DNA of 35,676 nt, taken from positions 1-35,676 of IMG/VR virus record IMGVR_UViG_3300045120_000076; one strand, 5' to 3'. Below are positions 1-35,676 of this stretch, one piece after another. Numbering within the stretch: the first letter of the stretch is position 1; each line of letters begins with the position of its first letter. This DNA comes from a virus. The notes below the pieces were generated by a model, which had not been told where the DNA came from, made no database searches, and saw nothing but the letters and a program-made list of their open reading frames with translations. The position numbers and the translations under genes are program-made.

Positions 1-1057
1 CCTGATTTGGACCGGCGTAGCCTCCTGCCCACTGGAATGCAACCAGATCACCCGGTTGGAGTTGATTGTAAGAGCCTACACGTACACCGGTCGTGGCCTG
101 TGCTCGTGCCTGTCGGGGCATAGTTATCCCCATTTGTGCATAGACCTGTTGCACAAGACCTGAGCAGTCCACACCAGACTTGAGTGAGTTTCCACCCCAC
201 ACATATGGTATGTTGAGCACTTGCTTACTGATCGACAGGGCTTGTGCTCTAGCAGCAGTAGTAGGAACACCTGAGAAAGACTGAGCCGAACCTATCTGAG
301 CCTGTCTTAATCCAGTAGCACTACCTGTGTTAGCTGCAAATTGTTGCTGTGGTGGCACAGATGTAGGTAAGAACTTACTGTAAGCACCTGTATTGTAAAC
401 AGTCCAGGCAGCTAAGCCCTGAGACTGGTAGATTTTATACGCAGCCTGAGCACTCTGTAATGGGTCACTAGGGTTACTCGGATACCATGAGTTCCCAGCA
501 TGTATAGAGTTGATCTGAAATAGGCCCCGATCAACACTGCCATTCTTGTTCTTGTCATTGACAGCAGTAGGGTTCCACCCTGATTCGGCTTTAGCTATAG
601 CCATCATAGTAGGAACCATTGACTCAGAGAAGCCTGCTGCTCTGATTACGTTGGCTACACCCTGAGCCCCACCAGCACCCCACATAGATGTAGAGTCACC
701 GCCATAGGCACCACCCGATAGCTGGCCGAACCCTGGAGCACCAGACATCCAGTCGTTCATGCTCTGGACAGAGGCATCCATAGCAGCCTGACGGTTAGCT
801 TCCCACGCTGCTGCCTGTTTAGCTGCTTCTCTGTCTTTGTTCTGCTGATCTACAGACATTGCAGCCTGGTTAGCCTGCACGCTGGATTGCTTAATCATCT
901 GGATAGAGTCGTTGTACGACTGGTATCCCTGATTAGCCTGCGGTGTAGTTATGTTAGTGGCACGCTGCTGCTCAGCCTCAGTTTGTACCCTGGTGTCATT
1001 AGCCTGATCCCACTTGAGCTTATCCTGATTGGGGTCTCTCAGGAGGGGTGCGGTCAT
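1..1057 (-). CDS. Virion-associated peptidoglycan hydrolase: lytic transglycosylase plus NlpC/P60 peptidase (3' end missing)
   Basis: Translated by hand from the minus strand; the ATG at 1057 overlaps the stop of the upstream gene as ATGA, and no stop occurs before the window edge, so the C-terminus is missing. After a Gln/Ala-rich N-terminus (to about residue 110) comes an SLT-type lytic transglycosylase region with AKAESGWNPTAVN (catalytic Glu about residue 158) followed by RGLFQIN. An NlpC/P60 domain follows, with SGVDCSGLVQQVY (catalytic Cys about residue 298) and LQPGDLVAF. Together these would cut both glycan strands and peptide stems. Its place as last gene of the virion operon, behind the giant internal protein, suggests an ejected or tail-tip lysin for DNA entry, doing the job of the transglycosylase in T7 gp16. 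It could also serve in lysis, since no separate endolysin is visible in this window. Confidence 0.9.
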   Translation of the reverse strand, partial: MTAPLLRDPNQDKLKWDQANDTRVQTEAEQQRATNITTPQANQGYQSYNDSIQMIKQSSVQANQAAMSVDQQNKDREAAKQAAAWEANRQAAMDASVQSMNDWMSGAPGFGQLSGGAYGGDSTSMWGAGGAQGVANVIRAAGFSESMVPTMMAIAKAESGWNPTAVNDKNKNGSVDRGLFQINSIHAGNSWYPSNPSDPLQSAQAAYKIYQSQGLAAWTVYNTGAYSKFLPTSVPPQQQFAANTGSATGLRQAQIGSAQSFSGVPTTAARAQALSISKQVLNIPYVWGGNSLKSGVDCSGLVQQVYAQMGITMPRQARAQATTGVRVGSYNQLQPGDLVAFQWAGGYAGPNQ

Positions 1058-4000
1058 TCAGTCAGGCCCCCTGTGGTTACACCAGGCAGTCCTATCTTGT
1101 CCTTACCTGCTTGGATGCGTTTCTTATTGATGATGTTCGGGTCCTTAGCCTCCTGGTAAGCCTGGTTCTGACCACGTGCGATGTTGTAGAAGCTCTGACG
1201 TTCGGTGTTCTGGTAGTTCAAGCCGAGCATGAAGTTCAACAGGTTCTGGTTAGCCAGGAAATCCTTCTCACCTGAAGCCTTAACACGCTGCCAGTCGAGA
1301 CCCTGACCAGATGCCAGCGATCCTATGCTGCCAGTAGTAGATAGCCCAGTGATGTTAGAGAACTGGTTGGCAAACGGTATAGCCTGATCCAACCACTCAC
1401 CCTTGTCTGGGATGAAGTGGTCAGGCTCCATCGGATGTGAGCCCTGGATCAGACCCCACGGCTTGGAGATGATGGGGTTTAGCATGTCAGCGATATGTGG
1501 TCCGACCTTGCCATTGAATATCTGACCAGCCGCTTCGACAGGGGAGCCGAAGTCGAACACACCTCCACCGCCACCATCGAGCCCCATAGGTCCAGTCAGG
1601 TTGTTACGGATGAAATCAGGGTACAGTGAGCCTGTGGGGAATGGGTCTTGCATACTATGTGGGTCCATACCCAGTGCCACCTGAAGGTTATAGGCAGCCT
1701 TAGGAACCTCCAGTGTCCTGGCAGGATGGGTCAGTGTGCTCATAAACAGGGTAGGCATGGCCTGTTTGAACCAGTTGTAGAACGGTATGATCCTGCGCAT
1801 GTACTTCTTCTCGAATGCAGTGAGTCCCTTCACGTCAGGATGGAACTTCTGCACCCTGTGAGTCAATCCTGTGAACATCTCTTCGACGGTATCGTACTGA
1901 GAGGCCACCTTTTTCTTGCCCATGAGGCCCAGTAGATGAGCCAGCCTGGTGTTATCAGACGATGCCTCTGTTACTTTACCCGCAGCCCTGACGATAACGT
2001 TTTTGTTCACTGCGTTAGCAGCCCGGGTGAGACCCTTAGCACCTGTGGTTTCCAGGATGTCCTCTGCTGCCTTGTAGTTCAGCAGCAATCCAGAACGGTG
2101 AGCGTACCAGTATACCTGATTGTTCGTCAGTGATACCGTCTTGCCGTTCTTCAGTGTGACAGTGATAGCCTTCCCCTTAGGAGTAGGCACGGTGTCACCC
2201 AGTAGTTCATTGAGTTTCTTGAAGTCACCCTTGAAATCACCAGCAGCCATCTGCACAGCAGCGGCTTTCTTATACCAGATAGGACTCTTCACACCGTCCA
2301 TAGAGTTCATAATCACGTCACCAACACCATTTCTGATCTGGTGACCTGGCCTAATCACAGTGGTACTGGTCTTGTACATGGCTAGATACGGGTCCAGCCA
2401 CTCCTTGATGAGCCTGTTAGTGAAGCCAGTGTCCTTGTCAATCTCTCGTGAGTACCTAGCGATCCACTCAGCCTGCTCACGGTTGTAGTATAGATCAGTG
2501 TCGATCACGTGTGAAAGATCAGCAGTGCCCTGAGTGCGTGCAATCTTGACATCATTCGCACCCTTAGCTGCATGGCCGAACTCTTTAACGAAGTACCTAC
2601 CGACAGAAGCACGAGCAGCAAGCTCCATCTGAGTGTGCTGCATGTTGAGAAGGAACTTAACAGGGTCCTCAATGCCTGTCCATTCCCGCCACTGCTCTGG
2701 TACTTCAAGGGCATTGTCCTTAGCGCGGAAGCTATACGTGATACCATGACGGTGCATCACCTGATTGATAGTCTCAGGACTCAGATTGGCTCTGAACATC
2801 AGGGTATCACCCCATGAGTTCACACCTTTACTGTGCGACAGGACGTTCTCGAACATGCTCTCCAGTGCGTCATGTGCGGCAGCCTGCTCTACTGTCAAGC
2901 CAGCCTTCCCTGTCGAGTTCCTGAGCGCCTCAAACGCTACCTGTAGGTCAGGCAACTGGTGTGCCTTGGCTACTTGACCGGCCAGCTTAGCGTAGTCCTC
3001 TGCTACTGCACCAAAGTGTGAGAACGCAGCGCGGCCTACAGCCCATACCATACCCATCTTGTAGCCGCCAGCGATCTTAGATGCAATGCCATCGTACATC
3101 CTGCGCCACAATGTATCAGCAGTGACGCCTGCTAGTTCATTGATAGTGTCCACACCGGCAGCATTAGCAGTGGCATGAATCTGGTTAATCTGCGTAGTAG
3201 CATTACCCTGTGCTGCCTGCTGACGCTGCTTAGCGTTGTGCTGCTGCTGTGGCTGTACGTTGAGTTCCCGGCCCTGAGTATCAGTACCAGGAGATTGCTT
3301 ACCTGTGTTCCACTCTGCTGAATTGGCCTGCTGCTTACCGATGTCTTGGATGTGCTTAGCGTCAGCAATGTCCGCAGCATTCACACCTTGTAGATGGTCA
3401 GCCGCACGAGCCTGACCCACGAGGACAGCACGCGGACCACCACCAAGAGCGTCTACTGTCGTCTTAACATCCCTGTCTAGGTTAGCCAGTACCTCAGCCT
3501 TACCACCGATACCTACTCTCGTGCTCTTCATCGCCTCGTTAGCTTTATTCGCTACATGCTGAGCCGCTTTGTTACCAATACCAGCTTCACGTGTCTTGAG
3601 ACCGATTTCATTCTCTACTGATCTGGCCTTAAGTGCATCACGCTCATCCCAAAACGCCTTAGCAAACTTCGATGCAGTGCCGTCTGAGATAACACTCCTG
3701 GTGCCGTTAGCTTCATGGATGGCCTGCGCTATAGCAGCACGCCCAGCATTACCAGAAGTCATACCGGCATCAGCAAGCTCAATGGCTTTCACAGTAGCAG
3801 CCATCTGAGAGCTAATCGGGATACCACCAGTGACGAACTTACCCTCACCTACGGCACCCTGCACAGTATTGGGCTTCAAGCTGAACTGCATGGCTCTGGT
3901 CTTAACCGGACCCATCACTTCGTACATATCAATGGCGTGCATAGCATACACAGCATCACCATGTGACATCTCAGGATACCTGCCTACGGCAATGGCATCA

Positions 4001-6732
4001 TCCCTGGCCTGTCGGAGACTGGTCATCACATGTTCGATCTTAGCTGCCCGAGCAGCCTCTCCTGACATGCCTCTATGTACAGCTATGGCATCATCCATAG
4101 CATCTTTTACCTGACCCCACTGATCAGAAGTTTTGAGGACATCAGGAGCATTGGCCGGTCGTGGCCTGTATGCTACGTCAGTGGGGACAGCACCATTGGT
4201 AGCAGCAGTCGCAGAGGGGCTGAGTTCAGCACCAGTCTGATGTGCTGTATCATTGACGTGCTTCTCTGCGACAGAGCTAGGTGAAACTCCAGCATCTACA
4301 GCAGCCCTGTCGATTTCACCAGCACCGGTAGTGTTAGGCATGGACACCTGAGGTGTATCAGTATCCTTACCGAACATCTGCTCACGGACTATACGCCAAT
4401 CCTCACCTGACTTTTGTGCAGCGTTCTGGGCAGCGAGGTCCATCGCCTCACTGTCGGAAGCATCCAGATCGTTAGCGTAGTCTTTTATGTCCTCACGAGC
4501 TTGAGCCTGCTCAGGAGTGATAGTGCCGTGCTTGCCGACAGGGGTAGGATTAGTAATGTCAGGAGTGGGCTCAACAGGAGGCTTAGCAGTACCGCGCTTA
4601 GGAGTGACAGCCTGCCGGTTAGAGCCAAACATCTTGGCCCGCACGAGGTCAACAGGTTGCCTGATCTTAGCAGCCTGTGTCGCTGCCAATGTGTCCATGA
4701 TTTCTTCAGGGTCTTGACCTGTCTCTCTAGCCCTGGCGTTGACGACTTCATGTGCCTTCTGCTGATCGTCACTGAGCTTGGTGTACTTGTACAGCAGTCG
4801 GTCTACTTCTTCCTTAGTCTTACCCTCACGCTCAGTTATCACCATCTTATTATGAGCTTCTATCCAATTACCACCAAGCTCATGTCCCCGCATATATGGA
4901 TTTTCCGGGTTCAGATCATGCTCAGCGATCCTCGTAACCTTGGCAGCCGGTTGCTTAAAGCCAGTCTTTACAGGACCGAACAGTAATCTTTCAGTGTCAG
5001 CCCAAGCCTTCTCATCCTTCAGGACGTCCTTGACATAGACTCTGTTGCCTGAGCCATCAGCATAGGAGTAGGTGTCCTCAAGGTACTTGAACCGAGCATC
5101 TATCATAGCCTGCTCTACTGAGATACCTTTAGCTTTAGCTGTCGCTTCTACTGCCCGCTTGTTTTTAAGCTGACCCTCAGTGAACTGACCATACGGTGTA
5201 TCTACGATCTTAGGTGCAGCAGGCTTGTAATCCAGGGGTGCAAGAGTACCCTTGTTCGCTGAAAGCCTTGCACCTGCCTTCTGGATAGCCTTATCAGGAG
5301 GATCACCATTATAGGTCTTACGAGTGTACCGCTTTACCGCTTCATTGAATGTGATAGGCTCCAGCTTGTTAGGCTCTCTGCCCTCTTTCTCAGCAAGTGC
5401 AGCTTCCTTCTCAGTACGCCTCTTTAGATCATTCGCAATGTAGTCATCGACAAGTTTTCTGGATTCATCAACAGAGACTTCACGTGTCATACCCGCAACA
5501 GATGTAGGAACAGGGTGCAGTACAATAGGGGTAGCAGCAACGTGCTCAGCTACCGCATCATTGATAGCTGCGCTGTCTTGAGCTTTCTTCCGCTTGGCTA
5601 TCTCAGGGACTAGTTCAGGTGTAGGCTCAGTTACCTTGACATCAGCAGGTGATGGGGCTTCGTAAGGCTTGCCAGTGGTTATGTCTATCTGACCAGCAGC
5701 CGCACGTAGAGCATCTTCCCTATCTGCATTAGCCATACCCTGTGCGGTGACATCATCGTAGCCTTCAGCTACATAGTCCTCCATTGTCTTAAGCTCAGGA
5801 CGTGGCGGTGTAGCTGGGCCGACAGGAGGCATACCAGAGCCCGGAGTACCTGGGCGAGGGGGTACACCTGTACCTCCAGGGCCAGGCTTAGGTGCAGGGC
5901 CACCTGTCGGAACACGTCCGGGGCCGGGACCGGGGACGCCAGTTGGCCTAGGAGGCGTTACGTTCGGGCCGGGGACAACACCCGGTTGGGGAGCCCCAGT
6001 ACCTCCTGGGGCAAATGGCGGCGTCGTGGTTGCGCCTGTAAGGGCCGATCCGGTCGGGGGTGGGGTGGTTGGACCTCCCCCACCGCCAGGATGAGGACCG
6101 GTCGGGGCCGGTCCAGCGCCACCTGAAGGTGCAGGTCCAGCACCAGGAGTATGTGCAGCGATAGCGTCAGCAGCAGTAGGAGCGTTAGGTATGTTGTGAC
6201 CCAGTGCCCTATCAACCTGAGTCTCATTCTTAGCGAGGAACTTCCCTACCTTACCTACGCCTCTACCCAAGAATCCCAACGGGATAACATTCAGGGGATC
6301 AAGAATAATATCCCCAGCGAGGCCACCTACACCCTTAACCCAATCAGGGATTTCAACGTTCGGGTCCTCGTCGTCAGCCTTCTGTAGGACATCCCTATAG
6401 GTGGTCTTGTCGATACCCGACAGGCCAGCCCACAGTGATTCAAGTGGGTTGTCAGTGTTGGGGTCCTTATCTATGGTGTCCTTGACGAGATTAGCCGTTG
6501 AGTACAGTGGCCGGGATAGGACATCCAGTACCCTACTGATGATGCCAGGATCAGCCTCACGCTCAGCTACTCCAATAGGTGAACCCACACCATTTGCAGG
6601 ATCGTAGAACTTACCCCGACCACGAGGCTGAGGACCATAACCACCACCTGTACCGGGCGCGGGTCCAGCCTGAGCCGTAGCAATCCTACGAATCAGTTCA
6701 TTCAGAGCATCATAGCTCTGCTGGTCAGCCAT
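1054..6732 (-). CDS. Giant internal virion protein (1892 residues)
   Basis: The largest gene in the window. It has a charged N-terminus and a Pro/Gly-rich low-complexity stretch at about residues 195-312. A long Ala/Lys/Glu-rich region with helical character follows. Near the C-terminus is the segment YMRRIIPFYNWFKQAMPTLF, a basic-aromatic motif I associate with large internal or ejection proteins of podoviruses. No enzymatic motif was recognised. Size, position at the end of the structural operon and coupling by ATGA overlap to a peptidoglycan hydrolase suggest a T7 gp15/gp16-like ejection protein in which the lytic activity sits in a separate gene. The start ATG overlaps the upstream stop by 8 bases and has a weak Shine-Dalgarno, consistent with translational coupling. 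Virion role is fairly sure; the exact function is inferred. Confidence 0.8.
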   Translation of the reverse strand: MADQQSYDALNELIRRIATAQAGPAPGTGGGYGPQPRGRGKFYDPANGVGSPIGVAEREADPGIISRVLDVLSRPLYSTANLVKDTIDKDPNTDNPLESLWAGLSGIDKTTYRDVLQKADDEDPNVEIPDWVKGVGGLAGDIILDPLNVIPLGFLGRGVGKVGKFLAKNETQVDRALGHNIPNAPTAADAIAAHTPGAGPAPSGGAGPAPTGPHPGGGGGPTTPPPTGSALTGATTTPPFAPGGTGAPQPGVVPGPNVTPPRPTGVPGPGPGRVPTGGPAPKPGPGGTGVPPRPGTPGSGMPPVGPATPPRPELKTMEDYVAEGYDDVTAQGMANADREDALRAAAGQIDITTGKPYEAPSPADVKVTEPTPELVPEIAKRKKAQDSAAINDAVAEHVAATPIVLHPVPTSVAGMTREVSVDESRKLVDDYIANDLKRRTEKEAALAEKEGREPNKLEPITFNEAVKRYTRKTYNGDPPDKAIQKAGARLSANKGTLAPLDYKPAAPKIVDTPYGQFTEGQLKNKRAVEATAKAKGISVEQAMIDARFKYLEDTYSYADGSGNRVYVKDVLKDEKAWADTERLLFGPVKTGFKQPAAKVTRIAEHDLNPENPYMRGHELGGNWIEAHNKMVITEREGKTKEEVDRLLYKYTKLSDDQQKAHEVVNARARETGQDPEEIMDTLAATQAAKIRQPVDLVRAKMFGSNRQAVTPKRGTAKPPVEPTPDITNPTPVGKHGTITPEQAQAREDIKDYANDLDASDSEAMDLAAQNAAQKSGEDWRIVREQMFGKDTDTPQVSMPNTTGAGEIDRAAVDAGVSPSSVAEKHVNDTAHQTGAELSPSATAATNGAVPTDVAYRPRPANAPDVLKTSDQWGQVKDAMDDAIAVHRGMSGEAARAAKIEHVMTSLRQARDDAIAVGRYPEMSHGDAVYAMHAIDMYEVMGPVKTRAMQFSLKPNTVQGAVGEGKFVTGGIPISSQMAATVKAIELADAGMTSGNAGRAAIAQAIHEANGTRSVISDGTASKFAKAFWDERDALKARSVENEIGLKTREAGIGNKAAQHVANKANEAMKSTRVGIGGKAEVLANLDRDVKTTVDALGGGPRAVLVGQARAADHLQGVNAADIADAKHIQDIGKQQANSAEWNTGKQSPGTDTQGRELNVQPQQQHNAKQRQQAAQGNATTQINQIHATANAAGVDTINELAGVTADTLWRRMYDGIASKIAGGYKMGMVWAVGRAAFSHFGAVAEDYAKLAGQVAKAHQLPDLQVAFEALRNSTGKAGLTVEQAAAHDALESMFENVLSHSKGVNSWGDTLMFRANLSPETINQVMHRHGITYSFRAKDNALEVPEQWREWTGIEDPVKFLLNMQHTQMELAARASVGRYFVKEFGHAAKGANDVKIARTQGTADLSHVIDTDLYYNREQAEWIARYSREIDKDTGFTNRLIKEWLDPYLAMYKTSTTVIRPGHQIRNGVGDVIMNSMDGVKSPIWYKKAAAVQMAAGDFKGDFKKLNELLGDTVPTPKGKAITVTLKNGKTVSLTNNQVYWYAHRSGLLLNYKAAEDILETTGAKGLTRAANAVNKNVIVRAAGKVTEASSDNTRLAHLLGLMGKKKVASQYDTVEEMFTGLTHRVQKFHPDVKGLTAFEKKYMRRIIPFYNWFKQAMPTLFMSTLTHPARTLEVPKAAYNLQVALGMDPHSMQDPFPTGSLYPDFIRNNLTGPMGLDGGGGGVFDFGSPVEAAGQIFNGKVGPHIADMLNPIISKPWGLIQGSHPMEPDHFIPDKGEWLDQAIPFANQFSNITGLSTTGSIGSLASGQGLDWQRVKASGEKDFLANQNLLNFMLGLNYQNTERQSFYNIARGQNQAYQEAKDPNIINKKRIQAGKDKIGLPGVTTGGLTE

Positions 6733-8368
6733 TGCTCAGTGCCCAGGCAGCATAAGACTTAGCCATCTGGTTAACAGTAGATGGATCATATCCCTGCAAG
6801 GCACCCATCTTAGCAAGTTCATTGGAGAATCTCTCAGCGCGAGCCTGGATAGATTCATCAGCATTCACATTGTCGGGATTATTGATCCAGTCCTGGTAAG
6901 CAGATTGGATACTTGCATAGGCATCCGACGCAGATTGCTTGTCCAAGCCGTCACGTACTGCGATACCGATGGTCTGACTCGGGCCAGGGTAGTCAGCCAT
7001 ATTGAATGTACTACCAGCCTTAGCAGCATTAGCCATCTGAGCCTGCACTGAATCATAAATCTTACCGTACACAGCGAACTGGTTACCCCAGTTCTGCTGG
7101 TTCTCAGCTTCACGTGTGTCGTGACGACCCTTGGCACGGTCATACGCACCAACCTTGGCACCGTAGTTGGCCTGCTGCACACCAAACTCATTGCCCTGGT
7201 TAGCAATCTGGCCCTGCAAGTCCCTGTCGGCTAACTTCTGTGCTAGGTCCACAGTCATGCGGCCCTGTTCACCCTGAGCATTGGCCTTGTTCAAGTCAAT
7301 GTTAGCCAAGATGTTACCAAGGTTCTGATCGTTCTCCTGATGTGCTACAAGACCCTGATGCTGCATGATGTTACCGTACTGAGCAGCATTAGTACCCGCA
7401 GCCTGCTTATCTGAGGCGATACCGCTCTGTTCCTGTGCTGTCGCTTCTCTGATCTGCTGCTGCTCAGCAGCACCCTGATCTACACCCTGCTGAAGGTTAG
7501 GCATGATGGCCTGATCCATACCTACAGCCTTCAGTGTCTGAGCCAGGCCAGCATTAGCAGATTGTGTGCTCTCCTGTACGTCAGATATACGTTGCTGACC
7601 TTGTTCCTGAGCCCTACCTGTGGCTTCATCATGCTGGTTAGCTACATCTGCCGCCTTAGTTGCTATATCTTTGACGAACTGTGAGTACATACCATCTAGT
7701 TGCTGGTTGCTGACGTTGCCCTGCTGCTTGGCATTTGTGATTGCCATGTCGAATCCGGCCAGATACGGCGCGAAAGCATCCATCGCAATCTTCTTAGCTG
7801 GCTCTGTAAAGTCCCGCATCTCGACAGGGGTGCTCTGGAAATTAAATGCACCAGGGTCATCGGGCATACCATACGGATTCCCAGGGTACTTGAGGATGTC
7901 AGTAAGGATCGAGTTAGGATCATACGGTGTGTTCGAGCCCGCACCTAAAGAGGGACTGAATACACTTCCACCAGCACCAGCACCGTAGTTACTAGGCGTG
8001 AAACCACCTGCTGGCCTAACACCAGTACTGGTTGTAGTATTAGTCTGCTTTCCATACACAGGAGGCTTAGTACCTGTACCTAGTACTGGAGCAGAGCCCG
8101 GTACGTTAGCACTAATAGTACCCCTACCTGGCACATTAACACTTCTACCAGGCACTGGTACTTGAGAAGATGGAGCACTTGCTCTAGGACTTCCTAGATT
8201 TATCTCATCAGGATTAAGAGAACCTGCCTTACTTCGCACAGCACCTAATACCATACCTATGCGTTGCTTAAGTACAGCCGTACTCTTACCCTGTTCATAC
8301 TGATTGATGGCATTGTCACCAAAACCTGCTGTATGAAGGGCGTCTCTTTCTTGCTTAGTAAGGGCCAT
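6725..8368 (-). CDS. Probable internal virion protein, Gln/Ala-rich
   Basis: A 547-residue protein with no family I can name. The N-terminal 30 residues contain a possible helical motif (ERDALHTAGFGDNAINQYEQ). Residues about 60-160 are Gly/Ser/Pro-rich and probably disordered. The rest is Gln/Ala/Asn-rich, helix-forming and may be coiled coil. The composition resembles T7 gp14/gp15-class ejection proteins. It lies between the tail genes and the giant virion protein. The ATG has a good AGGAG Shine-Dalgarno 5-6 bases upstream and follows the previous stop by 7 bases. Structural role is inferred from context and composition only. Confidence 0.7.
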   Translation of the reverse strand: MALTKQERDALHTAGFGDNAINQYEQGKSTAVLKQRIGMVLGAVRSKAGSLNPDEINLGSPRASAPSSQVPVPGRSVNVPGRGTISANVPGSAPVLGTGTKPPVYGKQTNTTTSTGVRPAGGFTPSNYGAGAGGSVFSPSLGAGSNTPYDPNSILTDILKYPGNPYGMPDDPGAFNFQSTPVEMRDFTEPAKKIAMDAFAPYLAGFDMAITNAKQQGNVSNQQLDGMYSQFVKDIATKAADVANQHDEATGRAQEQGQQRISDVQESTQSANAGLAQTLKAVGMDQAIMPNLQQGVDQGAAEQQQIREATAQEQSGIASDKQAAGTNAAQYGNIMQHQGLVAHQENDQNLGNILANIDLNKANAQGEQGRMTVDLAQKLADRDLQGQIANQGNEFGVQQANYGAKVGAYDRAKGRHDTREAENQQNWGNQFAVYGKIYDSVQAQMANAAKAGSTFNMADYPGPSQTIGIAVRDGLDKQSASDAYASIQSAYQDWINNPDNVNADESIQARAERFSNELAKMGALQGYDPSTVNQMAKSYAAWALSNG

Positions 8369-8375
8369 GACGCTC

Positions 8376-9323
8376 CTACCTCGTTATCGTAGTAGCGCCG
8401 GTGCCCTGCGGAATCCTCGACGGATCAAGGCCATACTTAGCTGCGATCCGGTTCACTGCATCTCGTAGGGCGTTCCTGTCGGCAACACTCTGTTGGCCCT
8501 GGAAAGCCTGAAGTGCTCTATTCTGTGTGGTGACATCTTCTGACTGGCCTTGGTTCAGTGAATCTAGTCTGTTCTGGAAGTCACGTGCGATCTGACCCTG
8601 AGCCTGACCAAAGTACCCTGAGGTCAACGCGCCACGTCCAGCGAAGTCATCAATGTTCAGCGCGAGAGCATCACCATAGGCACTGTTTGACCTGTCCAGG
8701 TCCCATGCCTCGTCACCTGTCGCACCAGGAGCCACCTGAAGTGCCTTGTTATTACCCTGAAGCGGCTTGAATCCTAGCCGGGACTTAGCATCCTTCCACT
8801 GACGGTCATACTGTGCGCGAGCATCACTCTGCGCGCCCTTGAACTGCGTCATGGTAGTAGCTAAGTCATTGATGGTCTGGTTGTATAGATCATCAGCCTT
8901 AGCGTCAGGTACTTCAATGGTCTCAGGTACAGGGGGAGCCGCAGCCATCGCAGCGAAACCACCACCACCACCCCCGCCACCAGCACCACCACCTGCTCCA
9001 CCACCAGCACCACCGCCAGCACCCCCACCTCCTGCACCGCCACCACCACCACCAGTATTAGCTCTATCGCCACCTACTGTTGAACCAGCTTTTACAGGTG
9101 TATTCCCAAACTGAGCATACGGTCGTGGAGCCACATACTTAGTAAGTGGGGATGGAGCAGGTGTGCCTTTCCTATTGGGTTGTTTTGCACCTGGAGCTAA
9201 TGGAGTCCGCGCAGCATTGATAGCAATAGCAGCAGGAGTAGCAGCAGGGGGCGCGGGAGCCACATAACCCACACGTGTAGGAGCCTTACCACCAGCGAAG
9301 TCTGCGTTTCTTACGACAGGCAT
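8376..9323 (-). CDS. Probable virion protein with a polyglycine linker
   Basis: A 315-residue protein in three parts. The basic, Pro/Ala-rich N-terminus covers about residues 1-90. A near-pure glycine tract with scattered alanines covers about residues 92-124. The helical C-terminal part contains YNQTINDLATTMTQFKGAQS and several Gln-rich segments. No enzyme motif is seen. The Gly tract is encoded by imperfect GGT/GGC/GGG repeats (about 8958-9053), so it could change length by slippage. ATG preceded by AGGCGG. The neighbours are all virion genes, so an internal or tail component is likely. The antisense Pro-rich reading of the tract is an artefact. Confidence 0.65.
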   Translation of the reverse strand: MPVVRNADFAGGKAPTRVGYVAPAPPAATPAAIAINAARTPLAPGAKQPNRKGTPAPSPLTKYVAPRPYAQFGNTPVKAGSTVGGDRANTGGGGGGAGGGGAGGGAGGGAGGGAGGGGGGGGFAAMAAAPPVPETIEVPDAKADDLYNQTINDLATTMTQFKGAQSDARAQYDRQWKDAKSRLGFKPLQGNNKALQVAPGATGDEAWDLDRSNSAYGDALALNIDDFAGRGALTSGYFGQAQGQIARDFQNRLDSLNQGQSEDVTTQNRALQAFQGQQSVADRNALRDAVNRIAAKYGLDPSRIPQGTGATTITR

Positions 9324-9325
9324 AG

Positions 9326-9406
9326 CTACCGCCTAAGGAATAGAACGCCTGCCGTCACACAGACGACAACGAGTATGATGATGAGTAGGATCATGGTAGT
9401 GTCCAT
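9326..9406 (-). CDS. 26-residue single-pass membrane peptide
   Basis: Found by reading the 84 bases between two larger genes. ATG at 9406, TAG at 9326-9328, 26 residues. It begins MDTTMILLIIILVVVCVTAG and ends in FLRR: one uninterrupted hydrophobic helix with a positive C-terminal tail, so by the positive-inside rule the N-terminus would face outside. A Shine-Dalgarno-like GGGCGG lies just upstream, inside the end of the previous gene, and only one base separates the two genes. Its stop precedes the next ATG by two bases. The fit between two tightly packed genes and the clear transmembrane composition argue that it is real. It could be a holin/pinholin-like or ejection-associated peptide; nothing in the sequence decides which. 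Confidence 0.65.
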   Translation of the reverse strand: MDTTMILLIIILVVVCVTAGVLFLRR

Positions 9407-9407
9407 G

Positions 9408-9881
9408 TCACACCGCCCTGTTTCCGGTACGACCTGTCGGCCTTTGGTATGAGACAGGCTTAGCGTACTTCTTGTTGTTTTCCTCGTTCAGCTTCCGATT
9501 GTATTCATCCATTTCAGGATGCTTATTCAAGAACCTTTGATTTGCAAGGTCTTGCGGAATCGTCTTTCTATACCTGGGCATATTCTCAGAACCCTTACCT
9601 GAGTAGGTAGGATTGCCGATCTTATCTTGTGCTGCTCTAGTACCTTCTTGGATATAGGTATCTCCATAATGAGAACGATCGCTCTCACTCTTTTGAGTAT
9701 ATCTAGGAATAGCCGTAGGCGTCTTATGAGGACGTGCAGTAGGTGTCCGTTGCCAAGGCGTCAAATCCTCTGGTACAGCAGGCTTAGGGCGACGTGGTGT
9801 AGTCCTACCACCACCGGCCCTACGCACCTGAGCCTGAGCTACATCACGTGAAGTGATCTGACCGTTCTTATCTAGTGGCAT
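9408..9881 (-). CDS. Basic protein of unknown function in the virion operon
   Basis: 157 residues, strongly hydrophilic, rich in Arg, Lys, Pro and Asn, with no hydrophobic core segment I can see; probably largely disordered or nucleic-acid binding. Start ATG overlaps the stop of the upstream gene by one base (TAATG), with an AGGCAGG ribosome-binding stretch just upstream. Position among internal virion genes suggests a minor virion or DNA-associated component. No family recognised. Confidence 0.6.
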   Translation of the reverse strand: MPLDKNGQITSRDVAQAQVRRAGGGRTTPRRPKPAVPEDLTPWQRTPTARPHKTPTAIPRYTQKSESDRSHYGDTYIQEGTRAAQDKIGNPTYSGKGSENMPRYRKTIPQDLANQRFLNKHPEMDEYNRKLNEENNKKYAKPVSYQRPTGRTGNRAV

Positions 9882-10147
9882 TACTGCCTGCCTCTCAGGT
9901 AGTATGGGTTCATGTATTCACCATTCTGAGCGGCCTGTAACCTGCCCAGTACAGCAGCCTTACGGACGTTCTGCTCCTGGTCACGTTGACCGTAACCCTG
10001 CATACCCTCAGCACCAATAGGACCCTGAGTCGCCGCTGCACGTCCCGACAGGCCATACTTCTTCCTGCCTGCTGCATAGGCATTGAAGCCACCACCGGCC
10101 TGGTCGATCCCATACATGGCCTGACTAAGAGGTTTCACGGACGACAC
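9881..10147 (-). CDS. Small protein of unknown function, virion operon
   Basis: Up to 88 residues, Gly/Ala/Gln-rich (SQAMYGIDQAGGGFNAYAAG). The longest version starts at GTG 10147 and overlaps the upstream gene by 23 bases. A second in-frame GTG at 10138 is preceded by CAGGGTG and may be the true start, and an ATG at 10117 just after the upstream stop is a third option. The stop and next start form TAATG. Position corresponds to the small internal proteins that follow the tail nozzle gene in T7-like phages, but no similarity was recognised. Confidence 0.55.
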   Translation of the reverse strand: MSSVKPLSQAMYGIDQAGGGFNAYAAGRKKYGLSGRAAATQGPIGAEGMQGYGQRDQEQNVRKAAVLGRLQAAQNGEYMNPYYLRGRQ

Positions 10148-11750
10148 CCTGTTTCTTCTTCATAAATACAGTTAAATCATAGACTCTTAGGGTGGCATCA
10201 GCAATACCCCCATTGGTCACCACATCAAATGACAGTGTGAAGTACACCTGTCGGAATCTCACTTTTCTGAGTAGCTTGATGTACTTACGAGCGTACCTAC
10301 CAAGGGTTGGCAGCACAGTGTCAGCCACTGTGATAGGAGTGTTACTAGCCCATGCCCGTCCTGCTGCCTGAGCCGCAGCCCATGTACCGTACAGGTTCAG
10401 TGCTTCCTGATAGGTCATGTTCTTGTTAGCATTGGGAATCACCATGTTAGCAACGAGCCTACCTGACGTTGCTACTGCGATTCCCCACATGAAGATGACC
10501 TTATAGGACTGCGGCATGTCAAAGTCATAAGTCTTAGTAGTGATCCGGCCCTGGAAGAACTCGATACCAGTGGGCGTATCAAGAGCCGTAGCGGTCGTTT
10601 GGCGCACGTCTTGAAAGGCATAGGCAGCGAACGGGTTCACAGTAGAAGCTGATGCTGCGTAGGCTGTGTCTAAGCCCACTGTGGCTGACGGTATGACCAC
10701 CACCTTACTGAACTTACGAGTTGATTCCCACGATGACCAGAGCTTCACCTTCAGGGAATAGACATACAGGTTCTTGTAGTACCGCACAAACAACCTATCA
10801 CGGTGCAGCGTGAGTCCGTACTGGTCTTTCACATACAGGTCCAGGTCGGTGACCTGCTCCATGTTCACACTCAGCGAGATGCGCGTGTATGTGTACTGGA
10901 ATAACTCGTAGATAGCATTGTCGTGCATCACATAACCGGTGTTGTTATTGTAGATAACCACACAGTTTACAGCTGGTACGCCAATGTTACTGTCTACCTC
11001 ATCGAGAGTATACTTCCTAACGTCGTTAGCATAGTTGTACTTGAAGGTACTGTGCTCCTTGAAGAGCACTAAGTCACTACCCAGCCGCCTGACATCGACC
11101 AGTTTTTGCCCGTTACCAGCGGCCACATCTATGATATTGACTACCTGTTCCCAGGGCTGGGTGGGATCGACAGGGGCTGCGCTGATGTACAGCCTCGAAG
11201 CAGTGTTACCTACTGTGTTGATGCCCGATGCGATGTACAGCCTGTCCTTGTAGAGCGCGATGCCCTCACCCTTAGGCATGGTAGCCCAGTTTGTGTAACT
11301 GACAGTAGTTGTCGTAGGAACGTCGAAGTAACCACCAGTAGTTGGGCTATCTGGTGAGGCTACAATCCATAGACGGTTAGCGTACTGGACACAGCACACT
11401 GACTTTACAGTAGCCTGCGTAGCTTCAACAAGCCCTGTCGCAGTGTTGATGAGTACCACTTTGCCAGTAACAGGTAGGTAAGCACAAATGAACTTGCGGC
11501 CATCAGTAGGAAGATAAGTACCAATGAACGACCACCCGTTCATAGAGGCAGTAGCGTTAGTGTTGAACAGGTTAATCTGAGGACGGTTCACTAGGGACCC
11601 GTCAGTATCTACCTCCATGTTCACTAGCTCATAGAGTTCCTCGTTGTCGATGAACTCACCTGAGCCTGAGGCATTGTGCAGCCCACCAATGAACGGACCT
11701 AGCTTAGTGGCCCGTTCAGTGCTGGGAGCCTGCTGAGTAGGAGCAGTCAT
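10125..11750 (-). CDS. Tail nozzle/tail tubular B-like protein
   Basis: 541 residues, predominantly beta-strand in character, with many alternating hydrophobic/polar stretches (e.g. RKFICAYLPVTGKVVLINTA, ANRLWIVASPDSPTTGGYFD) resembling beta-propeller-type repeats. It begins with an N-terminal segment like PFIGGLHNASGSGEFIDNEE that is common in podovirus stabilisation/nozzle proteins. It directly follows the head-tail adaptor gene (3-base gap), as gp12 follows gp11 in T7. The likely role is the tail tube/nozzle below the portal-adaptor complex. The assignment rests on gene order, size and composition rather than a diagnostic motif. Confidence 0.7.
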   Translation of the reverse strand: MTAPTQQAPSTERATKLGPFIGGLHNASGSGEFIDNEELYELVNMEVDTDGSLVNRPQINLFNTNATASMNGWSFIGTYLPTDGRKFICAYLPVTGKVVLINTATGLVEATQATVKSVCCVQYANRLWIVASPDSPTTGGYFDVPTTTTVSYTNWATMPKGEGIALYKDRLYIASGINTVGNTASRLYISAAPVDPTQPWEQVVNIIDVAAGNGQKLVDVRRLGSDLVLFKEHSTFKYNYANDVRKYTLDEVDSNIGVPAVNCVVIYNNNTGYVMHDNAIYELFQYTYTRISLSVNMEQVTDLDLYVKDQYGLTLHRDRLFVRYYKNLYVYSLKVKLWSSWESTRKFSKVVVIPSATVGLDTAYAASASTVNPFAAYAFQDVRQTTATALDTPTGIEFFQGRITTKTYDFDMPQSYKVIFMWGIAVATSGRLVANMVIPNANKNMTYQEALNLYGTWAAAQAAGRAWASNTPITVADTVLPTLGRYARKYIKLLRKVRFRQVYFTLSFDVVTNGGIADATLRVYDLTVFMKKKQGVVRETS

Positions 11751-11753
11751 GCG

Positions 11754-12392
11754 TCACCACTCATACTCAGAGTCGCGGGCCACGAAGTAAGAGCCGATCA
11801 TGCTGGTAGTAGCGTTGTTCAGTTCCACTAGGTTGGACTCGAAGTTCTGACGCTGAGCCTGATGTGCGGGCCAGTCCTCATCTAGCTCGTAAGCCTTGCT
11901 GCATACATATTCACACACCCTGTCGAAGAACCTATTGGGCAAGCCCAGCAGGTCAGCAGGAGAACTCACTGTCACAGGCATCTTGCTGTAGTTCACAGTG
12001 ATAAGGCTCACCGTGTCGGGGATCGGCCACAGGTAAATCTGCTCAGCCCAGGTGTACCAGTAATCAGGACTGCCTTGCTGAGTAGCGTTAGCCGAGCCGA
12101 GTTCCTCACGGATACCCTCGAAGTTGCGAGGCTCTAGGATCACACCGTTATACATGATGCTTTCGATCTGAATTAAGTCAGGTGGTATAGCGTAGGTCTG
12201 CTGACCCTTCACTGAGTTCTGTGTAGCCGTAGCCTGGATGACAGGGTTCTTGCTGACTATCTCTACGCACGCCTGATTAGTCCAGCGTGTGATGTCAGAA
12301 TCAGTGATTTGAACCCCGGACTCATCACCAAACTGACGCTTGGTATAGGTGATGACATCGCCCAGTGTCTTGGTAGCAGTCCCGAGAGGCAT
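11754..12392 (-). CDS. Head-tail adaptor (tail tubular A-like)
   Basis: About 212 residues from the ATG at 12392. An upstream ATG at 12419 would add nine residues but has no ribosome-binding site. The 12392 start lies one base after the upstream stop and has GGCGGA six bases before it, so I prefer it. The pattern is typical of podoviral gp11-like adaptors: an N-terminal helical part (DITRWTNQACVEIVSKNP), then QQTYAIPPDLIQIESIMYNG, then YLWPIPDTVSLITVNYSKMP, then a helical C-terminus. It would form the ring that joins portal to tail nozzle. It sits immediately before the nozzle-like gene. Confidence 0.8.
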   Translation of the reverse strand: MPLGTATKTLGDVITYTKRQFGDESGVQITDSDITRWTNQACVEIVSKNPVIQATATQNSVKGQQTYAIPPDLIQIESIMYNGVILEPRNFEGIREELGSANATQQGSPDYWYTWAEQIYLWPIPDTVSLITVNYSKMPVTVSSPADLLGLPNRFFDRVCEYVCSKAYELDEDWPAHQAQRQNFESNLVELNNATTSMIGSYFVARDSEYEW

Positions 12393-12393
12393 G

Positions 12394-12846
12394 TCAGTTC
12401 CGCCACTTTCTGCTGTCATGCTTGAACGTGTGCAACGGTGACTTAATCAGCGACAGGAACATATCCAGCTTCTCGTCATACTTCTCCTGGATACGCTTTT
12501 CTTCTAGGAGCTTCTCAGCGTCCCGGCGAGCTTCCATCCTGTCGAAGATTTCTTTAGGGTGGTGCTTCCTGAAGTCATTCTCGAATAGGTGCTCGATGAG
12601 CCGTTCATCTACCTGATCCTCACGCCAGAACGAGATAAATTGTGTCTGACCATCGGGATGGAAATGCACAATGGCAAATGGCTTATCGTCGGCATCTACC
12701 CTATCCTGAGGGTCAATCCACACCAGCCTCAATTCAGGGTCATACTCAGCAATGACCTCACCAATACGCCTATGTGTCTCATTGATGAACCGACCACTGC
12801 CTTCATCATAACGGTAGTTGTCACCCAACAGGGGATTCACTGTCAT
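12394..12846 (-). CDS. Conserved small virion-operon protein
   Basis: 150 residues. The N-terminal half reads like a compact beta-rich fold (LRLVWIDPQDRVDADDKPFA, IVHFHPDGQTQFISFW). The C-terminal half is highly charged and helical (EARRDAEKLLEEKRIQEKYD), probably coiled coil. I recall proteins with the WI/V-P-x-x-R...KPxAIVH pattern near tail genes of other phages, but they have no assigned function. ATG overlaps the stop of the spike gene (ATGA). Possibly a chaperone or connector component; unproven. Confidence 0.7.
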   Translation of the reverse strand: MTVNPLLGDNYRYDEGSGRFINETHRRIGEVIAEYDPELRLVWIDPQDRVDADDKPFAIVHFHPDGQTQFISFWREDQVDERLIEHLFENDFRKHHPKEIFDRMEARRDAEKLLEEKRIQEKYDEKLDMFLSLIKSPLHTFKHDSRKWRN

Positions 12847-14570
12847 GGGAACATCAACGCCCTTTGGTCATCAACCGACAGGCCGGTCTTGCCTGTCAGT
12901 GCTATCAAGTTAACCAGTGTCTTGTCATTCATGGAGATAGTAGATGCAGGTCCCCACCATGCGTACTCAAGGTCTACTTCTGACTTCACTGGGTTACCTG
13001 GCCCACCGAACTTCTTGTACCTCATGTCCTGGAGACTCAAGCCAGCACCATAGGTAGCTACAAGAGAGGCATATTCTTTATCTGATGTAGACATACTCGA
13101 ACCTGCCGATCCTGTATCAAATGAGCTACCACCTACCCAGCCTGTGTACATATTCGAGCCAATGATTCTGACACCAGGGGCACTGAAATGAACTGGTCCT
13201 GGTTCGTAGTACACGTCTCCGACAGGGGAGGGAACCTTCGCCATGTTGGTTTTCTCGGTAGATAACTCCTGCTGAGCATCATCGAGAATCTTATGACGGT
13301 TCTCAGCGGCGATAAGATCAGGTCGCATGGACATCATCACGTAACGCACTGTATTAGTAGCAGCATAACTCTGTGTGAACATCCACTGTCGGAAGGCATC
13401 CATGAACGCTGATACCCGAGACTTGTATGTGGGCTTGTCCAGGTTGTTGATGCCATCTGTCGAGCCATGATTAGCCAGCACAGCTACTATCTGAGAACCA
13501 GCGCCGGTTAATCCCATAGCTGACGTGAGGTTAGCTCTCGCGGCATCATAGAGGTTCACACCACCGGCATCGTCAATCTGCCAGGTCATCTGAGTGCCGT
13601 TACTGTCAGGTCTGGAGAACCCAGTACCACCACGAGCACACTGCACAATGAGTATTGACCTACCGCCAGTGAGCTTGCCTGCTGCGATATAGGACCTGAC
13701 GAACCTGTTAATGGGACCTAATCCGATGCCAGCATCATCAGAGTGCAGCGGCTCAGTAGCAGGAACAATGGTATTCGTACCAGACATCCACTGATAGACG
13801 TTAGCGTCATAGTAGTCAGAGGCATCAATGGCCTGTGCAGCGCCACGCATGTTGCTCTGCCCGATACCTACTACCACATCATACTGAACCACAGCAGTAG
13901 ATAACGGCCCAGGCAGAGAGTATGTGTTGCCAATCTCCATAGCGTCAAACTTGATGGTAATAGCACCAGTGCCGTTATTCTTACCCACTCGACGTGATGT
14001 GATACCACCAGCACGGAAGAGATTCTTACCTGTTACTTCTTGATCCAGAACTAGTGTGTATGGTGTCCCAGCACCAGTCCATACCCTGAATCTCACCTTA
14101 CCTGTTACTGCGTCAATCCCAGGATCAATGCAGTATTCCAAGCAGAAGGCACTACCATCGAGAGGTATGATCCCAGCAGCAGATGTATAGATAACAGCAT
14201 CAAGTGAGTCTTTAACTACCAACTGTCCTGTCGCATTGAAGTTAAGACCAAGCATAGTGCCAGCAGAACCATTACAACGCACAATCCAGTAATCAGTGGC
14301 ACCAGAGAATGATACGATCTTAAGATGGACACGTTCATACCCAACTGTTGCTACATCAGTCCAGTTGGCTGTACCATAAGAACCAGAAGCACAGACTAGT
14401 TGATAGGACTTAGTGCCGAAGATAACACCAGTAGAAGTAGCTTGAAATGAAGGTGTGCCCGATGCGGGAGCCCAGGTAAGCTGGTCTCCTGATGCTCCAC
14501 CAGTATTAGCTGAGACAAGATCGGAGCCGACAGGGGCACCTTCAGCGTTATTAGTCCGCTGGACCGCCAT
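12843..14570 (-). CDS. Tail spike/fibre with SGNH (SASA-type) acetylesterase domain
   Basis: 575 residues. Residues about 1-210 look like a lectin/LamG-type beta-sandwich (NTGGASGDQLTWAPASGTPS; WIVRCNGSAGTMLGLNFNAT). Then comes an SGNH hydrolase of the sialate-O-acetylesterase type: VVGIGQSNMRG with the nucleophile Ser about residue 239, an Asn-containing block ANHGSTDGINN, and a C-terminal GPVHFSAPG with His about residue 461. The family removes O-acetyl groups from sugars. In a phage this suits a receptor-binding spike that deacetylates cell-wall or capsule polysaccharide. The last ~70 residues (LSLQDMRYKKFGG...) look like a separate tail. AAAGGGG lies five bases before the ATG, and the gene overlaps the membrane-protein gene by 20 bases. 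Confidence 0.8.
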   Translation of the reverse strand: MAVQRTNNAEGAPVGSDLVSANTGGASGDQLTWAPASGTPSFQATSTGVIFGTKSYQLVCASGSYGTANWTDVATVGYERVHLKIVSFSGATDYWIVRCNGSAGTMLGLNFNATGQLVVKDSLDAVIYTSAAGIIPLDGSAFCLEYCIDPGIDAVTGKVRFRVWTGAGTPYTLVLDQEVTGKNLFRAGGITSRRVGKNNGTGAITIKFDAMEIGNTYSLPGPLSTAVVQYDVVVGIGQSNMRGAAQAIDASDYYDANVYQWMSGTNTIVPATEPLHSDDAGIGLGPINRFVRSYIAAGKLTGGRSILIVQCARGGTGFSRPDSNGTQMTWQIDDAGGVNLYDAARANLTSAMGLTGAGSQIVAVLANHGSTDGINNLDKPTYKSRVSAFMDAFRQWMFTQSYAATNTVRYVMMSMRPDLIAAENRHKILDDAQQELSTEKTNMAKVPSPVGDVYYEPGPVHFSAPGVRIIGSNMYTGWVGGSSFDTGSAGSSMSTSDKEYASLVATYGAGLSLQDMRYKKFGGPGNPVKSEVDLEYAWWGPASTISMNDKTLVNLIALTGKTGLSVDDQRALMFP

Positions 14571-14775
14571 GCCTACCCCTTTCAGGTCGTCGCCACATAC
14601 CGAACACGTTCTCTAACGGCAGCACACCTACCATAATCATGCCTATGATTAGCATGGTGACTGTGTTAGCTGAGTCAGGATCAATCAGTGCAAAGATCAT
14701 TACTATGACACCTATCACAAATACAGTGATTCGTCTAAATCCTTCAAACACCTTCCAGAACTTATGCTCCATCAT
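14551..14775 (-). CDS. Two-helix membrane protein, possible holin
   Basis: 74 residues: a short charged N-terminus, transmembrane helix 1 (ITVFVIGVIVMIFALI), a polar turn (DPDSANT), helix 2 (VTMLIIGMIMVGVLPL), then an Arg-rich cytoplasmic-type tail (WRRPERGRHGG). The hairpin topology and size fit class II holins. It sits between the capsid and spike genes with no endolysin next to it, so a virion or membrane-docking role is equally possible. Starts with tandem ATGs; an AGGGGGAC ribosome-binding site lies upstream. Confidence 0.7.
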   Translation of the reverse strand: MMEHKFWKVFEGFRRITVFVIGVIVMIFALIDPDSANTVTMLIIGMIMVGVLPLENVFGMWRRPERGRHGGPAD

Positions 14776-14791
14776 GTAGTCCCCCTACTGA

Positions 14792-14837
14792 GAAGGCCAT
14801 GCTTAAACGTGGGGCATCGCGCTTAAGTATGACCTTC
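14792..14837 (-). promoter_or_regulatory. Strong intergenic hairpin downstream of the capsid gene
   Basis: Arms 14792-14808 and 14821-14837 pair over 17 positions (14 Watson-Crick, two G-T, one A-C mismatch) around a 12-base loop. It lies 13 bases after the capsid stop on the transcribed strand. No T-run follows, so it may be a partial terminator, an RNase processing point or a 3' stabiliser that raises capsid mRNA relative to the downstream genes. Confidence 0.75.
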
Positions 14838-14850
14838 CCATTAGGGGAAC

Positions 14851-16089
14851 TCAGGACTCCGTGATGTCCTTCATCACAAAGTGAGCGTTACGCCTGTCGG
14901 TGCCCAGTTCTGAATACTGGAACAACGTCGCGGCGTAGGCATCCTTAATGGTGCCCGCAACTGACCCAGGAACCCTGTCCCACATGGAGCCGTCGTAGTC
15001 CATCCAGTCCCAGTCACTGTCACGGTACTGACGGATGTTCTCTTCCGTGATACCGTAGATCAGGTTAGGTGGCGAGTCGATGTCAGCCACCATAGGCACT
15101 TCACCTGCATCTGTGGTAAACGTCAGCCCAGAGTAGCCACCATCAAATGTCTTGACGTTACTGAACCGGCGAGCCTGAACCAGAAGGTTCCAGTAGGCAC
15201 GCTGAACGCCCAGTGACGACACCAGGAGAGATACCTTACCGCCATTCGTCCGCACAGCATGGACGTTGCGGATCATGGCGCTTTCCGACAGGGGCCTGTT
15301 CGTCCCAGCGTTAGCGTCAACAACACTCTTCCAGATGGGGTAAGCCACAGGATCAATGGCATACAGTGTGCCAGTGTTGTTGACGATGGCCTTAAGGCCG
15401 GTCCACTCACGGTTAGCCGATCCAGTCCTGACCAGGACATCACCAGCAGCCGTGGTCACTGAGTTAGCAGCCAGCGTAGCCGTTCCAGCAGCCTGGTCAA
15501 CACCAGTAACCGTGACAGGAGAACCAGACTTAGGTGCGCTATCAGCAGCCAACGTAGCAGGAGTGTAGACATCTACCAGTTCACCAACCTGAAGCCACTG
15601 AATACCAGATGTAATGGTCAGGGAAGTGGGTGATGCACCCGCAGTAGATGTGGTAGCAATGGCACCTGTGCCGTCACCGAACACCTGACGGTTGAGGTCC
15701 TTGCTGAGGTCGGTCTTGATACCGTTCATTTCCAGGTCGATGCCTGCAACGAAGGTCTGCGGGTCCTTACTTGCCAGTCTCAGCGTCTGACCCGTAATCA
15801 TCACTGAGCCGTACAGGTACTTCAGCCGCACCTGAGCCGGTGCAGTAGCCTGGTTACCAGCCAACGGGAGGTTCTCGTTCTCACGACGACCACCCATACC
15901 AGTGTTACGTCCGACGTGAATCGGGAACACTGTGTACTTACCGCCAACGTTAGTGGAAATCGTGCTACCACCACCGTTGCGTTGGATGCGCTTCAGCAGC
16001 ACCACTTCTGAGTTAAGCTGCTCTCGCAGCTTACCGTCGTAAACTTCTTTAAGGATACCGGTTACGGTAGCCAGACTTGCTCCGGGCAC
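14851..16089 (-). CDS. Major capsid protein
   Basis: 412 residues. Start GTG with GGAGG six bases before it, two bases after the scaffold stop. The N-terminal part (TGILKEVYDGKLREQLNSEV, then GGKYTVFPIHVGRNTGMGGR) and the central KYLYGSVMITGQTLRLA are typical of tailed-phage capsid proteins. They precede a domain with beta-rich insertions (ITSGIQWLQVGELVDVYTPA). An HK97-type fold is expected. The order portal - scaffold - this gene - adaptor matches the podovirus head module. The following hairpin and preceding leader hairpins suggest that its expression is set higher than that of its neighbours. Confidence 0.88.
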   Translation of the reverse strand: MPGASLATVTGILKEVYDGKLREQLNSEVVLLKRIQRNGGGSTISTNVGGKYTVFPIHVGRNTGMGGRRENENLPLAGNQATAPAQVRLKYLYGSVMITGQTLRLASKDPQTFVAGIDLEMNGIKTDLSKDLNRQVFGDGTGAIATTSTAGASPTSLTITSGIQWLQVGELVDVYTPATLAADSAPKSGSPVTVTGVDQAAGTATLAANSVTTAAGDVLVRTGSANREWTGLKAIVNNTGTLYAIDPVAYPIWKSVVDANAGTNRPLSESAMIRNVHAVRTNGGKVSLLVSSLGVQRAYWNLLVQARRFSNVKTFDGGYSGLTFTTDAGEVPMVADIDSPPNLIYGITEENIRQYRDSDWDWMDYDGSMWDRVPGSVAGTIKDAYAATLFQYSELGTDRRNAHFVMKDITES

Positions 16090-16091
16090 AG

Positions 16092-16994
16092 TTAGCCTCC
16101 ATTGTTATTCGCAAACGTTAGCATCTGCACGAGGTAGTCCTGCCGTTGCTGCTCATTCATCTTAGATACAGGTGTATCGCCACCGGATGGAGCGATAGTC
16201 CCTGTCGGAGGAATGACGCTAGGAGCCCGCCTACCCTGTGTCTGCTTCTGATATATGCGCTGGAATACAGCCTTTTGCTCTGCAAATGCAGCCTCAGCGT
16301 CGATCTGCTTGTCCTGGTTCACCTGATTAAACATGCGTCCCAGTACATCTTGTACGTCTACAGCAGCTTCACCGTACTTTGTTATCAGGCCCTGGACCTG
16401 CTTGTCGATCTGTTTCTGATAACCTTCAACCTGCTGGTTGTATACCTGCTCCTGAACGTACTGATCCATCTTCTGCTGACGTGCATCCAAATCAAATTGC
16501 CGTTGTTCCAACTGAGCTAGATAAGGGTCCTGATCTAGCTGTAACTCTTCATCTGGGGCCTGTAACATTCCCTGCTGAGTCAAATGCTCCGTCAGGAGAC
16601 GGTGTAGCTCCTGCGGGTTATTGTTGACCTGTTGCAGCAGGTTCAGTCCATAGCCGATAGCTTGTGGGTCCACGCCCTCATACGGCTTATAACGACCCTC
16701 AAGCTCTTGATACCGTGTTTCGAGCCCTCTGTAGTTCTCATCCCATGACCTAAGCTGACCCTTCAGCTTGTTATGGAACACACTGGGAATGCCTTCTAGG
16801 AAGGGTGCCCACGCAGGGTTATCTGCGCCCTGCTGCTGTGCCGGTCCTTGGGTGTACAGGTTCTGAGGCTGACTTGTATCAGATGATTGAGTATCAGTCT
16901 GCTGAGGTGACACCGGGCTGGAGTCCCCTGTAACACCAGAGAAGGACTCCACAGACAGACCCATATCTGACCCTGAATCAAATGGCTCGCTCAC
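16092..16994 (-). CDS. Capsid scaffolding protein
   Basis: 300 residues, acidic and very Gln-rich, with a Ser/Thr/Gln-rich disordered N-terminus (to about residue 60) and long predicted helices (LEGRYKPYEGVDPQAIGYGL; QFDLDARQQKMDQYVQEQVY). This composition, with no enzyme motif and immediate placement before the capsid gene, is characteristic of scaffolds. Start GTG with GGAAG upstream. The C-terminal tail is KMNEQQRQDYLVQMLTFANN, a likely capsid-binding helix. Confidence 0.78.
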   Translation of the reverse strand: MSEPFDSGSDMGLSVESFSGVTGDSSPVSPQQTDTQSSDTSQPQNLYTQGPAQQQGADNPAWAPFLEGIPSVFHNKLKGQLRSWDENYRGLETRYQELEGRYKPYEGVDPQAIGYGLNLLQQVNNNPQELHRLLTEHLTQQGMLQAPDEELQLDQDPYLAQLEQRQFDLDARQQKMDQYVQEQVYNQQVEGYQKQIDKQVQGLITKYGEAAVDVQDVLGRMFNQVNQDKQIDAEAAFAEQKAVFQRIYQKQTQGRRAPSVIPPTGTIAPSGGDTPVSKMNEQQRQDYLVQMLTFANNNGG

Positions 16995-17006
16995 GTTACT
17001 TCCTTA

Positions 17007-17038
17007 CGGGGAGGCCCCTGTACTTACCGGACGGTAAG
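17007..17038 (-). promoter_or_regulatory. Two short hairpins in the leader of the scaffold-capsid genes
   Basis: The 56 bases between the small 84-residue gene and the scaffold start contain CTTACC-GGAC-GGTAAG (17023-17038) and GGGG-AGG-CCCC (about 17008-17018). Both are perfect stems. They may mark an RNA processing or regulatory point before the head genes. No promoter hexamers were recognised here. Confidence 0.5.
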
Positions 17039-17050
17039 CCCTGGAGGATA

Positions 17051-17305
17051 CTACGTCAGTTCAGTAGAGCCGAGTTGCTTCACTCGTGCCCAGTACAGTT
17101 TGTCCCAAACACTTTCTTGCAGCAGTCTTGTTGCTGTCCAGTAAGTGCCGTCTGTCGCCACTAGGTAAGCATCCATAGTTGGAATGTCCTTTGTGGCATT
17201 AAACAATGCAGCAGGAACTGGGCTCACCACATCTGTTGGTGTCCATCTCTTATCTGAGACAGTTCCCGACAGGATGTTCGTAGTCATGTCAATGTTACTA
17301 GCCAT
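17051..17305 (-). CDS. Small protein between portal and scaffold genes
   Basis: 84 residues, neutral, mixed alpha/beta, no family recognised (central part AALFNATKDIPTMDAYLVAT). The ribosome-binding site AAGGAGGTGA is a near-perfect match to the 3' end of 16S rRNA, eight bases before the ATG, one of the best in the window. High translation is therefore expected. Might be a head decoration or completion protein; that is only suggested by the position. Confidence 0.7.
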   Translation of the reverse strand: MASNIDMTTNILSGTVSDKRWTPTDVVSPVPAALFNATKDIPTMDAYLVATDGTYWTATRLLQESVWDKLYWARVKQLGSTELT

Positions 17306-17323
17306 GTGCAGTCACCTCCTTAT

Positions 17324-19549
17324 CTATCCTGGTGCCATTGGTGGTGGGCCTTGGTCTGGCGATGGCGGCATACCGCCGCCTGGACCGGGAGGTGGTGCCC
17401 CACCTGGGCCGGGTGGTGGCGCACCTGGGGGTTGCTCCATACCAGGAGGACCCTGCTGTGAGGGGTCGCCTGACATGCCCATAGCACCGGGGGGAGCACC
17501 CTGCATGGCCTGACCCATCATGGGGTTCATCATGCCAGCATATGAGTACATCTGATGGAGCTTGATGTGCTTAGCGAACTGATCCTGCACCTGAGGATCG
17601 AGCATCTCAAACTCTTGAGACTTACGGTAGTTGTTATGTGTGGTGATGTGAACGTTGTGGTTGTCCCACTCATTAACCTTGACCATAGGTGGGTATGTGG
17701 TCATGTTAGATGGGTCAACGGTAGGTATCCCAGTGTTGGGATCAATAGAGCCAGGGCCGCCTTGTTGGGCATTGGCTAGTTGCTCTTGATTGAACTGTGC
17801 CAGGTTCTCAGGTGTGATCTTCTTCATGCGCAGGTTTTCACGCTGAGCACAGCGCATATCTATACGCATACGGTCAACTAGGACGTTGACCGACCCCATC
17901 TCCATCATGTCCAGCATCTGCTGGGCAGTGATAGCACCGGACGTGAATAAATCCATGAGGAATGCTTGACGTGCTGACTTACTCATGGGGAGACTGGAGC
18001 CGGGTTCGATCCGCACGTCGAGACCGTTTGCTATATCAGAACCCTTAAGAGCAAAACTATCAAAGGCCCTATCCATTCCGGCTACTCTGATGATACGTGG
18101 TATATCCCAGTAATCTACTACTAACGACAGGGCTTGCCTGGCGATCTTAGTCATCGCCTGTTCCATACTGGACATCGTGGTGGCTAGGAGAGATTCATCC
18201 TTCTCCTGTAGGTAGGCGATTGCTGTAGCTGCAACAACTCCTTGCCCAGGTGCCATACCCCTAGATACCTGATGTTGCCCGGAAACATCCTCCATATCCG
18301 AGATAATTCTTTGGAGTTCTTCCAGGACATAATCAGGTATGGGCTGTAATGGTAACGGTTCAGGCTTGCCAAGTGCGGGCTTATACATAACAAGTTTGCC
18401 CGGCTCAGATGTGTATTTTGCCGGGTCCATCGACCCGAAAGGTACAAGCAACTGAGGCCGGGCCATACGTTGCTTCGACTCGATGATCTGGTTACGAGTC
18501 TTGTTGTATTCCTTCTGGAGTGGGTTGGTATCCTCAAGGATGGAATCCGCGTAGAACTTACCATTCATCAAGTCCTTGATATGTGAGTACGGGTACTCAT
18601 CATGTGAGTACGGCATACCCTCGGTAAACGCTACTAACTGGTCTCCGACAAGGGTGACCATGCCACCTTCTTTAAGGTGAGGACATGATCCTGGCTTGAT
18701 ATAAGCCTCGACAATGAGCACACTATCCGGCTTGGCCTGATCTGAGCCTGTGCTCTGGAAGTAAGCACTCTCGAAGATTTCGGTCTTAGCGACAGTAGAT
18801 GCTGTGAAATTACCCTTGAAAAATCTGTTAGCCCATTCGACAGGGCGGGTGTAAGCCTCGAACAGGTGAGGCTGCTCTTCGATGTCCTCGCATAGCAAGT
18901 CAGGGATGAACAAGTTATACGGTGTCACTACGCCAAAGTTGATGTTACCCTGAGAGGGCATACCCATGACGGTCTTAAGCTGAGCGTCAACGTAGTCTTT
19001 GTCATACCACGTTTTCATAAAGCCGTTACCAGTGATGACACACCAGAACGACATACGTTCTAGCTTCCACTGAATGTTACAGTGCTGATACAAGAACTCC
19101 CATACTGCCTCCCCCGACTGGGCGGCGAATAGGTCATCATCTTCACCTGATGCAGGCACTACGGTAACAGTAGGCTTCTGGCTGGTCATGCGGGTTATCT
19201 CAGTTCGGACGAGTGGCCTGGTCCGATTCGTGACACTACGCTCTCGGTGCTTAGGACTAGGAGGGGTCCCCAGCTTCACCAGGCCACTCTTACCCGAAAT
19301 CTCCTCGATGTACTGGTCACCTGAGTACATCTGGAGATTTACGTCCCAGCGTCTCCTAATGCGCTGCCTGTCGGATTTCATCTTGTTGTACTGCTCTTGA
19401 ACCCACGATACTAGCTTGGCACCCTCTTTACCTGAGGGCAATTTGGGCTTAGGTTCAGGAGTAGGTTGACCCATCAAGTTCTGAAGAGATGAGGTCGCGT
19501 TCCCGTTCATCGAGGGTGGAGCCGGTGTCTGGGAATACGCTGCCGTCAT
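17324..19549 (-). CDS. Portal protein
   Basis: 741 residues, P22-type podovirus portal length. Conserved-looking parts: an N-terminal helical clip (SDRQRIRRRWDVNLQMYSGD), then RTRPLVRTEITRMTSQKPTV, NGFMKTWYDKDYVD, then the long stem helices with DMEDVSGQHQVSRGMAPGQG, the typical portal SG-x-S/R motif region. The last ~65 residues are Pro/Gly/Met-rich and probably disordered. It would form the dodecameric DNA gate. Start ATG 19549 has AGGCGAGG close by, but this overlaps the upstream small gene by about 95 bases. The next in-frame ATG at 19510 has no ribosome-binding site. Confidence 0.88.
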   Translation of the reverse strand: MTAAYSQTPAPPSMNGNATSSLQNLMGQPTPEPKPKLPSGKEGAKLVSWVQEQYNKMKSDRQRIRRRWDVNLQMYSGDQYIEEISGKSGLVKLGTPPSPKHRERSVTNRTRPLVRTEITRMTSQKPTVTVVPASGEDDDLFAAQSGEAVWEFLYQHCNIQWKLERMSFWCVITGNGFMKTWYDKDYVDAQLKTVMGMPSQGNINFGVVTPYNLFIPDLLCEDIEEQPHLFEAYTRPVEWANRFFKGNFTASTVAKTEIFESAYFQSTGSDQAKPDSVLIVEAYIKPGSCPHLKEGGMVTLVGDQLVAFTEGMPYSHDEYPYSHIKDLMNGKFYADSILEDTNPLQKEYNKTRNQIIESKQRMARPQLLVPFGSMDPAKYTSEPGKLVMYKPALGKPEPLPLQPIPDYVLEELQRIISDMEDVSGQHQVSRGMAPGQGVVAATAIAYLQEKDESLLATTMSSMEQAMTKIARQALSLVVDYWDIPRIIRVAGMDRAFDSFALKGSDIANGLDVRIEPGSSLPMSKSARQAFLMDLFTSGAITAQQMLDMMEMGSVNVLVDRMRIDMRCAQRENLRMKKITPENLAQFNQEQLANAQQGGPGSIDPNTGIPTVDPSNMTTYPPMVKVNEWDNHNVHITTHNNYRKSQEFEMLDPQVQDQFAKHIKLHQMYSYAGMMNPMMGQAMQGAPPGAMGMSGDPSQQGPPGMEQPPGAPPPGPGGAPPPGPGGGMPPSPDQGPPPMAPG

Positions 19550-19652
19550 AGCCTCGCCTGTTCAGTCGCTCAATCTCAGCCTCATCGCTGGGGTCATAAT
19601 CGACTGATTCTAGCAACCCTGCACCTGGCGTGGCTACAACCTGATATGTCAT
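19455..19652 (-). CDS. Small acidic protein overlapping the portal start
   Basis: 65 residues from the ATG at 19652, seven bases after the zinc-ribbon gene stop. It is acidic and hydrophilic, beginning MTYQVVATPGAGLLESVDYD and ending with a charged segment (LDERERDLISSELDGS). A longer reading frame upstream to 19835 gives an implausible N-terminus antiparallel in character to the zinc-ribbon gene, so I do not use it. The unusually long overlap with the portal gene (about 95 bases) means two frames are coding there, or the portal starts later. Confidence 0.55.
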   Translation of the reverse strand: MTYQVVATPGAGLLESVDYDPSDEAEIERLNRRGYDGSVFPDTGSTLDERERDLISSELDGSTYS

Positions 19653-19659
19653 AGGGTCT

Positions 19660-20091
19660 TTAACTGAAAGTAGGTCCACCGAGTGTCTTAATAGGGATAT
19701 CATCTCCAACATGGGCTGGATGCTCTTCCGTTGGTTCCATAACACTAACCACAGGCTCGCTAGTGAGGTTGCGAATACGGTGAACATAAGTATCCACAGT
19801 TGCCACCAGTCCACTTTGCATGTCCTCCATAGCATCCACGGCCTGGTTTAGCTGACGCCTCATCAGGTCGTTCTCTTCCATCAGCGTCACAGCATCAGCC
19901 TTACGCATCAGGTGAAGCTCATCTACGTTGACGACCTCACCTACACACTCAGTACACAGTAGGAACGCACCCATGTAGTCAATGTCGATCCTGAAGTCCA
20001 CGCAGTCACGCTGGTTAGAGCCGCAGATAGCGCATGTACCAGGGTGTGGTAGGTACTGCTTGGCGATCAGGACATATCTGTCGCTAGTCAT
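19660..20091 (-). CDS. Zinc-ribbon protein next to the terminase
   Basis: 143 residues from ATG 20091, which has an excellent GGAGGT site six bases upstream and overlaps the terminase stop by eight bases. Two Cys pairs (CAICG at about residues 18-22 and CTEC about 30 residues later) form a zinc ribbon. A heptad-rich helix follows (LMEENDLMRRQLNQAVDAME), then a Pro/Thr-rich tail. A DNA- or terminase-binding accessory role is plausible; no named family. Confidence 0.7.
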   Translation of the reverse strand: MTSDRYVLIAKQYLPHPGTCAICGSNQRDCVDFRIDIDYMGAFLLCTECVGEVVNVDELHLMRKADAVTLMEENDLMRRQLNQAVDAMEDMQSGLVATVDTYVHRIRNLTSEPVVSVMEPTEEHPAHVGDDIPIKTLGGPTFS

Positions 20092-21664
20092 ACTCGACCT
20101 CCATAACGTTAAAGCCCTCCTGGATGTCCCAGGTATTATCTGCACCATACCCTTGCAACTCGCTACCTCCTGGCCCCCATTTATCTATATAGTCCCAAAT
20201 GGTGCCGACATCCCGGTCATTCAAAGGTTCCTTGACTTTTGGCATCATGTCAAGGCCCTGTGGTGAGAGGTCAGGTAGGAATGTAAAGAAATACCTAAGT
20301 GCGTCAGGTGCGTGGTCATCCTTCTTATGGATGGTCTCCCTGAAGTTATTAGCATCCTCCAACTTAGGGCTAGTGTAGTAGTCCCAGTGAAGCTGCTTCA
20401 TCTCACGGATAAGATTCTCGCATTGTTCTGTGCATTGCCAGAACGGCATCTGAGTAAGTGGGTTTTGGTTCAGGTACTGGTTGATCTTGTCTACTCCCAC
20501 ACCCACATCTCTGGGCACCGAATCCAGGGCAAAGTATATCCCCAATTCGGCATAGAGAGTTTGAATCGAGTTCCCGCTCTGAGCCTGTCGTTGCTTCATT
20601 GCCGGGTCGCCTGTGCGCAGGAATGGTTCGATTCCTTGATCTATTTCCCACTGTAAGATTTCCCTTGCATGGTCGGCTACGATCATTTCTCGCTTGTAGT
20701 GCTCGTGAAAGGTGACAATGCTTCCGCCGTCAGGAGAGACTGCATGATGGAGACTTGCCGTCGGGTTGTTATATCCGTGGTCAAGACTGTGATATACGAG
20801 CCAGTTCTTGGGGGGTCGCCAATTCTTCGACAGGGTGCCATGAACACTCTGCATGAAGTCGGGGTACACAAGACCACCACGTGGTACGAAACGGCCGTGT
20901 TCACGTTTGGCTCTCTCATCATCATCCAGGAAGGCTAGCGCGATCAGCTTCTCTTTCACTGATAGATATGGGTTATCAGCCATATCTACTTCGATGATGT
21001 CCAGGTCATCTCGCTGGCCGGTCTTAGCTGGCACGTACAGCGTGTTATAGGTCCACGTGAGACCCTGGACAGGAGTCATGGTGATCCATACCGAACCACC
21101 GACATCCATTGTTCGGATTAGGTTCTCTTCAAATATCCGCTTGGGTGGTTCCTCATCGAAGTGGATGAAGTCGCGGGACGTACCGGCGTGTTTGTCGAGG
21201 TCCTGGTCGTATGATTTGAAATCGAGTTCATTGCCATTGGCGAGCGTGAGAACTCTCTCAGCGTTGTGCCATGACCGTTCCCATGATCCTCCAATAAGGT
21301 CACTCGGTACGATCCATCGTTTGAAGATAGGCATGAGGATACCTTGAACTCCATTGATGAAATCAACCCCAAGAACTCTACCGTGGATTGTCTTGTCGGC
21401 AATCTTACGGTATGGGTGTCGTCTAGTGACCCACCACAAATCCTCGATAACGCCGCCAACCGACTTGCCTGACCTGTTACCACCAATGTACAGCCTCACT
21501 GTCTTGAGTGATCTATGGAACTTCTCCTGCTTCAAGTGCGGCTTATAGGCGTGCATGTTAGGCTCAACTGATTGGATATGAAAAGCCCGAGCCAGCTTCT
21601 CGATCAGTTCGTTCCTGTCGGGCGGTTCCTCATCGTCACGTGCTGATTTACGTGGTGGTGCCAT
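20084..21664 (-). CDS. terL: Terminase large subunit
   Basis: 526 residues from ATG 21664; a TTG four codons upstream is possible but less likely. ATPase domain: Walker A GGNRSGKS at residues 61-68, Walker B FIHFDEE about 166-172, coupling motif ITMTP about 194-198. Nuclease domain: YHSLDHGYNNP with Asp about 295, and the C-terminal DDHAPDALRYFF acidic site. This is the DNA-packaging motor that cuts concatemers. The intact motifs and normal length show a functional gene. It overlaps the preceding His-rich gene by 17 bases. Confidence 0.95.
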   Translation of the reverse strand: MAPPRKSARDDEEPPDRNELIEKLARAFHIQSVEPNMHAYKPHLKQEKFHRSLKTVRLYIGGNRSGKSVGGVIEDLWWVTRRHPYRKIADKTIHGRVLGVDFINGVQGILMPIFKRWIVPSDLIGGSWERSWHNAERVLTLANGNELDFKSYDQDLDKHAGTSRDFIHFDEEPPKRIFEENLIRTMDVGGSVWITMTPVQGLTWTYNTLYVPAKTGQRDDLDIIEVDMADNPYLSVKEKLIALAFLDDDERAKREHGRFVPRGGLVYPDFMQSVHGTLSKNWRPPKNWLVYHSLDHGYNNPTASLHHAVSPDGGSIVTFHEHYKREMIVADHAREILQWEIDQGIEPFLRTGDPAMKQRQAQSGNSIQTLYAELGIYFALDSVPRDVGVGVDKINQYLNQNPLTQMPFWQCTEQCENLIREMKQLHWDYYTSPKLEDANNFRETIHKKDDHAPDALRYFFTFLPDLSPQGLDMMPKVKEPLNDRDVGTIWDYIDKWGPGGSELQGYGADNTWDIQEGFNVMEVEYD

Positions 21665-21983
21665 CGACCAAGCCAATCTTACTTAGCTCAGCCATTATCT
21701 GCTGTAGTATACTCCCGACGTTGTTTGTGCGCGAGCCGGTAATTGTTTCCGACAGGAGGGGGAAGCTATCCTGACCACCATGTGTGTGCCTACCGTCTGA
21801 TGCCTGACCGACTCCTGTTCCTATGGTGTGATGATGAGATGAACCCCGCGCATCCACGTCATCATTCCGATGGAAGTCGATTACCGCACGTGCGTTAGGT
21901 GAAGCCAGCGCCCGGCTGGGGTCCATCTCATTGGAGCCCAGCTTCTTGGTCTGCGCCTTGTCGATCCCCTTAGGTGATGTCAT
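21648..21983 (-). CDS. His-rich protein preceding the large terminase
   Basis: 111 residues. The centre holds a His/Gly motif (SSHHHTIGTGVGQASDGRHT) that I have seen in short phage proteins near head or fibre genes. The C-terminus is a short helix (VGSILQQIMAELSKIG). It may bind metal or form a His-lined beta structure as in trimeric fibres. The start forms ATGA with the third fibre gene's stop. Function unknown. Confidence 0.65.
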   Translation of the reverse strand: MTSPKGIDKAQTKKLGSNEMDPSRALASPNARAVIDFHRNDDVDARGSSHHHTIGTGVGQASDGRHTHGGQDSFPLLSETITGSRTNNVGSILQQIMAELSKIGLVDGTTT

Positions 21984-22657
21984 GGCAATGGCCTTACCAG
22001 AGTAATATACCCGGACATATATGTACTGAGACCCACACCTGAGTCTTGACCCATGTAAACATCTATTAGAGTACCTACATTGAGAACCCTGTTAAGCATC
22101 ACGGTATGTTGTGTTCCTGCGGCTATGACATTCTGTGGGTTAGCTGCTGCTCTTTCACAGGCGTCATAGCATAGAACCCCATTAACTCTTGGAAGCATCT
22201 CACGCATACCATTACCATTAGCACCCCATGACACATGGATTACAATGCTATACAGCCCTTTGACAGAAATTGTCATTCCTCCACCAAGGGCAGGTAAGTT
22301 TACAGCCTGTGATGCATTCACTGAGTATGTCGGATAAAAGGTACTAAATCCCCAGTAACCACCCTGACTACCAAATGAACCCTGATTAGTGCCGACAAAG
22401 GTGAATGGATAGTTGATATACTGCTTATTGAAACCACCAGCGCCGTTGTCTTTGCATATCCACGATATGCCGGTATCCTTTTCGGCAACTAGAGCGCCGT
22501 CATAGAGTTGTGCGACAGGAAGGTCCACACCAGCAACGGTGTACATGAATCCAGTGGCTTGATCCACACGTGACCAGTTAGGTAAGTTGACTCCGACAGG
22601 GGATGAACCATCAGGATCAACTGTGAGCTTAAGTCTCGGCGTGAGAGTGTTTACCAT
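21980..22657 (-). CDS. C1q-like fibre protein, paralogue 3
   Basis: 225 residues. N-terminal module LPNWSRVDQATG...LYDGALVAEKDTGISWICKD is shared with the two upstream genes. The C-terminal half is a beta-rich jelly-roll like C1q/TNF domains (GLYSIVIHVSWGANGNGMRE, then VNGVLCYDACERAAANPQNV, then TLIDVYMGQDSG). Such domains trimerise and often sit at the tips of phage fibres or on heads. The three copies diverge strongly in the C-terminal half while the N-terminal module is conserved. Probably attached to the virion through the N-terminal module. Confidence 0.72.
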   Translation of the reverse strand: MVNTLTPRLKLTVDPDGSSPVGVNLPNWSRVDQATGFMYTVAGVDLPVAQLYDGALVAEKDTGISWICKDNGAGGFNKQYINYPFTFVGTNQGSFGSQGGYWGFSTFYPTYSVNASQAVNLPALGGGMTISVKGLYSIVIHVSWGANGNGMREMLPRVNGVLCYDACERAAANPQNVIAAGTQHTVMLNRVLNVGTLIDVYMGQDSGVGLSTYMSGYITLVRPLP

Positions 22658-23310
22658 AGTGGATTCACCAACTCTACGGTAAGTGTAAAATCAGCATTTC
22701 CCGGAGCCGATGCCGATTGCCAAGAGTCCATACCGACAAGGCCGTCTTGGCTAAGTGGTGCTATCCAACAAGTCTGTATATATGTCCATCCTGGTGTGGC
22801 ATCCATTATGATATTGTTCTGTGTGGACATATTACCACCTTGCCAAGTGATACCAACCATTCTGCCCTGAGCAGCCTGGTGCATATCTCGCAGAGTTCCG
22901 GTCATCGAGTATATCCCAGCAATGGGTAACTTGATTTGATTGTTAACCAAGACCTTATCCCAGTTGTAGCTCGTAACACCATTACCTTCTGGAGTATCCA
23001 ATGGTACTGGTATACCCGTCCCGTATGAACTTCCCTGAGCCCATGCTGCTTTGGTTGCACTAGCTAGCCAAGGATAAGTAAGCCATTGCTTGACTAGTGA
23101 GCCACTCGACAGGTCGGCTATCCAACTAATCCCACTCGTGGCCTCATTGACGATCATGCCATCATAAACTCCGACAGGGGTTGATCCATTTGCTACCCAT
23201 ACCCCACCTGCGAAGGTATCTAGTATGGGCCAGTTAACAGCAAACGGATCTATGAGTTCATCATCCGATTCTTTGGTGAGCAGTATCCTGGGGGTTTTAC
23301 TTAAGCTCAT
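22651..23310 (-). CDS. C1q-like fibre protein, paralogue 2
   Basis: 219 residues from ATG 23310, which forms ATGA with the upstream stop and has GAGG six bases before it. A further upstream in-frame start would lengthen the overlap and is less likely. Shares the N-terminal module (VNWPILDTFAGGVWVANGST, YDGMIVNEATSGISWI, VKQWLTYPW) with its neighbours. The C-terminal beta domain (LPIAGIYSMTGTLRDMHQAA, then WIAPLSQDGLVGMDSW) has the C1q-type layout with an oligomerising G-I-Y start strand. Likely a fibre or head decoration with its own ligand. Confidence 0.72.
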   Translation of the reverse strand: MSLSKTPRILLTKESDDELIDPFAVNWPILDTFAGGVWVANGSTPVGVYDGMIVNEATSGISWIADLSSGSLVKQWLTYPWLASATKAAWAQGSSYGTGIPVPLDTPEGNGVTSYNWDKVLVNNQIKLPIAGIYSMTGTLRDMHQAAQGRMVGITWQGGNMSTQNNIIMDATPGWTYIQTCWIAPLSQDGLVGMDSWQSASAPGNADFTLTVELVNPLW

Positions 23311-23987
23311 GTTGGCCTCACGCAAGTCATAATGAATGATCCAGTGGTAGGAATAGCACCACCACCATTATGTCTCACCGACAGGGAGAACCCAGTACCA
23401 GCAGCAACAAATAGATTAAACCTAATGCAATGCATACTGGTGTAATAGTAGTACTGATTACCGAGCCGGTAGTTGTCATAGTTGTTACTGTCATTGTTAC
23501 CGTTAATCAGCAGGGTTACATATCGTTGGTCATACAAAGCCGTGTTATTGAAAGAAAGCAGGAACACACCTTCATAAATACCAGCGATGGGCGTGATAAG
23601 CCTCTGGTTCACATCAACATCAGCCGGTCCTGCATTCTTACATTGTGGTAGGTTAAGGTTCACACAACCATACATTGCCTGCTCAGCGGTCAGTGTAAAG
23701 TTATACGGCACGTCGAAGTTAGTAAATCCGGTCAGTACCCAGGGATACTTGATCCACTTCCTAACGAGCCGACCATTCAAGTCACGTTCGGCTCTCCACA
23801 CCTTACCCGTCTGACGTTCGGCTACTATAGCTCCCTCATAGAGTAGCGACGAGTCTGGGATCACGTCCGGTGCCACCCAGATCGCACCCTGTGACTTATC
23901 GAGCCGGTCCCAGTTAGGCCGACAGGAGGTCAGTTCATCGCCCATCTCTGGGACGTTAAGACCGAGCTTACTGGTGTAGGTAGTCAC
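23307..23987 (-). CDS. C1q-like fibre protein, paralogue 1
   Basis: 226 residues, first of three tandem relatives. Module PNWDRLDKSQGAIWVAPDVI, LYEGAIVAERQTGKVWRAER, RKWIKYPW, then a beta domain beginning TPIAGIYEGVFLLSFN and ending GFSLSVRHNGGGAIPTTGSF. GTG start overlaps the upstream stop (GTGA). The Tyr/Asn-rich loop NNDSNNYDNYRLGNQYYYYT is unique to this copy and could be the ligand-binding surface. The set lies between small and large terminase genes, an unusual place for fibre genes. Confidence 0.72.
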   Translation of the reverse strand: MTTYTSKLGLNVPEMGDELTSCRPNWDRLDKSQGAIWVAPDVIPDSSLLYEGAIVAERQTGKVWRAERDLNGRLVRKWIKYPWVLTGFTNFDVPYNFTLTAEQAMYGCVNLNLPQCKNAGPADVDVNQRLITPIAGIYEGVFLLSFNNTALYDQRYVTLLINGNNDSNNYDNYRLGNQYYYYTSMHCIRFNLFVAAGTGFSLSVRHNGGGAIPTTGSFIMTCVRPT

Positions 23988-24712
23988 CCTAACTTCGCCA
24001 CCGATGCTGACAACTCTGAGCTAATCCTCTGGAGGACCAAGGGGTCCTGCACATTACGGGTTACGATGTCCACGATGTCATTGAGAATGCTCTGCACGTC
24101 ATCGTGTGCCCGCCTACCGGGACTATGCCGACCGGTGATTTCATTGTAGTACTTGATGAACTCCAACTTACCCTGAAGAGCCCCGGACACCACCTGAGTA
24201 TCAACTGACGACTGGGCCTTTAGGAAGATGTCATGCGCTAACTTGTCATGCGCGGCCCTAAAGAGGGGATTGTTCATCCAGACATCCCACTTATAACGCG
24301 GGATACCAGCACGCTTCAGCTTAGTTTCAAGTGAAGCATGCGACGTGACATCAGTAAGGACGGCGAGTGCGCGAAGTTGTTCCCCCGACAGGGCAGTCTT
24401 AGTCAGATTGATGACCCCACGCAGGATCAAAGCCTGAGTGAAGTTCTCCGACTTCACTACCTTCTGGACATCCGACAGGGCAACGCTGGACACCAAGTAC
24501 TTCTTGATGGCCTTAGGATCGAGCCATAGTTCCTCATCAGCTTCAGCATTGGATAAGCTATGGATGATGCAGGCTGCTCGAACGATATCAATGAAGAGTT
24601 GCCTAGCAATACCCGGTGTAGCATAGAGCGGCTTACTAGACTGGGGAGCTTGCTTGTAGTGAGTGTCCAGGGTCCCCGATAACGCGCGATCGGTCTGTGA
24701 TATAAGTGACAT
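23984..24712 (-). CDS. Probable terminase small subunit
   Basis: 242 residues. The centre to C-terminus carries a helix-turn-helix-like block (LETKLKRAGIPRYKWDVWMN, NPLFRAAHDKLAHDIF) followed by GALQGKLEFIKYYNEITGRH. The last resembles the IKYYNELTGR signature of phage small terminases and is the main reason for the call. The C-terminal tail is helical. The gene would recognise the packaging site and load the large subunit. It is separated from terL by the three fibre genes and the His-rich gene. ATG has GGAG upstream; it overlaps the HTH gene by 77 bases. Confidence 0.6.
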   Translation of the reverse strand: MSLISQTDRALSGTLDTHYKQAPQSSKPLYATPGIARQLFIDIVRAACIIHSLSNAEADEELWLDPKAIKKYLVSSVALSDVQKVVKSENFTQALILRGVINLTKTALSGEQLRALAVLTDVTSHASLETKLKRAGIPRYKWDVWMNNPLFRAAHDKLAHDIFLKAQSSVDTQVVSGALQGKLEFIKYYNEITGRHSPGRRAHDDVQSILNDIVDIVTRNVQDPLVLQRISSELSASVAKLG

Positions 24713-25109
24713 ATTCCGGCTCCACCTGGCAATCAGTAAGGCAAGTGACCATTAGGTCCTTAGAATACCATTTGGTCTCGAACTCACGCAAGATAGATGG
24801 CTGAAAGAGTACAGTCCGACAGAAGCCCTTAAAGGTCGGATGGATGCTGATACGGAAGTCCAACCATAGTGGAGCTTGATGATATTGAATGTTGAATAAG
24901 GCATCGCGTCTCTGGGTTAAGCGCCAATCCTGATAAGCATGGACTAGGTTGGGGAAGTAGGTGGTTAGAGATGCGGGTGGTGTATTGAACAAGCCTTGCT
25001 CCAACATGAGCACTGATTGCGTGGTCACACCGCATATGTCGGCTACTTCACGCTGAGTTAGGTTGTAATCGAGCCTACGGGCACGGTATGGATTCTCGTT
25101 AGGGAACAT
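24636..25109 (-). CDS. HTH (XRE-like) DNA-binding protein, first gene of the virion operon
   Basis: 157 residues. Residues about 14-42 (YNLTQREVADICGVTTQSVL, MLEQGLF) read as a Cro/CI-type helix-turn-helix. The rest has no recognised fold but holds several Trp, Cys and Phe residues (WLDFRISIHPTFKGFCRTVL). First gene behind the leftward promoter, starting at or within a base of the predicted transcript start, so probably translated from a leaderless mRNA. It may control the divergent promoters around it, possibly the early-late switch, though this is inferred from position. Confidence 0.75.
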   Translation of the reverse strand: MFPNENPYRARRLDYNLTQREVADICGVTTQSVLMLEQGLFNTPPASLTTYFPNLVHAYQDWRLTQRRDALFNIQYHQAPLWLDFRISIHPTFKGFCRTVLFQPSILREFETKWYSKDLMVTCLTDCQVEPEYVTYITDRSRVIGDPGHSLQASSPV

Positions 25110-25116
25110 AGGTAAT

Positions 25117-25122
25117 AGTATA
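25117..25122 (-). promoter_or_regulatory. Leftward late promoter (-10), probably leaderless transcript
   Basis: On the minus strand TATACT occupies 25122-25117, and the ATG of the HTH gene begins at 25109, eight bases after the hexamer, where transcription should start. No ribosome-binding site can fit. The -35 region is weak (no TTGACA at 16-18 bases). Leaderless mRNAs are frequent in actinobacteria. Confidence 0.55.
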
Positions 25123-25269
25123 TCACGGCTCCTACCTTTTTATGTGAGTGTCACCTAAAACCCAACCGAGTCCAGGAATCACGATACGACATGCAACGTC
25201 GAGCCCTGCCGAACGTCTTAGTGTGCGAGGGTGAGAGTAGGTCTTACCCCATACTGAAGGGTGGCTCAC

Positions 25270-26013
25270 ATGAGTCGCTTCACCGGCAGTAACCCGTTCG
25301 ACAACGGGGAGAACGAGCCCACCGCACTGAGTGACGCGGTGGCAGTGCTAGGGGAGCTGCGATTCGATTCGCCGCTACTCATCAGTGACACAGGGTCGCG
25401 CGATGACGGGGTGACAGAAGCAGCGTTGGCGGATAGCGTCATTGTGCTGTCCACTCAGGTGATGGATGCCATCCATGGTGAGGCGTTGGCTATCAACGCA
25501 CAGCGTGACAGTGACCAGCGGGCACGATTCGTCGAGTCTCAGTACCGCGCTCTGTACGGCAACATTCAGACCACGATGGCGAAGTACGCGAAGCAGGGTG
25601 AATGGTGCTCGGTCAAGGATGACGCAAGCCGGGACGCTGGTGTCCGTCCGCTCACTGACACGGCAACGATGCGCCTCACCATCGAGTGTGAGGTAGTCGT
25701 GCGTGTCGAACGGCCGCAGCATCGTCTCACTGATGTGGAGTACGCGCAGCGTGACGTTGACGCGAAGAGCTACTACTCATCGCAGCCGTACTCCCACCAG
25801 CGCCTTCAGTCGGCACTGAACGGCCAGCACTACGGTGGGACGATCGAACTGGGTGACACCCTCACCACAATCGAGGATGAGGGTTTCAGCGTCACGGCTG
25901 TGACGGTCGAAGAAATGACGCCATTCGACCGATTCAGTGACGAGGTGTACACCTTCGAGCCCGACAGGGCACTCTCGCAAGAGGTGCGCGGTCTGATCGA
26001 GGTGGAAGCCTGA
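25270..26013 (+). CDS. Protein of unknown function, first rightward gene, insulated by a strong terminator
   Basis: 247 residues from ATG 25270, with AAGGGTGG about five bases upstream; a GTG three codons earlier leaves no room for a ribosome-binding site. The acidic N-terminus contains two Asp/Glu-rich stretches. The middle is helical (QRARFVESQYRALYGNIQTT), then a beta-rich part (TMRLTIECEVVVRVERP) and a Tyr/Ser/Gln-rich segment. No family recognised. Codon use is more GC-rich, especially at third positions, than in the virion genes. The gene stands alone: divergent control region before it and a strong terminator seven bases after it. That fits an early, highly expressed host-takeover or DNA-binding protein, but no function can be read. 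Confidence 0.75.
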   Translation: MSRFTGSNPFDNGENEPTALSDAVAVLGELRFDSPLLISDTGSRDDGVTEAALADSVIVLSTQVMDAIHGEALAINAQRDSDQRARFVESQYRALYGNIQTTMAKYAKQGEWCSVKDDASRDAGVRPLTDTATMRLTIECEVVVRVERPQHRLTDVEYAQRDVDAKSYYSSQPYSHQRLQSALNGQHYGGTIELGDTLTTIEDEGFSVTAVTVEEMTPFDRFSDEVYTFEPDRALSQEVRGLIEVEA

Positions 26014-26019
26014 CATGAG

Positions 26020-26053
26020 ATAGGGGGCACCGTAAGGTGCCCCCTATTTTTTT
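26020..26053 (+). terminator. Strong intrinsic terminator
   Basis: A perfect 12-base-pair stem (26020-26031 with 26036-26047), GTAA tetraloop and a run of seven T. It ends the preceding single-gene transcript and isolates it from the next. Confidence 0.95.
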
Positions 26054-26120
26054 CGGTTCGCAACTACAAACTGCCTAACCTTACCGCAACGACAAACCGC
26101 CACAACTAACCGAGTCCGCA

Positions 26121-26156
26121 AAAGCATATGTGTATGGCTAAAAGCATATGTGTATG
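26121..26156 (+). repeat. Tandem direct repeat, 20-base period, upstream of the second rightward gene
   Basis: AAAGCATATGTGTATG occurs at 26121-26136 and again at 26141-26156, so the start-to-start distance is 20 bases (two helical turns). Each copy contains CATATG. It lies about 110 bases upstream of a promoter in a non-coding stretch (26054-26331) that otherwise holds one dispersed CGACAGGG motif, an inverted repeat and the promoter. Paired identical sites on the same helix face suggest an activator or replication-initiator binding site. Confidence 0.7.
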
Positions 26157-26216
26157 TTCATGCGCCGACAGGGCCGATGGTCACATGCCGCTAAGTCCAC
26201 TCTTCGCTACGTCACT

Positions 26217-26239
26217 AGCACACCCGAACGGGTGATGCT
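26217..26239. repeat. Inverted repeat, operator-like
   Basis: CACCCG-AA-CGGGTG (26221-26234) is a perfect palindrome with a two-base centre, and it extends outward to AGCA/TGCT with a single unpaired base. It lies about 35 bases upstream of the GGGGAAC element of the next promoter, so it may be a protein-binding site. Confidence 0.5.
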
Positions 26240-26267
26240 GAACTTAGGTGAGAATGCTTCACGATTT

Positions 26268-26299
26268 GGGGAACACTGAGTCTCCCCATCCGTTATACT
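26268..26299 (+). promoter_or_regulatory. Rightward promoter module, copy 1 (ECF-like -35/-10 overlapping TATACT)
   Basis: GGGGAAC (26268-26274), then 13 variable bases, then ATCCGTTATACT (26288-26299). GGAAC-N16-CGTT fits the general pattern of ECF-sigma promoters of actinobacteria, and TATACT is a good sigma70 -10. The transcript would start near 26306, giving a 26-base leader with GAAAGG before the gene. The same module with identical spacing recurs at 27590-27621. Confidence 0.65.
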
Positions 26300-26331
26300 G
26301 ATGTAAGCCCCCAACACGAAAGGCCGACACC

Positions 26332-27216
26332 ATGTCTGCACCTCGCATCCCATCCATCGACTCGATCCCTGCTCTCCCATCCGACCTTCAGGAGTCCCGC
26401 AACCCCACTCACAAGTTCAGTGTCCAGATGCTCAAGCTTGGCTTGGAGACCCTGACCGAGCAACTCACTGTTGCCACTCGCTACCAGCAAGCCCAAACCT
26501 CATCCGACGATCTGCTCCTTGATGAGGATACCGACATCCATGAGGTCAAGGCTTACCAGGAAGCCATGTCCCGCATGGAAGCTGCCAACGAAGCAGCACG
26601 TGCCCAGTACGAAGAGCAGATCAAAGCCAATGAGGCTAAGCTCAACGATCAGTACCGTGAACCGGCTCTCGCTGCGCTCAATGTGGATACCGGGATCACC
26701 CCGGAAGATTACGGTCTCAGCATCCAAGCCAGCAAAGAAATGATCGCTAACCTCAAGTCGCAGGCTACCTTGCTTGCGAAGCAGGGTTTCCCATCCATGA
26801 CAGAATGGGCTAAGGCCATCCCTTCAGTGTCCGGCTCACTCTCTGCCTCTGATGCCAAGTCAGGTGAAGCCAAGTCCTTCACCCCCAAGTTCCTTACCGT
26901 GACCATCAACGGTGAATCTCAGACCAAGGTGCGCGGCGCAGACATCACTGCCAAGCTCAAGATCACACGTGAACAGTTCCTCACTGCCTTCACTGCACCA
27001 TGGGCCGGAGATAAGAAAGTCTGGGAGGACGCTAACCCCGGCTTCACCCACACCTTCCCCATCACCAAGAATGACCAGACCTACACTGTCACTGTAGTGA
27101 AGGCCAGTAAGACCAAGGCTGAGACCCCAGGTTACGTCGATCCCAACGCTAACCAGCCAGTCGATGGTTCCAATGAGGTTGCACCTACCGATAACGACGC
27201 GCCTGTAGCGTTCTGA
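26332..27216 (+). CDS. Probably highly expressed coiled-coil protein of unknown function
   Basis: 294 residues. Residues about 25-155 are helical and charged (VKAYQEAMSRMEAANEAARA is coiled-coil-like). Residues about 180-265 form a small alpha/beta domain (KFLTVTINGESQTKVRGADI, FTHTFPITKNDQTYTVTVVK). The last 25 are acidic and unstructured, ending DNDAPVAF, loosely like the acidic tip of single-strand binding proteins. Codon use favours a narrow set (GCC, AAG, CTC, ACC), and the gene has its own promoter and terminator, so it is probably made in large amounts early. It is one of the longest stretches without the dispersed CGACAGG motif. A DNA-binding or SSB-like role is a guess. Confidence 0.72.
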   Translation: MSAPRIPSIDSIPALPSDLQESRNPTHKFSVQMLKLGLETLTEQLTVATRYQQAQTSSDDLLLDEDTDIHEVKAYQEAMSRMEAANEAARAQYEEQIKANEAKLNDQYREPALAALNVDTGITPEDYGLSIQASKEMIANLKSQATLLAKQGFPSMTEWAKAIPSVSGSLSASDAKSGEAKSFTPKFLTVTINGESQTKVRGADITAKLKITREQFLTAFTAPWAGDKKVWEDANPGFTHTFPITKNDQTYTVTVVKASKTKAETPGYVDPNANQPVDGSNEVAPTDNDAPVAF

Positions 27217-27230
27217 TCGTTCATCTAATT

Positions 27231-27264
27231 AGGGTCATCACCCGCAAGGGTGGTGGCCCTTTTT
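27231..27264 (+). terminator. Intrinsic terminator
   Basis: A 13-base-pair stem (27231-27243 with 27248-27260, two G-T pairs), GCAA tetraloop and TTTTT. Together with the promoter at 26268 it defines a single-gene transcription unit. Confidence 0.92.
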
Positions 27265-27313
27265 AGTGTGCTCTCGACTCAACTATGTGTATCGTATGTG
27301 TCTACGCTATGCC

Positions 27314-27339
27314 CTCACCTAAGATGCTCACCTAAGATC
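27314..27339 (+). repeat. CTCACCTAAG repeats in the non-coding region
   Basis: CTCACCTAAGAT is repeated in tandem with a 13-base period here. The same 10-mer CTCACCTAAG recurs at 27730-27739, ten bases before the start of the next gene, and inverted at 26243-26252, upstream of the preceding promoter. All copies are in non-coding DNA of this 1.5-kb stretch. Candidate operators for one regulator or initiator sites. Confidence 0.6.
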
Positions 27340-27355
27340 CATGCACTTTCATGTT

Positions 27356-27435
27356 CCTGTACGCTAGTGTACGGGTAGATATGAGAGATACTATCGCAAG
27401 AGCTTGTATCTCAATCTACCCTACCAAACCCGTAC
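27356..27435 (+). other. Nested and competing hairpins in a 535-base non-coding region
   Basis: A long imperfect stem pairs 27373-27380 with 27414-27421 and 27385-27391 with 27406-27412, with a 14-base loop. The adjacent GTACGGG (27369-27375) can pair either with CCTGTAC (27356-27362) or with CCCGTAC (27429-27435), so the pairings exclude one another. The rest of 27265-27751 holds no ORF I can support, only the repeats and promoter listed separately. Possible RNA switch, small RNA or replication-origin structure. Confidence 0.55.
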
Positions 27436-27546
27436 TAACGTAGTCCCTAAGCCTCATGTGATACCGTGTAATTCGATAGCATAGACCTTACCATAAACCC
27501 ACTGGTCAAGACCCTTTCTCGAACACTTGTCCACACCCATCCATTT

Positions 27547-27613
27547 TCTCCCTCCCATCCAAACCATTTCTCAAGAATTATCACCCCATGGGGAACTCTT
27601 CTCCCTCCCATCC
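27547..27613 (+). repeat. Pyrimidine-rich direct repeat before promoter copy 2
   Basis: TCTCCCTCCCATCC occurs at 27547-27560 and 27600-27613 (53-base period); the second copy forms the spacer of the promoter. A shortened form is part of promoter copy 1. May be a regulatory binding site or a remnant of promoter duplication. Confidence 0.55.
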
Positions 27614-27621
27614 GTTATACT
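27590..27621 (+). promoter_or_regulatory. Rightward promoter module, copy 2
   Basis: GGGGAAC (27590-27596), 13 bases, ATCCGTTATACT (27610-27621): the same blocks and spacing as the module at 26268. The transcript would begin near 27628 and carry an unusually long leader of about 120 bases before the TTG start of the next gene, leaving room for leader regulation. It probably drives the chain of small genes up to about 30010. Confidence 0.65.
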
Positions 27622-27751
27622 AGTGTTAGCTCCCCGCTCCTGCTCCACCGCCGCACAATCCCGTCCAACCAAGATCATCAGTTTGACAGGACAATCCGCG
27701 CAGTAGTCGTACCTAACACACAGCAACCACTCACCTAAGAAAGGACCCTAA

Positions 27752-28348
27752 TTGCCCACCTTCAGCACAGCCGAGCGCGTAGTGATGGCGATGCGATACC
27801 TGCATCAGCATCCCGATCAGATACACACCTTTGACTCCCTGTCGAAAGCCATAGGCTGCCCGACAACTAGTCTCAGGAAAACTATCAATGTGGACTATCC
27901 AGCTACCTTCACCGTAAAGACAGGTGACATCTGGTTAGCTGATCCGATTGTGTGGCCCTTAGGTAGGCCCTTCACATTAGAGCCTGAGGACAACTCCCCC
28001 ATCGCTTCACATGAGATGAAGCCGCCTGACATGAACGACAGGCTACTGGAGATAGTTGAGAAGTTCGCTTCACCTCAAGCCCACTCAACTAAGTCCACAG
28101 CTTCCAAGACACCTGAGGATAAGTTCCTGGTCGAGAAGATGACTCAGCAGTACTACGATGAGGCAATGGCTCGTATCCCTCAAAATATGAAGGATCAGTA
28201 CACTCAGTTCCATGTGGACCGGGGAGATAGAACTAAATCCAAGTTCAGATATGATGCGATGAACTTTCACAAAGCAATGCTCATCAACATTATGTCGGCC
28301 ACAGCAGATGACCCAGCAGCTAACATTAAGGACAAGTACATCAAGTGA
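27752..28348 (+). CDS. Winged-helix-like protein of unknown function
   Basis: 198 residues with a TTG start chosen because AAAGGA lies eight bases upstream and no ATG is near. Residues about 5-60 (AERVVMAMRYLHQHPDQIHT, FDSLSKAIGCPTTSLRKTI) resemble a small winged-helix/MarR-type DNA-binding domain followed by a beta wing (FTVKTGDIWLAD). The C-terminal half is helical and charged. Perhaps a regulator of the early region. First gene of a chain in which nearly every junction overlaps. Confidence 0.65.
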   Translation: MPTFSTAERVVMAMRYLHQHPDQIHTFDSLSKAIGCPTTSLRKTINVDYPATFTVKTGDIWLADPIVWPLGRPFTLEPEDNSPIASHEMKPPDMNDRLLEIVEKFASPQAHSTKSTASKTPEDKFLVEKMTQQYYDEAMARIPQNMKDQYTQFHVDRGDRTKSKFRYDAMNFHKAMLINIMSATADDPAANIKDKYIK

Positions 28349-28587
28349 GCACACCGTACTGGTCAGACTTGAACCAGCACCTACTCATCGCACAAAAGGC
28401 ACAAGACCTACTCATCACTGACAAGGATAACAACAGTGGTTTGAATGATGATGAAAAGACCGACCTCAACTTCATCAGATATTGGCACATCCGTAGAGCG
28501 CAGCACATGATTAACGAGATTGACCCCCGAGGTTCGACAGGTGAGACAACACGTAAGCCATCTCTCGACATTGAAAGTGACTACTGA
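28345..28587 (+). CDS. Small helical protein, early region
   Basis: 80 residues. GTG start overlaps the previous stop (GTGA). Helical, charged, with two amphipathic stretches (HLLIAQKAQDLLITDKDNN; LNFIRYWHIRRAQHMINE). No family recognised; possibly a small inhibitor or adaptor protein. Its C-terminal tail is disordered. Confidence 0.6.
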   Translation: MSTPYWSDLNQHLLIAQKAQDLLITDKDNNSGLNDDEKTDLNFIRYWHIRRAQHMINEIDPRGSTGETTRKPSLDIESDY

Positions 28588-28588
28588 A

Positions 28589-28918
28589 ATGTATCTAGTT
28601 GAACCACGTAACCTCAACTCAGGCGACACTGTTGCCATCACCTATGAACCCAGTGAGACAGGTGTCTACAAGACCGTAGTGGGTATCTGGGTCGAGTCCT
28701 CATGGTCACAGTGGGACGCGGGCACTAACGTGCTCTACATCGAACTCAAAGAGGGCCATACCCTAGTGCGTGACATCGTGTCTGGAGATAACACTCTCGA
28801 CAAAGAGTTCTGGGATGAGTACATGGCTAACATTGATGAAGATGAACTCGACGGTGTGACCTTCTACCTCATCGAACCAACAGGCTATCTCACTATCATT
28901 CCTATCTTCGAGGACTAA
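28589..28918 (+). CDS. Small acidic beta-rich protein, early region
   Basis: 109 residues from ATG 28589, one base after the previous stop; an earlier in-frame TTG would run through the previous gene. Beta-rich start (MYLVEPRNLNSGDTVAITYE, KTVVGIWVESSW), then acidic helical part (FWDEYMANIDEDELDGV). Strong negative charge suggests a protein that mimics DNA or binds a basic partner, which is only an inference. Confidence 0.62.
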   Translation: MYLVEPRNLNSGDTVAITYEPSETGVYKTVVGIWVESSWSQWDAGTNVLYIELKEGHTLVRDIVSGDNTLDKEFWDEYMANIDEDELDGVTFYLIEPTGYLTIIPIFED

Positions 28919-28926
28919 CGATACCA

Positions 28927-29301
28927 TTGCGTAGAGCAGACAACACATCCCAACTCACTGAAGGTGCCATCCACTGTAGAGGTTTGGGCCACGTATGGGT
29001 CAGCTACACAGCTACCTACCAAAACATACCGAGACTTAAGTTCAAGGGCTACAATGTCACAGTGATCTGCGACAAGTGCGGCACACTCAAGCACTTCATG
29101 TTATCCATGCGGGGTGACTACTACCCAGCTACCTATACCTATGCTGACAACTACCTTCTGCCTGTCGGATACAAAGTAACGCGCGAGGACAAAGGCAACT
29201 TCAAGCTCGAAGCCCTGGCTGAGGCACTGGGTCAGGTGGTAATCCCTGTCGAAGATACTACAGTCACACCGATCTCACGATCACGAAAGAAACAAGCATG
29301 A
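28927..29301 (+). CDS. Zinc-binding protein of an actinophage-type family
   Basis: 124 residues; TTG start with AGGA 12 bases upstream. The spaced motif CRGLGHVWVSY...VICDKCGTLKHFMLSMRGDY...YTYADNYLLP matches a pattern I know from small Cys/His proteins of actinobacteriophages (C-x3-G-H-x-W, then C-x2-C-G-T, then a Y-x-Y-x-G-Y stretch). Likely a zinc-binding DNA- or RNA-associated protein. The function is unknown in that family. It supports an actinobacterial host. Confidence 0.7.
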   Translation: MRRADNTSQLTEGAIHCRGLGHVWVSYTATYQNIPRLKFKGYNVTVICDKCGTLKHFMLSMRGDYYPATYTYADNYLLPVGYKVTREDKGNFKLEALAEALGQVVIPVEDTTVTPISRSRKKQA

Positions 29302-29495
29302 ACTACACCCCATTTGAAAGGTCGATTGGACCCGACATGTCTGACCTCATCACACCCGATGAACTACTCGAACGAGAACTAGGTGAGGGTGGCTTCGTAG
29401 CCTACTACCTCGCCTATGAGATGCGGTATCTCAAGTCTCTCTATGACACACTCTCCCGCGAGTGGGAGTTCACCTTTGGAGTGAAGTACCTCTAA
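29298..29495 (+). CDS. Small acidic protein, early region
   Basis: 65 residues; ATGA overlap with the previous stop. Acidic and helical (PDELLERELGEGGFVAYYLA, then YEMRYLKSLYDTL). No family recognised. The stop overlaps the next ATG (TAATG). Confidence 0.6.
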   Translation: MNYTPFERSIGPDMSDLITPDELLERELGEGGFVAYYLAYEMRYLKSLYDTLSREWEFTFGVKYL

Positions 29496-29671
29496 TGCCA
29501 GAACACATGAGCAGAAGTCTACTTGATAACATCATTGGAATAGCTTCCAACATGAGGCAGTTTAGTGACACAGCACTATACGATGATGAAGTCGAAGAGC
29601 ATCTACAAGATGTCTACGCTGGCCTGTCAGAAGCCCAAGACATGGCTGAGGACATTGAGTTAAGCCTATGA
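29495..29671 (+). CDS. Small acidic helical protein, early region
   Basis: 58 residues from ATG 29495 (TAATG junction); a GTG 11 codons upstream would lie within the previous gene and is less likely. Mostly one or two amphipathic helices (RSLLDNIIGIASNMRQF, DVYAGLSEAQDMAEDIE), net negative. Unknown function; overlaps the next gene as ATGA. Confidence 0.6.
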   Translation: MPEHMSRSLLDNIIGIASNMRQFSDTALYDDEVEEHLQDVYAGLSEAQDMAEDIELSL

Positions 29672-29847
29672 CACAAGAACGTGACCTCAGGATCAAGCAG
29701 TACCTTGAGACCGCAGCACTATGTCGTGAACTGTCACTCAGCCAGACATCCTCATATGAGGGTTCCGACCTGGCTATCCGTCTTGGTAAGATGTGCTTCT
29801 ACTACATGAAGGTAGCAGCCAACCTATTCGACAGGGGTGACCAGTGA
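29668..29847 (+). CDS. 59-residue helical protein, early region
   Basis: Read by hand in the gap after the preceding gene; the ATG forms ATGA with its stop. Sequence starts MTQERDLRIKQYLETAALCR and ends YYMKVAANLFDRGDQ. Two helices with aromatic and Cys residues (LGKMCFYYMKVAANLF). The ATGA junction and the ribosome-binding site for the next gene inside its end support a true gene. Its last codons hold one copy of the dispersed CGACAGGG motif. Confidence 0.65.
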   Translation: MTQERDLRIKQYLETAALCRELSLSQTSSYEGSDLAIRLGKMCFYYMKVAANLFDRGDQ

Positions 29848-30013
29848 CTTGGATGACATGAGTACGTTCGGCTGGTTCCATCTCATATGCGGAACGATAC
29901 TTATGGCTGTCACTGCCATAGGGCAGCTATGGCTCATCACTGTATTCGGTGCGGCTCAAACACTGTTCGGCCTATGGTTCCTCATCTCAATTAGGGGAGG
30001 TGACCAGTGACTT
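29836..30013 (+). repeat. Duplicated gene-junction sequence
   Basis: GGTGACCAGTGACTT at 29836-29850 recurs at 29999-30013, in each case ending a gene (RGDQ or RGGDQ, then TGA) and carrying a ribosome-binding stretch (AGGGGTGA or AGGGGAGGTGA). It suggests that a gene was inserted or duplicated here, and that the copy after the second gene has lost its reading frame (GTGACTTAG). Confidence 0.6.
29849..30010 (+). CDS. Small two-helix membrane protein
   Basis: 53 residues from TTG 29849, which has AGGGGTGA eight bases upstream; an in-frame ATG at 29858 gives 50 residues but weaker spacing. Two hydrophobic helices, about WFHLICGTILMAVTAI and LWLITVFGAAQTLFGLWFLI, end in SIRGGDQ. It might be a holin, an antiholin or a superinfection-exclusion protein; nothing decides. 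The final 15 bases repeat the end of the preceding gene. From 30011 to 30074 I see only the leader of the next gene. Confidence 0.6.
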   Translation: MDDMSTFGWFHLICGTILMAVTAIGQLWLITVFGAAQTLFGLWFLISIRGGDQ

Positions 30014-30074
30014 AGCTGAGCATCGTTCCACTCAAATCCACTCGACAAATCCCAAAGCCTAGAAAGGCACACAC

Positions 30075-30374
30075 ATGTCCCTCAACCTCTTCCCCGTCAC
30101 TGAGCTTGCCGATGTGAAGGTCGGCAGGGTGGTCAGCGCAACCTTCAAGTCACGTGTCGATGACCGTGAGTACAACGTCACCGGTAAGGTGACCGGTCTC
30201 GATGTCGTCCCCAATGGTAAGGTGAAGGTCACACTGGAACCGTCCATGACCATCCTCAAGGAGGACCCTAATCACCCCGAGGATGAACTCAAGGTGAACA
30301 CCAGTATGGTGTTCGCAGGGTTCTATCCGTTCGATGACACCGAGCAACTGGTGGAAGCCTACATCGTCGCCTGA
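30075..30374 (+). CDS. Small beta-rich protein, probably highly expressed
   Basis: 99 residues; GAAAGG upstream of ATG. Beta-strand pattern throughout (FPVTELADVKVGRVVSATFK, YNVTGKVTGLDVVPNGKVKV, TLEPSMTILKED) with an OB- or SH3-like look and codon use biased to a few codons. Such small beta barrels are often nucleic-acid or protein binders. No family identified. It is followed directly by a large hairpin and the helicase promoter. Confidence 0.65.
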   Translation: MSLNLFPVTELADVKVGRVVSATFKSRVDDREYNVTGKVTGLDVVPNGKVKVTLEPSMTILKEDPNHPEDELKVNTSMVFAGFYPFDDTEQLVEAYIVA

Positions 30375-30388
30375 TGTAGCACCTAAGA

Positions 30389-30426
30389 CGATTGGGGGTC
30401 GGGGAACTTTCCTTGACCCCCAGTCG
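30389..30426 (+). terminator. Hairpin after the 99-residue gene, overlapping the helicase promoter
   Basis: A 12-base-pair stem (30389-30400 with 30415-30426, one G-T) with a 14-base loop that can extend the stem through further G-T pairs. No T-run follows; many actinobacterial terminators lack one. Its 3' arm contains part of the -35 box TTGACC (30413-30418) of the next promoter. Confidence 0.55.
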
Positions 30427-30441
30427 TTGAGGGTGTATACT
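30413..30441 (+). promoter_or_regulatory. Sigma70-type promoter for the SNF2 helicase
   Basis: TTGACC (30413-30418), 17-base spacer, TATACT (30436-30441). Transcription should begin near 30447-30449, just after the ATG at 30443, so that ATG cannot be the start on this transcript. Confidence 0.75.
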
Positions 30442-30475
30442 CATGTCTAATGTCTACTCTACTAGGAAACCACTA

Positions 30476-32425
30476 ATGTCTGATGAACCTATCGTTGACC
30501 TCACATCACTTATCGCTCAGCTAGACCAAGCTAAGGCTGCTCATGCTGAACACACAGCTGAAGTCGAAGCTGCTAAGATTCAGCTTGAACTTGACATGGC
30601 TCAGGTAGATGAGGCTGAGCGTGTCCTGTCGGAGAAACGTAAGGCGCGCGACAGTACTGATGCTAAGAGGCGCTTAGCCAAAGCACAAGCACTGGCTGAC
30701 TACAACACAGTAGGTAACCTGGAGCGGCTCATCGCACAGGAGCAGGCCAATGAACTCAGTGCTAGGCGGGCACTTGAGAAGCGTCAACTCATTGAGGACT
30801 TGACAGCCAATGCTGAGTGGCGCACTAAGCTCAAGCCACATCAGCTTGATGGTGCAGTCTATCTTGCCAGCGCCCAAAGGGCTGTGTGCGCCGATGAGAT
30901 GGGCGTAGGTAAGACACCTCAGATCATCGTGACAATGGACATCCTAGAGGCACTAGGTGACGGCGGCCGTAAGGTGCTGTGCCTGTTACCACAGGAAATG
31001 GTGTCAGTGTTCATGGAGGAACTCAGGATATGGGCACCCGACAGGGCTGCCATCAAGTTGTCCGGTCTTGGCGGGCTGGCTAATACGCTCGAAGCCTTTG
31101 AGATGTACAGTAAGATGCTGCCTGAAGAGGGCACCTATGTCTGCGGCTATGAACTATACCGCAGGACTGCTAGCAAGGCACTTCAGGACATGGCTGTGCT
31201 TCAGCAGTTCGACACGGTGATATGTGACGAAGCGCATAACATCAAAGAGACCGACAACGCAGGCTTCAAGTCAGTGATGAAGCTGGTCAAGGCTTACAAC
31301 ACGTGCCCTGTCGAAGGATGTGGCAGGGTCACCATGTCACTCAGGCCAGACAATGACCGTGTTAACTACAGGATGGGACTGTGCATCATGCACGGTGAAG
31401 TTGAATCCATCCAGTCAGTGAAGAACGTCTATCCTATGACCGGCACGCCGATCATTAACCGACCCGACGAAATCTATCCGCTGCTGCACTTGGTTAACAG
31501 TGCTGCGTTCCCTAACAAGAACAAGTTCGGATATGACTACTGCACTAAGGGCTGGGACAATAAGCTCAAGTGGAAAGAAGGAGGCCAAGCCAGACTAGCA
31601 TCTAAAATCAAGGGCTCGTACATCCAGCGGTCCAGGACAGATGCAGGTATCATCCTGCCACCACAGCACATCACCACACATACCATTGAGTTCGACAGGG
31701 TGAAGTACCAGAAGCAGGCTTACCTGTTGCAGATGCTCAAAGAGCATTCACAAATCCTCATTGAAGAGGGTAAAGCAGCAGACATGAAGTCTATCCTTGC
31801 TCTCATCACACGCATGAGGCAGGCTACCTGTTGGCCGGGAGGTATTTGGCTCGATCTACCAGACCCGCAGAATCCTTGGACTGCACCTCCTGTTAGGACA
31901 CATGTCGGCGCACTCTATGAAGAGTCAGCCAAGATGGATAGGGCAGTAGAACTCGCAGATGAGTTTGTGGATGCAGGACAGCGTTACATCCTGTTCTCTC
32001 AGTTCAAGGAAGCCATTGATGAGTTCCAACGTAGGCGCGGAGATAAGGTAGTCGCTTACCATGGCGGTACACCTGAGAAGGTACGTGAGGAAATCAAACG
32101 TAACTTCAATCGTCTCTACGGTGAAGCCCCGAAATGGGAGGGCTTAGCAGCCCATTACCACACTGGTGGCATTGGTCTTACACTTACCGCAGCTACTCAG
32201 ATCATCGTACTAGATGAAGAGTGGAGCCCAGCTATGAACGCTCAGGCTTATGCACGTATCAATCGTATGGGGCAATCTGAGGAAACCGGAGTTCACATCT
32301 TACATCTGGAGAACAGTATCGACCAATGGCTGGCCGATATCATCGTGGAGAAGCGCAAAATTGTGGACGGTTTCGAAATGGAAATCACCTTCGCTCAACT
32401 CGCAGATATCTTCAATCAACTCTAA
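30476..32425 (+). CDS. SNF2/helicase superfamily 2 ATPase
   Basis: 649 residues from ATG 30476, chosen over an in-frame ATG at 30443 because the promoter's start point lies beyond the latter and AGGA precedes the former. Residues about 10-100 are coiled coil. Walker A DEMGVGKT lies at about 140-147, DEAH box CDEAHNIK about 250-257, motif III MTGTP about 325-330, and C-terminal lobe with TGGIGLTLTAATQIIV and motif VI ARINRMGQS about 592-600. Between the DEAH box and motif III is an insert with Cys/His (CPVEGCGRV, CIMHG) that may bind zinc. SNF2-type phage helicases are found with replication and recombination genes and may remodel forks or strip proteins from DNA. Confidence 0.9.
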   Translation: MSDEPIVDLTSLIAQLDQAKAAHAEHTAEVEAAKIQLELDMAQVDEAERVLSEKRKARDSTDAKRRLAKAQALADYNTVGNLERLIAQEQANELSARRALEKRQLIEDLTANAEWRTKLKPHQLDGAVYLASAQRAVCADEMGVGKTPQIIVTMDILEALGDGGRKVLCLLPQEMVSVFMEELRIWAPDRAAIKLSGLGGLANTLEAFEMYSKMLPEEGTYVCGYELYRRTASKALQDMAVLQQFDTVICDEAHNIKETDNAGFKSVMKLVKAYNTCPVEGCGRVTMSLRPDNDRVNYRMGLCIMHGEVESIQSVKNVYPMTGTPIINRPDEIYPLLHLVNSAAFPNKNKFGYDYCTKGWDNKLKWKEGGQARLASKIKGSYIQRSRTDAGIILPPQHITTHTIEFDRVKYQKQAYLLQMLKEHSQILIEEGKAADMKSILALITRMRQATCWPGGIWLDLPDPQNPWTAPPVRTHVGALYEESAKMDRAVELADEFVDAGQRYILFSQFKEAIDEFQRRRGDKVVAYHGGTPEKVREEIKRNFNRLYGEAPKWEGLAAHYHTGGIGLTLTAATQIIVLDEEWSPAMNAQAYARINRMGQSEETGVHILHLENSIDQWLADIIVEKRKIVDGFEMEITFAQLADIFNQL

Positions 32426-32438
32426 CCTATAACAACTC

Positions 32439-32454
32439 AAGACTGAGGGGTCTT
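32439..32454 (+). promoter_or_regulatory. Hairpin presenting the ribosome-binding site of the zinc-finger gene
   Basis: AAGAC-TGAGGG-GTCTT: a five-base-pair stem with the purine-rich ribosome-binding stretch (GAGGGG) mostly in the loop, five bases before the ATG at 32459. May tune translation or reflect chance. Confidence 0.4.
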
Positions 32455-32458
32455 AACC

Positions 32459-32983
32459 ATGCAACGTGTCATCATCCAAAATCTCTGCGACAGATGTTAT
32501 GACGAATCCGCACTAGAAACAGAAGCCTCGTTCATCATCAAAGCTACCATCAACGACACATCAGTCGAGATGGAACTGTGCGAGGATCACATAGATGCCC
32601 TGTCGGTGCGTGAGGTCAGCATGTACGGCCGACCACCGGAGAAGAAGCCCAGTAGGTTACGGGATCAGGCTCTGACCGTACCTCGACAGGGCAACAAGAA
32701 AAAGACAATCGCACCTGAGAATGCTGTGGCTAAGAGTTCTTCAGGTCACTACGTCGGACGTGAACTCATCGAGTGTGAATGGTGTGGATTCTCCTATGCT
32801 GGTGAGTCGGGCCTGTCCCTACACACCAAGAGGATGCACCCTGACCAGTGGGTTCCCAAGAATCCCGATAAGAACTTCAAGGAAAAGCAGAAGCGTGCCA
32901 TACACAAAGAGCATATGCGGGAGACTGCTGCTATCCAAGCCGCAGCACGTAAGGTCATAGTGACCGAACATGAGCGGGTGTAG
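32459..32983 (+). CDS. Zinc-finger protein
   Basis: 174 residues. The N-terminal half has CDRC and LCEDH about 35 residues apart (NLCDRCYDES...MELCEDHIDAL), a treble-clef-like zinc site reminiscent of regulatory proteins that also contain a helical region. A classical C2H2 finger follows at about residues 103-125 (ECEWCGFSYAGESGLSLHTK, RMH), then a Lys-rich helical tail. C2H2 fingers are uncommon in phages. It probably binds DNA and may serve the replication genes around it. Regulator or recombination accessory are both possible. Confidence 0.75.
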   Translation: MQRVIIQNLCDRCYDESALETEASFIIKATINDTSVEMELCEDHIDALSVREVSMYGRPPEKKPSRLRDQALTVPRQGNKKKTIAPENAVAKSSSGHYVGRELIECEWCGFSYAGESGLSLHTKRMHPDQWVPKNPDKNFKEKQKRAIHKEHMRETAAIQAAARKVIVTEHERV

Positions 32984-33021
32984 AATGGATGTCAACCAGC
33001 CTGACATGAAAGGACACTCAC

Positions 33022-33330
33022 ATGACTGCGCCAGCAGAACCAGAACCGATGTACGTGCCAGTCACAAACTTCAACTACCTGCCGGAAGGTATCGTCAGGC
33101 TCGAAGGTTATGTGCCGCCTCTCAATGGTGGGAACCCGGATGACATCTATCTGGCAGCACATAAGGAGCTTCTCGAATCGGACCCGAACGGGCTCGAATC
33201 GGGGCCGCACGAGGACAACGAGTGGGTTGACCCGAACGAGCCCCCGGACGAGGGGACGCCTGTGGCCCTGGAAGCCCCGGACGAGGACGAAGCCCCCGCC
33301 GACGAGCCCAAGCCCGCAGCGGCCTTCTGA
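33022..33330 (+). CDS. Small acidic protein with GC-rich 3' half
   Basis: 102 residues; ATG with GAAAGGAC upstream. The first 45 residues may fold (YVPVTNFNYLPEGIVRLEGY). The rest is a disordered Asp/Glu/Pro-rich tail ending DEPKPAAAF. Bases from about 33175 to 33325 are much more GC-rich than neighbouring DNA. The acidic tail ending in AF recalls that of the 26332 gene and, more distantly, SSB tips. A TAGAAT at 32981-32986 could be a weak promoter. Confidence 0.62.
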   Translation: MTAPAEPEPMYVPVTNFNYLPEGIVRLEGYVPPLNGGNPDDIYLAAHKELLESDPNGLESGPHEDNEWVDPNEPPDEGTPVALEAPDEDEAPADEPKPAAAF

Positions 33331-33333
33331 GAG

Positions 33334-33367
33334 CCCCGTTTCCGGCCCGATCCCTGAGCCGGTGGGG
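33334..33367 (+). terminator. GC-rich hairpin after the acidic-protein gene
   Basis: CCCC (33334-33337) and CCGGC (33342-33346) pair with GCCGG (33358-33362) and GGGG (33364-33367), leaving a loop of 11 bases. No T-run, as often in actinobacteria. Position three bases after the stop suggests a terminator. Confidence 0.5.
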
Positions 33368-33492
33368 TGATTCCCTTCACCATAGCGACAACTATCGCCG
33401 CCGTAGTGGACATCTGAGGTTAGCGTGCTACCATGATGTGAGAGCTTCCTGGTAGAGCGACGCGGAAATTAGCACGATCCCAGGACAAAGAG

Positions 33493-33570
33493 GTGCCCTG
33501 GCAGGCGAGTACGACTGATGACCTACTCATCAGGTACGGAAAACCTGCCGGGGTAACCGGGCTCATCTAA
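33493..33570 (+). CDS. Possible 25-residue peptide before the HNH gene
   Basis: GTG 33493 to TAA 33568-33570, with AGGA seven bases upstream and the stop 10 bases before the next GTG. The frame is open further upstream to 33442 without a usable start. The predicted peptide includes ASTTDDLLIRYGKPAGVTGL. Supporting points are the spacing, the ribosome-binding site and codon choice. Against it: the same bases fold into a strong hairpin, which may be the real function of the stretch. Confidence 0.35.
   Translation: MPWQASTTDDLLIRYGKPAGVTGLI
33500..33549 (+). other. Structured element upstream of the HNH gene
   Basis: GGCAGG (33500-33505) pairs with CCTGCC (33544-33549). Inside, GTAC (33509-33512) pairs with GTAC (33534-33537), and CTGATGA (33515-33521) with TCATCAG (33527-33533) around a CCTAC loop. 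All three stems are perfect and nested, more than I expect by chance. Upstream, CCAGG/CCTGG can form an alternative stem sharing bases with the outer helix. Possible regulatory RNA or leader of the downstream gene; not a tRNA. Confidence 0.5.
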
Positions 33571-33580
33571 GGTCTCTAAT

Positions 33581-34219
33581 GTGACAGTGTGCATCTCATG
33601 TCTCGATGAAATGTGTTTCATCTGCGAAGCCCCTAATGAAGAGGGCGAAGCCTGCTGCTGTAAGGGCACCTATGGCCGGGTATCTATGGCTGGCCTTGTG
33701 CTCCCGACTCAACTAACTGAAACGACAGGCAATCCAGTAGGCCGTCCCAGGATGAACGGTGAGGACATGAAGTCCCCACTCACAGCAGGTAGGGCCAGAG
33801 CAGAGGACATAGCTCCCCTGTCGGAAGATATGATCTGCGAATGGGCCATGTTGCTTAATGCTGGTGGAGGTATCTCACCTATCGTGGGCTGTGAGGGTAA
33901 CGTCGCCACGGCACGTCACCATGGCCCTGACAAGAGTACCTTAAATAACAACCCTGGCGTGAACCTTCACAGGATATGCGCCAAGTGTCACAATAGATGG
34001 CACTACAGGAATGATGCTTACTATGGTAAGAGGCCGGTCGATAACAGTGATTATCTCCCCCTTACTGAACATGGTGAGTGTCACCCACATGATCGTATTA
34101 CACAAGCCACACCTCTCGACGTACAATCTAGCAACATTTATTGGGGACAACCAGTACAAGGTCGCAAGCCATACCGTCATTGGGAGAAGCAAGATGAGCA
34201 AGCCACCGCCAGTAGGTGA
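33581..34219 (+). CDS. HNH endonuclease
   Basis: 212 residues from GTG 33581, eight bases after AAGG. N-terminal Cys cluster (CISCLDEMCFICEAP, CCCKG) likely binds zinc. The HNH core lies at about residues 105-145: TARHHGPDKSTLNNN, GVNLHRICAKCHNRWHYRND, with the first catalytic His near 113-114 and a CxxCH zinc-knuckle following. Such enzymes nick or cut DNA. Here it may be a free-standing homing nuclease or a packaging/recombination nuclease. It is far from the terminase genes, so homing or recombination is more likely. Confidence 0.82.
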   Translation: MTVCISCLDEMCFICEAPNEEGEACCCKGTYGRVSMAGLVLPTQLTETTGNPVGRPRMNGEDMKSPLTAGRARAEDIAPLSEDMICEWAMLLNAGGGISPIVGCEGNVATARHHGPDKSTLNNNPGVNLHRICAKCHNRWHYRNDAYYGKRPVDNSDYLPLTEHGECHPHDRITQATPLDVQSSNIYWGQPVQGRKPYRHWEKQDEQATASR

Positions 34220-34406
34220 GCCCTATGATGAGCAACCACCGCTACCGTATGATGATCCTCGCATGTTAGGTGCTCCTGTGGTCGTTATCCCAGCAACACT
34301 GCCCTATGTCGAGCCTAAGAGCGAGCACATCAAGGTCCAGAAGGAGAATGACGAGAAGTACAAAGAGGATAACAAGCCTAAGCCACCTAAAGATTTGACT
34401 TCTTAG
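34194..34406 (+). CDS. Small Pro-rich charged protein
   Basis: 70 residues from ATG 34194, with GGGAGAAG upstream; overlaps the end of the HNH gene by 26 bases. Pro-rich N-terminal half (MSKPPPVGEPYDEQPPLPYD), then a Lys/Glu-rich helix (HIKVQKENDEKYKEDNKPKP). Probably disordered; may be an interaction peptide. No family known. Confidence 0.55.
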   Translation: MSKPPPVGEPYDEQPPLPYDDPRMLGAPVVVIPATLPYVEPKSEHIKVQKENDEKYKEDNKPKPPKDLTS

Positions 34407-34432
34407 ATAAACCTGCTATAATTAGTATAGCA
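34395..34432 (+). promoter_or_regulatory. Strong promoter with an overlapping palindrome, driving the Cas4-like nuclease
   Basis: TTGACT (34395-34400), 16-base spacer, TATAAT (34417-34422) preceded by TG one base upstream (extended -10). TGCTATA-ATTAG-TATAGCA (34414-34432) is a perfect inverted repeat covering the -10 and likely the transcription start, a good operator candidate. The ribosome-binding site GAGGT follows before ATG 34456. Confidence 0.8.
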
Positions 34433-34455
34433 ACTACCACCAGAGGTATGTCCCC

Positions 34456-35319
34456 ATGTCATTCATGTCTGCTTCACACAGTGAGATCGACACCTACAAC
34501 GAGTGTGAACGTAAGCACTATTACCGCTACGGTAAGGGTCTTGAGTCCAAGACGGATCAGGATGCTCTTGTCAGGGGTAACGTCGTTCACAAGGTACTCA
34601 GTGAGTACTACCTGCTCCGTAAGCTTGACGCCTCACATGAGGAAGCGATGGAGCACGCTATCCCTATGCTCAGTACAGCGATGGCTGAGTACAATCCCTT
34701 TGATCCTGACGATATGATGTTCAAGATCAATAATCTGCTCTTCTGGTACTTCAAGTGTTACGCTGATGACACGCTGAAGGTGCTCGAAGTTGAGGTCAGC
34801 TACAAGGCTCAGCTTACCGATGACTTTGTATTACCAGTGGTGATCGACTTGATTGCCGAGATACGCGGCTATGGCATCGGTATCATCGACCACAAGGTGT
34901 GCTACAACTTCTTCAATGTGGATAAGCTGGACATGAGCCCTCAGTTGCCCCGGTATATGGCTGCTTCGACGGCCTTAGGCATCCATGTGGACTTCGTTAT
35001 GTACAACGAAATCAGGCACCAGAATACTAAGGAGAACGCTGCTGATCCTATGACCCGCTTCAGGCGCACTCAGGTGCCTCTGACTCCCGACAGGGTGGTC
35101 AACACCATGAGGGATCACCTACTGGCAGCACGTCGGATCGACCAATTCAAGGCTAAGGGCCTAGTAGGGTGGGAAGGTAGCATCCTACGGAACCCATCAG
35201 CATGTCAGTACTGCAACATGAAAGACTTGTGCGACGCTGACCTCAACAACAGAGACGCAGAACTCACCGAACAGGCATTCTACATCCCCCGTAAGCACCG
35301 TAGGAGTACCAGTGTATGA
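34456..35319 (+). CDS. Cas4/AddB-like PD-(D/E)XK nuclease with Fe-S cysteines
   Basis: 287 residues. Start SHSEIDTYNECERKHYYRY is the typical Cas4/RecB-type opening with Cys17. GNVVHKVL contains the conserved His about residue 45. The core site DLIAEIRGYGIGIIDHK carries the metal-binding Asp and Lys about residues 133 and 145-147. QLPRYMAAS matches motif QxxxY. Three Cys at about 250, 253 and 259 (CQYCNMKDLC) with Cys17 make the four ligands of the Fe-S cluster in Cas4/AddB. Such nucleases make single-strand ends for recombination. Together with the following Walker ATPase it suggests a single-strand annealing system. No cas1/cas2 or array is near, so it is not a CRISPR component. Confidence 0.88.
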   Translation: MSFMSASHSEIDTYNECERKHYYRYGKGLESKTDQDALVRGNVVHKVLSEYYLLRKLDASHEEAMEHAIPMLSTAMAEYNPFDPDDMMFKINNLLFWYFKCYADDTLKVLEVEVSYKAQLTDDFVLPVVIDLIAEIRGYGIGIIDHKVCYNFFNVDKLDMSPQLPRYMAASTALGIHVDFVMYNEIRHQNTKENAADPMTRFRRTQVPLTPDRVVNTMRDHLLAARRIDQFKAKGLVGWEGSILRNPSACQYCNMKDLCDADLNNRDAELTEQAFYIPRKHRRSTSV

Positions 35320-35545
35320 CGCTGATGTAGATATCATAGCAGCCATAATTAACCGTGAAGGTGGAGAGCCTGGTAACAGTATTCATGGTTGGAGATGTGA
35401 GTATCCCGAGAGATATGGGCCTTGTGACTGTGTAAGAACCATAGCCGAAGAGATTGTCAAAACATTTAAGGGGACTTCAAGTGACCGACCCAGTGTCTCA
35501 GGAATACCTGAACAGACTCCGAGCATCTATGGAGAAGCTGGCTGA
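35312..35545 (+). CDS. Small Cys-containing protein between nuclease and ATPase
   Basis: 77 residues; GTG start with AGGAG five bases upstream, overlapping the previous gene by eight bases. Contains WRCEYPERYGPCDC, three Cys that may bind zinc, then a helix (VRTIAEEIVKTF). The last 22 codons overlap the start of the next gene in a different frame. No family recognised. Confidence 0.6.
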   Translation: MYDADVDIIAAIINREGGEPGNSIHGWRCEYPERYGPCDCVRTIAEEIVKTFKGTSSDRPSVSGIPEQTPSIYGEAG

Positions 35546-35676
35546 CACTCAGCCTAGCTTCAAGGGGATGATCTACGGTACATCGGGTGTAGGTAAAACA
35601 GTCACTGCGATGATGCTTGCTCAGGAGATTACCCCTGTCGGCAGGAGCATTCACTACATCGACACGGCTCAAGGAT
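35481..35676 (+). CDS. Sak4-like RecA-fold ATPase, N-terminal part
   Basis: Only the first 65 codons are in the window; the gene continues beyond the right edge. GTG start with AAGGGGA six bases upstream. The sequence has a short helical N-terminus (YLNRLRASMEKLADTQ), then FKGMIYGTSGVGKTVTAMML, with Walker A GTSGVGKT at residues 33-40, and HYIDTAQG, the strand after it. This layout is typical of Sak4-type phage recombinases and related P-loop ATPases. Sak4 assists annealing with a single-strand binding protein. The overlap with the preceding gene (65 bases) is long but the ribosome-binding site is strong. Confidence 0.75.
   Translation, partial: MTDPVSQEYLNRLRASMEKLADTQPSFKGMIYGTSGVGKTVTAMMLAQEITPVGRSIHYIDTAQG

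Follow-up and report, generated by a model that had tools for sequence, protein, structure and literature searches.

Lagging-strand primers are usually regarded as starting at very short sites that fix their positions only loosely, and the known recognition sites of PrimPols, 3-8 nt in length, are often loosely read. In the template strand, these sites are GTG for pRN1 ORF904 and RepB' and GTGG/GTGA for NrS-1 (PMC8718748; PMC4434180), and a GTG motif in the template is the proposed start in RSF1010 (PMC4434180). T7 gp4 primes the lagging strand at GTC-containing sites, 5'-GTC-3' (PMC11109968). In our own counts, the T7 genome contains hardly more T7 gp4 sites than expected (GGGTC, 94 vs. 74). 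We found no description of genome-wide primase-site enrichment in phages in the literature searched, which is weak evidence of absence, with most subscription papers outside the scope of the search.

Here, we analyzed a 35.7-kb stretch of DNA (the window), a fragment of the genome of a podovirus that has Arthrobacter phage Jasmine among its relatives. The word CGACAGG occurs throughout the window (Table 1). In relatives, genes for an AAA ATPase, a PrimPol-RepA primase-helicase, and PolA come after the PD-(D/E)XK exonuclease gene; the PrimPol gene lies outside the fragment, beyond the contig end, and is found in every longer motif-bearing relative. A terminase search of bacterial genomes returned no relative. 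We propose, with a probability of roughly 80%, that CGACAGG marks the recognition and start sites at which the PrimPol-RepA primase-helicase of the phage begins Okazaki fragments.

Table 1. Gene blocks and CGACAGG sites in the window
Feature	Position	Strand	Remark
Structural (late) gene block	1054..25109	-	
HTH protein	24636-25109		
SNF2-family helicase	30443..32425	+	part of replication/recombination block
PD-(D/E)XK (RecB/Cas4-like) exonuclease	34456..35319	+	last recognisable replication-block gene before contig end
CGACAGG site	109..115	-	
CGACAGG site	233..239	+	
CGACAGG site	1536..1542	+	
CGACAGG site	2836..2842	+	
CGACAGG site	2909..2915	-	
CGACAGG site	4008..4014	-	
CGACAGG site	4306..4312	-	
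CGACAGG site	4536..4542	+	
CGACAGG site	5820..5826	+	
CGACAGG site	5903..5909	-	
CGACAGG site	6418..6424	+	
CGACAGG site	7223..7229	-	
CGACAGG site	7822..7828	+	
CGACAGG site	8475..8481	-	
CGACAGG site	8716..8722	-	
CGACAGG site	9314..9320	+	
CGACAGG site	9433..9439	-	
CGACAGG site	10046..10052	+	
CGACAGG site	10247..10253	-	
CGACAGG site	11168..11174	+	
CGACAGG site	11434..11440	-	
CGACAGG site	11919..11925	-	
CGACAGG site	12451..12457	+	
CGACAGG site	12538..12544	-	
CGACAGG site	12876..12882	+	
CGACAGG site	13220..13226	+	
CGACAGG site	14227..14233	-	
CGACAGG site	14528..14534	+	
CGACAGG site	14893..14899	-	
CGACAGG site	15286..15292	+	
CGACAGG site	16201..16207	-	
CGACAGG site	17267..17273	+	
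CGACAGG site	18125..18131	+	
CGACAGG site	18838..18844	+	
CGACAGG site	19367..19373	-	
CGACAGG site	20584..20590	-	
CGACAGG site	20828..20834	+	
CGACAGG site	21614..21620	-	
CGACAGG site	21750..21756	+	
CGACAGG site	22513..22519	+	
CGACAGG site	22594..22600	+	
CGACAGG site	23107..23113	+	
CGACAGG site	23172..23178	+	
CGACAGG site	23379..23385	+	
CGACAGG site	23920..23926	+	
CGACAGG site	24386..24392	+	
CGACAGG site	24473..24479	+	
CGACAGG site	25962..25968	+	
CGACAGG site	26166..26172	+	
CGACAGG site	27838..27844	-	
CGACAGG site	28036..28042	+	
CGACAGG site	28535..28541	+	
CGACAGG site	29161..29167	-	
CGACAGG site	29245..29251	-	
CGACAGG site	29829..29835	+	
CGACAGG site	30625..30631	-	
CGACAGG site	31039..31045	+	
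CGACAGG site	31307..31313	-	
CGACAGG site	31693..31699	+	
CGACAGG site	32599..32605	-	
CGACAGG site	32684..32690	+	
CGACAGG site	33723..33729	+	
CGACAGG site	33817..33823	-	
CGACAGG site	35088..35094	+	
CGACAGG site	35634..35640	-	

CGACAGG/CCTGTCG occurs 65 times in the window (38 on the + strand and 27 on the - strand; one per 549 bp), against a naive expectation of about 4.4 and 9.1 under a third-order Markov model (z 18.6), and is its most over-represented 7-mer; read backwards, the word occurs 5 times. An earlier sequence-only reading of this DNA had counted about 61 sites where about four were expected, and the strong excess is confirmed by our recount. The leading 8- and 9-mers are extensions of the word, CGACAGGG (35 vs. 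1.9 expected) and CCGACAGGG (18 vs. 0.5). Of the 65 sites, only 33 show the complete nine-base form in which the motif had been described, YCGACAGGG; the enrichment holds, and its hard core is therefore the 7-mer, with flanking preferences for T at -2, C/T at -1, and G at +7. Recognition of the core appears sharp, because all one-mismatch neighbors lie near background (for example, CGACAGC, 2 vs. 7.4; TGACAGG, 5 vs. 14).

Coding DNA, which makes up 90% of the window, holds 60 of the 65 sites (92%), 34 of them antisense and 26 sense, in several frames. Synonymous-codon shuffling yielded 7.4 ± 2.5 copies, with a maximum of 15 in 300 shuffles, against 61 observed; codon bias and protein sequence therefore do not explain the word, and we rejected them as its cause. 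On all these points the sequence-only reading was sound, from the placement of sites in coding DNA of both senses and different frames to its dismissal of codon bias and the motif-free stretch at 26172-27838, which is the longest in the window. Besides, the enrichment withstood the three controls which that reading had suggested, namely the Markov model, the codon shuffle, and close relatives.

The sites are also ordered. On the + strand, CGACAGG is spaced more evenly than random (CV 0.57 vs. 0.96, p<0.0005), sites on the commoner strand lying about 1 kb apart, and within the structural block the sense strand (-) holds most copies of the template word, CCTGTCG (27 against 18 on the opposite strand). 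Majority-strand CVs range from 0.35 to 0.68 in Shrew, Koji, Muddy, Nodigi, the window, Jasmine, Cozz, PMBT14, and JacoRen57; where enough control k-mers existed, they gave about 1.0. In Serbin, G008 (a CGACAGG phage), G009, G003, and P744, the spacing of the word is not even. In almost all annotated phages that we examined, most template words fall on the sense strand of the structural genes, while Shocker has a second, stronger word, CTGTAAAG, of opposite strand bias. Thus, the spacing and orientation of the sites fit lagging-strand priming in the window and most relatives. GC skew, tried as independent evidence on fork direction, proved uninformative, since in several phages its sign goes with transcription; in the window, both blocks have the same sign.

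This order bears on a stoperator-like role, in which a phage repressor or another regulatory or architectural protein would bind the word and silence or organize the genome. Cluster A stoperators are repressor-bound and their sequence drifts between phage lineages, as that of our word does, and they resemble it in counts, since the same k-mer method recovered the D29 word CTGTCAAG, which we take to be its known stoperator; the window also encodes an HTH protein. The D29 word, however, is clustered (CV 1.55), whereas the CGACAGG sites are evenly spaced, mostly coding rather than intergenic, and more often antisense than sense, and blastp clustering found no HTH family common to all carriers. 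We consider this role unlikely; stoperators had already been judged a poor fit from the sequence. In addition, positional conservation, which would point to fixed regulatory sites, was not observed: site positions mostly turn over between relatives (20 of 97 conserved), with density staying within the same range, a pattern in favor of priming sites.

Across relatives, the word persists and drifts. CGACAGG exceeds expectation in 12 of 12 terminase relatives at 60-81% identity, the excess being weak in the shortest contigs (for example, L013, 5 vs. 1.4), and more distant relatives carry drifted words: GCGACAGGG in G010 (a 9-mer, 50 vs. 0.3 expected), GCTACAGGG in G012 (41 vs. 0.5), CCCACAG in Jasmine, and CCTACAGG in ctEqG8. 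On the template strand, versions among the window and its relatives read TGTCG, TGTGGG, and TGTAGC. The core T+GT(G/C/A) is common to these and to the words of otherwise unrelated phages that have only the replication genes in common with them: the window has GTCG; ctEqG8, G009, and G012 have GTA; and the GTG/GTGG of known PrimPol template sites (GTG for pRN1 and RSF1010 RepB', GTGG for NrS-1) is seen in Jasmine, Muddy, Cozz, Serbin, PMBT14, and others. The primase halves of G010 (GTC type) and G012 (GTA type) are 47% identical. Muddy, Cozz, Nodigi, Koji, Serbin, and PMBT14, whose hosts are Mycobacterium, Gordonia, Microbacterium, Serratia, and Pseudomonas, have the primase-helicase in common with the relatives, and not the head genes. 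GTGTGG is the top 6-mer in all of these except Koji, where it ranks third and the top 7-mer is TGTGGCC. We also set down a word prediction in advance for 6 further phages; 5 of them bore it out, and it failed in Lactococcus phage KSY1, a weak homologue.

The distribution across hosts weighs against a Chi-like signal, read by a RecBCD/AddAB/AdnAB-type nuclease of the host and protecting phage DNA. Such a signal would suit an asymmetric 7-8-mer that is dense, strand-biased, and mainly coding, in a window with exonuclease and helicase genes. Nevertheless, Arthrobacter ATCC 21022 is host to phages with unlike words (Jasmine, CCCACAG; Molivia, GTGTGC) and to two, CapnMurica and Galaxy, with neither, whereas GTGTGG recurs in phages infecting Mycobacterium, Gordonia, Serratia, Pseudomonas, Curtobacterium, and Yersinia. 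YCGACAGGG occurs once per ~27-85 kb in six genomes of the candidate host phylum, Actinobacteria, compared with once per 1.1 kb in the window, and relatives without PrimPol/PolA have no such word. The sequence-only reading had linked a Chi-like signal to the nuclease and ATPase genes at the right end, a link left unsupported because the Cas4-like exonuclease, SNF2 helicase, and AAA ATPase families are also present in word-less relatives. A Chi-like role is therefore very improbable, and host-driven readings in general (Chi, uptake, host modification) were rejected using the phages on one shared host and the six genomes, since the word goes with the phage primase from host to host and from phylum to phylum, varies among phages of a single host, and reaches no comparable density in actinobacterial genomes. 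A mark for DNA uptake, packaging, or modification, which a short, asymmetric, dense word might also be, is the least credible of the alternatives: the word is not dense in genomes of the candidate host phylum, Actinobacteria; phages of podo-, sipho-, and myovirus type carry such words although their head and packaging genes are unrelated; and the phyletic profile shows no methyltransferase family that goes with the words.

Instead, the words track a replication module. Three terminase relatives (G007, G011, and G013) have the RepA-like helicase without the PrimPol domain, of which G011 gives a weak partial match, and without PolA, and a k-mer search found no such word in them; the word is absent where PrimPol is absent. 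In blastp clustering, PolA and the PrimPol half alone are present in 15 of 15 motif-bearing phages and in none of the 3 motif-less ones, the only such controls within the family, and no other family, HTH included, is common to the former and absent from the latter. Because PolA and PrimPol co-occur perfectly, phyletic evidence alone cannot separate them, and the word might also be read by PolA, for handoff or pausing, or by the RepA-like helicase, as loading sites. This possibility carries little probability: to our knowledge, family-A polymerases show no sequence-specific template recognition, PrimPols do recognize template sequence, with the same GTG/GTGG core, and the helicase is kept in phages without the word. 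The sequence-only reading had allowed, rightly, for a phage-encoded DNA-binding function. Primase start sites were missing from its list of candidates.

By remote homology, the phage primase probably combines, in one protein, a PrimPol domain of the archaeo-eukaryotic primase (AEP) superfamily and an RSF1010-RepA-like helicase. AEP motifs are matched by D, H, and D residues in the primases, that of Jasmine being encoded by gene 39; profile matches include RSF1010 RepA (8e-16) and RepB' (0.0074); the Pfam PrimPol assignment in Jasmine has an E of 0.002; and the top fold match is RepB' 3h20 (best E 1.5e-3, low TM-score), the AlphaFold model being poor (pLDDT 55, from a 4-row alignment of the only four eligible sequences). 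A T7-gp4-type primase was rejected, as Pfam and PDB profiles point to a helicase of RepA type together with a domain resembling PrimPol. The Shocker primase, used as a query against viral contigs, returned no match.

If CGACAGG marks primase start sites, the opposite strand, 5'-(C)CCTGTCG-3', would be the template site of the phage's own primase. By analogy with NrS-1 and pRN1, the GTCG half would be recognized, in single-stranded DNA, by the helix-bundle part, and the adjacent T would be where the catalytic part begins the primer, giving 5'-AGGG... with A as the initiating base. Since chance sites of so long a word (7-10 nt) would be too rare, selection would keep a roughly even grid of about one site per kb per strand, each starting one Okazaki fragment. 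On the sense strand of the structural genes, the grid would be denser and more even; this strand is the one expected to serve as lagging-strand template for a fork that travels in the direction of late transcription.

More broadly, PrimPol-RepA phages of Actinobacteria, Proteobacteria, and a Desulfobacterota host probably have genomes in which long priming words, specific to each lineage, form a regular grid. In this case, many phage genomes would hold selected, evenly spaced priming sites, and Okazaki starts would be set by sequence, at ~1-kb intervals on a preferred strand. Primase specificity and grid would co-evolve, as in the GTG, GTC, and GTA versions, offering a natural experiment in how a primase can shift its recognition sequence when dozens of genomic sites have to shift along with it. 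Primase specificity, lagging-strand identity, and fork direction could then be inferred from sequence alone, even for uncultured phages. Jasmine and its Arthrobacter host are available in culture.

Among known systems, cluster A stoperators (D29/L5) share an asymmetric word repeated genome-wide and recovered by the same statistics, and differ in the clustering of the D29 word. T7 gp4 belongs to an unrelated, TOPRIM-type class of primases, with sites of 3-5 nt. The pRN1 ORF904 protein is of the same superfamily, with a GTG-type core and helix-bundle recognition, but comes from an archaeal plasmid and has another helicase and a 3-nt site. RSF1010 is close in its proteins, with profile matches to both RepA and RepB', the latter also being the top fold match; it has, however, one 40-nt hairpin site per strand (ssiA/ssiB) for leading-strand starts, in contrast to dozens of short sites and a fused primase and helicase in phages of the window type. 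NrS-1 offers a phage PrimPol whose template sites, in the passages of its literature covered here, are 5'-GTGG/GTGA-3' and 5'-TTTGGTTA-3'; those passages describe no genome-wide enrichment of its sites. Its GTGG core is that of the TGTGG-type phages, while the core of the window, GTCG, is longer and sharper. Relative to the known PrimPol sites, a 7-mer core this sharp, in which GTC or GTA replaces GTG, is an extension.

The CGACAGG words of this phage are most likely the sites that a phage-encoded PrimPol-RepA primase-helicase recognizes and from which it starts, and most likely form a selected, evenly spaced grid. CGACAGG and its complement CCTGTCG occur 65 times (38 on the plus strand, 27 on the minus strand) in the 35,676 bases of the window, where a third-order Markov model expects 9.1. 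CGACAGG ranks first among the window's 7-mers, the top 8- and 9-mers are extensions of it, and its one-mismatch variants stay close to background counts. Sixty of the 65 sites lie inside genes, and synonymous-codon shuffles of the window genes yield 7.4±2.5 sites versus 61 observed. Since the word stands far above both expectations, the enrichment asserted by the sequence-only reading is confirmed; the consensus proposed there, YCGACAGGG, describes 33 of the 65 sites and fails for the remaining half, with little information outside the core (T at -2, C/T at -1, G at +7).

Positions of features in the window
Positions	Strand	Feature	Remark
8376-9323		Glycine-rich coding repeats	Example of the probable source of the GGTGGTGG excess (18 in the window versus 3.1 expected)
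21750-26172	+	11 successive CGACAGG sites, none on the minus strand	Strongest local strand asymmetry of the window
~25.2 kb		Transcription switch	
26332-27216		Protein of 294 aa that matches nothing in PHROGs or Pfam	Sits in the longest motif-free stretch of the window

The record is classed by IMG/VR as lacking end repeats and encodes a P22-type portal. The nearest counterparts of its terminase and major head protein (36-45% identity) are those of Arthrobacter phages Jasmine, Brad and Casserole, Cellulosimicrobium phage DS1, Microbacterium phage Shocker and the uncultured ctEqG8; Jasmine is a podovirus (PMC5513430). Right of the transcription switch follow an SNF2 helicase and a PD-(D/E)XK exonuclease, and then the contig ends; in relatives, the gene order past the exonuclease is AAA ATPase, primase-helicase, DNA polymerase A (PolA) and RuvC-like resolvase.

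CGACAGG exceeds expectation in all 12 viral contigs whose terminase is 60-81% identical, weakly in the shortest, so the enrichment in close relatives named as a check by the earlier reading is present. In more distant relatives the word drifts: among compared contigs it is CGCGACAGGGG in G010 (9-mer CCCTGTCGC, 50 versus 0.3 expected), GCTACAGGG in G012 (41 versus 0.5 expected) and GCTACAG in G009, and it is CCCACAG in Jasmine, Brad and Casserole, GCGACAG in DS1 and CCTACAGG in ctEqG8. On the opposite strand, the words of distant relatives share 5'-TGT(C/G/A)-3', almost always followed by G. Of 97 covered sites compared across relatives, 20 are intact (expected, 5.4 for composition-matched words and 11.3 for all 7-mers). 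Because positions mostly turn over while site density stays high, selection acts mainly on having enough sites rather than on individual ones.

Occurrence of the word tracks the primase. Muddy, Cozz, Nodigi, Koji, Serbin and PMBT14 were chosen solely by their homologous primase-helicase and have other head genes and other hosts; GTGTGG is the top 6-mer in all of these except Koji, whose top 7-mer is TGTGGCC. The top 8-mer of a Desulfofustis phage is CCTGTGGA. Conversely, no comparable word was found in G007, G011 and G013, terminase relatives of the window that encode a RepA-like helicase alone (two of 382 and 439 aa, the third a fragment at the contig end) and lack PolA and, apart from a weak partial match in G011, the PrimPol half; the G013 helicase is cut by the contig end, its reading frame beginning without a primase part. 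These three phages (loci L059-L061, L070-L072 and L076-L078) presumably rely on host replication. By blastp clustering, PolA and the PrimPol half are the sole families present in 15/15 motif-bearing and 0/3 motif-less phages. Corynebacterium phage BFK20 (L095), which encodes the PrimPol protein gp43, carries GCCGGGG/CCCCGGC 78 times versus 11 expected, a word that it may use for its own priming.

The primase-helicase joins a PrimPol-like N-terminal half, with residues at positions matching archaeo-eukaryotic primase motifs, to a RepA-type hexameric helicase. D94, H125 and D154 (G008 protein numbering) are invariant in a close set of nine. Profile matches include RSF1010 RepA (1g8y, 8e-16), the RepB' primase (3h20, 0.0074; 3h25, 0.029) and a PrimPol domain (6zp9, 0.036). 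Confidence in the AlphaFold model is low (pLDDT 55), with RepB' as best PDB match; its fairly confident helical region, residues 210-303, lies at the position of the template-reading helix bundle of other PrimPols.

A TGTN(G)-type word, bias towards the structural sense strand and even spacing were predicted beforehand for another six phages, selected for their homologous primases. Five carry such a word: P744 (GTGTGG, rank 2 of 2057, with 32:17 in favour of the structural strand and uneven spacing), Shrew (GTGTGG, rank 1, 35 sites, CV 0.35, CV being the coefficient of variation of site spacing), JacoRen57 (GTGTGG, rank 1, 50:24, CV 0.68), Polewnik (CCTGTG, rank 2) and Molivia (GTGTGC, 109 versus 34, rank 1). 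KSY1, named beforehand as a weak case, does not. Spacing was even in Shrew and JacoRen57 alone among the words tested, the top words of Molivia and Polewnik being left out.

A word imposed by the host fits poorly with the phages of Arthrobacter ATCC 21022, which differ among themselves (TGTGGG in Jasmine, TGTGC in Molivia, neither in CapnMurica and Galaxy). Moreover, YCGACAGGG occurs once per ~27-85 kb in six actinobacterial genomes, among which the window's host may not be, versus 1.1 kb in the window. Galaxy (Arthrobacter phage, L176) has 27 copies of CCCCGAGT on one strand and a single copy on the other, distributed along its length. As a positive control, the same k-mer scan returned CTGTCAAG, which we take to be the known stoperator, as a top word of Mycobacterium phage D29 (L177), where it is clustered (CV 1.55).

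Sites on the commoner strand are far more even than random in the window (CV 0.57), Jasmine (0.60), Cozz (0.60), Nodigi (0.55), Muddy (0.51), Koji (0.45) and PMBT14 (0.63); the combined p of ~3e-14 over 18 genomes exaggerates the evenness, some of these genomes being related. Control k-mers with comparable counts give CV ~1.0 in Cozz, Nodigi, Muddy, Koji, PMBT14 and Serbin, and in all of these but Serbin no control is as evenly spaced as the word; for the window, Jasmine and some others, control words were too few and evenness rests on the random-placement test. Even spacing is absent in Serbin, G008, G009 and G003. Mean intervals are ~0.8-1.7 kb in most genomes and larger in LS06, another compared genome. 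Across both transcription blocks, the commoner template strand is the structural-gene sense strand, except for the second word of Shocker. In Shocker (L037), CCCTGTCG (27 versus 3.8) leans 21:6 towards the structural strand; the second word, CTTTACAG (45 versus 1.8) or CCTTTACAG (38 versus 0.7), has the opposite bias and is denser near the ends, and TACCCTAA occurs 15 times versus <0.1, its plus-strand copies all within the first eighth of the genome. An even, strand-biased grid would be expected on the lagging-strand template of forks moving with late transcription.

Template motifs of PrimPols are short and contain GTG: GTG for pRN1 ORF904, GTGG and GTGA for NrS-1, and GTG at nt 31-33 of ssiA for RepB', and NrS-1 primers mostly begin at the base immediately upstream of the motif (PMC8718748, PMC4434180). 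The words described here read T followed by GTGG, GTCG or GTAG, resembling these GTG-containing cores, and from this likeness we infer that the primase recognizes the word; the primer would start opposite the T preceding GTGG, GTCG or GTAG. Nothing found in the searchable literature describes the long word, its drift or the genome-wide grid; the components are of a known kind.
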